A stretch of 64,000 nucleotides of DNA from Beroe forskalii (lineage: Eukaryota; Ctenophora; Nuda; Beroida; Beroidae). The notes under the pieces were generated by a model. It searched no databases. It was not told the DNA's origin and saw only the letters and a list, made by a program, of their open reading frames with translations. A program made the translations under genes and the position numbers. The stretch is from assembly GCA_011033025.1 (NCBI GenBank), contig WFMF01000522.1, positions 52,618-116,617 of the forward strand. Reading direction: 5' to 3'. Below are positions 1-64,000 of the stretch, piece by piece; position 1 is the first letter of the stretch, and each line of letters begins with the position of its first letter.

Positions 1-364
1 TTGACAAGTGTTGTCAGCCAAAAAAGACAACCTGAAACAGAAATAGGTTTGGCAAAATTGAAAATAGAGTTGAAGCAAAAAATGATGAATTGAACCAGAT
101 TCAGATTTTTTATATCTTGCAATTGAATGATCAATATCTGTGCTATCGAAAAAAATATATGGAAAGTAATTGTTCATATTGATTATTATTGATTATTTTG
201 TTGCTTGCTGAATCATAGCTGTGTGACATTTGTTGATGTAATACAAAATTGTTTATTATTCATTCATTATTGTGTTTGAGTTTGTGCAATGCCATTTGGG
301 GCCATGATTTGGTAATTATGATGGAAAGCTAGTTGTTATCAGAAAAGCAAATTCATAAAGTCTG

Positions 365-1625
365 ACTAAATAATATAAATAATGTTGACTTGAGAAAACT
401 TGAAAATTGGGAGGAAATTTGGCTTCTGAAGTTCAATATAGAGAAATGTAAGGTATTACATATAAATATGAATGATAACCCTAGAAATGAATATGTTTTA
501 CATAATAAAGTCCTTGAAGAAACTAGTTCAGAAACAGATTTAGGAGTCCTTATAAATGAAAATTGGAATTGGAATTGTAATATAGATAAGAGTATAAAAG
601 ATGCTAACAGAACTATAGCTTGGATAAGTAGAAATGTTATTGCTAAAGATATTGATGTTATGCTGAAAATCTACAAATCACTTATAAGGCCCAAGCTAGA
701 GTATTGTGTCCAACTTTGGAGTCCAACTGCTCACCATGGGAATTGGGGTACCATCTTGGAGCTGGAAGGAGTCCAGCGTCGTTTCACTAGACTTATAAAT
801 GGCATAGGTACACTTCCTTACAGTGAGCGGTTGACAGGCTTAAATTAACAACATTAGCTGAAAGGAGAATAAGAGGAGATCTCAGAAACATTTAAGGTAT
901 TGAACAATAAAGTTGACTATGGTCAGAAGTTGTTTAAATTGGGTAGAAGTAGAAGAAACCTGTTAACTCATAGGAAATCTTGTACCAATGTTCAGAAAGA
1001 AGTAGTTAGAATTAATGATAACTTTATTTCAGAAAGAGTTAGACCTTACTGAACGATCTACCAAAATATGTGAGGGATGCATCAAGTATTGAAATGTTTA
1101 AAATTTCTTTAGAACAATATAAGAATAGTGCTGTAAGATTCTGCCCTAGTAATTTCTGGCATATTTCATCAGTGGTGCTCGACAAAATTGAAGGGGGTAA
1201 CTATTTGACTAATAAAATTAAGTTCAATGACTATTTGAGAAATAATCCAATAATCCCTTTGTAGCCAAGAAGAAAGGAATAAACATTCATTGCTAATACT
1301 CTATATACCTAATTGTAATTGTATTTAATGTATTTTCATTGACTTTTTACGTTTGCTGTTGACAGTATGTTGCCAGCATTTTTAAATCAAGTTATTTATA
1401 CTGAATTTTATGATATTTTTTTAACTTTTCAGTTTCATGCTCTTAACTTATTTCACAGTGATTTCATACTCTTAAGTTATTATCACAGTATTTTTATCAC
1501 TGAGTTGTTTATGCAAATTCAGTTTATTTATGAATGGTAACAATGAGTAATGGGCACCTGAGTTCAATGGTGCGTATTAGTGTTATCTAACTGTACGCGC
1601 CACGCGTTGCTAAACTCGTATATCC
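365..1625 (+). mobile_element. 5'-truncated non-LTR retrotransposon fragment (RT C-terminal part)
   Basis: The reading frame at 390-848 encodes the region downstream of the reverse transcriptase catalytic motif in LINE ORF2 proteins: a W..I....KC.VL.I segment, a DLGV.I segment and the LIRP.LEYCVQLWSP motif typical of CR1/Jockey-like elements. A second piece at 1070-1264 continues the C-terminal region after frameshifts. No catalytic FADD/YADD box or endonuclease is present, so this is a dead 5'-truncated copy. The duplicate at about 27075 lacks the insertion, which brackets it to roughly 365-1625. The stretch 1265-1625 is noncoding and includes a piece of the dispersed GGATATACG-type repeat. 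Confidence 0.75.
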
Positions 1626-3634
1626 CTGGGTTAACTGTTTCTTTTCAAACTAATTACTGCATTTTGAGGAACTTGTATCCGATCATATTGATTGGCAAAT
1701 CTTATCTAGTTCTTTGTGTTAAACTTACAACACAGCACCTATTAAATTCACTAACTGAGGATGATTAACATTAACACGGGAATCCTGAAGATGGAATTTT
1801 AAATTCCGAAACTGTCAGTAGATTTGCGTGGTTGTGTGAAATTGTTTAATTCATTCCATTCATTATCATCATTGAGTTTCATTCATCTCATTCATTGATA
1901 TCATGAAGGATCACATTAAAGATCTTTGAAATGATGCTATTTTGTTACAAATAGAAAGCTGAGTAGTCTTCAAATGTATGGAGTGTTGTTTATTCTGGGT
2001 AGAAAAAGGCATCTGTTCCAGAGTTCACAGTATTCACTATGGGATCTGATGTCATGCTCATTTTAAATAAATTGAAATTATCCTCGTGTGATTCCAGTGT
2101 GAGTTGTTGGAATATGTGGGCACAGGAAAATTCACATATTGAAAAATTCATAGCCCTGGTCAGAAACAATAGTTTTTATGTGGTTAGAACCTGCTAAATG
2201 CTGCAGTATCATCTATCATAAACATAATGACAGAAATTGACCTTAGATGGCTCTCTTTGTGCCTTGAATTAGAAAATTGATATGTAGTATTTTGATATGT
2301 TATCTAAAAGGTTATCTAAAAGGTTTATCTTCAATTTTATCGATTCAAGTAGGTAGAGATCTGATGATTTAACAGCATCTGGGATGCTACAGACTATTAT
2401 AATGGGTTTTGATATCAAGTGATTGTTATGCCTACGTGAAGAGGCACGATAGTATTATATTCAAGTATTTACTATTGCCAGATTTAATAATAATAATAAT
2501 ATGTTTGTAGTATACCCATACAACTTTATAGATAAGACATTGGATTGCTTGGATCTTCCATGAATCTGATGAAGGAATCTCTACTCAGACCCCATCTCAG
2601 AGCCACTGGGGTCTATTACCCAGCTGGAGAATATATTTTAGTGAGCAATAATCCATCTAGTTAGCTGTCCTCTACTACTTGAAGTATTGATTATGCAAAC
2701 ATTTTAGCCGATTTGTGACCGTAACCCCTCAGTTTATTTGTGAGGGGTCTTGTTGCATGGCACCAGCACCCTGGCAACAGGAGTGCACTATACCTACATA
2801 CTCAGATCCCATCAAAAGCTAAGGGAAGGGCTGTTGGAGAATTTGTGGCCTAAGCTATGCTGTGCTTCATTGGCAAATTTTGACCTATGGGATTCATATT
2901 GAAATAACATTTTTACTGCATCAAAATTTTCCAATCAGGACCAAAGTTACTGGTTTAGGTGAGTGGCATAATAAAATAAACATAGCAAGAAATGAAATTC
3001 ACACTCTTTGCATGATATCTTAGCAACAGAGGCACTATTCAAAATCTGTATGCTTATTCTAACATGCATATTTTGACACAAAGTTCCATACACAAAATGA
3101 CACAGTGCCCATACACATGGTTTTTCCCATTCTAATCTATGATAATGACACTGAGTCCCATACACATGCTGACACAAATCCTATGTACTTGCTTCACTTT
3201 ATATTAAAGACTATAAGGCTGTTGGGCCTTCCAGGTCTCAGGACACCTGGCCCATTCAATACCTGCCACAGAGAACCACCACATGTATACCAGCTCTAAT
3301 ATACCTCCATTGATGGTTAAAATTGTTTTCATTCTTCCAACAAACAAAGAATATTTTCATCACTAACCCTTTAGTAAAGTCAAATTCATTATATAGCTCA
3401 TCAAGGGTTCTAACTCAGTAATGAAAACTGAACAATCAACTAGGTATGTTAAGATATGGAGGACTACTGACAAGAACACTCTGTGCTAACTCTAAAAAAC
3501 AGCCATACTCAGTGATTGTAAGTATCCCTTGAATTGGTACCTCTTAGTTGCCTAGAGAATTATTTTCTTAATTATGGTTAAGGGGGTTATAAATGCATGC
3601 TTTATTATTATTATCATTGTTCATTAATTATTAA
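1626..3634. other. Noncoding stretch within duplication copy 1
   Basis: No gene is recognised here. Short open frames at 2947-3299 also exist in copy 2 (27986-28431), but neither strand shows a recognisable domain and the frames are open on both strands, so they are probably chance. The segment is AT-rich and lies upstream of the YME1-type exon in both copies. It could be intron or 5' flank. Confidence 0.5.
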
Positions 3635-6450
3635 TAGTCAGGTCAAATCTGCCTCAAATTGGACGAAAATGTGGACAAATTCTACACCAAGCGATTTTGG
3701 TTGTTTTCTATGGTTTTTTGCATGAAAAATCGATCTAGAAACTTTCCAGAACTTTCCAGCGTGGGGAAAGTGCCGAAAAATCGATTTAAAGTTGAGCGGC
3801 AGCCGGCGACTTATGAAAATTCGTATCTCAGTCCAGGAAGGTCGTAGAGACTTCGTTTGGGCGCAAAAGAATCGCAATGGCCATGTTTATATACGACTTG
3901 TTGATAAACATATGCCCTAAAATGCTCACAAACCGAATTATGGGCGAAAAACTGATTTTTGGGCCCCTGCGAGCCATCGCTGGGGCGATTTTTGTAACTT
4001 GGTCCAGGAAGGTCGTAGAGACTTCGTTTTGGGCGCAAAAAACCAATCGCAATGACCATGTTTATATACGACTTGTTGATAAACATATGCCCTAAAATGC
4101 TCAAAAACCGAATTATGGGAGAAAAACTGATTTTTGGGCCCCTGCGAGCCATCGCTGAGGCGATTTTTGTAACTTGGTCCAGGAAGGTCGTAGAGACTTC
4201 GTTTGGGGGGCAAACAAATCGGAATGACCATGTTTATATACAAATTGTTCATAAACGTTTGCTCAAAAATGCTCACAAACCGAGTTATGGGAGAAAAACT
4301 GATTTTTGGGCCTTTGCAAGCCATCACTAGGGCGATTTTTGTAACTTACCTTATTGAACCTTATTGGTTCAAGAAGGTCGCAGAGACTTCGTTTTGGGAG
4401 CAAACGAATCGGAATGGTCATGTTTATATACAACTTGTCAATAAACGTATGCCCTAAAATGCTCACAAACTGAGTTGTGGGCAAAAAACCGATTTTTTGC
4501 AAGCCATTGCTAGGACGAATTTTTGTAACTTGATTGAGGAAGGTCATGGAGACTTCGTTTTGGGTGCAAACGAGTCGAAATGGCCATGTTTATTTATATA
4601 CGACAAGTTCATAAACATATGCCCTAAAGCGCTCACAAACCAAGTTATCGGCGAAAACCTATTTTTTGAGCCCTCATTCAAGCTATCACCAATCGCCAGG
4701 GCGATTTTTATGATTTGGTTCAAGAACTCAAGAAAGTCGTAGATACTTCGTTTTGGACGCAAATGAATTACAATGTGCGTGGTTATATACGACTTGTTAA
4801 AAAACTATCCTTTTAAATGCTCACAAACCGAGTAATGGGCAGAAAAAAATTGTTGGGCCCTCACAAGCCATTGCTTGAGCAATTTTTTAACTTGGTTAAG
4901 GAAGATCGTAGAGTCTTCGTCTTACTTCGTTTTGGGCTCAAACGAAACAGTGGTCTCCAACCTAACAGCCTAAAGCTAACGTCCAAAGGTCCTTCACAAG
5001 TAACAACAGTACTGTAATTGCGTGAGTCTGAAATATCTTGATCCCAAATTTGTGAAAAGTCCACTAACGTAACCTTCCTAAATCGGAAGATTCATTAAAA
5101 AAACTGACACACCATCAGCCACAAAGTAAAGCACATTGCTGCCAAACCTACCATCGGTTTCAAAAATACCATTTCAATCTGTTTGTGCCCAAAACTAAGT
5201 CTATACGACCTTAGACCTTCCTGGAGCAAGTTACAAAAATTTCTCTAGCAACCACTTGCAGGTGCCCAAGAAATCGGTTTCTTGCCCATAACTTAATAAC
5301 TCTGTGAGCATTTCAGGGCATAAGTTTATTGTTTATTGACAAGTCGTATATAAACTATAATCATGTCTAATGCGATTCTTTTTACGACCTACCTGAACCA
5401 AGTTAAAAAAATCGCTCCAGCTTGTGAGGGCCCCAAAAATCGGTCGGTTTTACACCCAAAAAATCGGCATGCGAGAATTTTATGGCATATGACTTTAAAC
5501 AAATCGTATATTAACATGCCCATTGCAAATCGTTTGCACCCAAAACGGTACCAAGTCTCCAGGACCTTTCTGAATCAAGTTAAAAATCGTCCTAGCAATG
5601 GCTTGCAAGGGCCAAAAAAATCGGTTTTTCGCCCACAACTCAGTTTGTGAGCATTTTAGGGCATACGTTTATTGACAAGTTGTGTATAAACATGGTCATT
5701 GCGATTTGTTTGCGCCCAACACGAAGTCTCTGCGACCTTCTTGAACCAAGTTACAAAAATCGCCCTAGTGATGGCTTGCAAAGGCCCAAAAAATCGGTTT
5801 TTCTCCCATAACTCGGTTTGTGAGCATTTTTGAGCATACGTTTATGAACAAGTTGTATATAAACATGGTCATTCCGATTTTTTTGCGCCCAAAACGAAGT
5901 CTTTACGACCTTCCTGGACCAAGTTACAAAAATCGCCCCAGCGATGGCTTGCAGGGGCCCGAAAATCAGTTTTTCGCCCATAACTCGGTTTGTGAGCATT
6001 TTAGGGCATATGTTTATCAACAAGTCGTATATAAACATGGTCATTGCGATTTGTTTGCGCCCGAAACGAAGTCTCTACGACCTTTCTGGACCAAGTTACA
6101 AAAATCGCCCCAGCGATGGCTCACAGGAGCCCAAAAATCAGTTTTTCGCCCTTAACTCGGTTTGTGAGCATTTTAGGGCATATGTTCATAAAGAAGTCGT
6201 ATATAAACATGGCCATTGTGATTCTTTTGCGCCCAAAACGAAGTCTCTATGACCTTCCTGGACAGAGATACGAATTTTCATAAGTCGCTCGGCTGCCCCT
6301 CAACTTAAAATCGATTTTTCGGCACTTTCCCCACGCTGGAAAGTTATGGAAAGTTTCTAGATCGATTTTTCATGCAAAAAACCATAGAAAACAACCAAAA
6401 TCGCTTGGTGTAGAATTTGTCCACGAAAAAATTAGGATTTGACCTGACTA
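3635..6450. mobile_element. 2.8 kb foldback transposon with long inverted arms built of ~175 bp tandem units
   Basis: The element starts TAGTCAGGTCAAATC and ends with its exact inverse GATTTGACCTGACTA. About 200 bp at each end (3635-3840 and 6250-6450) are inverted copies. Internally each arm is a tandem array of ~175 bp units, plus orientation at about 3850-5010 and reversed at about 5180-6250. Each unit contains CGTAGAGACTTCGTTTTGGG, ATACGACTTGTTGATAAACA and GGGCGATTTTTGTAACTTGG. Copy 2 of the duplicated segment has the matching empty site near 28640, flanked by the same sequence. No transposase is visible, so it would be non-autonomous. The short frames inside are shadows of the repeat. 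Confidence 0.85.
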
Positions 6451-6671
6451 TAATGATCATCCCCTATTTCAAGAAGCTGATAAGTATTCTGCAGAATATA
6501 TCATTGAAAGTTGAGCTCCAGTTACCTAAATGGTAACTTAGGATGCTTCATTTACCATTTAGATATTAGGATTCAGGGAAAGTCAGGGTTTATACTACTG
6601 TAAAACAAACCACCTATTTAGTAGCATACCAAGAGGATTGGTATGATATTGGTTGACTTCTGTTAAATTAT

Positions 6672-8008
6672 TAATATTATTACCCTGCAGTGTAATTACT
6701 TTTCGAATTTTTGAGCAATATTAATCATGTAATATCACCGTACCCAGCAGTTGAATTACTGTCAAGTGTGTAATTACTATACCTCAACTGTTGAATTACT
6801 ATTCTAGTGTTGAATTACTATTCCCAGCTGTTGAATTACTACTGTTGAATTACTACAAATTTTCTGAAACGGCCATTCGCACGATTCTAACCTATTTGCT
6901 ATCTCTGTGCGGATGTAAATAGGAGAATAATAAGCTCCCAAGATATCTGTTATCGCACTTTTCATATTAAAAACGATTCGATATAATCTATTCTTAACCG
7001 TATATATACTGTAAAACAAGATAAAATAGCGATAAGGAGCACAAAATGTTCGGTACGATATATTATGTTATATTGTTAGTGGCACATTCGGTAGCACAAG
7101 ATAAAGTGAATCTAAATGGCGCCACCCAGACGGGCTTGATAACTCCATCCTTGTTTCAATGTTTATTTATCTAGTCTTAGAGATATTAACGCAGACTTGT
7201 GGCGCCATATATAGGGTGCATTGCTCCGTTTTATCAGATTCAACTTCATTATTTCTTTGCGCCGTCGTTTCTATCTGTCAGTGTTCGTGACTTATTTTAG
7301 ATTGGGATGAAGATAATGATTATGGCACAAAACTTATTGTTCAACTGAGGAGTACATATATACATTTTGATGCACTCTTAAGATTTAGCTGACTACATTC
7401 ACATGTGATCGTGTTTTTCTTTAAGGGCAGATTCTATACGAGATCCGCATAAGATTATAGCTCTCGAGTCAGTTGTTATTAATGTTTGTGGTGTGACTGT
7501 GAATTGTTTTGTTTTCGATTGAGTACTTTTTATGGCAATGAAAGATCAAAACAAAATTTTTGTGAAGTACATATACATACACTACGTCATACACTAACAT
7601 TATGTATCAATGCTGGGCGCTGGTTGTATCATTTGGACTTTTGAACTTATTCGCTGAATTGACCCCGATACGATGATGATGTGATTTTGACTTTTACAAA
7701 TCACTGGCAAATTTGTCCAAAATTCTCGGCTGTTTCAATTATGAAATAGTGTACCCATTATTCATAAAACATTGAGTTCGAATACTTAAGTTTCAAACCG
7801 TCTACTTTGATTGATGCGTATATGGCAGGGTAATAATACAGTAAATACACACTTGGGTGTGTAAATTACCATCGTAATTGCACTCGCAAGCTCGTGCAAT
7901 TACTCCAATAAATGCACTCGCAAGCTCGTGCATTTATTGCATGAATTCCACTCGCAAGCTCGTGGAATTAATGTGGTAATTACACACCCAAGTGTGTATT
8001 TACCGTAT
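6672..8008. mobile_element. ~1.3 kb insertion with 14-bp inverted repeats and a terminal hairpin array
   Basis: This segment is absent from copy 2, where the flanks join directly at about 29260-29270. Near the left end is TATTATTACCCTGC (6675-6688) and near the right is its exact inverse GCAGGGTAATAATA (7825-7838). The left 180 bp carry about six copies of GTTGAATTACTA-like words (6745-6855). The right end carries a compact hairpin array (separate entry). No transposase or other protein is seen. A second, degraded copy of the right part lies at about 24357-24545. Confidence 0.7.
7841..8004. other. Array of three hairpins with a constant loop inside one long outer stem
   Basis: Hairpin 1: GTAATTGCAC (7874-7883), loop TCGCAAGCTC, GTGCAATTAC (7894-7903). 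Hairpin 2: CAATAAATGCAC (7906-7917), same loop, GTGCATTTATTG (7928-7939). Hairpin 3: AATTCCAC (7944-7951), same loop, GTGGAATT (7962-7969). All three sit inside an outer inverted repeat of about 30 bp (7841-7871 with 7974-8003) containing ACACACTTGGGTGTGT and its near-inverse. The stems differ in sequence but every change is compensated, while the loop is invariant. That points to a selected structure, either RNA or extruded DNA. Confidence 0.8.
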
Positions 8009-8028
8009 ATAACTTGAATCAATTTCAG

Positions 8029-8214
8029 GTCTGTGCCATACAAAGCAGGAATACCTACAGTTATACATTTAGACTAGACGACCTTGAGGCACATGCCAAT
8101 GCTTCCCCCTTGGATGCAGCCGCTCAGGCGAGATTCTTGAATGCTGTGATATCACATGATCCTAACTTTGTGATAAGACGTGTTGAGTGTGGCAAGTTTG
8201 CCCTGAGCAAAGAT
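8029..8214 (+). pseudogene. Orphan exon of a YME1-like protease (duplicate of the 29283-29468 exon)
   Basis: This 186-nt, phase-0 exon has a good 3' acceptor (aatttcag) and a GTAATT donor. It encodes 62 residues nearly identical to the exon at 29283-29468, including the [18 protein letters not shown] segment typical of the Yme1 N-terminal domain. The similarity to copy 2 stops at about 8475 and none of the remaining protease exons follow in the next 18 kb, so this copy cannot encode a complete protease unless it splices over 20 kb to the downstream gene. It is a leftover of duplication, an assembled second allele, or a long-range alternative exon. Confidence 0.65.
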
Positions 8215-8789
8215 GTAATTTTATTTCATTTTTCATTACAGTATCTTAATTTTTATAAAATTGTTCTGTTTTGATGTTTTGAATTATGTACTTAAATCGT
8301 CACTTATTCTAATTGCGTGGGATCTCCTGCTTATGAAAATTTTTGATAGTTTCGATTCGTATTGGTTCCACAAATCTCTTGTACAAAATCCCTGGAGCCC
8401 AACATTACATCCCTCAAATTTCTCAATTCCTTATTGGCTATTGCTACCTTACATATTTACATGGTTTGAATCAGGAACCAATCATATAAAACATGGTCAA
8501 CATTAGGTTGGTTCCACATCCTGCCTACCCTCAGCCCTCCTTTTTTTCCAGTACAGCGATTGTATCATGGATTCCTCAGCCCAGTCTCAACTTAGTACCT
8601 TGCACCCCTCCTCCTCAACTTCCTCATCAGCCTCATGCTCCTCAAATCAATCTTCAGTCTCCTCCTCATTTATTTATTTAATTACTTCTAACATATAACA
8701 TGTGTCACTATATGCATCCTTGTCTTGTCCTGCCTTCTTGTCTTGTCCTGCAACCCCTTTCCAATGCTTTTATTTTATTTTGGAGGTTC

Positions 8790-8885
8790 TTCTTTGTTGA
8801 ACAAATACAGCCACAGAACTCTCCAACAACTCCAACCATAGTCTTTGAGAGGATCCATGAAAGAAAGTCCTTAATCAGGCAGGTT
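8790..8885. repeat. Short segment shared with 26589-26705
   Basis: The stretch beginning ttctttgt and including CACAGAACTCTCCAACAACT recurs at 26589-26705, inside a part of copy 2 that copy 1 lacks. It is therefore a dispersed repeat independent of the main duplication. A minus-strand frame continues through the longer 26528-26977 copy, but I do not recognise the product. Confidence 0.5.
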
Positions 8886-9138
8886 TAACTTCTATTCTAA
8901 CACCCATATGGCCAATGACAGGAACAGAATCAAGGCAGTGATGGTTTGGGAAGTGTAATCCATACTTTAATTGCCCCAGACTTCACTGCAATGGACAGCT
9001 CCTCATGTAACCCTCCTGCACAGTTTTTCTGTACACTTGGCTGAGTAAACCATGTGGATGCACAGGCTTGAGATTCCCAGCTATCTTTCACCCATAGCTA
9101 AATGGGATTGGCATTAATTGAGCATTCATTATGACTGT

Positions 9139-9267
9139 GGTGTTTCCACATAAAAGACGGCGCGCACTCAGTGCGCGCCATTCCCACCTTGGAGATTTAA
9201 TGGTGGGAATGGCGCGCACTCAGTGGCGCGCACTCAGTGCGTGCCATTTTTATCATGTGGAAACACC
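9139..9267. mobile_element. Small foldback MITE
   Basis: The element begins GGTGTTTCCACAT (9139-9151) and ends with the inverse ATGTGGAAACACC (9255-9267). The interior holds repeated GGCGCGCACTCAGTGCG words that are themselves palindromic. No coding capacity. The flanks are CT-rich and unremarkable. Confidence 0.75.
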
Positions 9268-9357
9268 AGGGTGACTGACTTTATATTCACTGTTGTGTTA
9301 TGTCTGGATGTGCACTCAATCTCAGTTAACCTCCCTGACTGAGGCTTTTTTTAACAG

Positions 9358-9436
9358 AGAAGGAGGTGGGGGCTGACACAGGTCTGCAGTACACAATTGA
9401 CTGTCAGAACTACCAGTATGACATCAACCAGCCTAG
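9358..9436 (+). other. Candidate orphan exon, function unknown
   Basis: A 79-nt segment is bounded by a polypyrimidine-AG acceptor (ttttttttaacag) and an AG|GTAACA donor. In its open frame it reads KEVGADTGLQYTIDCQNY followed by QYDINQPR, which looks like real protein rather than repeat. I do not recognise the family and could not link it to a gene on either side. The nearest exon-like sequences are at 8029-8214 and 15230-15442. Confidence 0.3.
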
Positions 9437-9649
9437 GTAACACATTTCTAGGATAGACTAGGTCAGAGTGCTTTGAATTCATTTCATTATTTTCCATCTA
9501 AAATAAAAATAAAATAAAATAAAAAATTTTGATATTAGGGAAACAAAATTTTAGGGAAACAAAATTTATTTTTTATCAACATTTTCAATACATAATAAAA
9601 ATCAAATCAAATCAATTCCTTTCCTTATCCCAATAAATCACCCATTTTT

Positions 9650-9865
9650 AAACATGGCCGAGGTGTGCCGACCTCCCAGGTGCAGCGCACCACGCCACAG
9701 CGCTCGGATGATGATGCCCTCCGCCGGTGCTGCCGGCATCCTGCAGGCACTTTTGACGCAGCAATGCAACGCACCCCGAAAGAGCACCAACCCAGGCGCC
9801 AAGAAGCGGAAGACACCGCGCCCGAAAGGCCGAGACAACAGGGTAACACTACTCAAAAATTTTAT
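9650..9865. repeat. GC-rich insertion resembling the 59447-59600 foldback family
   Basis: A sharply GC-rich island in AT-rich surroundings runs from catggccgaggtgtgccgacc to ggccgagacaacagggtaacact. Its right end resembles the end of the element at 59447-59600 (ggtcgagacaccacggtaacact). The frames open on both strands in this island are a composition effect. Low confidence in the family link. Confidence 0.45.
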
Positions 9866-10337
9866 AACTTTACATTTTGAGTTTTGATTTAAGTTCAAAA
9901 TAAGATGAAATCAAAATAGCCAAAACATCGAACTTGTATTTTTAAAATTAATTAAATTTAAATTGAATAGTTATCAAACTAAAAGAAGGACTAGATCAGG
10001 CTGATCAGAATTTTCGGTGTGTCTCCCATGTAAACGGGAGCCTTCATTATCTATTACATCAACACTAATTTCATAAACATGTCAATGATTCATTGGCCAA
10101 TCTGCTGGATCTTCCAGCCCATATTATTTTATAGACATTAACATTGAAAAATAAATTAAACATTATAAGTTAAACATTATAAATAAATAAATAAATCAAA
10201 ACATTTATTCCACGCTTAGACATAGTTAAGTTAATATCACAGTGAGGGAAGAACTCTAGCCATTTAAGCGTGCCCTGGAAAAAATCTTGCTGACTAGGTT
10301 AGCAATACAATACTAGCAAAATATATATAGCAAAGAA

Positions 10338-12464
10338 TCATTCTATTTTAGAAAATGCTAGGTCAAAGTAATATGTCTTCAAACTCTTCTTAAATGTTTC
10401 AACTTCAGCTAAACTTCTTATCTCATAGGGTAAACTATTCCATACTTTAGGACCATTATAGCAAAAAGAACCTTCTGTCCTTGTGAAACTAGCAGGATTA
10501 GGGATTTTTAACAGGAAAAAGTCATTATCTAATCTTAAACTAATTTTCTTAGGCTCTCTAACAGCAATTAAATCCATCAGATATCTAGGGGCAAGATTAT
10601 TAATACATTTAAATACTAAAAGTGCAACTTTTGAATTCAATTCTATATACCACTGGCAAGAAGTGAAGTTTCTTTAGATAAGGGCTAATAGAAGTCCACT
10701 TTTCTTCCTTTCAAATTGAAAATAAATCGAACAGCATTGTTCTGTATCTTTTGAAGCTTTTGTAGATTTTTCTGTGTAATTCCTGTATAAGCTGAGTTGC
10801 AATAGTCAAGAACTGATAAAATATTTGCATGTACAAGCTGAACTTTCAAATCATGTGTGAGCCTTGATCCAATTCTTCTGATATTTCTGAGATTCAAATA
10901 GCATATTTGTGACACATGATTTATCTGATCATCCATACTTAGCCTGTGATCAAAATGAAAACCTAGGTTCTTGGCAGATAAAACAGGGCTCACTGAGAGA
11001 CTATTGGATGCATTTCCTATATCAAGAGTCTGGATAGGACTTACATAGTAACCTATGTCAATGAATTCTGTTTTATCATCGTTAAGTAGCAGATAGTTTT
11101 CTGTCATCCAGGATTTTATTTCTGAGAAGCAACACTTTATTTTACTCAAGTCTGGAAAAGGATTATGGACATCAAATGAGAAATAGACCTGAGTGTCATC
11201 TGCATAGAGATGTATATTTAGACCATATTTAGTAACAACTCTCTCAAGATCCTTTGTGTAGTATGAAGAGAAGTGGACCTAGGATAGATCCTTGAGGAAC
11301 ACCTATGTCAAGAGTACATTCTTGAGAAAACTCATCATTTACCAGAACTTTAAACTTTCTTCCAGAGAGGTATGATCGTATCCATTCTAGAACCACACCT
11401 GAGATTCTGTAGCTATGCTTCAGTTTGTTCAGCAGAAGTGTGTGATTTATGGTATCAAAAGCAGCACTTAAGTCCAACAATAGTAGCACGGTATTAGTTT
11501 TTTTATCCATCAACATTAGTAAGTCATTTTGTATCTTTAGGACTGCTGTCTCACAGCTATGATGTTTTCTGTAAGCAGATTGATAGTCAGCAAAAAGCCC
11601 CTGACTTTCAATGTGATTCACTATTTGCTTCTGCACAACTTTCTCTAGCAACTTTGATACATAAGACAGGTTGCTAACTGGCCTATAATTCCCTAACATA
11701 TCGCTGTCCAGATTGGGTTTCTTTAAGCTAGGTCTTATGACTGCTGTTTTTAAATCAGATGGAAATACCCCAGTTTTCAGAGATTCATTGATTATGTAAT
11801 GAATTATGTGAATAAGTTCTGGTAAACATTTCTTAAACAGCCAAATAGGAATAACGTCCAAAGAACATGATTTGTCAGGGAGACTTTTAGCAAGATCCAT
11901 AAGTTCATCAATTGATATACTTTGGAACTCTGACAAACTATTCACACTGTTGTTTGAAGTGGGATATTTTTGAGGTACAGATTGTTCTGAGTCAAGATTT
12001 GATTGACATTCCTCTATCTTTACATATATATTTTTGATCTTTGTATCAAAATAGGTGCAAAAGTTTTGGGCGATAGTCTGATCATCTTTTCCAATTGGCA
12101 GTTTATTAGCTCCAAACTCAGAATCAAGTAACTGATGTATTATCCTATATGTCCCTTTTGGGTCACCCTTGACACCCACAAACTTTTGATCATAGTACTC
12201 ATTCCTTGCTTTATTAATGATGATGGATTTATCCACACATTTTTCATTGTAAATTTCCAAGAGTTCTTGCTCATCAGGATTTTTCAAATACTTTCGTTGA
12301 GCTTTTCTTGCATTAGTCCTTGCCTCTTGACATTTGGGATTCCACCAAGGTGACCTATTAGAATTAAACCTTCTCTTAACAAGTGGGGCATGTTTGTCAA
12401 GAATATCTTGTATAGTCTTCAGATAGATTTCAACTGCATGGTCAACAGAATCAAATTGATCCAT
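10338..12464 (-). pseudogene. LINE ORF2 part 2: reverse transcriptase and C-terminal domain
   Basis: The 12464-11244 frame carries the RT fingers and palm: NYRPVSNLSYVSKLLEKV, then QSAYRKHHSCETAV, then LDLSAAFDTINH (catalytic Asp of motif A) and GVPQGSILGPLLF. A one-base slip near 11250 moves the sequence to the next frame, where the catalytic box reads HLYADDTQVYF (about 11205-11175). The 11149-10685 frame continues with KSWMTENYLLLNDDKTE and the LVHANILSVLDYCNSAY segment. A final piece at 10640-10338 is the C-terminal region (YNGPKVWNSLPYEIR). This would be a complete polymerase apart from two frame breaks. Confidence 0.88.
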
Positions 12465-13257
12465 ATTTAGTGGTGAGAAGAAAAGTTTTCCCTAAAACCA
12501 GCAATGTCCATTTTTGAAATTCACGTACTTCTTTGACTTGGAATTTTACTTGAGTCTTACCAGCCTGAGCTTTTATTGGCAAATCAAACTTGACAAGGTA
12601 GTGGTCTGAAGTTGTGCCAGTGTTTGAGTCAACCAACAAATTTTTAACTGGAATAGAGTCCATTGCAGAGTCAAGTGTTAAGACAAGATCCAATGTACTT
12701 CCACAATAGTGAGTGGGTCCAATTACATGCTGTGAAAAACCTTTACTGTCACAAAGTGAAATGAACTTCTTTGCATAGTGGTCACCACTATCTTCCACAT
12801 GAAAATTGAAATCACCACACAAAACAGGCAATCCTGACTTCTCTATAAGACTATCAAGGTAGCATTCAAATTCTTCCATAAACACATTTACCTTGGTTTC
12901 ATTATACTTTTGCTTGGTTTTGGTCTGTGTAGTACGGTAAATGGTACATAAACGAATCATGCCCTTGTCACATTTAACCACACACTCAGCCACTTCAAAA
13001 GATTTGAACCCAACCACTTTGTTTGATACTGGTTTTAACTTCTCTGTATCAAACATAAAAGCTAGACCCCCACCTCTTCCTTTGCGGGGTACACTGATGA
13101 TGTCAAACCCCTGTTCATGAATCTCAGCCAACCTTGCATCTTCTTTTGCAGTAAACCAAGTTTCAGTTATACAACAAATGTCAATTTGGTGTTCAATCAA
13201 TAATTCTATCACTCCAGTTACTTTGTTGCACATTGACTGTGCGTTGAAACAACCCAC
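12451..13257 (-). pseudogene. LINE ORF2 part 1: APE-type endonuclease
   Basis: The frame opens with GCFNAQSMCNK, followed by DICCITETWF, the N-terminal catalytic block of apurinic/apyrimidinic-type LINE endonucleases (N and E metal-site residues). Further on are LPVLCGDFNFHVED (the GDFN block) and TTSDHYLVKF (the SDH block with the catalytic histidine). All core motifs are present, so the domain itself looks intact. The frame ends in junk after VREFQK because of a frameshift near 12500; RT continues in another frame at 12464. Confidence 0.88.
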
Positions 13258-13288
13258 TGTGAGCTTTCAATATTTTCTGCACTATCTA

Positions 13289-14828
13289 TCACATCACGTT
13301 TTTTGACTGAAGTTCTGTATTATCTTTCAACCTTTCAATTTCTCTCATCATGACTGGGCATTTTGGGTCATTTGCAGTGTGGGACTTATAGTTTTCAGCA
13401 TCATTGGCATGAGAAGAATCAAGGCACCTAGCACAACAATGTCTATTCTCATGATCTTTAGCTTGACATGCTGAAGACCTATGTTTCCCCATGCAGTACA
13501 TACAAACAGGATCAACATGCTTGTTAGGACAATCAGCTGAAATATGCCCAATAATTTGACAGTGGTAGCATGATTTAACATGATATCTGTCTTTTATTTG
13601 GTACCTGCTATTACCTAAGTAGACATTGCCTTCCTGGACATTGAAGATTGTGAGCCTTATAGCAGGAGACACTTTCAACCCAATAGATACTTGGCCTGAT
13701 GTTGTATTTTTATTAACATAGACAACTTCTAATGTGTGACCCATGTTATGTAAGTTAGCGACAGATGGATTTTTGGCAAGAATTTTGTTGATAATAGCCT
13801 TCTTTTCTGTAGCCCTAGTTTCTTTGTCATCGCCAGATTTTTCAACATCATCAAATATCTCTCCAGAAACATTGTAAAGATAAACTTTTGGTAGCATCTT
13901 GCTGCCAGACTTTGTATGATATTGCAAAGCCTCCAATTTTGTAGAAGAGTCAATCTTTTCCTTGCCCTCATCTCTCTGCATTTTGTTTCTGAAACCAACA
14001 ATGACCTTTAAACTTTTGGGATTCGTTTTTATGAATTCAACCTGTGTATCTTTAAGCTATTTTCAACCAATTTCTTCACAGTTCTCATGTTTTCATCAGT
14101 TTTACCAACCATATCATTAGGAACAATTAATAGAACTTCATGATTAGATTTAGAGTTCACCTTGCTTGGTGTTACAGGTTCAACAACACACCTTAGAGGA
14201 GGTTCAACACCACACATTTGAGCAGAAATATCATGATTTTTCACAGCATCTGCATAACTTGATGCCATATTTGAAGCAGAACTGTCTGGAACATCCTGCC
14301 CTGCTGAGTCTTCATCACACAGATTTTGGGGACAATAGCTGTAATAACACTTTTCACCTCTGCCAAAATTTCTGACTTAAATGCAGTCAGTTTATCAGAT
14401 ACAGAATCAAGTATGCTTTGGGGTTTATCCATTTCATTAGGTTTCAAATCATCTATTTTTTTAGGTTCTTCATTGTTCATTCCATCTTCAATGTTCACCT
14501 TGCATATCTCACAGATATAAAGAAATTGTCCAGGGCGTTTTGAATAACAATCACTTTTGATCATAGAAGAATATGTATTGAAAAATGAACGTTTGCAAAT
14601 AATATCCTTGCCTTTTCTATCACCATTAGCATTTCTACATGTTGCATGGAATGATTGCTTACACATGAAACAATTGATTGAACAATCCTTAGCATCTGCA
14701 TCATTACATGATTCACAAATACCTGATTCTGAGATGTAACCAATTTGCAGGCATTCAGAGTCAACATTTTCATCATCACTATTTCTGTCATTGGGGTCTT
14801 TGGATTCAGTCACCTGTAACAGTACCAT
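13289..14828 (-). pseudogene. LINE ORF1: PHD-like finger plus CCHC knuckles (frameshifted)
   Basis: The N-terminal piece (14828-14241) contains a C-x2-C ... C-x2-C ... H-x2-C ... C-x2-C arrangement, starting GICESCNDAD and including FMCKQSFHATC, which is the pattern of a PHD (C4HC3) finger. A frameshift near 14250 leads into 14268-14029. The last piece (13981-13289) contains CYHCQIIGHISADCP, a CCHC zinc knuckle, followed by a second cysteine cluster (CMYCMGKHRSSAC) and a third at CCARCLDSSH. ORF1 proteins of this kind bind the LINE RNA, and the PHD finger is known in ORF1 of some CR1-type elements. The fragments together span about 500 codons. Confidence 0.75.
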
Positions 14829-15229
14829 CCTAATTGAAGAACCCCAGGAGAGAAAATTTCAGCTGGCAAGTATCTTACAGACAAGCAAAGTGCTTTCACT
14901 GTTGAGTTCAAGCTCTGCAAGCAGAACTTTATGCAATCAATCCAAGGAAATTTGACTGGGGTTCCTCAGTTAGTTAATTTAATATGTGTTGTGTTGTAAG
15001 TTTAATTTATGGGATAATAAATTAGCGCATAATAATTTAATATTGATAAATTAATAGAAATTAACATACGGCATAGGTAATATCTAGATTGAATGTCACA
15101 GGAAAAACCAACAGGAACAACCAACTAACCCTCCTCCTGCAAACAGATCTATCCCACTGCCCAGTGCAACCCTTGAAGAATGGCTTCCCTTCACATTTTA
15201 AATTTTAATCTTTGTTTCACTACATTCAG

Positions 15230-15442
15230 ACTTGATAACAGCCTTGAATGCAATTATGGACCACAACCTTTACGAGATAGTTCCCCTTTACACCTCATTG
15301 TTGGAAACTAAATGGTTGGGTGTCACTCAGGTGTCACCATTTTCCATGCTTTGCCAGGCTTTAAAATTATGGGACAGACAACGTCTGGCAATTCCATGCT
15401 TGGTGTATTATACTGCTCCTGGGTTCAAGTGCCTAGCCCATG
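15230..15442 (+). other. Candidate orphan exon, function unknown
   Basis: A 213-nt segment after acceptor tacattcag and before donor ATG|GTAAAA has an open frame of about 70 residues with ordinary protein composition (for example LYEIVPLYTSLLETKWLGV and PFSMLCQALKLWDRQRL). I do not recognise the family. It lies just beyond the 5' end of the minus-strand LINE and before a GC-rich repeat island. It may be an exon of a gene disrupted by repeats or chance. Confidence 0.3.
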
Positions 15443-15599
15443 GTAAAATAGAAAAAAACTATTACAAACTGATATTCTTGTTCTCGATCTCAGTGAAATC
15501 TTTTGATGAGAAATGCTCCAAAAATCTGGAAGTCACTATTTGTGATAATGATAATAAAATGGCGGTGACATTTACTCCATGTTACAGACTTACAGAGCC

Positions 15600-16290
15600 T
15601 TATTTTGCGCCAGCGAGCGCGCCTAGCTAATCCGAAAAGTTCGTGTTTCTGCGGAAAGCGCGCGCAAGTCCAAGCAAACAAGGACGCGTATTATGTCATG
15701 TGGTAAGCCCATAAACCGTAGAGGTGGGCACGCGCGCGCGTAATTCGATCAGTACTGCGACACTGTGCACTACCTAACTTTCCTAAGCCCGCATAGGTGT
15801 GTGTACGCGCGCGGCGCTACCCTACGGGACCCTCTGAGGAAGCCTGGAAGCGCGCTGCGCAACGCAGACAGGGATATACGTGTTTAGCAACACCTAACTA
15901 GATGTTCCTAAGCCCGCATAGGTGTGTGTACGCGCCGCGCGCTTCCCTACGGAGTACGGTGGCCGAGCAGGCTCACTTTTTTTTTTTATAAAAAATTTCA
16001 CATAAAAATTTTTTATGTAAAAATTTTTGAGCCTTTTCGTTCAACCCCGTGGCCGAGGAGGATCAAAAAATTTTATGTAAAATTTTTTGAGCCTTTTCGT
16101 CCACTGCAGTGGCCGAGAAGGCTCCCTTTATTTCACATAAAAAATTTTTGATCCTTCTCGCTTCCATGAATCTAATTTCAGCATAATGGCCATTGGGCAC
16201 GTCGTTTGCACCTGCTGTGGCCGCGCGCGCGTTAGGCGGCCGATCTAGCTCGCGCAGCGCGGTGGCGCGCACGCGCAGATGGAATTCTGA
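15600..16290. repeat. Composite island of GC-rich and AAATTTT foldback repeats
   Basis: Two motifs recur. The first, CCTAAGCCCGCATAGGTGTG plus downstream ACAGGGATATACGTGTTTAG, occurs at 15785, 15905 and again at 44688-44770, with pieces at 25685-25740. The second, GTGGCCGAGGAGGCTCAC-like words joined to long AAAAATTTTT palindromes, occurs three times at 15957-16165 and in inverse orientation at 25425-25680. No genes are seen. Confidence 0.7.
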
Positions 16291-17239
16291 CAAAAATTAT
16301 TTGAGTCGATTTTTTTGTATTTTTGCCTTTAGCAGTAATTATTCAAATTAATTCGATGAAAAAGAATTATTTTTCTAATGAACCGAACCATGGGCACATG
16401 TTTTGAAATAAATGTTTCTGTTGAATCAATGATCTTAAATGTCAGTATTAAATCAAAATATCCTATAAACCATTTTAATTATTTATTTCTATGAATTTAT
16501 TTGAAATATAAAGAAATCTTTCTTCAAGACATCAATTTCTATGAATAGAAGTATTCTGCAATGGATAGAGCTTCATGGATACTTTGGTTAATTGAATAAT
16601 TGGGCTATCCATCTGAATGCTTTTGATGCTATAAATCTAATTATTTTATGTTGTTAATTGATTCATGAATTATGAATTATCTTATGAATTATCTTATGAA
16701 TTATGTTTTATAAAAGGATTGGGGCTATATTTGTGACAAATGTAGACTGTTTCTATGCTTGTACATTTATGTTTTAAAGAAATTCTTTATTTTATGGATT
16801 TTTTTCTCTACTAAATTGGTAACTGCTGCTTCTCCAAGATAGCCCTTTAGCTGCATAAGTCATGCCACAATAATACAATGTCCCAGAAAATATATAGACC
16901 ATTCAAGACTCTTTCATTTTAGAGATTGAGGCAATTATTGCATCTACTTCATCCACATTACATAGTGAAACCAGGTTTGTGGCATAAAAAATTAACCCTT
17001 TCATAAATGCAAGCTAGCTTCCTTATTTGGACATGAACAAATTTAAATTAACAACAATCCAGGCTCTGCACCAAAGGCAGCATTACTCAAAAATTCCCTG
17101 AGAAGCTCTTATAGTTACAATTGAAAGTTGTTATTTCATTTTAAAAGTTTAATGGTTGTTCACTATGTTCAATTGTAAACCACTTAACTTATTAAAAAGC
17201 TATATGACTAATAGACAGCAACTCACTAATTATGACTCT
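16291..17239. other. AT-rich stretch with nothing recognised
   Basis: No frame of note, no clear repeat apart from short ATGAATTATCTT echoes at 16665-16705. Confidence 0.5.
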
Positions 17240-18316
17240 GAAAAATCAGAACTGCTGCCTGTTATTTATGGTGTAACTTGAGGGATCTGTTCTTGGTCCA
17301 CTACTTTTCATTCTCTACATAAATGATATAGTCAACTGCTCTCAACTTGCTCACTTTGTTTTGTTTGCTGATGATACTAATATTTTTGTTACTGGAAATT
17401 CTGAAGCAGAAGTGTTCTCTAAAGCTAACATAGTTCTTCAAGATATAAATTTATATATGCTGAGTAATCAAATTCATATCAATATTGAAAAGTGTGTCTA
17501 CATGCACTTCAGACCAAAGCTCAATCATAATGAACAGAAAACTTGTGCCAGAGCTAAAGTTATAGGTAGTGAGAAACATCTGTATTTGAATCGTAATAAG
17601 CTTAAGAAAACAAATATGGTTAGGTATCTAGGAATTATCATAGATGAAAATTTGAATTGGGAGGGTCATCTACAACACTTAGAACAAAAACTGAACAGCT
17701 CTATTGTTACGATCAAAAGAGTTAAGAAGTTTATCCCTCCTGAACACTACATAGTAAATTATACCACTCACTCTTCATCTCACACTTGACTTATGGAATA
17801 TCAGCTTGGGGTTCTGTTTCAAATGATAAACTTAAACCTATATTTAACATACAAAAGAGATGTATACATTTACTTTTTGGGAAAAAACTGAACTTTGATC
17901 ATGCAGAATACTATAAAACCTGTGCAAGAACTAGATCAATTGATGAACATTTGACTCCAAAGGACTATGTTCTGGAACATACTAAGCCTCTGTTCACAGA
18001 ATTTAAACTATTAACTGTGCACAATCTTCACAAGCTTTTCTTGCTGACCCGAAGTCTTCAAATTAAGAAATACAGATATCCAATTCCCCTGTATATATTA
18101 CTAAAAAGGTCACCTGAATCCATGAGAAATTACTTGAATAATAATATTTCTATTCCCCGTTATAACCTAGAAGCTTCAAGGCAGCAGTTTCTGTACTGTG
18201 GCACTACCATCTGGAATAAATTTAACAATAAAACAGCTCAATTCAACACAAATTTTCTATCTGATTTATCAACATCTTCGTGTATGGCAAAAACAGGTTC
18301 AAGAAATTTCTGTTAG
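17240..18316 (+). mobile_element. Second non-LTR reverse transcriptase fragment
   Basis: At about 17280-17385 the translation reads GSVLGPLLFILYINDIV followed by the catalytic box LFADDTN. The frame 17361-17789 continues with INIEKCVYMHF and NMVRYLGIIIDENLNW, the region after the RT palm. After a frameshift, 17786-18316 carries LTYGISAWGS and the C-terminal part ending in a YCGTTIWN-type motif. This is a different lineage from the minus-strand LINE (FADD rather than YADD, different spacing). There is no endonuclease, and the copy is 5'-truncated and broken. Confidence 0.82.
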
Positions 18317-18759
18317 ATATTCAGTCATCAGGACATCCCCAACTCTGGGAATGCCATAATCACAGTTTTTTAAACATAGTAATTGCAATTCAATGAAACT
18401 TTAGAAATTATGTTCAACTTAGCTATATTACAGCAAATAGCTTCAATTTTGGGTTAGCTTTAAATTACTCAAATTTTCTTATTTACAGCAGTTCTCACAT
18501 ATTTAGAAATTTGCATGATACAAAATTTTTAACATTCAATGACAGGTGAAAGTTGTGTGTTGGAATGTCTGTATAAAATGAAATGAAAGGAAATACACTT
18601 CAAATTCCTGCTTAATCAACACTGATGAGAAAAGAACTAAACTAAATTGTGTTCTTAATGAGTTTATAAAACTGACTATTAATTAATTTTATAATTCTTA
18701 TTTATTCCAATAATATTAATCATGGTATTATTAACTAAACCTAACTTAGTTTTTCAGGT

Positions 18760-20200
18760 AATACATGTCCAGATTTGCCTACTCCTGTCTACTGGTGCCT
18801 CCTTGAACTGCAGAAGAAGGTTCCCTGATATGATGTGAGCTACAAATTACCTACGGCTTGCAGCTGCAGACTTCTTGCAGTTGAATACAATACAATGCAA
18901 CAGGTTAACTATAATAATCATGAAGTAACATTTCGAGATAAGAAACTGGAAAGATTTAAGATTTCAATATTGCCAGATATTGAATATGTCATTAATTCAT
19001 TGTAACTATAAGGTTGATGGTCATTAATTTGTTAAAACTCATGTAATTCATATTCATGTGCTACCCATTTAGTTAATCATAGATTTTGGAATTTTGTAGG
19101 TAATTTTTATCTAATGTCGCATATTAATTTGATTGTTAAGGAGCCAGCACTTCTGTGTAAAAGCTTGCTTAAAAGAAGTGCTTTATAATTGTCAAAATTT
19201 ATTTATTTATTTAATTGTAATACCTGTCCAGGTTTGTCTACTCCTGTCTCCTGCCTTCAGTGAACTGCTGAAGTATGTTTCCTGATCTAAAGCAAGTTAC
19301 TGAGTACCTACCACATGCAGACCTTTTCAACACAATGCAATCTAACAGGTAAACAGTGCTAGATTTCATAAATATGTTTGAATGTTGAAATAAGGGACTT
19401 GATGGGGTTGGCAAATATATGAGCCCCAAATAAACGCAATTTTGACCTCAAATGCCCATGATCCTTCATATATCGGGTTATTCGAAGGTGTGGACTCCAT
19501 CATATATGATGGAGTCCACTATACTACCATACTGTGTGAGGGGTATGATTGGAGTTAAACCCATGTCAAGGAGGCAAAAAGCCCATGTATCTCAAAATTG
19601 ATACATGGGCTACCCCTACTTACCAGCACCATAGAATGGACAGATATTAAATAATGCAGTAATCACATTGCCATTTCAGTGTATGAGTAGAAGGTTGACG
19701 GTTGTCAATAACTTGTTCAAACTCATGTAATTGAAAAACGTGTCCAGGTTTGCCTACTCCTGTCTACTCATAGACTTGAACTGCTGAAGAAGGTTCCCTG
19801 ATCCGATACACGCTACTGAGCACTGCCCCACACCTGCTGACCTGCAGACCTTTTCGATGCAATATAATCCAACAGGTAAACTATGATAATCATTAGCAGG
19901 TGGGGATCAGAAACTGGAAAAATTTAATTGAATTCTGAATGGTCTGATATTGATTGATAATCATTGATGGTTAATTAGTTGTGAAAACTCATGTATCATA
20001 CGTTTTCAGGATTGACTGCTCCTGCTGATGCTTCTTTGGTCGGTGCTTATCCTGGTACTTCCTTGAACTTTTGATGAAGATTCTCTGATCCGATAGGAGC
20101 TTCTGCCTCGCACCTGCTGACTTTCCAATACTGCAAGCAGCACAAAATAGCACCTTGGAATCGAAAAATTGGGAGAATTCCATTGATGGACCTCAGAATG
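18760..20200. repeat. Degenerate tandem repeat, period roughly 480 bp, 3-4 copies
   Basis: Landmarks recur at 18775, 19235, 19745 and about 20010: TGCCTACTCCTGTCTACT-like text, then GAACTGCTGAAGAAGGTTCC, then GCAGACCTTTTCGATGCAAT, then AACAGGTAAAC. Between them are diverged copies of AGAAACTGGAAAAATTTAA and AAAACTCATGTAATTCAT. The units are strongly diverged. No coding potential is recognised. Confidence 0.65.
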
Positions 20201-20386
20201 GACAGATATCAATTAATCATAATAATATTCTATCCCATCGTATAAGCATATGATTAGGTAGATGGTGTACGTTTTGATACATGTGTCTTCGTGCATTTGA
20301 TTTTGAGCACTTGCATCACCGACTTTCGCTCGAACGACCGTAAATTATTGAGGGAAGCAATTAATTTAAAGAAAACAGGCTATAGG

Positions 20387-22521
20387 GACCGTTCACATAT
20401 TACGTAATCATTTTTTGGGCATTTTCCCCTTCTCCCCTCTCCATAATCAAACGTTGTCTCGGCCATCCCCCCTCTTTTGGCAAATATTACGTAATCACGG
20501 CACGACCCCCCCTCCAGAAAGCTGAAACAAAGTTCTTCACTTTAGCATGTTATAATTGCATTGAAAACATACTTCTTCAGATGTGCTTTTTCAGACAATA
20601 TTGATGATGTGCAAAACTTGATTGACTTAGAATTTTAATTTTTTCTGGAGGGCAAAAGGCAAGATTTTTTGTTGATATAACTGCTAGATTTAATGTTTTA
20701 TGTTACCATAATGCTCATTTGTGATTAAATGTTCTTGAAAAGGATCCAAAAGGATGTGAAACGTCACTCAACAGTTATTACCGCTTAGATGCCTAGAGAA
20801 TTGAGTTTCTTAATTATGGTTAAGCGGGTTAAAAATGTGTGCTTTATTATTATAATTGATAATCATTTTAATGATTTATGTTCAGCGAAACTGAATACCT
20901 AACGAACACAGTTTGGCTAGTATTGAAATATAATTAGAACTATAGAAATATTGGAAATTGCCTTTTTTTACACTTTTAGCCCACTTTACGAAGAAAAATC
21001 GTATATTCGTCCACGCAAAAATCTTGAAAATATGTTTTACTAGCAGGCCCGTTGGGCCTGCAAGCACACAGCTCACTCGGCGCTGCTACGCAGCACCTCG
21101 TTCGCAAATTTTAGACATGACCATTCAAATTGATTGTACACTTTTTTAAACCTTAAATTTCTCTTAACGGTTAATTTCACAAATGCAGTGACTATTGTTA
21201 TCACCTACTAAGTTCTGATAATCGGCCGACCTCTGCCACAGTTTTATGAAATATCTTCCGTTATTCAAGTTATGTCCATTCACCATCTTGAGATCTTGAA
21301 TTTTAAGTTAAGAAAAAGTCAAATTTTCAAAAACTACAGCACAGCATTTAACAGTAGTAGCGTAATAGAAAGCACTCGCATGGAACTGATTATAATCTGC
21401 ACGTGCACAAAAATTAGTTTCCATAGCAACGGCACCAATATGCGACATTTAGCCTTAATTTCTCTTGATATTTACTTGGCAAGGTCAAAAAAATTTACAG
21501 CGATGGGGAAAAAACGCGAAACTTCACTTTATGTAATAGATCCTACAGTCTACAGAAACTACTTTTTGGCCCAAATTTATGAAAATAGGAGGGTGAAAAT
21601 TTCGTATTCAGTCTATCAGTTTTTTTTTCAAGATTTGAGATCTCCATTGAAATGCAATTTTTATCGAATGATGGTCAAATCTTTTGGATAAGAAGCAGTT
21701 TTTGTCATGAAACTTAGAGGTCATGAAACTAAGAGGTATACCTTATCGGACATAATTAACACGGACATTGAAATCACGCAGCTAAGCACATCAGCGTGAA
21801 TATTAATGTCCGTGAAAATTTTGTCCGTGATACTATTGTCCGTGATTTTCAGGTCCGTGAAAATTAAGTCCGGTATTTCCTCTTAAAATTTCTAGGGTAG
21901 AGAAGCAAAATTTCTGACTTTATCTCTTTAAACGCAATAACAAAATTTTTAAGGAAATTATGCTTCTTTTTATGCTTAGAACCTGCTATATGGAAATTTA
22001 TCATATTAATTAACGAAATATATTGAAAAAATCTTGAAATCAAGTATTCAAATCGTTGTAAAAATGGAAAAAATCGAACCGAAAATTTCGAGATTTTCTT
22101 GAAATTTAAAGTGGCAGGATCGAGCGTGAATATTCAGCGTGAATATTAATGTCCCTGAAAATTTTGTCCGTGATACTATTGTCCGTGATTTTCAGGTCCG
22201 TGAAAATTAAGTCCGGTATTTCCTCTTAAAATTTCTAGGGTAGAGAAGCAAAATTTCTGACTTTATCTCTTTAAACGCAATAACAAAATTTTGTCTTTTA
22301 TGCTTAGAACCTGCTATATGGAAATTTATCATATTAATTAACGAAATATATTGAAAAATCTTGAAATCAAGTATTCAAATCGTTGTAAAATGGAAAAATC
22401 GAACCGAAAATTTCGAGATTTTCTTGAAATTTGAAGTGGCAGGATCGAGCGTGAATATTAATGTCCGTAAAATTTTGATAATTATGTCCCCTCGGCTGAT
22501 TACGTAATATGTGAATGATCC
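20387..22521. mobile_element. ~2.1 kb TIR element without transposase
   Basis: The left end reads GGGACCGTTCACATATTACG and continues TAATCA; the right end (about 22495-22521) is the near-perfect inverse, ending AATATGTGAATGATCCC. A short ATA-type target duplication is possible at the flanks. Contents include a tandem duplication of about 330 bp at 21790-22470 and no recognisable transposase, so it would be a non-autonomous DNA transposon. The superfamily is not assigned. Confidence 0.65.
21725..22470. repeat. Duplicated ~330 bp block with TGTCCGTGA word array
   Basis: Each unit contains five or six variants of TGTCCGTGA spaced 10-20 bp (ATTAATGTCCGTGAAAATTT, TATTGTCCGTGATTTTCAGG and so on), followed by a constant AT-rich block (CTAGGGTAGAGAAGCAAAAT). 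The inverse word CACGGACATT occurs at about 21760. The second unit starts near 22134. Confidence 0.8.
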
Positions 22522-22699
22522 CATATTCATATTCATGCCATTCCACAAACCTGAGATGAAACTCACATGTAGCCATATAATAATCCTTATGAGCATTATG
22601 AATACTTGGAGCCATATTAAGCATATTCCATATCTAAATTATACTTATGATTACATAATAAACATTTGAATAATCTTTTTACCAGGAAGCAACTCGGCA

Positions 22700-22850
22700 G
22701 ATTTTTGGTTAATTTTGCCGTTTTATATCGGGCGATTAACAAACGAATGGGATATCGAAAATTATCACACGAGGCGTCAGCCGAGTTTGACAATTTTCGA
22801 TATCACACGATCCATGAGTTTGTTAATTGTATTATTACTCGACAAAACAG
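22700..22850. repeat. Foldback repeat
   Basis: An inverted repeat pairs the region around GGATATCGAAAATTATCACA with a downstream GACAATTTTCGATATCACAC, with TTAACAAAC / GTTTGTTAA at the outer ends. MITE-like, no coding. Confidence 0.6.
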
Positions 22851-23389
22851 TTCTCCCTCCCACTCGGGTCTGACGACCCTCTTCTGAATTCAACGTTTTT
22901 ATAGATAATAGATTTTCGAGTGCTCCTTCATAAAATCAACAATTTATTTAACGATATTCTGCTCTATTATTCCGCCACTTTGCAGTAGTTCTACAAAGGA
23001 GTGATATATCGATAATTATTACACTGGAGTTTGAGCCACGGGAGGGAATAATCGATTTTAAAACTTTCTGTTCTTTTTCAAAGGTTAAAGTGTAATTTTT
23101 TGAATCTGAAATGATTTAACCTTGGAAACTGACCAAATTTACTGAAAGAACAGAGTTAGGAATTTTAATTTGGAGCCCGGTTAATCATACATCAGAGGAG
23201 TGATATTTATGATTGGCATGGTTTTCGATAATCTTTTGATAGAATTTTGATTTTCCTGTACTTTGCGACAAAATAGTAATTTAAATATGCTAACTGAGGG
23301 TAACTGAGGAGTGTGACGGGCTTTCTTAGGAGTGCGACTGGCATTGACTTTCTTAGGAGTTTGATAGGCTTACATACGGGTAACACACC

Positions 23390-23720
23390 CCTCTCAACTC
23401 ATAACATACCCCTATCTCATCGTAACCCACCCCTCTCCACTCATATTATACCTCTATCCACTCATATAACACCCTTCTCAACTCATAACGCACCCCTCTC
23501 AACTCAAACAACCCCCCCTCAACTCATAACACACCCCTCTCCACTCATAACACACCCCTCTCCACTCGTAACACACCTCCGCCACTCATAATATGAGTGG
23601 AGAGAGGTATAATATTATTATACCTCTCTCCACTCATAACACACCTCTCTCAACTCATAACAGACCCCTGTCAACTCAAAGCACACCCCTCTCCACTCAT
23701 AACACACACCTGAACAAACC
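23390..23720. repeat. Minisatellite, ~22-23 bp unit
   Basis: About 14 copies of a unit like CACCCCTCTCCACTCATAA. One inverted unit at 23588-23615 makes a local palindrome (ATAATATGAGTGGAGAGAGG paired with its inverse). The long open frames across it are repeat artefacts. Confidence 0.9.
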
Positions 23721-24356
23721 TCCCGTACCTCAGAAATCAGAGAAACCCACTGCAGGCTCTTCAAGCGACCTTTTCTTTAACGTTTCGAGCATTTCCCTTT
23801 AAATTTTTAAGCAATATCACAACTTTTTCGACCTTTTCCCAATTTTAAGGGAATCCCTCATTTCTGCACTAACAGTTTATTTGTTATTATTAACGCAAGA
23901 TAAAAATTTCTAAAATATATATAATATCACCTCTATATCTGGTGGTAGCAGGGATGGAGCACAATGTAATCTGCTGCCGTGTTTGATGTGTCAGAGTTTA
24001 TTTCTTGAGTTTTAAGTTAGGGTTTTAAGATTGGTATAGATATTAAATATACATGCATATTGGCGCCATTCCCAGTGCTCGATGTACTTTACACTATACT
24101 CCCGCTTAAGCATGTTGTGATCATTGGCCTCTGTATTTATTTGTTACATAATACCATGGCGCTATGATTAGGCATTTATGCTACATTGACTTTTTATGAA
24201 TTAACGAATGGCGAAGGGAGTGTCAACTTTTTCAGCCTCTTCGATCATGATATAAAGAAATAATGTATGATGTGCATATAATTCTTGAAACGATGATTCA
24301 TATGAAACACTGATTCGTATGAATTGTTTTTATAGCGTTTGCTTTCATTGTTTCGT

Positions 24357-24545
24357 ATATGGCAGGGTATTGATACAGTAAATGCTCACATGGGTATTAG
24401 AATAACCATCGTAATTGCACTCGCAAGCTCGTGCAATGACTTCAATTAATGCACTCGCAAGCTGGTGCATTTATTGCATGAATCCCACTAGCAAGGTCGT
24501 GCATTTATTGCATGATTCCCACTCGCAAGTGTGCATTTACCGTAT
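24357..24545. repeat. Second, degraded copy of the constant-loop hairpin array
   Basis: After GTATATGGCAGGGTATTGAT, four modules with the CACTCGCAAGCTCGTG core (some with substitutions) occur at about 24418, 24452, 24487 and 24520. The outer stem is GTAAATGCTCAC against GTGTGCATTTAC, again compensated relative to the 7841 copy. This copy has one more module than the first and more mismatches. Confidence 0.75.
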
Positions 24546-24549
24546 ATTA

Positions 24550-25380
24550 CATGATTCCTAAATTTGCACGCCCGTGAAAATGCCAGTTATATTCTCCTTT
24601 TAACTGCATAGTAGGAGTTATTTGAACGGGAGTGGTGATAAGAATTTTGAAAGATATACTCATTGTATCTATAATGATTGTGAAATATAATTGGACAATT
24701 AATGAACTAAATATATGAAGTGTATTATTTTGTCTCTTCAAATTTGTTACTGAACTTCTTTCATTTCAAATTAGCTATACCAGAACTGAACCAAAATTGT
24801 ATCAGGGACCCTAAAGGCACGACATGATTAAAACACCTTGACAAAGCTTCGTTTTGTCAAAGAAAAATTACAGAATGTTATTGTAATACGTTCTTTCAAA
24901 ATGCCTCAGTGAGACCATTAATACTTACGAGTCACGACTCACGCATCTTGAAAATTAAATGAAGAACTCCAACGGTCGCCGTATATTTAACTGAAGTACT
25001 GACGTATCGGTCGCCATATACCTCGAATATTGATTTAATTTTTTCATGCCTTTCGGGACACCTGGATAGATAGGTATGAAATGGGGCTATCAGTACCGGT
25101 CAGCTCTCCTGGTTGAGTTTCTGATAAAGACGAATAAATGTGAAAACTTTGAATTATACGAATATGGTGACCTTTGTCCGTAGTCGAATTCGTACGTAAG
25201 TGTGGCAGCTTGTCGATTCTGCTATGCACCATATTAAAATAAGCTGTGAGGCGTCATTAACTTACCATATAGAAGTGTGATAATGACGACATCTCGACCG
25301 CTTATTTATCAAATGTGCATGAATTTCGTATATTATGGAACACGCTACCATTCTCTTACGAGCATTTCAGCGCGGGATTT
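24550..25380. other. Noncoding stretch with nothing recognised
   Basis: Only short chance frames on the minus strand; no repeat family identified. Confidence 0.45.
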
Positions 25381-25424
25381 GAGCGCGCACGCGAGTTTTT
25401 ATTGAAAAAAGTGATGCCCTGGAG

Positions 25425-25690
25425 TGAGCCTCCTCGGCCACGGGCATGGACGAAGAGGCTCACTTTTTTTACATAAAAAAAGTGAGCCTAAAAAATTTTT
25501 TAAGTTTTTTTCTTGAAAATTTTTATAGTAAAAAAGTGATCCTCCTCGGCCACGGGGTTGGACAAAGAGGATCAAAAATTTTATATGAAAAATTTTTCAA
25601 GTAAAATTTTTTATAAAAAAATTTTTTATGAAAAATTTTTTATGTAAAAAAAAGTGAGCCTGCTCGGCCACCGTAACGGAGCCACACAGG
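25425..25690. repeat. Foldback of GTGAGCC/AAATTTT family
   Basis: CTCCTCGGCCACGGGCATGG is followed by GAGGCTCACTTTTTT and long AAAATTTTT palindromes, then a second copy with GATCCTCCTCGGCCACGGGG. It is inverse to the copies at 15957-16165. Confidence 0.7.
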
Positions 25691-25889
25691 GATATACGTG
25701 TTTAGCAAAACTAGATGTGTGATTAGATTCCTAAGCCCGCTTCCTTGTCGTACGATGTTTGACCCGCTGACGCCAGCCGCGATTAAGCGGCTGGCGCGGG
25801 CGTCAGCGCGGCGCTGATTCTCGAGAGGGTCTGTCAACGCGCCAGACAACCCGCTTCCCTGAGCTGAGGAAGCGCGCTGCGCGGGTACG

Positions 25890-26135
25890 TCTCCCATATA
25901 AACGGGAGCCTTCATTATCTATGACAATGACGTCACTCAGAAAAAATATAATTAAGCGCACCTAGCGCTTTAAGGACAAGGGTTAGGGTCAGGATTAGGA
26001 TCAGGATTTGTTAGGGTTAGGGTTAGGATTAAGGTTAGGGTTTTGGTTAGGGCTATGGTTAGGTTTAGGATACAGAAAAATTGACGTTTAGATCTGTGAC
26101 GTCACTCAGAGCCGTTTATATGGGAGAGATACCGC
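25890..26135. repeat. Foldback arm with telomere-like TTAGGG variants
   Basis: Starts GTCTCCCATATAAACGGGAG, then CATTATCTATGACAATGACG, then AAGCGCACCTAGCGCTTTAA, then about ten degenerate TTAGGG-type repeats, ending with TGACGTCACTCAG and CCGTTTATATGGGAGA. A larger, complete palindromic relative is at 44890-45305 and a small fragment at 10019-10060. Confidence 0.75.
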
Positions 26136-26285
26136 TGCGCGGCGCGACGATTACAGCTGGGTATACACTATACGCGTTTAGCAAAAGATTAAAGCAATCA
26201 CGCGTCGCGCCGCGCGTCGATTGATCCAGCCTTGGAAAGCGTACCGCGTTAAAGCTGCTGTAATATTATTGATGACTCAAATGGA

Positions 26286-26315
26286 CCTTCGGCGGGCGCG
26301 CGCGCCCGCCGAAGG
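26286..26315. repeat. Perfect 30-bp GC palindrome
   Basis: The half-site CCTTCGGCGGGCGCG is followed directly by its exact reverse complement with no spacer. It sits just before the start of duplication copy 2. Confidence 0.9.
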
Positions 26316-26337
26316 CAAAGGGCCGGTCAGACAACGT

Positions 26338-29300
26338 TTGACAAGTGTTGTCCGCCAAAAAAGAAAACCTGAAACAGAAATAGGTTTGGCAAAAAAGAGT
26401 TGAAGCAAAAAATGATAAATTGAACCAGATTCAGATTTTTTTTATACCTTGCAATTGAATGATCATTAATATCTGTGCTATCGAAAAAAATATATGGTAA
26501 GTAATTGTTCATATTGATTATTATTGATTAAGATTGTTTTTTTTGCTGAATCATAGCTGTGTGCCATTTGTTGATGTAATGCAAAATTCTTCTTTGTAGA
26601 ACAAATACAGTCATCTTTGTAGTCAAGCCACAGAACTCTCCAACAACTCCAACCATAGTCTTTGACGGGATCCATGAAAGAAATGCCTTCATCAGAGAGC
26701 TAGGCAGATCCAAATAAAGCATGAGACACCAAAAATGATATGGTGTACTGAATGCTAACACTGTGGCACACGGACTTGCGACCGTGTTGTGGGGTTGAAT
26801 GCATTTGATGGGCGCCCAACGCTCCCCCAACCACAAGATGTTGTGTGTTAGTTTCAGAAGCTCCAAGTTCATCAAGGAAATTAAGTTCATCAATGTCTTT
26901 ATCCAGTGTAGGGAAGATAAAGTTCCATCTGGTCCCAACAAGATCAAAAGATCAAGTCGACTGTGTTTATTATTCATTCATTATTGTGTTTGAGTTTGTG
27001 CAATGCTATTTGGGACCATGATTTGGTAATTATGATGGAAAGCTAGTTGTTATCAGAAAAGCAAATTCATAAAGTCTGACTTTAACTGTTTTTTTTTTCA
27101 ACTAATTACTGCATTTTGAGGAACCTGTGTCCAATCATATTGATTGGCAAATCTAATCTAGTTCTTTGTGTTAAACTTACAACACAGCACCTATTAAATT
27201 CACTAACTGAGGATGATTAACATTAACACGGGAATCCTGAAGATGGAATTTTAAATTCCGAAACTGTCAGTAGATTTGCGTGGTTGTGTGAAATTGTTTA
27301 ATTCATTCCATTCATTATCATCATTGAGTTTCATTCATCTCATTCATTGATATCATGAAGGATCACATTAAAGATCTTTGAACTGATGCTATTTTGTTAC
27401 AAATAGAAAGCTGAGTAGTCTTCAAATGTATGGAGTGCTGTTTATTCTGGGTAGAAAAAGGCATCTGTTCCAGAGTTTTGGAGTTCACAGTATTCACTAT
27501 GGGATCTGATGTCATGCTCATTTCAAATAAATTGAAATTATCCTCGTGCGATTCCAGTGTGAGTTGTTGGAATATGTGGGCACAGGAAAATTCACATATT
27601 GAAAAATTCATAGCTCTGGTCAGAAACAATAGTTTTCATGTGGTTAGAACCTGCTAAATGCTGCAGTATCATCTATCATAAACATAATGACAGAAATTGA
27701 CCTTAGATGGCTCTCATTGTGCCTTGAATAAGAAAATTGATATGTAGTATTTTGATATGTTTGTAGTATTCCCATACAACTTTATAGATAAGACATTGGA
27801 TTGCTTGGATCTTCCTTGAATCTGATGAAGGTATCTCTACTCAGATCCCATCAAAAGCTAAGGGAAGGGCTGTTGGAGAATTTGTGGCATAAGCTATGCT
27901 GTGCTTCATTGGCAAATTTTGACCTTTGGGATTCATATTGAAGTAACATTTTTACTGCACCGAAATTTTCCAATCAGAACCAAAGTTACTGGTTTAGGTG
28001 AGTGGCATAATAAAATAAACAAAGCAAGAAATGAAATTCACACTCTTTGCATGATATCTTAGCAACAGAGGCACTATTCAAAATCTGTATGCTTATTTCA
28101 ACATGCATATTTTGACACAAAGTTCCATACTCAAAATGACACAGTGCCCATACACATGGCTTTTCCCATTCTAATCTATGATAATGACACTGAGTCCTAT
28201 GCACATGCCAGCACAAATCCTATGTACTTGCTTCACTTTATATTAAAGACTATAAGGCTGTTGGGCCTTCCAGGTCTCAGGACATCTGCCCATTCAATAC
28301 CTGCCACAGAGAACCACCACATGTATACCAGCTGTAATGTTCCTCCATCGATGGTCAAATTTGTTTTCATTCTTCCAACAAACATAAAGTCAAATTCACT
28401 ATATAGCTCATCAAGGGTTCTAACTCAATAATGAAAACTGAACTATCAACTAGGTATGTTAAGATATGGAGGACTACTGACAAGAACACTATGTGCTAAC
28501 TCTAAAAAACAGCCATACTCAGTGATTGTAAGTATCCCTTGAATTGGTACCTCTTAGTTGCCTAGAGAATTATTTTCTTAATTATGGTTAAGGGGGTTAT
28601 AAATGCGTGCTTTATTATTATTATTATTATTGTTCATTAATTATTGATAATAATTCCCTGTTTCAAAAAGCTGATAAGTCTTCTGCAGAATATGATTATT
28701 GAAAGTCCATAGCTTCATCCCCCCCCGTAAGAAAAGGGGGGATGAAGATTTTGGGTCAGATTAGTTATTAGGTAGGTGGGGGGTTGGCCCAATTTCAATG
28801 ATTCTGGGGGGATTTGAACCGAAGGGGGGAGTGAAAATATTAAGGGGGGATTGGGATCTGGCAGAAAAATTTCGAAATTTGAGATGAAAATCCTATGTCC
28901 ATGAGAAATATTTTTTCTCAGACCCTCTGGCTTCTGGGGGCTGCGCCTATATCTTAGAAAAATTGGTGGGGGGTTGGTCGAATTTTTGAAATTCAGGGGT
29001 GGGGTACCCAAAAGGGGGGGGATGGCGGATTTTGAAAATTCAGGGGGGAGGTTTTTGCAAGGGGGGAGTTAAAAAATTCAGGGGGGATTGGACCCAGGAT
29101 GTGAAAGTTGAGCACCAGTTACCTAAATGGTAACTTAGGATGCTTCATTTACCATTTAGATATTAGGATTCAGAGTTTATGCTACTGTAAAACAGACCAC
29201 CATTTTAGTAGAATACCAAGAGGATTGGTATGATATTGGTTGACTTCTGTTAAATTACTGATATAACTTGAATCAATTTCAGGTCCGTGCCATACAAAGC

Positions 29301-29725
29301 AGGAATACCTACAGTTATACATTTAGACTAGACGACCTTGAGGCACATGCCAATGCATCCCCCTTGGATGCAGCTGCTCAGGCGAGATTCTTGAACGCTG
29401 TGATATCACACGACCCTAACTTTGTGATAAGACGTGTTGAGTGTGGCAAGTTTGCCCTGAGCAAAGATGTAATTTTATTTCATTTTTAATTATCTTAATT
29501 TCATAAAATTGTACTGTTTCTATGTTTTGAATTATGTACTTAAATGGTCAGTTATTCTAATTGGGTGGGATCTCTTGTTTTGGAAAAATTTTTGATACTT
29601 TAGATTTGCATTGATTCCACAAATCTCTTGCACTGGAGCCCAGGGTCTTTTATAACCCAGCATTATGCAAGAAATTACATCCATTAATTCCCTATTGCTA
29701 CCTCACATATTTACGTTTGAATGAT
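26338..29725. repeat. Segmental duplication, copy 2
   Basis: Matches copy 1 in order (26338-27075 with 1-360 apart from a 26590-26960 insertion; 27090-28660 with 1630-3634; 29105-29260 with 6490-6670; 29265-29725 with 8009-8475). It lacks the LINE fragment, the 2.8 kb foldback and the hairpin element, and instead carries the G-rich insertion at 28700-29105. It leads directly into the intact YME1-like gene. Confidence 0.85.
28698..29105. mobile_element. G-rich ~400 bp insertion
   Basis: Present in copy 2 and absent from copy 1 at about 6505. TGAAAGT occurs at both edges, compatible with a target-site duplication. Inside are many GGGGGG runs and imperfect repeats of ATTCAGGGGGGA-type text on the plus strand, plus a CCCCCCCC run at the left end that pairs with the first G-run. 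No recognised protein. Confidence 0.65.
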
Positions 29726-32700
29726 TTAATGATTTGAAAACCTCTCCTCTTTCTAATGACACATTACAAGATTCCTTGCTTATACAAGATAAGACTTTAG
29801 ATTCCTTGCTCCTATTCAGGTAGTAACTGTGTACCATCGAGCTTTGGAGGAGACTGGTGCTAGGAAGAGTCCTCAAGAGATATCAAAGCAATCCTCCTTT
29901 GTAAGGGAATTACTATTTGTATCACGCAATAACGTCCAAGGATGTTTTCTGACTTCTGACCAGAGTCAAGGAAGTCGTCTAGTTGACGCGTTTCTAATTA
30001 ATTTATGAAACTTAGCATGCCAGTACAGTTTTAGAAAACGCTGCCAACACAGTTTGACAATCGCTTTCAAAAATGGACATATTATGAATTTTCTTCCACA
30101 TTTCAATGTGATTATATTCTAACCCCTTTACTATGTCGGTGTCAATGTGACAATTCTAACTAACCCCTCCAACTATTTCAGCCCTACTACACCCACACGA
30201 TAAAGCTAATCAACTTCCTCTGGAAGCCACTTTACATCGTTATTATCTACGTTATGTACGTGTTTCTCACTGGAACGTTTGGGAAAATGTTCGACTCCAT
30301 TATCCCTCAGGTTTGTTGAACCTTGATATACTGGTATACTGATATTCCACCGTAGACTGTAATCAGTTTCATTAAGCATGAGTACCTAAAGTTTGCAAAA
30401 TGTGCAGCTACATAATCTTATTCTTATCTAGGTATTTAAACAAATAAATTTCGAATAAATTCTCATGTCTATTTCAATGAGAGCATGAGCCAAAACACGT
30501 AAGTTTGGAAAATACACAGCTACATATTGTATTTAATAAGCAAACAAATTTAGAATAAATAATTAGAAATGCTCATTGTGTCTACTTTTTTATCACACGT
30601 CACTTTCCTAAAACAAGTCCATTTCTTACAGAAAGACTACGAAGCGACCATCCCCACCCAAACATTCGAAGACATAGCGGGGAACAAGGTGGCAAAGAAG
30701 GAGCTCCAAGACTTGGCCGTCTTTCTTTCCGAACCTGAGAAGTTCGCCAAGATGGGATGCGCTATTCCTAGAGGCGTCTTGCTTTCAGGTAGAATAACTA
30801 TACTGGACGGATTTGTGTGTGCCGGTTACGTCATCTGTGTAACATTTGATAATGCTCATGGTGACGTCACATGACCGGCACATCTTTAAACCGCCGAGTT
30901 TACCTTCGTAGAAACTTCTACTGTTCGTTCCTTAGGGGGTCCTGCTTTAAGGTTGGGAAAAGTGGGGCTGTCAAATGTCCGTTTTGTCAGGAACCCATAA
31001 AATAAAAAAATTGGAAAAAACGGACACTGAAAGCCCCAATAGTACTAGCAAGTTAGACAGTTCGTAGAATTTGATATTTCCTGAGTATGAGACTGGACTG
31101 AGTGAGTTTCAAAAGAGTTGAAGAGTACTTTCATCGATATCTTTGTATCAGTGTGAAGTGTAATTTCTTACAATAAACTATATCCATTGATTCTTTATAA
31201 CGCGACTTGTTTTTCAGGTCCCCCTGGAGTCGGTAAGACCCTCCTTGCTAAAGCTCTGGCTGGGGAGGCTGGAGTTCCTTTCTTCTTCGCTTCAGGTTAG
31301 GACTAGAAAATAGGGCCTGTTTTTCACTTGATAAGATACCAATATGCTGGAGTGGGGCGATATTTATGAGTCGCATGTTTTACGAATACTTTCTGATAAA
31401 TGGTAGTCGGACATTTGTCTGACTTTGTGTCTGACTTTCGGACAAATGTCCGAATTCGGACTGTTGTCCGACACGGATATTTGTCCGAATAGCTAATTTC
31501 AGGTGTCGGACAAATGTCCGTGTCGGACAAATGTCCTAGAATCCTGATAAATTCTGATTTTCTGACAAATTGAGCAATTTCAACGACGAATTTAAAGCTG
31601 CCTCTAATCTGTTCGTTAATTCAGGACATCAGGACTTCACGATTAGCTAGATAAACGATGAAGCGACTTTTATTGGTTACCATCTTACTAATACTCTAAT
31701 ATATCTAATCCTCAGGATCTGAGTTTGATCAAATGTTCGTCGGTTTGGGTGCTAAGAGGATCCGAAGTCTTTTCGAAGCAGCAAAGAAAGCAGCACCAGC
31801 AATCATATTCATCGATGAAATCGATACCATCGGAGAAAAACGTGGGTAATTTGTATGATGGTTCAGAAATTTAAAGATTTCTAAATTCTACCAGAATGGT
31901 TCGAAGATTCTAACCAATGTGGTGTTCATGTTGGTCGATAGAATAACCAAGAAATTCGCTCTGAAACCATGATGTATGCGAAGTCAAGATTGAAGTTTAT
32001 TCTAATAAGTTTAGAAGCCCTTTGCGGTGCCCTTCGGGGTTTCAATCACACAAACCACCCTTTAGGCGTATCCGGTCACCGGGCTACAATAAACCAGCTG
32101 CTAGCTGAAATGGACGGATTTGACAGTCAGGAAGGAGTGATAGTGTTGGCTGCAACCAATGATTTCCAAGTGTTAGACGATGCCTTGGTCAGGGAGGGCA
32201 GATTCGATAACAAGATAACTCTCATTCCTCCCTCTAGCAGGGTAAATCTGATGATTCTATTAATATCTAATTTATTGATTAGTATCTTATGATTCTATTC
32301 TAGTTGGTCAGCAAATCAGACAAGCAGTTATTGATTGGACTCCATCTTTGTATTACAATTGAATTCCTATTTTTCTGCAATTACAATTTTCATCAATGTG
32401 CCACTTTTTCATCCAATTTTCGTCATTTCTGAGTTTTTACCACAACTTATCAGCTGTTTCTCATTTTTTCGCAAATCGGAGAAAAATAAGAATTTCTCAT
32501 GAAATAACAGCAAAGCACACGACCCCTAAACCCCATCCAACAAACACACGACCCCTAAACCACACAGGATCGGCATGAGATCCTGAAAGTCCACTGCCGA
32601 AACAAACACCTGCACCCCAACGTAGACTTGGAATACCTAGCTAAGGCTTGTGTAGGCATGACGGGAGCCCAGCTGGCTACCTTGGCTAACACAGCTGGAC

Positions 32701-35341
32701 TCAGGGCCATTCAACAAGGCAGGGATAAGATTGAACAGGTACTGTTTGAATTTCACATAATATTCCATGTAAATTCCATAACATTCCACCTTGTTTGCCT
32801 CTCTTTAGGTACATCAGGCCAGTTCGATGTGAAAAGAGAGTTTACGTTTTCGCAGATGCATAGTTATTTTACTGCGTTCATTTTACGAGTTGGCCAGTTC
32901 TTGACATTTAGATGGGTTATTTTGGTCATATTATGAAGCATTTGCGTTATGAGTTGATATGGAATTGAAAGGACGAAGTCAAATCAATTATCAGTGGACT
33001 GTGGTCGTTGATAATCCGCTATGGGAATAAATTGAAGCTGTTGAGTGGTTTGAATTCGTCATTACATGCCAAATATGACATAATGAATAGCCATTCATTC
33101 AGCGTTTGTCAAATCGCCTGAAGTTGCATTTCAGTTGAGATTGTGACAGTGTCACATTCTTGTAATTCACAGTATTTTACGGAAGACGCATCGATTTTGT
33201 AAATGTTTTTTTCGCGCGATGAGTTCAATTATCGAATTTAACGCGCGCGTTTTATCGCTATATTTCGAGTATTGCGTAGCATCAGTGACCTCATCAAAAT
33301 ATCTTGTGATATGAATGGGGCAGTGAACATTCTGGTATGTTTTCCGTTTTCATAAATGTGGCTGCATGTCCTAAATAAACCCGAGAGGTTCACCATAATT
33401 AAACATAGTGTAGTGTTCATCACAGATAAATCAAAATTTCCTTCACAATCAGACATCATTTTTATGTCACTATTTCGGAATCAAAACTTACACAGCAATT
33501 CTTAGAAAATATAGCATAGGATCTTCACCAGTTACATAACAGTGGTTAAGATAATTTGCATGAAAAACAAGATTGTTATGTGGTTAACAACCGTTATATC
33601 CCCAGGACGATTTAGAGTTCGCTAGAGCTAAGGTGCTAATGGGTGGTGTGGACTCGACTCTGTCAATCAGTGAAGAGGATACGTTTAAAATAGCGGCACA
33701 TGAGGCCGGGCACGCAGTCATGGAAATACTCAGGGTACGAAGTTATCTGTTACCTTAACAACCTGTTATACCATATCTGTTACACTATAGCAACCATATC
33801 TGCTGTACCATGGCAACAATATCTGTTTTCTTAGCAACCATATTCATACGTTTTTACCATAGCAACCATATCTGTTGCCACAGGTGCTATTTCTGTTACC
33901 ATAGTAATTATTTCTCGAACCATAGCATTTAGTAACCAGTTACCACTTCTCTAATCACAGTATTTACCAATTTACTAATTTTAAACTTGATCGTATCATT
34001 GAACGTTTTAACTTGCTCCCTAAACAGTATTTACCAGTTAACTTGTGTCTGCTAACCGTCTACATGTGTCTATTTTAAACTTTACTGCAATAATTTATAC
34101 AATAAAGTTTCTTTAATCACAGTCTTCTCTCCTCTCGTCAGGAAGAGATAACGCAGCGTAAGATCTACCTTGCGACGGTTGAGCCGCGCGGAGTGACGCT
34201 AGGTCACGTGTTTGGGGTTAGTAAAGAAGATGTGCACAGCGTAAGGAATGATCAGCTGCTGGCTCTTATTGACATTGGATTCGGAGGGAGGGCTGCAGAA
34301 GAAATACTATTCGAGGGGGTGAGTTGCCCTCTGTAAACATTGCATTGGTTTTATTTAGAATCCTAATAATATTTAGATCCTAATGATATTTAAATTCCTT
34401 ATAGTGGTTAGAATTTAGTTAGAATGTTATGGTTTAAATTACTATAGCCTTCAATCATGAGTCTCATTTTAACCCTTATTAAGCCAAATATTTTTCTATG
34501 TTGGAGCTTATTAACACTTTCTAAAACCCATCAATCCTTCTCCCTGACTCACAGTAATACCTACCTACCGTCCCACCCTTCACAGGATGAGAGTCAGATC
34601 ACGACGGGCTCGGCTGCAGACTCACGCAACATCGCGCGCTACGCTAAGATCCTGATTGAGCAGAACGGGTACAGTGCCAAGCAGGGCTTTGTACGCTACT
34701 CGGACTCTGACACGAAGAATATGGAGACTAATAACATCATTCAGGAGGAGGTCAAACTGCTATTGGACGTGAGTTGGGATATAAGGGGTACCCCCATGGG
34801 TATTAGGGGTATACGTAATATGGAGACTAATAACATCATTCAGGAGGAAGTCAAGCTGCTATTGGACGTTAGTTGGGGTATATGTGTATATGGGCCGCGC
34901 ACCCTGGGGTATGGGGTATAAGACCCCGGCATATGGTGACGTCACGACTTGCTGGGGTGTAAAGGTACGCACCCAGGGGTTTAATACCCGCGTGCCCTTT
35001 AAGGCTCACTCCTTGGTATCCCGTCATCCCGAAGTACTTTCACCAAAGTGAAAATTGACCATTTCGGGTCGTAGGGAGGGGGAACAACCCTCTCAACTTC
35101 CGGGGGGTATGAAAATCAGTTATATAGGTTTTTAGGGGCTTCAGGGGTTGCCCATTAAGATTTACCTTTACAGGAGAGGTACGCCCAAGTGAAGAAGGAG
35201 ATAAGGAAGCACAAGAAGAACTGGGCTCGGGTAAGGGATGCACTGGTGGAATACAGGACTCTGACGGGTGAGGAATGCAGGACCGTCTTCAACGGGGGCC
35301 GGCCCAAACGACTACCTTCCGAACGACTACCTTCATCCTAG
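29283..35341 (+). CDS. YME1-like i-AAA mitochondrial protease, copy A (12 visible exons)
   Basis: FtsH/YME1-type ATP-dependent zinc metalloprotease, expected in the mitochondrial inner membrane. Exons: 29283-29468, 29820-29900, 30182-30310, 30632-30788, 31218-31295, 31716-31845, 32067-32241, 32568-32738, 33606-33734, 34142-34318, 34586-34768, 35174-35341 (stop); 587 visible residues, presequence exon not found. Domains: Yme1-type N-domain (residues 1-89, [15 protein letters not shown]), one membrane segment (about 102-122), AAA module with Walker A GPPGVGKT (185-192), pore loop MFVG, Walker B IIFIDEID (240-247), REGRFD (297-302), then M41 protease with HEAGH (401-405) and TTGSAAD, whose Asp is the likely third zinc ligand. 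All catalytic residues are present. The exon 6/7 join is off by one base with strict GT-AG sites. Neighbour B is a diverged tandem paralogue. Family assignment is secure; YME1 rather than AFG3L follows from one membrane segment and the N-domain. Confidence 0.93.
30805..30890. repeat. Intronic foldback element
   Basis: GTGCCGGTTACGTCATCTGT-type text pairs with a downstream GTGACGTCACATGACCGGCAC-like arm. It starts within 25 bp of the exon 4 donor of the YME1-like gene. Confidence 0.65.
31395..31540. repeat. Intronic array of GGACAAATGTCCG palindromic words
   Basis: Roughly seven variants of CGGACAAATGTCCG occur in both orientations (for example TCGGACAAATGTCCGTGTCG near 31505-31525). The word resembles, but is not the same as, the TGTCCGTGA array at 21725-22470. 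Confidence 0.7.
33740..33935. repeat. Intronic CATAGCAACCATATCTGTTA repeats
   Basis: About seven degenerate copies of an ~25 bp unit in the intron after the HEAGH exon; related text occurs in introns of copy B (36900-37110). Confidence 0.7.
34718..34873 (+). repeat. Tandem copy of an exon 3' edge with its 5' splice site
   Basis: The last 51 nt of the 34586-34768 exon plus GTGAGTTGG (34718-34777) recur at 34817-34877 with three differences. The copy's donor reads GTTAGT. The second copy could act as an alternative donor but the intervening sequence would be included. Confidence 0.85.
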
Positions 35342-36107
35342 CTGGAGATAGAGTCAAATGTTGGTTTATACAAATTGTGTTTGTCAACACGAACTGAGAT
35401 TCAGAACGACTACCTTCAACTTAACCTGGCACAGAAGTCGGCAACAATCTGAGAGGCAGACTCAATAAAAGGCATACCTTCAGAACGACTTTCTCCGAGA
35501 ATCGGACCCTCAGACAAGAATCTGGAAATTACCTGGAGTCAGAGAACTTCTAGCACTATTTCACGTGACCTGCATGCGCAAATAGGGACATGATTGCTGA
35601 AATGAAAGAGAATTGGACAAAATTGTGACAATTTTTATCAGTTTTTCGCCGTCTTATTAGAAATATAACTTATTATTTGAGTATTTTGAATTTTAACGTT
35701 GGTTTATCCTCTGTAGAGGGAAGAATATTTGATTCATTTTCACTGGTCCAAAGGTCTTCCTCTCATTTAATGACCATTTGTCATAAATGCCTCTATCGTT
35801 TGGCTTGCAAATCGTCCGTGTGGATTCTTTGATAACTCTCATTGCTGTTTCGTAACCCTGTGAAGTAGAACTCCCTAAGTCTTTTCGTAAAATATCGAGC
35901 CTGTAACTCAAAACTTACTCTTATGTGTGTGCATGCATCAATCGATGAAGGGATTGACAAAGACACGCATTTTACAGTGGACGCAATTTACTTTTCATAG
36001 AATTTATGTCGAAATTTACGCTTGCGTACGATTGCCAGTGATACTATGCAAAACTAACCTCACTTTCCTTAAGACTATGCAGAATTAACCTACTTTCCTA
36101 ACTGAGG
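35342..36107. other. Intergenic stretch between the two YME1-like genes
   Basis: The first 60 bp repeat the GAACGACTACCTTC word of the preceding 3' coding end (35328, 35402, 35484), another local duplication of coding-edge sequence. No gene or clear poly(A) arrangement was identified. Confidence 0.5.
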
Positions 36108-36245
36108 ATGGCAGGCGGGGTTACCATGGTGGCTCCCATGGTAACATCCATTTCCGAGTCATTTGTCAGTGTGCTCAGAGGAAATACTTGGCAAAGAGCC
36201 AAGAGACGACAGAGCAGAAAACAAAAACCAGGGAAGACCAATTAA
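36108..36245 (+). CDS. Small ORF of 45 codons upstream of YME1-like copy B (possible uORF or 5' exon)
   Basis: ATG at 36108 opens a 45-residue frame (MAGGVTMVAPMVTSISESF, then an Arg/Lys-rich tail with QRAKRRQSRKQK) closed by TAA. The charge pattern is compatible with a mitochondrial presequence, but no donor was found that would join it in phase to the exon at 36470. It may be a uORF or chance. Confidence 0.25.
   Translation: MAGGVTMVAPMVTSISESFVSVLRGNTWQRAKRRQSRKQKPGKTN
36120..36145. promoter_or_regulatory. Inverted GTTACCATGG pair (X-box-like)
   Basis: GTTACCATGG and its exact inverse CCATGGTAAC are separated by 6 bp. Each half resembles RFX-type X-box half-sites. It lies about 330 bp upstream of the copy B start. 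Similar words occur in local introns, so repeat origin is possible. Confidence 0.35.
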
Positions 36246-36469
36246 ATGAATCATTCTTTGTAACTAACTCCCATTTATCAACCTTACCTGTCTCACACGA
36301 TCAAATTCACTTAGCTATGCGAAAAACGTAAGTACTGTTCATTTATTCTTTTATTGGACGTACCTAACTGTTCAATATGTTTTGTATAGCGCTTATTGCG
36401 CTGTGCGATGTGCTTTAGTGGCGAGTAATCACCACAAACATCTTACGGCGTAAAAGGCGGCGTAACGAA

Positions 36470-39400
36470 ATGGTGATCGGTTCTCCCAACTTACCACTGA
36501 TTGTATCAGGGAAGTCTAAGGACAAAGTCTCTGCTCGTAAGACTGAGTTGGAGCGCCTGATGGCCTCCCTGGACCCAGCCCTCACTTCCCTTCATCCTGA
36601 GTCCCTTCTAGACAACTTCCTTCTTACAGAATACATCAAACATCAGTTCATTCCAGGTAACTTACTTCTTACAGAATACATCAAACACCAGTTCATTCCA
36701 GGTAACTTACAGAATATATCAAACATCAGTTCATTCCAGGTAACTCGCAGAATACATCAAACATCAGTTCATTCCAGGTAACTCGCAGAATACATCAAAC
36801 ATCAGTTCATTCGAGGTGAGTCCATGTTATCTGCTACTAAACAGGGGACGGATCTATGAGAGATCCAGACACGTGGGTTGTCCGAATGATACCAACAGTT
36901 GCCACTTATAGCGACAGTTACTAATAACAACAGTGGCAGTTACCAGCAGTGGCATTTGCCAATTGCGACAATTAACAATGGTGACAATTACCAATAGGCA
37001 ATAACGACAATTACCATCAGCAATAATCACCAATAGCGACAGTTACCATTAGCAACAGTGACTAAAATTAACTGTTACCAATAGCAACAGTTACCAATAG
37101 CAACTATATTCTTTAACCAAAAACACAACATTCCAGATTGCTCCTCCTCACAACACAACCGAAGCGTCCTTCTTCCCCGATCTGTGACGTCACAAAACAG
37201 TCTAATGACGTCACCACTCCACCAGTCTGTCAGAGGACTACACACCGGTCGTCACGGCGGTTAGTAGATACGCAGAGGATTTTAAACGATTTTTAAACGC
37301 CAGTCTTATGCCCCATTGTCCGATTTTCATGAAACTTGATAATATCGAGCACTTTGACTACCTTAATGGAATTGCCAAAAAGTTTATCAAAAGCTCATAT
37401 TTTATCCCAATTTTATGGGCAGTTCAATTGTTGCATCTCCGTTCTATTCGTCTCTACTTCTAGGAAGAACCAACAGACTGACGGAGGAGCTGGAACACAT
37501 CGTAGGTGCTCGAGCTCAGTATGAGGCGGAGCTGAGTGTTGAGAAAGCCCGGGTGGTTGCTACCTCTGAGAGGTTGTTCAGATTCATGCTCCTGTTCAGG
37601 AAAGATTTCGCAAGGACGCTTAAAGTTGGTTTTTTTAAAGTTTTTGTTGAGTTTATTGTAGCACTTGTCGAGTATTTGTAGTGAAGATTCATATAAAGTT
37701 ACTTTTTAGCAAGGTACTGACCTCGAATTACACCAAAAAGATATGAAGAAACAAATAATAGATCTTATCTCTATCACTAATGCTTGCGGGGGCGTGTCAA
37801 ACTTCTACGTGCGCAGCTTTTCCATGCGCGGCTCACTGGCTTTAATGACAGGCATAGAGTCGCGCTTGAAAAAGCCGCGCACACGCCCCTGTTACTCTTT
37901 CTTTCTTCGATTACTAAAATTTCTCTCCGCAGGCGTTGAAAGAAAAGGCAGAAGCGCAACCAGGCAACCCTCACTCCCAAGCCCTCTACCTGGCAGCCCT
38001 CCACAACTCCCTGGGAGTGGGAAGGAAGGGAGAAAAGGACACTATTGCCTCCCTGATCCGTGCGCGCAATTTCGCAGTGAACTCCGTGATTCTGGGGATG
38101 TATTTAGAGGCTGGGGGTCAGAGAGCGAGGCCTGAGGACCTGGCACGTGGGAAGGTAGGAGCTGAAATTATGTTTATTTAAAAATACTTTTAGCTTGAAA
38201 ATGTCATAAGTTAATTGACGAAAAGTCGCTTCAATGCAGCAATGTCGTGGTTATTTGTTCTCAAGTTCAAAAAATGATGTATATATTTGACCATGTTATC
38301 GTCGTATAATACAGCTGTGTAGCTCCAAATCATTTTCCTTTTACTCGCGTTGAGAATTTCACGTAATATGCTATAACGCAGTCTTGGAGCTAGTATTATT
38401 AATCATTAATTAGCTGATTGTCCTTCAGTTTTGGAGCGTGTTTCGAGAGACGGGTGATCTGTTTAGGAGGCTGCTTGGCTGGGGGTTAGCAGTAGCACTG
38501 ACTTACATGCTCTAACGATCACCTCGTGTAAAAAAGCTAAAGTGGAGGGGGCGAAGGGGGAGGGGCATCCAGCGATTCTGGTTCAGGACAAAAGACTTCT
38601 CTAGGTGAGTTTTTTTGGTGTAGGGGAATTATCTGCAGATCCACAAAGTGGAGGTGCCAAAAGCTCCCAACAGAAAAGGACGTTCTGTCGTATCACTTAT
38701 TTGGTGGAAGTGTTGAATAACATCATAAAATGGCAAATAACACGGTGTAAGAGTGAGTAACATGGTAAAAGTGTGAATAATACCGAAAAGGGTGGAATAA
38801 TACGACAAAAAACTCAAAATAACACGTTTATATTCAACCGAAATAACCCCACCACATGGTGAATAATATGCTATCCTTCAGTTTTGGAGCTAATTACTGT
38901 ATTAGTAATTCATTAGCTGATTATCCTTCAGTTTTGAAGCTAGTTATTTATTAGCTGATAGTATTTAATATGATGATTAGTAATTGAGAGATGGAGGCTG
39001 ACAAGGTAATTCATTAGTATCCTTATCCTTCCTTTTTTGTCGCGTGTTTCAGAGACAAATTTCTGTTTCGAGGCTGTTATGGGGGTTAGCAGTAGCACTG
39101 ACTTACATGCTCTACACATCGGTGAAAGGCTACAGTGGAGGGGGCGAAGGGGGAGGGGGCATCCAGCGACTACTGGTGGAGGACAAAAAGCTGGTGTGGA
39201 GGAAGAGGGGGAGGGGGCATCCAGCGACTACTGGTGGAGGACAAAAGCTTCGAGGTGAGTGGGGGGGGCATCCAACCACTACTGGTGGAGGACAAAAGCT
39301 TCGAGGTGAGTGGGGGGTGGGGGCATCCAGCGACTACTGGTGGAGGACAAAAGGATCGAGGTTAGTTCTAAGGACATAAGTACCTGCTGTTAAATTTCAA

Positions 39401-42400
39401 TTGCATTAAGCATTTCTAGAGCTCTTCACTCTCCCATAGGTTTTGACGCCGGATGTTACGTTTAAAGACGTGGCTGGGAACCAGCATGTTGTAGAGGAGA
39501 TGAAGGAACTCGTCAACTTTCTAACGGAGCCAGACAAATACGAATCGTATTACGTTGCCGGCTCTGCAATGGTTACCAATATCCATGATAACACACTGTT
39601 GCCATGGTATCGCGGTAACATAATGATTCCCATGTGTTACCTTTTTGTCGCAATGCTTTTTATCACAAAGTTTTTATCACGAGTTATACCAATAATGAAT
39701 CCCATGAATACAATAAAAGTCCCTTTTTTCAGATATGGGTTGCAACATTCCTAAGGGTTACCTCTTCTGCGGCCCCCCTGGGGTCGGTAAGACGCTCATG
39801 GCTAAAGCCTTGGCTGGGGAGGCCGGTGTGCCCTTCTACTACGCCTCAGGTATATAGCGCACTGGCTGCTTCTTGTGGCTTTTATGGTTTGTGTAATAGC
39901 ACGACAGTTTACTGTCAAATCACGTGCTGATTGTCTGTGGTAAGGCTGTTAGGGGTGCAAAAAAACCTTTTCTCTTGTCAAGAAATCTTTTACGTACAGA
40001 TACATCACATTGGTAAAGAAACGCGCATTGCAGATGACAGGGGAATGATAGCACTTTTACACACTCAGAAACCCCAAATCTCTTTTCCCTGTATTCCACT
40101 AAATTCCCAGCTAAATTCCCACACCACTCCCAGCTCAACTCTCTCTACACCGTCCCAGGGTCTGCATTCGAGGAAGTGTTTGTTGGGGTGGGAGCAGGAC
40201 GCGTCAGGAAACTCTTCGAGGATGCCCAAGAGAACGCTCCCTCTATCATATTCATTGACGAGATCGATTCTATAGGTATGTTAAGTTGGATCTTGCCCCT
40301 ATTCCGCAAGTTTGTCCGGTTTTGGCAAGGCGGGGAAGCGCTTGTTACCATTTTAAATGCACGGGCCACGGTCTTTTTCTAATCCACTCGGCTGCTGACT
40401 TGTTACAAAGCCACTCCTAATCCACTCGGCTGCTGACTCAAATAATTCGCCCAGTTTGAGCAGCTCTAGTATTTCATGAATCATCCCATCAGGACAGAAG
40501 AGAGGTCCGGCAGATGGCCGGTATACCAACAGAAGCACTCTCAACCAGATACTCTCCTGCATGGACGGTAAAATCTCTAGTTACCTGACTATTTATCTAA
40601 CAACCTAACTATTTACCTTATTTGAATGTACTCTAGTATTGGTCATTCATTAATCATTTCTCTTTAATGTTTATTAAGGGATTTTGAAACTTAGATCAAA
40701 GGAGGCTTGAAGCAGGTCCGGTTGACTGAAGACCAATGCGGTATCCTTTTCATAATCCTTTTCATACCAAGTGTATTATTCTTAACTTTCAGGTTATCAT
40801 GCATGGACGGTAATGATCTCTAGAACTTACCTGACTATTCACCTTATTTACCTAACTAGGGAGGGCCTTTTGACCTAATATATATATCCTCTCATAGCTT
40901 TCACTCAAGTTGATTATTGTTGCAGGTTTTGAGACAAATAGCGGCGTTATTGTGATAGCTGCCACAAACGACCCTGCCATCCTGGATGATGCCCTGATGA
41001 GGGAGGGACGATTTGACACAAAGATATCCATCAGAGCTCCTTCACTGAAGGTAAAACGTATTGAGGTGGTTTAATCGTTTTCCATTGATTGATCGCGGAT
41101 CGAACATGGACGATCGATTGAAAAACGTGCTTTCGCACCTGCGGTTTTGCGCGCACTCAATAGAAATAGGAATTATATTTTGATTAACACGTATTTTGAA
41201 GAACACGTCTTTATCAAATCAACCTTTTTTTCAGGGTCGTTTAGAGATTATATTTATACAAGTTCACACGGCTTTTGATGGCTTTTTCAGGGTCCCTGGA
41301 GATGTTGCAAGTTCACACTGCTAACAAAGTTGTATTCAGGGTCGTTTGGAGATGTTGCAAGTTCACACTGCTAACAAGTTGCTTGTATTCAGGGTCGTTT
41401 GGAGATGTTGCAAGTTCACACTGCTAACAAGTTGCTTGTATTCAGGGTCGTTTAGAGATGTTACAAGTTCACACTGCTAACAAGTTGCTTGCGGAGGGCG
41501 TGGATTTGGAGTACTTAGCTACAGCCTGTGTAGGAATGACAGGAGCTCAGTTAGCTAATCTAGCGAATACGGCTGCTCTGAGGACGGTGCTGGAGGGGAG
41601 GAAGGAAATCACGCAGGTATGATGAATTATAGAAATGAACTATGACGGGGGAGGGGGGGTTATTTCCCAAAAACCAAGGCCGATTCTTGGGCTGACCTGC
41701 CCCCACCCTTCAGGAAGTGACCCCAATATAGTGTGTACTTTTCTAAGAGGCTGCTCACATTTTTGGTAATCTTTGCTTTGTGCAATTTACACTGCAAATT
41801 TCGAGAAATGAACACATGTTGGATGATCTGTAAATATTCTGCATTAGATGTCAATAATCTCAAGGAAATCACGCAGGATGATTTCGAGTACGCGCGTGCG
41901 CGGCTCCTGATCGGCCACATTAACGAAGACTTGGAAGTGTCAGCATCGGAGCTGGAGAACACCGCCGCGCACGAGGCGGGCCACGCGCTGCTGACAGTTC
42001 TGAGGGAGGACATCACCAAACGACCTGTCTACATCACCACTATTCTGCCTCGCGGTGAGTAAACGACCTGTCTACATCACCACTATACTGCCGCGAGGTG
42101 AGTAAACGACCTGTCTACATCACCACTATACTACCTCGAGGTGAATAAATCGGTCACAACTGATAAGATTATGTGATCGACTTTCGGTTTCACCTCGGAT
42201 TGACAACAGCCTTCGGTTTTCAGCCTTCGGTCTCCTCTGCCTCGAAGCTCGATAAAAACTATTTTGACTCAGAATCTGATTCCACACCCCAATTGTATGT
42301 TTTAATCAATTTATCTGATGACTTATGAGGATATCTATAAGCGGTTTAATTGAAAAGAGATTTAGATTTAACTCCCTTCAGGTGGAACGCTTGGTCACGT

Positions 42401-43395
42401 GTTGCCAGTTCCGAAGACGGACCAGCACAGCCAGAACATGGCCCAGATGATAGCTATGATCGATATTGCGATCGCGGGGAGGGTTGGAGAGGAGCTCCAC
42501 TTCGGATTCGTGAGTAAATTTCTAGCTGGTATATGTGCACAACTGCACAGTGCACATACATCGATCGATGAAGGGGTTGATAAAGACGCGCATATCACTG
42601 TGCGTGCAATATCCTTTTCATATATTTGCTATCGAAATTTACGCGTTTTTATAATTATCGATCGATTCATGTTCACACGTATGAGTTAAATCCTCCACTT
42701 CAGGAGAAGAACAAGGTGACGACGGGGTGTTCGTCTGACATGGCCAATGCTACCCAAATAGCAGAAACCCTCATCAAGCAGTGTGGATACAGCAAACTCA
42801 TTGGGCTGGTTAAGTCGCATGATTCCAATGATGATATCACTGATAAACTGGTTCACGATGAAATGAAGAAACTTTTTGACGAGCGTTATCAGGTTTAATT
42901 GATTAGATTCCTTAATTAAATTAGTTGATTCTGCCTTGATGGTTACGCTGATAATTTTCTTTGATATGATATTCAACTAGTACCTACAACATTTCTAATT
43001 CTATCTGAATTGTTTTCTGCCTATTCGGTGGTTTACTGGTTTCCATTAGATTCTCATGCCGATTGGCTGATCCTGCCAATCCCTCCCCCCTTGATTGGCT
43101 AACACTCCCTTCTTCTGATTGGCTGATCCTGCCAATCCCCACTCTGATTGGCTAACACCCCCTCTCTCTGATTGGCTGATCCTACCAATCCCCCCACTCT
43201 CATTGGCTAACACCCCCACTCCCTCAGGAGCGTTATCAGATAGTGCGTGACGAGTTGGTGTCTCGTAAAAAAGACTGGAAGCGTCTGACTGACACGCTAC
43301 TGCAGTACAAGACTCTAACCGGGGGAGAAGTGAAAGCTGTGTTGGAGGGGAGGGCTCCGGAGAGACTGCCTGGCGAAATGCTGCCTTCATCCTGA
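36470..43395 (+). CDS. YME1-like i-AAA mitochondrial protease, copy B (14 exons)
   Basis: Second FtsH/YME1-type protease, 1.1 kb after copy A. Exons: 36470-36656, 37464-37624, 37933-38154, 39053-39193, 39440-39546, 39733-39849, 40159-40275, 40493-40567, 40926-41050, 41446-41616, 41877-42054, 42382-42509, 42704-42892, 43240-43395 (stop); about 690 residues. Order: charged coiled-coil-like N-region, Yme1-type N-domain ([16 protein letters not shown]), membrane segment [14 protein letters not shown], Gly-rich linker, Walker A GPPGVGKT, pore loop VFVG, Walker [20 protein letters not shown] zinc site and TTGCSSD. Active by motif. The start ATG 36470 is tentative since the frame is open upstream. 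The 39546/39733 join is off by one base. Most introns from 40275 on match those of copy A, so the pair arose by gene duplication and has diverged strongly. Confidence 0.9.
36622..36830 (+). repeat. Five-fold tandem repeat of the first exon's 3' edge and donor
   Basis: Unit of about 40 bp: ACAGAATACATCAAACATCA then GTTCATTCCAGGTAACT. Five copies, each with an intact AG|GTAACT or similar 5' splice site. The first belongs to the coding exon. Confidence 0.88.
37785..37895. repeat. Intronic foldback MITE (family also at 58884-59040)
   Basis: GCGTGTCAAACTTCTACGTG at the left pairs with GCCGCGCACACGCC at the right, with GCGCGGCTCACTGGCT inside; the same inner text occurs in the 58884-59040 element. 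Confidence 0.65.
38440..38607 (+). pseudogene. Decayed copy of the membrane-segment exon
   Basis: The stretch resembles 39045-39256: GGGGGTTAGCAGTAGCACTG, CTTACATGCTCTA, GGAGGGGGCGAAGGGGGAGG and a GACAAAAG...TCTAGGTGAGT end are all present in order. Frame-breaking changes in the middle (cgatcacctcgtgtaaa) make it a dead exon duplicate about 600 bp upstream of the live exon. Confidence 0.8.
39150..39365 (+). repeat. Four-fold tandem repeat of an exon 3' edge and donor
   Basis: Unit about 50-60 bp: GGGGGCATCCAGCGACTACT then GGTGGAGGACAAAAGCTTCG then AGGTGAGTGG. The first unit, inside the exon, has a weaker phase-0 donor (CTG|GTGTGG at 39193), while units 2 and 3 have GAG|GTGAGT but are shifted in frame relative to unit 1. 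Confidence 0.85.
40553..40860 (+). repeat. Second copy of an exon end and donor 240 bp downstream
   Basis: TGCATGGACGGTAAAATCTC plus following TAGTTACCTGACTATTTA (40557-40600) recurs at about 40799-40845 as TGCATGGACGGTAATGATCT and so on. Confidence 0.75.
41280..41500 (+). repeat. Tandem copies of an acceptor and exon 5' edge
   Basis: Unit about 57 bp: TTGCTTGTATTCAG followed by GGTCGTTTGGAGATGTTGCA then AGTTCACACTGCTAAC. Three to four copies precede the real exon at 41446; each carries an AG acceptor. Confidence 0.88.
41602..41876 (+). repeat. Intron whose 3' end is a 15-bp copy of the upstream exon end
   Basis: AAGGAAATCACGCAG is the last 15 nt of exon 41446-41616 and also the last 15 nt of the following intron (41862-41876), so the copied text supplies the AG acceptor. 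Copy A has an intron at the same position without this repeat. Confidence 0.9.
42017..42145 (+). repeat. Three-fold tandem repeat of an exon end and donor
   Basis: CGACCTGTCTACATCACCAC then TATTCTGCCTCGCGGTGAGT then AAA is repeated at 42021, 42064 and 42108 with a period of about 43 bp. Confidence 0.9.
42881..43239 (+). repeat. Intron bounded by 12-bp direct repeats GAGCGTTATCAG
   Basis: GAGCGTTATCAG at 42881-42892 ends the upstream exon, and an identical copy at 43228-43239 follows cctcag. If the second copy acts as acceptor, the protein reads [10 protein letters not shown] without duplication. If cctcag is used, ERYQ is doubled. Copy A has only one ERY. Confidence 0.88.
43040..43226. repeat. 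Intronic minisatellite, TGATTGGCTGATCCTGCCAA unit
   Basis: Alternating TGATTGGCTGATCCTGCCAA and TGATTGGCTAACACCCCC units, about seven in total. Contains CCAAT/ATTGG words, probably incidental. Confidence 0.85.
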
Positions 43396-44680
43396 CTTAC
43401 CCTACCAGAAGCAAGGAGTTTCAGTTACGCCGCGCGCGCGCATAACTTCCTCCTCACTTCCCCTAACCAGGAGCAAGGACCTACGCCGCGCGCGCGTAAA
43501 GCCAGGGATCTGGTTAAAGCAACCTCCTGACGAAATAGTGCGATGGGGGTGTACATTAGACAGTGTGTAGTGTATGTACATTGTACATTTTGCAATGTAC
43601 AATGTTAGTGTAGACAAGACGAAATAGTGCAATGGGGTGTGATGGACAGAGTATAGTGTACATTTTGCAATGTATTGTGTAGACTCTAGACATGGATACT
43701 TAAAAGGTACAATCTTCATTGTATTAATGTATAATGTATACATTAACCAACGTGTGGTTTATAAATTAGACTTAGAGAATTGAAGAAGTATCAAGTAATA
43801 TGCCTATTTACTATGCTAAATGTGTGTCCCCCTTTGCCCAAACTCGAAGACATTTGTAACGTATGGCAAATCCAAATTACGATATTCTGTGAAGAAACGG
43901 GACAGAGTTAATGAGTTTTCTATGATCTGTGTGATCTGTTAGGATTTCTGATAGTGATGCAGTTACTGTTAGCAGAAATCATATAATTCATCAATTCTGA
44001 ATTCCAGACATTAATAATTAATAAGACGATGTGCATCTAAAGTTTTAATGTGATATCTTCCGTGACCTTTTAACAATGCAACCTATAGGTGTGGCAATGA
44101 ATTTATATTATTGTGAAGGCTAAAAGCAGTAATTTTCAATGTGTAACTCATTTGCTGCCAAAAAATAAAACTAAAAGGATAATAACTCGTTTGGAAACTG
44201 GTTTTATGCTCATGCGACATGCTGTTACTATTTCTGCTAATGATGATATGACCAGGATTTATTTATTGTTGATAGAATTAGAAATAACGGTGACAGTTCA
44301 AACTGCAGTTTTGTGCGTCTTTTGTGAGCGCGGCTGCCGCGGCTTAATATTAGTACGTTTGCGATAGTCGATACGCCGTGCAAACTTAAGCCCCGCACAC
44401 ATAAGACGCCCGAAGTGCAGAATTTGAACTGCTCCTCCCGTTTTATTGATTCAAACTTTCAAGATCATTGTACTTATTTGTGTTTCTCGCTCAATTGAAT
44501 TGAATTTGATTATGCAGCCAGATGATCAAAAAATTACGAGACAGGCTGCAACCCTTCGATGTCATATTGGATCGTGTCAGGGACAATATCGAGGTGCGCG
44601 CGTCGCGTCAGCGCTAAATAAAACCAGGCGTGATCTCGCGGCGTCGCGTTCGATCGCGATCCTGGTTTGGCCGGGAATTC
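43396..44680. other. Noncoding stretch 3' of YME1-like copy B
   Basis: 43550-43690 has repeated TGTACATTTTGCAATGTA words (echoed at 57050-57185 downstream of EFHC2). No gene is recognised. Confidence 0.45.
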
Positions 44681-44889
44681 CTAAGCCCGCATAGGTGTGT
44701 GTACGCGCGCGGCGCTTCCCTACGGAAAGCGCGCCGCGCAACGCAGACAGGGATATACGTGTTTAGCAAGGCCGGGAATCGCGTGCATTGCGGACTGATA
44801 TGAAAAAATTGTTGTCGTATGAGGTATATGACCTAGCGTAAGCGACCCGATGCGCCGACGCCGCGCGCACGCGCGGCGCTGATTTTTGG

Positions 44890-45305
44890 GTCAGTCTCCC
44901 ATATAAACAGGAGCCTTCATTATCTATTACAATGACGTCACTCAGAAAAATATAATTCAGCGCATCTAGCGCTTTAACCACTAGGGTTAGGGTCACGATT
45001 AGGGTCAGGATTTGTTAGGGTTAGGGTAAGGATTAAGGTTAGGGTTTTGGTTAGGGCCATATAAACGGCTCTGAGTGACGTCACAGATCTAAACGTCAAT
45101 TTTTCTGTATCCTAAACCCAACCATGATTGCCCTAACCAAAACCCTAACCTTAATCCTAACCCTGAACCTAACAAATCCTGTCCCTAATCAGTAATCAGA
45201 ACCCTAACCCTAATGCTTAAAGCGCTAGGTGCGCTTAATTAGATTTTTCTGAGTGACGTCATTGTCATAGATAATGAAGGCTCCCGTTTACATGGGAGAC
45301 GTACC
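44890..45305. mobile_element. Palindromic foldback with telomere-like arms
   Basis: About 190-bp arms face each other. The left arm starts GTCTCCCATATAAACAGGAG, then ACAATGACGTCACTCAG, AGCGCATCTAGCGCTTTAA and about eight TTAGGG-type repeats; the right arm is its inverse with CCCTAA-type repeats and ends CATGGGAGAC. The centre holds GAGTGACGTCACAGATCTAA. A one-armed relative is at 25890-26135. Confidence 0.85.
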
Positions 45306-45309
45306 CGCG

Positions 45310-45440
45310 CCGGGGTGCGCGTAACCAGGGCCTTGCCAGGCGTTGCCTGGCCCCCTCGCGCGCGCGAAGCGCGCGCGCCCCGACTCGCAGAGTCGGGACG
45401 CAGGCAACGTCTGGCTACCAGGGCCCTGGTTAGGGCAAAC
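45310..45440. repeat. Nested GC palindromes
   Basis: CCAGGGCCTTGCCAGGCGTTG pairs with CAACGTCTGGCTACCAGGGCC, enclosing CGCGCGCGCGAAGCGCGCGCG and CGACTCGCAGAGTCG. This sits about 270 bp upstream of the next gene start. Confidence 0.7.
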
Positions 45441-45701
45441 GGCCGACACAACAAAAAATTACGCGGGGCGGAGGGTAGGGTAAAATACTGCTGCAAAGAA
45501 CTGTTTATTTTCTGTCGATTGATTTCCTTTTTTCAAATTTTCACACTTCACAGATTCAAAGCTTCAATTTGATAATAGTATAGCGCGCAATTCGTGCGTG
45601 CCGCGCATGGATTGAATGTTGCATCTACTAGTCTTGCGGAGGTCCATAACAACGGTGTAGACAGAAGCTGCTATTGTAAATCTCGTAGTAAAATCTGCAA
45701 A

Positions 45702-46535
45702 ATGATCCAATTGATAGCTGTTGCTCTTACCACTGCGTTTTCTATTGCTTTTGCTGTAATTGTGACAGCTTTTAAACGATCTTCAGTTGCTGATCAATCC
45801 CAAAGTAGTGATGAACCACCGGTGGGAGCGCAGCGGAAGTCAACGTTTCGGAGAGTCAGTGAAGCGGCCAAGCGTTTTTCTGTGGTTTCGGATGGCGATG
45901 GTTCCAGGAAATCATTAGCAAAGAGAGTTTCCGATGGATTTATTGGATTGATCCACAAAGCTTACAAAGCTAAAGGACATGAACCTGACTACAGTGCTGT
46001 TGATTTCTTCAGCAACCCGCTAAAGCAGCACATCTCCGAGGCTGTGTCAGCAATGCGTCATCCGAGCTCCACGATCGAGCTCATTTCTGCGATCAGAACA
46101 CTGGGACACATTTCCATTACTGGTGGAAATGAGACATCTGGATACATCGGAAAATTCATCATTCCTGACTTAGCTGCAAAGCTGAAGAACCCACTCGAAG
46201 ACTTCGAGGTTAAATTAGCTGGAGTTGAAGCTGTGTCAGAAATGTGTGCCTACTGCATGAAAGACAACCAAGACCTCTGCAAAGAATATGGTATTTTGAC
46301 GTTTCTGATCGAAGGTCTCCGAAACCATTCAACCAACAAAGAGCTTCTCCGTCGCCAGTGGTGTGCCCATGCTCTATATTACTGCATTGCTAACAACCCT
46401 GAAGCTAACAACTATGTGAGACAGTACAATGTGACCTTAGATCTTGAGAACTTGTCCATTTACATGCACCCTGACGAATCAATGTGGGAATTCAATGATG
46501 CGGAAATGTTGCTGGAAATGCTCAGACGCTACTGA
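45702..46535 (+). CDS. Intronless armadillo-like helical protein (ARMH2-like)
   Basis: 277 residues from ATG 45702, the first in-frame ATG; the frame is open to 45594 but without ATG. The N-terminus is a membrane segment (MIQLIAVALTTAFSIAFAVI) followed by a basic, Ser-rich linker with KRFSVVS and RKSLAKRVS, possible kinase sites. From about residue 100 the sequence is helical and repeat-like (AIRTLGHISITGG, VKLAGVEAVSEMCAYC, WCAHALYYCIANNPEANNYV), matching the pattern I know from armadillo-like helical domain-containing protein 2; identity to that family is from memory and moderate. No enzyme motifs. Its single exon is unusual beside 12-19-exon neighbours, so a retrocopy origin is possible. 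It ends 275 bp before the EFHC2 start, on the same strand. Confidence 0.8.
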   Translation: MIQLIAVALTTAFSIAFAVIVTAFKRSSVADQSQSSDEPPVGAQRKSTFRRVSEAAKRFSVVSDGDGSRKSLAKRVSDGFIGLIHKAYKAKGHEPDYSAVDFFSNPLKQHISEAVSAMRHPSSTIELISAIRTLGHISITGGNETSGYIGKFIIPDLAAKLKNPLEDFEVKLAGVEAVSEMCAYCMKDNQDLCKEYGILTFLIEGLRNHSTNKELLRRQWCAHALYYCIANNPEANNYVRQYNVTLDLENLSIYMHPDESMWEFNDAEMLLEMLRRY

Positions 46536-46810
46536 AGTCACTTATCACTGTTTTCATTATTTCTCATTCATTGTCAACATTCAATCACTATCATAGCTAT
46601 GTTTCACTTAGTTTATCACTCGAAAAGTCTGATTAAGTACAAATCAAGCTCACTCTTCACTTCTATTGAATTGCTTTAAAATCCATTTATCATTTTCGAT
46701 AACATATGTGGCATCAATTTGCTTAAATTCATTGGATTCGCCTAATAATAAAAAGTTTGATATTTTGATGTTTTTTGTAGAGTTTACTCTAATCTTTCCT
46801 TTTTCAAAGG

Positions 46811-49800
46811 ATGGCGCTTCCTTTTCTACCAGGAAATGCTACCAACAGCAATGTGAGTTCTCGATCTTGAATTATTGCTCCAATGCTGATTATGTTGATT
46901 GGATTTTACTAAAACAATACCACTTCTCATTTTCACAATTATTTTCACGTTCGTAATAACATGATGAAGCACCGAAAATAAGATTTTATATATTTTCTAT
47001 TTCAGTTGGGAGTTGACAGGTTCCACAAGCCTCACGCTTTTGACATGAGAAATGGCGTGCCCGTCTTTGTGGGTGAAGAAAAAGCTGGAATTGGAGGTAG
47101 AAATGAGTTTGTTTGACTTTTAATTTTAACATTTAACTTTATCTTCTATACATTGGAATCGAAAAGTCGAATTCAAAAGTCGAATTGAATAGTCATCATG
47201 GTACTTAGACCTTAAAGATTTATCTGAGACTAAAAGTTTTCCCATTTTTTTCATAAACTATTTCTAAAATCACGTCAGGTAAAGCTCTCCCTGGACAGAA
47301 GATCCCTGTAAAGAGTAAAACTTTAGGCAGGTTCAGGTTAAGAAACGTACCGATCCTACCTAAACTTCAGCACTGTACGATGCTATTTCTAATCCTACAT
47401 TTCTTCAGGTAAGGCTCTCCCTGGACAGAAGATCCCTGTAAAGAGTAAGATGGTTCCTAACGGTGCAGGACAACCTGCCCCCTCCTGGGTGGCTTACGAC
47501 AGACAGGTCCTGAGGTTCAGTGCTTTCTTCCAGGAGGCTGTTCATGAGAAGAGGGAGGAGAAGTACAGGATTAGAAAATGAGTGGGATTCTAACCCCGAA
47601 CTATTCTAACATACATTCTATCCCCACTCTATCTCATACATAGAAATACAGGATTAGAAAGAGAGTGGTATTCTAACCCCTAACTATTCTAACATACATT
47701 CTAACCCCTATACATACAAGTACAGGATTAGAAAGTGAGTGGGATTCTAACCCCGAACTGTTCTAACATACATTCTAACCGCATTATTCTAACATACATT
47801 CTAACCCCACTCTATTCCATACATAGAAATACAGGATCAGAAAGTGAGTGGGGTCACTTATTCTAAATCAACACTATTCTAACCCTCATTCTAAATTCAC
47901 TCCATTATTTACCAACTCCATTATAAACCCACTCCATTCTAACCCCAATCTAGCCTAAGCGCGCTCTATTCTAACCCCAATCTATCTTTACCCCACTCTA
48001 ATCTAACCCTCTAACCCCACTCTATTCTAACCCTTTTCTCCCCTCCAGATGCACCATTCTCTACTACCTGGAAGATGACAGTATCCAAGTCAACGAGGCG
48101 TGTCAAGAAAACAGCGGCATCCCCCAAGGAACCCTCATTCGACGACACAGGTCATTTTCATTTCCACATTCCAGATTTGTTTTTGTGACTGCACAGTGCA
48201 CACCTGTATTGTAAATGTACCTTATCTTTTTTTTCCTTTTTTTGTGCAATCCTTTTAATCATTTATATTTAACACAAAATACTGGCAAACCAGGCACTAC
48301 CCTTGAGTTGAGCCACCATGCCATCCAGAAGATATTATTTGACTAAACGCCGCGCACGAGAAATAGGCGGGTAGGATGACGTCATTATCATAGCTCAATG
48401 TAGTGAGTTGATGACGTTGAATCGCCTATTTTTCGTGCGCAGCGTTTAGTTTGAGAGCTCGAAGAGACTTATCGTTATTATCATGATTGATTTCTGTTCC
48501 TTTCATTCTTTTTATGTCCAGGATCCAGAAGCCCGCCCCCCATGACGACACCTTCTACGATCTGGATGCTTTCAACGTCGGTAACAACGTCACACTCTAC
48601 AGTCGCAGTTTCACCATAACGGTGCGTGTAATCATCAATTTGACACTTAAAATGTTTTCCATCTATTTGAGTGATCTTTCAATGAATTTGCGCCAATTCT
48701 GCACCTGCACCACGATGAATGATTTCATTTGAGTGGGAGTAATGCGTCAACGGCACATTAGATTTCGCGTACAGGGGTAGCGGTGAAGGGCCAGGCCCCA
48801 GGGGTATTATAGTGGTAAGATGTCGCTAGAGGTAGAGATGAGATATCGCCATGTGGGGGGTAGACGCCACAATGTCACATATTACCGATCACGGGTTTGA
48901 AACTCCCTTCCTCTCAGGACTGCGACGCTTTCACCCGGAACTACCTCACCAAAGCGGGCACCAAAGTCCCGGATCCCGCAGCTCTGGAACCCGCGGACCC
49001 GTACTTCGAACACCGGAAGAAGGAAGCCGCCACGATGCAGCCCCACCGACCTTACGAGAAGTGCGACACCTCAAGCAGGTGGGTGGGAGTGACGGTTTTG
49101 TCCACCCGAGAAAGATGGCAATAGAGGAGGTTTATTGCAATCTGTCGAGTAATCAGATTGATAATGGACCTTATGACTCGATGAGTTATTCATAAATATC
49201 ATTATATTTCGTCCTTCCTAAATTTTTAAATCTCTTTCTCATTAACCAACCCGCACTTTGAAAATTCCTAACTCCCTTCCCTCAGTTCCTGGAGAACGAC
49301 CGTAAAGTCCTCCGTTTCTACTGCATCTGGGACAACTCCGCAGAGATGTTCGGGGATGTGAGGAGCTGGTGCTCCACTACTTCCTGGCAGACGATACGAT
49401 GGAGATCAGAGAGGTTATCCGAGCTAACTCAGGGAGGGATGCCGCTCCCAAGTTCCTGAGGAGGAGCAAAGTTCCTAAGGTGGGTGAACAAGGGTGGAGA
49501 AAAGTTCCTAAGGTGGGTGAAAAAGGGTGGAACAAAGTTCATAAGGTGGGTAAACAAGGGTGGAACAAAGCCCATAAGGTGGGTCAAAAAGGGTGGATCA
49601 AAGTTCCTAAGGTGGGTAAACAAGGGTGGAAAAAAGTTCATAAGGTGGGTGAACACGGGTGGAGAAAAGTTCCTAAAGTAGGTGAAAAAGGGGGAACAAA
49701 GTTCCTTAGGTGGGTGAACAAGGGGGAACAAGGTTCCTAAGTCGGATGAACAGGGTTGGAGCAAAGTTCCTAAGGTGTCCTGGAGTGGGGCGAGGGATTT

Positions 49801-52800
49801 GGGGTAGAGCAAGGTTGTAATGGTGGGTCTGGGGTTGTTAGGTTCTTAAGGTGAGCAAAAGGTGGTGGAAATATAAAAAGGTGGTCAAGGGTTAGGAGTT
49901 AAGGAAGGTCAGTGGTGAAAGAACTCCATGAAATTATGTTGGTTATGACTAGGGGTATCCTTAAGGTTCTCAGGATGGGACAATGAGGACGGATCAGGGT
50001 CTCTGAATTCTCCCTAAATACCATCCCCTGCTTATTAAGGTCAAAGTCTCTCTCTCTTTAAAAACCATCCCTCTGTTCAGGAAGTGGGAGCCCTCCACAA
50101 GCCAGGGGAGATCACAGAACGCACAGTTCTGAACGTGTTCGGACCCATGGGGCACGGGGGCAGGTACATTCTGGACTCTCTGAAAACCGGGGCTGTTGAG
50201 AAACAGTTCTACACTGATGCTGATCTCACTATTGGAGCCAAGATCAATGTTTGGGGCAGGTCAGATCGGTCTTGACCAAACACTCTTCTTAACGTTTTTT
50301 TAAATATTCGCATTGGCTCTAAAAATTTCAGAATGATTCCAGTTTTCGATGAATTGCCTTAGACCTAATCAACTCTCAGTCTCGAATATTTGCAAATTAT
50401 TTGTGGTCTCATGAACCACTATAATTTCTCAATTCTGATATCTTCATCTCCGTCAGATCAATGTTTGGGGCAGAGAAGTCACTATTTGTGATATGGACGA
50501 GTTCACGGAACACCACTTCAATTCCAAGTTCGCCGTTGGTATGTCACTTTTACTTAATCGACTGAAATCAATACCATTACCTATTTATATTGTTTATCGA
50601 TTATCTACACAGATAGAAATTCTGGTGATCAAAATTTCGGTGATTCGAAAATAAGGATTTTTCGCAGAAAATCCCAAATTTTGTACCACTTATATAAGTT
50701 CAGTAAGGTCTAACCCTGCCTCTTCTCACTCCCACCACCCCTTCACAGAGAAACCGCACCCGATCCACTACAAGGCAGGCGAAGTGGCGGCCATTGACCG
50801 GGAGATTCCACCCTACAACGGCTGGGGATCCGAGGAGGACTCACGGGCAAACTGTCTGAAGCTCATCGCTCAGGCTCCCAAACGAGACTTCAACAAGTTC
50901 ATGCAGAAGGACAGGTAAGAGAATAAAAGGGTCACTCAGGGTTGATATTAGGTTTATTTCTGGTGCCACTCAATCCTCCACCAATCACTGCCCCTCGACC
51001 CCCTGGCTAGGGGAGTAGGGGACTCCTGTAACTTTCATACTTGCATTCACGTAGATTCAAGAAACCCATTTCTTTAAAACCCTTTCTCTACCCTCCGCCC
51101 CTAACCCCTTCCCCAGACACTTAAGAAACCCTGTCCCTAACCCCTCTTTCCCCAGGCTATGTTTCTTCATAACCCCTTTTCTAACCCCCTTCCCCCAGGC
51201 TTTGTCTCTTCATAACCCCTTTTCTAACCCCCCTGTCCTCAGGCTATGTCTCTTAATAGCATAACACCGTCCCTAACCCCTCTTTTCCCAGGCTATGTTT
51301 CTTCATAACCCCTTTTCTAAGTTCTAACCCCCTTTTCCCCAGGCTATGTCTCTTCATAACCCCTTTTCTAACCCCCCACGTCCCCCAGACAAGGTCTAGA
51401 CAGCCACGTTCTGCGGTACATGGCCCGTCTCGACACCAACCGTCCCATCGACATGGACAGGACCTTCATCGTCTCCTTCTTCCTTTCCGACGATACGATC
51501 AGGTAAATGATTTAAATTTCTGGCACATCTTCTTTTTTTAATAATGTCCCCAGAGGCAAAACCGTGCTAACTCAACCCCAGAGGCTCCCTGAATATGACA
51601 ATAATAATATATACCTAACTTTTGCATTTTTATGGGAATCACAATCAATTCATAGGATAAATATCAATATTACAAAAAGCTTGCCCACCATTCAAAAACT
51701 TTAGCTCTGATATTTAGAATCATTGAAATCTTTCACTGCATTGGCTTGGACAGTAATACCAAAAACACACGTAGGTACAAAGCAATGTAAGCAATGTGAT
51801 GTATTTAAACTATCACCCTATCAGCGTCTTCGAGCCCGAGAAGAGGAACTCCGGTATTGTTCATGGGAAGTTCATTGAAAGGAGCAAACTGGCTAAACCA
51901 TCCGGAGGCTATTATCAGGCAGAGGTATGTGTGGAATTCATTGTATGACTGATTCTAACCAGGCAGAGGTATGTGTGCAATTCACTGCCTGACTTATTCT
52001 GTCTGACTGATTGTATGACTGTTTGTATTTGTATTTCTGAGGATTGAGAAATCTTTCCTTCCTATTCATGTTCTATTTTCTGTCCTTTCTATTTTTTATT
52101 CTACTTTGAACTTCCTGTTCTATTTCTGTCCTATTTCCTCCGCTGTCCCTCTTTAACTGACCCTACCCTCGCAGGATTTGTACGTGGGCGCTGTAGTGAC
52201 CTTCAGGTCTCACAACTTCATTATCACCGATGCAGACGAGTACGTGATGAGCTACGCTGAGAAGCACCAGGTGAGAACTTCCTTGGGATATTCCTTGAAC
52301 TTCCTTGGAATATTCCTTAAATTTCCTTGTAATGTTGTGTCAAAACAAAACCTTTTCCTTGTAATTGGTCTAGAATCTTCCTTACGTACTACGTAGATGT
52401 CGCGAGATCTGAGAATGCCTTATGAAATTTCCAAATGACCGCCATTTGTACGCGTGTGACACTGATTCAACAGTACATCTACGTATGTACATGGCATCAT
52501 GGGACTTGGAAATTTCAGAATGATTCTCGTATCTCGATGATGTCGCCACTGCATTATGCTGGATTTACAATGGAATAAACCTGTGGGCTGTCGTGTGAAA
52601 AATAATTAATTAATTTTTCATCACAATAAATCAGCCATAACGTTCACGCAATGCCACGTCAAATCACAATTTTCACGGACCACCCAATTGTGAAAAGACA
52701 GTGATTTATAAGGATCTATAAGGAAATAAATTGTTGACTGATTATTTTTCAATCCAACTGATGTCTGATCCATCACTCAACCTTATGTTTAATCAACCTC

Positions 52801-55800
52801 TCCACCCGATGTCTGACCCATCACTCCACCTGATGTCCGATCCATCACTCCACCTGATGCCTGATCCATCACTCCACCTGATGTCTGATCCATCACTCCA
52901 CCTGATGTCTGATCCATCACTCCACCTGATGTCTGATCCATCACTCCACCTGATGTCTGATCCATCACTCCACCTGATGTCTGATCCATCACTCCACCTG
53001 ATGTCTGATCCATCACTCCACCTGATGTCGGATCCATCACTCCACCTGATGTCTGATCCATCACTCCACTTGATGTCTGATCCATCACTCCACTTGATGT
53101 CTGATCCATCACTCCACCTGATGTCGGATCCATCACTCCACCTGATGTCTGATCCATCACTCCACTTGATGTCTGATCCATCACTCCACTTGATGTCTGA
53201 TCCATCACTCCACCTGATGTCGGATCCATAACTCCACCTGATGTCTGATCCATCACTCCACTTGATGTCTGATCCATCACTCCACCTGATGTCGGATCCA
53301 TAACTCCACCTGATGTCTGATCCATCACTCCACTTGATGTCTGATCCATCACTCCACCTGATGTCTGATCCATCACTTCACCTGATGTCTGATCCATCAC
53401 TCCACCTGATGTCTGATCCATCACTCCAACTGATGTCTGATCCATCACTCTACCTGATGTTTGATCCATCACTCCACCTGATGTCTGATCCATCACTCCA
53501 CCTGATGTCTGATCCATCACTCCACCTGATGTCTGATCCATTACTCCACCTGATGTCTGATCAACCAATCCACCTGATGTCTGATCCATCACTCCACCTG
53601 ATGTCTGATCCATCACCTGATGATCCTGTCCTCTTTTCAGTGATTACCGAGATTTCCACCATCAGAGGACTGTTCCTGGTCTCCAGCTAAGGAAACTAAC
53701 CGAGATTCTCCCCATTCTTTGCTGTAGAGAATAAAACTCAAACTGTCAAAAAGCCCTCTCTCTGCGGAAAATATGTATTTATTGAGATTCGCAGAAAACT
53801 TGAAACAATAAATGATGCACTTTTGCATATTGATTCCATTTAAACTTATTGAACTGGGATGAAAATTTTATAGATTAATTTAAGTTCCTGTGTTACATCA
53901 GATCATTGATTATCTAAACAATGTTCCAAGCAATAATATCTACAAAGAGTTTTTCCTTCAAAACTTTTTACTCCTAGGTTGATCATTATTTTACGATACT
54001 GATCCCTGATTTTATGTACGTTATAAATTATATACTTGTATGATATGATGTACATAAGATAGTTTTAATAAATAACGCCGTTTTTGCTTCTCGAATCTGC
54101 ACGCAAATGACATGCAGAGATTGCCTGAGAAAAGTTATCAACAAATCCGAAATGGAGCTAAAATATGTGACAAAATCGAGATCAAAGAAATTTGCAGGTT
54201 CCATCATAGCTGATCACTCCGCTACAGAAGTGATCATTTATTGAATTTCTAGAATGTGATGATTTTAAATTATTTGTCCTCTCGTATACTTCCCTAAACC
54301 CCTCTTAGAAGCCCTTCTTTGTCAAGTCCATTACAATCATCCAACCCCCTTTAGAACCCCTACACCCACATTAATCCCCTGAGAACCCTTATTTACCCCT
54401 GGCTCTCCTCTTTACACCCCCCATGCTATCCTTCAACCCCCGTGCGATCTTTCAACCCCCGTGCGATCTTTCAACCCCCCTGTGCGATCTCTCAACCCCT
54501 CCATTCATACATTTGAAGTTCCCAGAAGCAGACCTGAACCGCATTATGGGCGTGGTCTGTGAGCTGATCCCTGAGAACAGTCTGACTGCAGTGCAGGAAT
54601 CCGAGGCTATGGCTTACGATAACTTCATGTGAGTTAGGGACAAATTTCCACAAATTGTCAGAAATAGTAAATCCCTTTTTTTCATCTCTTTTACTGCTGA
54701 TTTGATATGAATTACTGCTGATTTGATATGAATTACAGGGGCATTGATCCAAGTTAATGTCATCATTACTTGCAGGTTTCTGAGTGGAATAATTTCTTCT
54801 GTATTTATGACATTGATCGAGGGAGATATTTTCCCTGTCTCATTAATAAGTTCTGTAACTAAGTACGAGACAGTGCTCGACAAGTTTCCGAGGAAACGAG
54901 GAGCGAAACAAAGTACCAAGTAAAACGATCGGGTTCCAACTCAAAGTTTCATGTACTTACGTACAATCTCATTATACATCTTATCCTCAGAGAGTTCCTG
55001 GAGTCGCACTGCCACTTGAAGTTGTCTCAGCATGCCATGTTGGTAGTGGCACGGCATTATGCCAACCCTGCGCCCTACAAGATAACGTGGGACTTCGTGC
55101 TCAAACTCAGCCGAGAAAAGGTACGATTTAGTGTCATTTAGTGTGTCAGTGATGGAATTGATTAACCTTTTGGAGAACTCAATGGTATCTAATTTATTCT
55201 TCTGATCTAGAATGGTCCATCTTGATTATTTTCATAAACTAATTTGTATTGGTATGTATTTCTTGATATTTGTATTCCATTCCACGGATTAGAATCATTT
55301 GACAATGTTCAATACCTCCTCAATTCCTCATCTTGATGGCATTTTGCCAGCATGATGGCACATGTGACTGCCTCCATTAACCCAATCCATTCCTCAGTTG
55401 CGCAGTGCTAACTTTGACCGCTATGATGAGCTGGTCCAGGCCCTTTCCCGCGCGGAAACAACAAATGAAGTCGAATTAGACCCTGGCGATGTGTATCGAG
55501 CTTGCATCGCGGTGGGGTTACCTTTGACAAACGACCTACTGACTGCTCTAGTTCAGAAGTAAGTCTTGGAAGGTTGGTGTCAGATCTGCCAAATTTGAGG
55601 AAATTCCACATTTTCCTCCTTAAAACAATATGATTCCACCGCGAAATGATCATGCTTCTTGGATAGTGCCGTGGCTTGAAATTAGAACTCAATCTTCATT
55701 TGTTTATTCGGCAGATCGCGAATTTGACGGAGTCTTCCCTAAAATTCACCAATTTTCAGGGTCCCGAAGACCAACGGAAGAGTGGATTACAAGAACTTTG

Positions 55801-56996
55801 TCAACGAACTTCAATCTCGATCTGCGATAGGTAACATCCGCTCCACACATTTTAAACTAACAAGCAGTATCGCGTTATGTATTTCTTGACCATTGAATGT
55901 GTCGAGAGGCGATTTTCTCGTAATAAGAATGATTTAATGGAAATTGGCTGAAGGAAACTGACCGAACTTCAATCTCGATCTGCGGTAGGTAACATCCGCT
56001 TCATCTTAAACTTTAACAAGCAGTGCCGTGTTATGATTTCCTGAAATTTGAATGTGTCGAGAGGCGATTGCTTAACCTGTCCAAAACCTTGCCTCATTGA
56101 TTATTGCACAGTAATCGTAATGATTTGCTGAATGAAGCTGACACAATTTATTTTGCTGATGAACATAAATTCTGAAGATATATGTGCTGAAATTTACCTC
56201 GAATAATTCAAAACATGCGTCCATAGTTTAAACTGCGTCTGTGCGCACAATCGGTCACAAATTCATTGATTTCTGAAACGTAAGCGTAACGCGCAATGCC
56301 ATTTTACTGACGCGCACACAACTTTTCACTCCTTTCGGAGTCTGATATGCGCGCGTTGCCATGGAAACTCAATATTTTCCTATTTACGTATCCCAATTAC
56401 AATCAAGCTTCAACTCTAAATCCTACTGATAGTATTTACCTAGCATACAGTCAGTAATGGTACTCATGAATTGGTACTCAGAATTTTAGATCAATTGAAT
56501 GCGGTCGTGGTCTGAAACTTGAGAGATCGTACGGGTGTTTGATATCATTGAAGATTGGAAAATATTGATTACAGAATACACATTTAGTAGATTGAAACTA
56601 TACTAGAACTATGCTGTTGAATATAGTTCAAAGGCAGAGAACTAAAATAGTTGTTTATTTCAGAGGAAGACGTAAAGTTCACCCCTGACTCAAAGCTCAC
56701 CCAACCAGACGTGGTAAGGATTTGTAATTTAGTACATTGGCACCAATTTGAAATATGAAACGTTTGAACATCCTTGCAATTCAAGTTTGCTGATAGAAAC
56801 TAGTTGTTCCTTAACCTAATATGCGTTTTCCCAGAATCGCAGTGGCTGGTTTGGCCTCCAGAACCTAGAACACAAACACCGAATCACGGATGTAAACACG
56901 AAGTCTTTCTGTACCGATTTGGTGGCGCTGAAGCGAGCCCGATCCCAAACCCCGGTGGAGGCCTGCATTTCACGCTCAAATTCCCCTACGAAGTGA
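46811..56996 (+). CDS. EFHC2: EFHC2-like DM10-domain ciliary protein (19 exons, two lesions)
   Basis: Exons: 46811-46852, 47006-47096, 47409-47577, 48049-48150, 48522-48621, 48918-49082, 49286-49479, 50081-50259, 50474-50538, 50749-50914, 51389-51502, 51825-51924, 52175-52270, 54519-54628, 54991-55120, 55398-55558, 55760-55830, 56664-56713, 56835-56996. Adding one lost base gives 755 residues, close to human EFHC2 (about 750). It opens MALPFLPGN as EFHC proteins do, then three DM10 domains (about 78-185, 224-365, 424-528: [29 protein letters not shown] starts; [28 protein letters not shown] cores) and a C-terminal EF-hand-like region, longer than in EFHC1. Known members are inner proteins of ciliary doublet microtubules. 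Lesions: the exon 3 donor is AT instead of GT (47578) and exon 7 lacks one base near 49350-49365. Many introns carry copies of exon edges. The family is certain; whether this allele is functional is open. Confidence 0.93.
47278..47452 (+). repeat. Duplicate of EFHC2 exon 3 acceptor and 5' edge
   Basis: GTAAAGCTCTCCCTGGACAG then AAGATCCCTGTAAAGAGTAA occurs at 47279 (after cacgtcag) and at 47409 (after tcttcag). Only the second leads into the full exon. Confidence 0.9.
47560..47850 (+). repeat. Four copies of EFHC2 exon 3 donor region
   Basis: Unit: TACAGGATTAGAAAGTGAGT then GGGATTCTAACCCC. Copy 1, at the true exon end, reads AGAAAATGAGT (GT changed to AT); copy 2 reads AGAAAGAGAGT (GT changed to GA); copies 3 (about 47722) and 4 (about 47829) keep GTGAGT. 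Confidence 0.9.
48342..48450. mobile_element. MITE in EFHC2 intron (family copy 1 of 2)
   Basis: ACTAAACGCCGCGCACGAG at the left and its near-inverse ending GCAGCGTTTAGT at the right; GGATGACGTCATTATCATAG in the middle. The second copy is at 60647-60754 in an ATG3 intron. Confidence 0.85.
49463..49770 (+). repeat. About ten copies of EFHC2 exon 7 donor region
   Basis: Unit about 30 bp: AAAGTTCCTAAGGTGGGTGA then ACAAGGGTGG. The exon ends at the first AAG|GTGGGT. The frame stays open through the array (KVPKVG / KFLRWVN readings on the plus strand), so read-through could add a repeat peptide. Confidence 0.92.
50243..50473 (+). repeat. EFHC2 intron 8 bounded by 17-bp direct repeats
   Basis: ATCAATGTTTGGGGCAG is the last 17 nt of exon 8 (50243-50259) and the last 17 nt of the intron (50457-50473). 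Only use of the second copy as the acceptor keeps the phase (GR|EVTICD). Confidence 0.93.
51090..51388. repeat. Intronic repeat of CCCCAGGCTATGTCTCTTCA units
   Basis: Five to six units of about 45 bp, each with a pyrimidine tract and CAG, run up to the real acceptor (tcccccag) at 51388. Potential decoy acceptors. Confidence 0.8.
51912..51992 (+). repeat. Two copies of EFHC2 exon 12 donor region
   Basis: CAGGCAGAGGTATGTGTGGA then ATTCATTG (51917-51944) is repeated at about 51959-51986. Confidence 0.85.
52396..52548. repeat. Imperfect foldback repeat
   Basis: GAAATTTCCAA (about 52425) and TTGGAAATTTC (about 52507) face each other, with GAGAATG / CATTCTC-like flanks. The same GAATCATTCT..GAAATTTCCGA text recurs at 60050-60240. 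Confidence 0.5.
52745..53632. repeat. 24-bp minisatellite, about 36 copies, in EFHC2 intron 13
   Basis: Unit TGATCCATCACTCCACCTGA then TGTC. The unit length is a multiple of 3, so frames stay open on both strands (SDPSLHLM repeats on plus, GVMDQTSG repeats on minus) without meaning that they are translated. Variants (CTTGATG, GTCGGATCC) are arranged in higher-order groups at about 53020-53340. Confidence 0.95.
54280..54510. repeat. Pyrimidine-rich CTTCAACCCCCGTGCGATCT repeats before an EFHC2 acceptor
   Basis: Three to four copies of TCTTTCAACCCCCGTGCGA at 54427-54490 in a C-rich tract leading to exon 14. Confidence 0.8.
55806..56040 (+). repeat. Copy of EFHC2 exon 17 end and donor
   Basis: CGAACTTCAATCTCGATCTG then CGATAGGTAACATCCGCT (55805-55842) and the following AACAAGCAGT text recur at about 55965-56025 with a few changes. 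Confidence 0.88.
56355..56368. promoter_or_regulatory. X-box-like RFX motif GTTGCCATGGAAAC
   Basis: The 14 bp match the RFX X-box consensus (GTTRCC, 2-bp spacer, RGYAAC-like) except for one position. It is intronic in EFHC2, a ciliary gene, but also close to local GCGCGC repeats. Function unproven. Confidence 0.35.
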
Positions 56997-58880
56997 GATA
57001 TAAGCGTGTATTGTTTGGTGAATTACTTGAAGATACCAGGATTTTTGCCGTGTATAGTACACTGTTATATACACTGTGCAAATGTACACTATAAGTATTA
57101 CTGAGTTGTTGAGGATATACTATACATTGCATTGTTGGGACTATACTATACATTGTACATACACTATGCATTGTACACTGGACAAATTGGAAGATTTTAC
57201 ATTCTGTACTGGATACAAAGAGCTTTTGTCTTTTGCTGGTACATCGAAAGATAATCATACATTTCTGTACTTTTACCATGATTTGAAAGTATGTTAAGAT
57301 TATCAAACATCGATTTTAACTTGATTTGAATTGCGAATTCTGAATTCTGGATGTATTTTGTACATATATTATTGATACAGTTTTTCATTTATATGGTCGT
57401 TTGATGACTTCAATCGATCAAGTGTGCCAATATTGATAGAATTTGAATGATAGAAATTAGAATTTGATAGAATTTTACTGAAAGAATTTGGCCTACAAAA
57501 AGTAGGTAGGACCTACCTACCTCTGGTAGGCAATAGTAATATGAACGTATCTGCTTGGCTAAAGGCCATATGCCGTTTAGAAGGGGCTCCATCGTTTCAC
57601 ATCACTTCAAATTTTACCCTCTTACCCTCTTCAAAAATCTACATTTAAATTAAAAACACGTCTTTGAATGAAATATTCAAAAGTTAAAATCAAAACATAA
57701 CAAAATGTGATTATATTCCAAATTATCACACGAGGGCGTTTGCATTATGATGGTTCCCAAAACAAGAACAGTGATTAACTTTCCAATAAAATCGTAGCTG
57801 TGTCACCGATCAAAAATTATATATAAATCGAATGACCGTGGGAAATTTCATAAAAATCACAAATAAAATCAATTATTACGCCACTACAAAAACAGAAAGG
57901 TCTCATCTTAAATTACTGAGATCCCCATAATTTTACTAAAGATGTGCCAGATGGAATTAAGAGATTTTTGGAAAAGATAATTTTGGAAAATAATTGAATG
58001 CCCCTTTTAAACACCCCTTTGGCCTGATTTCCCACTTTTCCAGATAGCAATTGTTAACTTTTTACATCCACGGCTCAAATTCAGCGTGCTCCATATCGTA
58101 TAACCACGCTGCAATATTTGATGGGGGTGGCCGTGGATATTCTAAAGACGTCTAGATAAACATGAATCAGATTTCACTACCTGCTAAAAGGGAAAAAGAG
58201 GCAAATACTCAAATTTAGGGTGCATAAGGGCACTCCGTTAAGCATTCAGTGGCCTTTTCATTTGAACAACTACAACAATCCACCATGAAGCCAAATAATT
58301 CAAAATCTTTGATATGACTATGAGCACTATACGAAATTTAGGCATCGAAGTTTAAACACTGAATAAAATTTAAGTTTAACGCCAGTTAATTCACCCATTA
58401 GACACAAAAATCATATTTAATCTAACCACATGTTACGTGTCCTTGAGCATAAATTCAATAATGGATACGGGGATAAAGACGCGCAAATTTACTGTCCATA
58501 CGTCAACTTTCTGTAAATTCTATCGAAAGTACATCAAAATCTTGCGTCTTTATCGAGCCCTCCGTCAATCGAGAGATCTGCACACGATCAAATTGCATTT
58601 GCACAATGCACATAACATGCGGCAAGAAAACTGATACGCAAAAATGGAAAACACACGTTAATTAATAAATCTAAAATTTCCTTAAATTAGCCAGAAAAAG
58701 TCCGAAACCGAACCCACGATCACAACATCACTCATCGTGTGAAGACCACTATCGGCGCCGTATAAGCTTACCTATGGGAACGCTAAGTATTGCCTTGACA
58801 TTGACCAATCAGCGCTCGAATTGACGGCGAACTCGTGCGCCGATAAGTAAATGCCACAGGAGCTGTGGGTAAGCAAACGG
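56997..58880. other. Intergenic region between EFHC2 and ATG3
   Basis: Contains repeated TATACACTGTGC / TATACATTGTAC words at 57050-57185. No genes recognised. The two genes converge on this region. Confidence 0.5.
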
Positions 58881-58883
58881 TGA

Positions 58884-59040
58884 CATGTCGAACGCCTACG
58901 TGCACGGCTTTTCGACTTTTCGTGCGCCACAACATCTTGCGCGGCTCACTGGCTGTTAACTGTTAAACTTAATAACAGGCAGTGAGCCGCGCATGAAAAA
59001 GCCGCGCACCCAGGAGTTCGACATGACCCTTGAATACGGC
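58884..59040. mobile_element. Foldback MITE with TGTCGAAC / GTTCGACA ends
   Basis: CATGTCGAACGCCTACGTGC at the left pairs with GCACCCAGGAGTTCGACATG at the right; GCGCGGCTCACTGGCTGTTA and its inverse lie inside. Related to 37785-37895. It ends 35 bp from the ATG3 stop codon. Confidence 0.8.
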
Positions 59041-59074
59041 GCTGACAGGACTGATTGCGGCGCTGCGGCGCAGT

Positions 59075-62000
59075 TTAACCACACATGGTGAACTGCTGCG
59101 TGTAGTCGTACTCTATGGTCGGTAGGACGGACTGTACGAACTTCAGGAATATCAGCAGATACATGTGAACCTGTGGAGGAGACATAGTGAACAGGAAATA
59201 GGAATAAATAATAGGAATAAATAATAGGACTAAATAATAGGACTAAATAATAGGAATAAATAAGGGGGCAGGGGAAATACGGGGCAGGGCGAGATAGGAA
59301 TAATTAATATTAAGAACACTAAATAAATCAGTGGTAATAATGGGAATAACTTATAAACAAAAATAGGAATAAAATCGGAATTATTACGAGGGAGACGCCT
59401 CTTATCAATACCAAATACCTAATATTTTATTTGTTTAACCCAGGTGTCTCGACCTTTTGAGGCACAGCGTATTGGGTGCTTTTTTGCTGCGCGTGACAGC
59501 ACGCAAAGTACTTTCAATGCAACACGCATTAAAAAAGCACCCAAGCGCGGCGTAATACGCCGCGCCTCAAAAGGTCGAGACACCACGGTAACACTTCAAA
59601 AGGTTACAGATAATTGGGGAGGTCAGAGGAGTTAGGAAGTGTTGTATCTAACCCTCCCATCTAACATAGGATGTCTAGCGTCTATTTCCATTTCTCCTCG
59701 GTAATCATGGAAATATTTGGGTGTTAGTAGATGGGAGTAGTATGTTAGATGGGAGGGTAAGATACAACAGAAGGATAGAAATGAAGGTTTACCTCCACTT
59801 CATTCTTGCCACCTTGGGCTGTCTGCTCAACAATCCTCTTTATAACCTCAGCGTGCTTGGAATGAAAAGATATTTACACCGCTGTCGCGAGTTCGAATAC
59901 ATAAGAATTTACTCCATGTTACGGGGCCTTATAGTTATTTTGCGCGCGCGTGCGCGCCTCTTCAGAGACTTTGTGACTTCTCTACGAAAAGCGCGCGCGA
60001 GCGCGAACAAACAGGGACACGTAACATGTGCACTGTGCAGTAAATAAGAATCATTCTCAAATTTCCGAGTCGTGCGGCACCATTTGCGTACGTGAATATA
60101 GTTGTAGGTAGACTGTTAAACTATAGTGGCTGTCGCGTGGATATTTCAGAAGGCGTTATCAGAACTCCCGACATCAGTGTAACGCAGGTGTCGCCACCTC
60201 GAGAACTGAGAATCATTCTGTGAGAATCTGAAATTTCCGATCGCGCGGCGCCAAGTTCGTACGTGGATATACTGATAAATCAGTACGAATCAACCGCGTA
60301 CGAATGGCGCTTTCGTGGAAATCAGACACCGATCTCAGAAGTGGCGACACCTCAGTAAAGTTGTAGTGGAAGAAAGAGCGCATGTACAATGTATTTGTCT
60401 TACTTGCAGGGGTGTATGGAGAGCATTCCAGGACCACTGAAGTGAGGGTGATTTTCCTGCGTCACAGTTTTCTTGACGTGGTCCGACGAGATGTCCTGGA
60501 GATTGGATAAAATCAATGTAGCACTTAGCCAGGCCCCAAGAATGAGTTTGTGTTGAGAAACAAAATATGTGTGACACAATAGTTTGTGATAAAAATGTAA
60601 ATTGTAGCAGAATTTATGTGGTCATGTGGGACAAGTCATAAGCGCACTATACCCCGCGCACGAGAAATAGGCGGGTAGGATGACGTCATTATCATATCAT
60701 GATGTAGTGATTCGATGACGTCACACCGCCTATTTCTCGCGCGCGGCGTTTAGTTAATTAGTTATTGTCCTACCTCGTACGTCTCCTCAATGGTGAGCGG
60801 TTGCCGTGTTTCATTGTACCCAAATAACCACATCCGCGGCGTTTGGTAATACCTGGGAATACGGGGGTTTTGCTTTTTTTTAAATTCATAATTTCATAAA
60901 CCACCAATACATGTCATAAGGAATGGGGTAAAAAGCGCTGAAAAGTGAAAACTTCGCAACATACGTGGTAAGGGCGAGTCCGCCAAAAGAAAGACTGCCG
61001 TTTTACCTCTCGTAAATTATTTATCGGGAACCTGTTCAAGCTATCAAGGAAAGATAAGGCCTGGGGGAGGGTTGTATTAACCTATCGTAAGTGATATAGA
61101 GATCGTAGGAGCGCATGTTGACAGTGTTGGCGTCAGTTGGTTTGCCCTCCGCAGCCGGGGTCGGTCGAGCTTCTGCAGGGTCGTCATCTTCTACAGCTGG
61201 CTCATCGTCGTCTTCGTCTGAGATGAGGGTAAATGTTAACTTCTATATTTGCCAATCAGTAATAAAGATTGTGCTTCACAACTCTTTCTACTACCCTTTC
61301 GACGAGGTGATTTAGACTGATGAGCACACATACGTATTACACATCGGTCGCATTAGGGTAAATTTTACCCTTGTTATTACAAATTTTACCACTAAAACCG
61401 TTTTCTAATAAAATAATAACACACCGGTCTATCGAATGGAATTGGTCGATCAACTTCAATTGATCGACTGATGTGTTTTGCACATAAAACCTTTGAGCCA
61501 GGGTCTCAGTTAGTGCTAAGATAAAAGCAACACTGGACACGTTAGTAGGGCTTTAAGATAAAAACAACACGATTTCTCGCAAATCATCCGACGGATTTTG
61601 ATGACTTTTTCGTCTCGGTCATAATTGAACGCGCATTGAAAGCGCGCGCGGATAATCACATCACGCGCGCTGAATTCCAACAAAAACAATCTTCGCGCGT
61701 TCCTGTAAGTGGTTAAAGTAGGAAACAGATAAGAGATGGCCAGTTTCTTGTTACAGTTGTACCAAACTTGAAACAGGTTTATACCCTTTATAATAAGTAA
61801 CGTACCGTCAGTCATGGCCCCTTCGCTTGATTCATCATCGTCTGGAGTGCTCTGCTCAGGCGAAAAGAGTTTCGGCTTATCTTGGGCATCGAGAAATGTA
61901 TCATTTACTATTCATGCTGAAACGTAGATATTTTCAGGAAATTTTTCTTTTTCTAAGATTAAAAATTTAGAAGCATTTGAAAAATTCGGCATTTTAGCAG

Positions 62001-62650
62001 TAATTTAAAGTAACAAGAACGATGATGATCATTTAATGTAAACACAAACTTAAAACTTACATCAAGGTTCATATCGTCCATTGAATCAGTTATCTTAGCA
62101 GCTGTGGTGTCTGTAAGAAAGAGTTAGTGATTAATGATTAATCAGTTCACCACTCTAACCCCTGATAATGACGTAATAAACTCCCTACTCAAACCCCTGA
62201 TAATGACGTCACTTACTCGTCACTCTTACCCCTGATAATGACATCATCAACTCGCCACCCCTGATAATGACGTCATCAACTCGCCACCCCTGATAATGAT
62301 GTCACTAACTCGCCACTCTAACCCTTGATAATGACGTCATCAACTCCCCACTCTAACCCTTGATAATGACGTCACTAACTCGCCACTCTAACCCCTGATA
62401 ATGACGTCATCAACTCGCCACCCCTGGTAATGACGTCATCAACTCGCCACCCCTGATAATGGCGTCACTAACTCGCCACTCTAACCCCTGATAATGACGT
62501 CATCAACTCGCCACCCCTGATAATGATGTAACTGGATATTACCTATGTTGTGGTGTGTGTCGACCCATCCCCCTTCAGGATCGTCCTCATCAATAATAAC
62601 CTCGTTTTCTTCGGTGAACTGCATCTGTTTGAGACGCTGGTAGCAGGGCA
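59075..62650 (-). CDS. ATG3: ATG3, E2-like ATG8-conjugating enzyme (3' eight exons, 5' end outside window)
   Basis: Exons in transcript order: 62650-62543, 62110-62061, 61875-61806, 61217-61082, 60852-60774, 60495-60404, 59855-59793, 59170-59075 (stop TAA). The 230 visible residues align with human ATG3 from about residue 80 to the end: [23 protein letters not shown], an acidic flexible region ([12 protein letters not shown]), [19 protein letters not shown], the active-site segment IHPCK and HAEVIKRI, and the end [20 protein letters not shown]. The Cys in HPC is the catalytic residue that accepts ATG8 from ATG7 before transfer to phosphatidylethanolamine. The first ~80 residues lie to the right of the window or within the satellite. 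The junction 60404/59855, right at the catalytic Cys, is one base short of frame. The acidic linker is shorter than in human. Confidence 0.95.
59205..59290. repeat. Intronic AATAATAGGAATAAAT microrepeats
   Basis: Six copies of about 15 bp in the last ATG3 intron. Confidence 0.85.
59447..59600. mobile_element. Foldback MITE with GGTGTCTCGACCTTTTGAGG ends
   Basis: The left end GGTGTCTCGACCTTTTGAGG and the right end CCTCAAAAGGTCGAGACACC are perfect inverses (20 bp). Inner GGGTGCTTTTTTG pairs with AAAAAAGCACCC. Sits in the last ATG3 intron; probable relative at 9650-9865. Confidence 0.88.
60647..60754. mobile_element. MITE in ATG3 intron (family copy 2 of 2)
   Basis: Matches 48342-48450: CGCGCACGAGAAATAGGCGG, GTAGGATGACGTCATTATCA, and GCGGCGTTTAGTTA at the right end. 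Same orientation on the plus strand. Confidence 0.88.
62140..62530. repeat. ~31-bp minisatellite with CRE palindrome TGACGTCA in ATG3 intron
   Basis: About 12 units of CCCCTGATAATGACGTCATC then AACTCGCCA. TGACGTCA is intact in about seven units and altered by one base in most of the others. Confidence 0.92.
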
Positions 62651-62689
62651 CTGAAGAGTAAGGGTCAGGAGTGGAGTGAGAAGTCAAGG

Positions 62690-62835
62690 TCAGGGGTGGA
62701 TTGAAGGGTTGGATTGAGAGGGTGGATTAATGGGGTGGATTTAGGGGGGATTGAGAGGGGGGAGTGAGAGGGTGGATTAATGGGGTGGATTGAGAGGGTG
62801 GAATGAGGGGGTGGATTGAGGGAGTGGATTGACCA
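62690..62835. repeat. GGTGGATTGAGAGG repeats
   Basis: About ten G-rich units of 12-16 bp in the ATG3 intron just upstream (on minus) of the first visible exon. Confidence 0.85.
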
Positions 62836-62934
62836 ATTTATGTCCAAATAAGCCCTCCCCTATAGTCCAAGACGAAATGTCCAAAAAATGCCATCCGTTA
62901 GCAACCCGTGTTAAAAGCGATTTCTCGACGGTTA

Positions 62935-64000
62935 TTAGGCCTTTAGACCATGTAGAATCGAATTACCTCGGTCACGACATCTGATCTCGATGGCGACAAG
63001 TCGATATTGACCACGCCCTTTTTTGAGGTTACGCGCAGGCTTGATTTTTCGTAACTTGGCTCAGGAAGGTCGTAGAGACTTCGTTTTGGGCGCAAACGAA
63101 GCGCAATGGCCATGTTTATATACGACTTGTTAATAAACATATGCCCTAAAATGATCAGAGAAAAAGTTATGACCGAAAAACAGTTTTTAAGCCATACGCA
63201 AAGCAAATTTTCGGTGATTTTCAAAAATCCGTTAGTAACCTGTGTTTGAAGCGATTTATCGACGGTTGCTAGGCCTTTAGACCATGTAGAATCGAATTAG
63301 CTCGGTCACGACATCTGATCTAGATGGCGACAAGTCGATATTGACCACGCCCTTTTTTGAGGTTACGCGCAGGCTTGATTTTTCGTAACTTGGCTCAGGA
63401 AGGTCGTAGAGACTTCGTTTTGGGCGCAAACGAAGCGCAATGGCCATGTTTATATACGACTTGTTAATAAACATATGCCCTAAAATGATCAGAGAAAAAG
63501 TTATGACCGAAAAACAGTTTTTAAGCCATACACGAAGCAAATTTTCGGTGATTTTCAAAAATCCGTTAGTAACCTGTGTTTGAAGCGATTTATCGACGGT
63601 TGCTAGGCCTTTAGACCATGTAGAATCGAATTAGCTCGGTCACGACATCTGATCTAGATGGCGACAAGTCTATATTGACCACGCCCTTTTTCTTAAGGTT
63701 ATGCGCAGGCTTGATTTTTCATAACTTGGCTCAGGAATTAGGTCGTAGAGACTTCGTTTTGGGCGCAAACGAAGCGCAATGGCCGTGTTTATGTACGACT
63801 TGTTAATAAACATATGCCCTAAAATGATCAGAGAAAAGTTATGACCGAAAAAACAGTTTTTAAGCCATACGCGAAGCAAATTTTCGATGATTTTCGAAAA
63901 TCCGTTAGTAACGTTCCGTGTTTGAAGCGATTTATCGACGGTTGCTAGGCCTTTAGACCATGTAGAATCGAATTAGCTCGGTCACGACATCTGATCTAGA
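62935..64000. repeat. ~335-bp satellite, three units to the window edge
   Basis: Units begin near 62940, 63275 and 63610, each starting GGCCTTTAGACCATGTAGAA and containing GGTCGTAGAGACTTCGTTTT, GGCCATGTTTATATACGACT and AACATATGCCCTAAAATG. The second half of each unit matches the ~175-bp unit of the 3635-6450 foldback element. The short minus-strand frames recur because the units do. The array continues past the edge. Confidence 0.92.

Follow-up and report, generated by a model that had tools for sequence, protein, structure and literature searches.

Exon edges and the adjoining splice signals occur in more than one copy at 14 of the 41 introns (34%) modelled in three neighbouring genes of the window (the whole stretch of 64,000 nucleotides analysed here): nine times on the donor side, twice on the acceptor side and three times as a copy at the end of the intron. 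These repeats at exon edges are real and beyond chance as repeats, and the arrays match the 'mirages' described in lancelet genes, an already known kind of repeat, as judged from the sequence of one haplotype. We consider it probable that they are mirage minisatellites, i.e. local tandem duplications which happened to include an exon edge and were tolerated via splicing, and that the three intron-end copies belong to a separate type of event that may shift a splice site.

Exon models of genes A, B and D, all on the forward strand, were built on reading frame, homology and splice signals and comprise 10, 13 and 18 introns, respectively; introns are named by their flanking exons. Gene A (29820-35341; 11 modelled exons, 5' extension possible) is an FtsH-like AAA/M41 protease with an unbroken 524-aa reading frame over the 11 exons and a PDB match to FtsH (E=3.4e-97). 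Its FtsH-like paralogue, gene B (36470-43395; 14 modelled exons), contains AAA and Peptidase_M41 domains and is identical to the protein of gene A at 258 of 514 positions; at the b5/b6 junction the frame is not kept. Gene D (46811-56992; 19 modelled exons) is EFHC2-like and carries one frame change in d6 and one in d7. The top PDB match of its piece d8-d17 was 8snb (EFHC2, presumably the sea urchin entry; E=3.9e-114) with 385 bits, compared to 284-314 bits for the four other top EFHC2 chains, which we take to be mammalian or other vertebrate; 8snb scores 383-414 bits against the same four chains. This comparison is in keeping with an animal origin of gene D. Affected introns are concentrated in genes B and D (13 of 31 introns versus one of 10 in gene A). 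Ten other long ORFs in the window matched no Pfam family except for one zinc knuckle, none of the ORFs tried revealed a further intron-bearing gene, and the window contains neither an Rfam family at gathering threshold nor a tRNA. A pattern search of viral contigs returned six matches with no relative among them.

All fourteen places listed in a preliminary description of this DNA are present, but its estimate that about half of the introns are affected was too high. Donor-side copies in gene A are restricted to intron a10-a11 (34718-34882; two copies, offset 99). In gene B they are found at b1-b2 (36614-36821; five copies, x4.9 over 36623-36817), b4-b5 (39148-39366; four copies or x3.8-4.0, unit ~51) and b11-b12 (42018-42149; three copies or x3.1, unit 43), and at b8-b9 (40555-40858), where 40555-40611 recurs at 40797-40858 as a non-adjacent copy 242 nt apart (50/62 identities, E=2e-11). 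The donors of gene D that are copied are those of d3-d4 (47559-47850; four donor-edge copies, of which the first, in-frame one has AT as donor dinucleotide, the second GA and the third and fourth GT), d7-d8 (49459-49777; ~10 copies of a 33-bp unit, x9.6 over 49463-49777), d12-d13 (51916-52000; two copies, unit 44) and d17-d18 (55805-56069; two copies, offset 155-158). On the acceptor side, intron b9-b10 (41230-41491) carries ~5 copies, with a unit of 53, of the exon start together with a preceding ttcag, the first of them degenerate (x4.0 over 41286-41491), and at d2-d3 (47275-47448) the segment 47275-47318 is copied non-adjacently 130 nt downstream. The copy numbers given previously for the arrays at b1, b4, b9-b10, b11, d3 and d7 agree with these values, and the notion of a short tandem array at each place holds for most of them, the exceptions being the two non-adjacent copies and the three intron-end pairs, which form a different class. 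Units or offsets at the edges range from 33 to 158 bp besides the donor pair 242 nt apart, and three of 11 (99, 51 and 33) are multiples of three. When the spans of the three genes were scanned blindly along diagonals, 135 repeat segments emerged versus none in a first-order Markov simulation (one per gene span), and seven donor and two acceptor clusters were detected; the b4 array was added from TRF and the b8 pair from a targeted comparison.

Repeats spanning exon-intron boundaries are thus not without a name, as had been assumed, since they were termed mirages in lancelets. The available portions of two reports describe them in the lancelet globin genes Gb6/Gb9 (PMC3087553) and in lancelet PGBD5 (PMC3902484), and cite the same structure for lancelet Adh3 and troponin C (PMC3087553, PMC3902484). 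According to the same portions, published units measure 10-72 and 150-160 bp and lie at both 5' and 3' edges, AG/GT is present in many of the copies though not in every one, and splicing was undisturbed where RT-PCR was done (PMC3087553, PMC3902484). In the window, repeats likewise lie over the boundaries at either end of the intron, with units that are in part similar and with duplicated AG/GT (GT is kept in 23 of 25 extra donor copies); units of 33, 38-45, 43, 44, 51, 53, 74 and 155-158 lie within or close to the published range, whereas 99 (a10), 130 (d3 acceptor) and 242 (b8) fall outside. Unlike in the lancelet papers, which report mirages gene by gene, the arrays affect 11 of 41 introns (14, a third, with the intron-end copies) in three adjacent genes, including a pair of paralogues with shared intron positions, and are mostly on the donor side. 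The stretch therefore makes a preference for donor edges, the sparing of acceptors and intron movement by exon-edge copies testable. Searches of an open-licence library brought up mirages in lancelets only; if the present genome is not that of a lancelet, they are more widespread than the lancelet papers say.

Whether edges are enriched depends on how the repeats are counted. Per base, repeats cover 17-23% of the intron interior (12.5-19% without the largest array), 3-5% of the exon interior, 17% of donors and 2-5% of acceptors; relative to a rotation null, donors (7/41) are not above expectation (P 0.29-0.66, six settings) and acceptors (1-2/41) are below it (P 0.004-0.025). Diagonal scans at four thresholds gave 5-7/41 donors, 1-2/41 acceptors and 14-22% of the intron interior. 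They replaced a coarser self-BLAST (37 segments, 7/41 donors, 2/41 acceptors) whose set differs in that b1 and d12 were missed, b4 and b8 were found and the acceptor of b3-b4 appeared instead of that of d2-d3. Counted per array by the founding units obtained with TRF, a donor is straddled by 6 of 26 (1.2 expected; P 0.0009) and an acceptor by one (also 1.2 expected), and of the nine arrays whose unit measures 25 bp or more, seven lie across an edge (1.8 expected); as the window was selected for the pattern, all P values on edge enrichment are post hoc. The enrichment suggested by the preliminary description is thus seen for donors by array count, but neither for donors per base, a result that speaks against it, nor for acceptors in either test.

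Local duplications abound in the gene spans, where they are mostly intronic and rare inside exons. A duplication within an exon would break the protein and be purged, while one that includes the donor would be tolerated, because splicing would take the exon-side copy and the remainder would turn into intron. The larger number of donor than acceptor arrays is expected if choosing the 5'-most donor renders the extra copies harmless; a search for the first AG past the branch point would instead select a decoy acceptor and be harmful. Unequal exchange or conversion may then expand and homogenise the array, whose constrained member would be the coding copy, which would explain why differences in the exon part are mostly silent outside the d7 array: 13 of 21 distinct ones are synonymous (5.1 expected), and 10 of 12 without d7 (3.0 expected), whereas d7 alone (3 of 9) shows no silent bias. 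For a10 and b9-b10, intron positions matched in the paralogue (displaced by four codons for a10) indicate that the arrays would have arisen in existing introns. Tolerance alone does not account for the roughly five-fold donor excess, that is, the preference of long-unit arrays for donor edges over the intron interior, and a donor-side mutational bias may have to be added. A hotspot in which duplication starts preferentially at donors, e.g. through transcription- or splicing-linked breaks, and produces enrichment independently of selection is a possible explanation that we hold less probable than tolerated mirages. The array count favours it, as do the units at b1, b11 and the b9-b10 acceptor, which reach at most ~7 nt into the intron and thus little beyond the splice signal; however, other units extend far into the intron (~48 nt in a10, ~35 nt in d12, >100 nt in d17), coverage of donors per base equals that of the intron interior, acceptors show no excess, and the basis is one window chosen post hoc. 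The earlier idea of duplications starting at splice sites is accordingly backed for donors by the array test, but not by the per-base test and not for acceptors.

That spare splice sites are kept by selection to buffer or diversify splicing, as also proposed in the preliminary description, appears highly improbable. Retention of GT and the strong scores of several extra donors would be in line with such a role, and the 33-bp d7 array would add 11 codons in frame per copy for six copies. Yet the loss of GT is at the level predicted from drift in the exon part next to it (2 losses versus 2.9 expected among 21 scorable copies), and the in-frame extension is open from only 8 of 25 extra donors, six of them in d7, the other 17 lacking GT, shifting the frame or bringing a stop; in d3, whose exon-side donor lacks GT, use of the spare donors would introduce a stop. 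The spare donors therefore look like passengers without a selected role. By a score whose training set consisted of the very 41 donors that it ranks, an outer copy exceeds the exon-side donor in four of nine arrays (b1, b4, b11, d3), ties with it in three (d7, d12, d17) and is weaker in two (a10, b8), so that correct splicing is not assured. We also regard it as improbable that the arrays are remnants of new introns, born when an exon segment with AGGT was duplicated in tandem (the Rogers model), a mechanism already known from the available portions of three reports (PMC4974935, PMC2891723, PMC3629103). The tandem-duplication cases of potato RdRp, fission yeast and Drosophila resemble the present one in that duplication supplies extra splice sites, and neither b8-b9 nor b11-b12, whose donors are copied, is matched by an intron of gene A. 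Those cases differ in that at least two arrays here lie in paralogue-matched introns, the duplication decorating existing introns: b9-b10 equals a6-a7 in position and phase, and a10-a11 has a counterpart four codons off in b13-b14. Absence from the paralogue, as expected of a newly gained intron, thus applies to b8-b9 and b11-b12 but not to b9-b10 and a10-a11. Finally, the two frame changes in gene D, the out-of-frame b5/b6 junction and the AT donor in d3 could point to an assembly or base-calling artefact or to decaying genes, and base errors or gene decay may indeed blur the picture; as an explanation of the arrays this is very unlikely given the many independent sites with differing unit lengths and copy-specific variants, and gene A is open through 11 exons and still carries an array.

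The three intron-end pairs bring no second donor. In b10-b11 (41602-41876) the final 15 nt of exon b10 (41602-41616) recur at the very end of the modelled intron (41862-41876), in b13-b14 (42881-43239) 12 nt are shared between 42881-42892 and 43228-43239, and in d8-d9 (50241-50473) 19 nt between 50241-50259 and 50455-50473. Each copy lies directly against the exon on the opposite side of the intron and ends exactly at both modelled splice junctions, which is the case in 3 of 41 introns. A chance origin was ruled out by mispaired controls, in which the maximal identity among 1640 mispaired exon/intron ends was 8 nt, and exact matches of at least 11 nt occurred in 23 of 3128 mispaired exon-intron pairs. 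According to the available portion of one report (PMC11782384), introns are generally found with short direct repeats around them; those observed here differ in being exact, 12-19 nt long and placed precisely at both modelled junctions. Insertion of the introns could have left them as duplications made at the target site or at a double-strand break, which we consider rather unlikely. Intron b10-b11 occupies exactly the position of a7-a8, in the same phase, and b13-b14 resembles a10-a11 after a displacement and retains the acceptor that belongs to the a10-a11 position. Owing to these counterparts in gene A, neither looks newly inserted, and for b10-b11 the shared position speaks against a transposon-type insertion with target-site duplication.

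As a concrete candidate, b13-b14 is a possible footprint of intron sliding. In the alignment of A and B, a10 is at column 643 and b13 at column 647, both in phase 0, so that the b13 donor lies 12 nt (4 codons) from the a10 intron position, exactly one repeat length; a distance that is a multiple of three and an equal phase are what intron sliding demands of near intron pairs. In contrast to such pairs, the displacement here is as long as the stretch of exon sequence that is directly repeated on the far side of the intron (12 nt). The 12-19 nt of exon edge lie exactly against the neighbouring exon, as they do only in mRNA, and for this reason we propose, as a long shot, that the intron-end copies stem from DNA repair near the splice junction, copied from spliced RNA or cDNA over the exon-exon junction. 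If so, the b13-b14 donor would have moved by exactly the copied length, one step of intron sliding could happen at once, and, together with the donor arrays, splice junctions in this genome would be favoured places for local copying, in part from RNA templates. In both b13-b14 and d8-d9, the AG just 5' of the copy is a far better acceptor than the modelled one; in b13-b14, the scores are 12.3 for the acceptor of the old position and 0.2 for the modelled acceptor, which lies 12 nt further downstream, and use of the former would add four codons in frame.

Four genes, all on the plus strand, occupy 29.8-57.0 kb: gene A (29820-35341, 11 exons) and its paralogue gene B (36470-43395, 14 exons), both encoding FtsH-like AAA/M41 proteases, between B and D an armadillo-like and apparently single-exon gene, whose open frame (45579-46535) matches PF17822 weakly, and the EFHC2-like gene D (46811-56992, 19 exons). 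Exon models of A, B and D (exons a1-a11, b1-b14 and d1-d19; introns are named by the upstream exon or the exon pair) were built from reading frame, homology and splice signals and contain 41 introns with a median length of 321 nt. The frame of A is unbroken across every modelled exon. In B one junction fails (b5/b6, 39546-39733), all GT-AG options found by eye losing frame or homology, and D has an AT donor dinucleotide at exon d3 and one frame change each in d6 and d7 (48918-49479), which may be due to sequencing error or decay. A and B are identical at 258 of 514 aligned positions and have four introns in common in position and phase (a4=b6, a6=b9, a7=b10, a9=b12).

Repeats were confirmed at all 14 places of the preliminary description, which amount to 14 of the 41 introns rather than the "about half" stated there. 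At nine introns (a10, b1, b4, b8, b11, d3, d7, d12 and d17) the exon edge is repeated together with its donor, at two (b9-b10, d2-d3) with its acceptor; the other three (b10-b11, b13-b14, d8-d9) carry intron-end copies, i.e. the last nucleotides of the upstream exon recur at the end of the modelled intron without a second donor. A blind scan of the three gene spans yielded 135 local direct repeat segments, which group into 28 clusters (two being a single block), and none in a first-order Markov simulation of the spans; seven clusters lay over donors and two over acceptors, by an ungapped criterion that b4 and b8 fail. Contrary to the initial view that no named phenomenon covers such copies, passages of two papers on lancelet genes describe tandem duplications across exon-intron boundaries of Adh3, globin, troponin C and PGBD5 as "mirages" (PMC3087553, PMC3902484), with units of 10-72 bp in Adh3 and 150-160 bp in globin (PMC3087553), variable copy number and splicing undisturbed where tested (PMC3087553, PMC3902484). 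Established neighbouring phenomena are intron sliding and the gain of introns through tandem duplication (PMC4974935, PMC3443670, PMC3629103, PMC2891723). The tandem copies at this locus likewise span exon-intron boundaries, and we file them as putative mirages.

Base and array counts are both fair, yet they disagree on an excess at edges. Under six parameter sets, repeats covered 7 of 41 donors and 1-2 of 41 acceptors, 17-23% of intron interiors (12.5-19% without the 870-bp array 52749-53616) and 3-5% of exon interiors; local direct repeats covered only 0.3-3% of the intergenic gaps (35342-36469 and 43396-46810), compared with these intron values, and coverage in the remaining parts of the window was 7-25%. 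When edges were rotated within each gene, the 41 donors showed no excess by bases (P(null>=obs) 0.29-0.66) and the 41 acceptors fell below the null (P(null<=obs) 0.004-0.025). For the array count, founding units were placed at random over introns and edges: 6 of the 26 merged TRF arrays touching introns straddled a donor (1.2 expected, P 0.0009), 1 of 26 straddled an acceptor (1.2 expected, no excess), and 7 of the 9 arrays with units of at least 25 bp straddled an edge (1.8 expected, P 0.0002), all P values being only descriptive because the window was chosen for this pattern. The TRF list lacks the two-copy duplications at a10, b8, d17 and d2-d3. Of the two, the array count is nearer the edge excess claimed initially, since long arrays inflate the base count.

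GT was kept in 23 of the 25 extra donor copies, the two losses comparing with 2.9 expected from the exon-part mismatch rate (32/484; 21 copies with gap-free exon-part alignment). An open in-frame extension is possible with 8 of the 25 (one at a10, one at b1 and six in the 33-bp-unit array of d7); the other 17 bring a frame shift or a stop or have no GT. On a donor score trained on these same 41 donors, b1, b4, b11 and d3 each have an outer copy that scores higher than the exon-side donor, at d7, d12 and d17 the two tie, and at a10 and b8 the outer copy scores lower; the exon-side copy of d3 has no GT, and its outer copies with GT would introduce a stop. A buffering or diversifying role of spare sites, as proposed initially, is therefore unsupported, the d7 array being the best remaining candidate for length variation.

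Over the exon part, 13 of 21 distinct differences between extra copies and exon copy were synonymous (5.1 expected), with 3 of 9 in d7 alone and 10 of 12 without d7 (3.0 expected), as were 8 of 14 minority changes among copies (3.3 expected); seven of the nine donor arrays were counted, b4 (indels) and b8 (gapped) being left out. Since drift as plain intron would confine a synonymous bias to exon-copy changes, the simplest reading of these few changes is that the coding copy is the source of the other copies, exchanges sequence with them or converts them. We favour a mechanism in which local tandem duplication would generate arrays and those inside exons would be purged, duplications across donors would be tolerated because splicing trims the spare copies, acceptor duplications would be disfavoured because they place decoy AGs ahead of the true AG (acceptor choice follows a first-AG rule), and exchange with the coding copy would hold copies similar. 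The b9-b10 and a10-a11 introns, both with arrays, have matching introns in the other paralogue, which shows that these arrays arose in introns already present. The favoured mechanism does not account for the scarcity of long-unit arrays inside introns or for their frequency at donors.

In the intron-end copies, 15 nt (b10-b11), 12 nt (b13-b14) and 19 nt (d8-d9) of the upstream exon's end recur exactly at the end of the modelled intron. In the other introns of the 41 such identity reaches no more than 6 nt, and 1640 mispairings give at most 8. Once mirage arrays, the copy lying upstream of exon b4 and two isolated matches of 11 nt are set aside, they are the only exact intron/flanking-exon matches of at least 11 nt, and each abuts the opposite exon exactly. 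Templating by spliced RNA would explain this abutment, as would insertion-type duplication, against which stands that b10-b11 is not a new intron: its position is unchanged relative to A, with the copy on the acceptor side. The acceptors of all three introns were placed by homology, and an alternative AG directly precedes the copy, 12 (b10-b11), 12 (b13-b14) and 17 nt (d8-d9) upstream. Against a 41-acceptor average of 8.7, upstream and modelled sites score 12.3 and 0.2 in b13-b14, 7.9 and 0.9 in d8-d9 and a similar 2.9 and 2.7 in b10-b11; with the upstream AG, b10-b11 and b13-b14 would gain four in-frame codons, and the frame would shift in d8-d9. In the A-B alignment the a10 and b13 introns lie exactly four codons apart, the length of the 12-nt repeat. 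Because a well-scoring AG persists at the A position, only the donor of b13-b14 has surely moved, by one repeat length.

Exon b4 (39040-39200) has a degenerate copy ~600 nt upstream (38430-38620, 82% over 160 columns), in which a stop in frame and a separate ag|gtgagt were seen by eye. Upstream of exon d11, an array of 43-bp units (51137-51377) with a cccag-type motif resembles decoy acceptors but is no clear copy of the exon start, and the array at 52749-53616 is a 24-bp minisatellite of 36 copies in part of the 2.2-kb intron d13-d14. Elsewhere in the window, a LINE-like element (10338-14858, minus strand) has fragmented open frames for reverse transcriptase, endonuclease and zinc knuckle, and a second reverse-transcriptase fragment lies at 17277-18316 (plus strand). 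A satellite family with units of ~172-175 or 334-345 bp forms three blocks, of which 3831-4347 and 5383-6263 are mutually inverted (best piece 94% identical) and 62893-64000 matches the others in parts at 85-88%. Degenerate TTAGGG-like hexamer tracts lie at 25979-26069 and 44982-45056.
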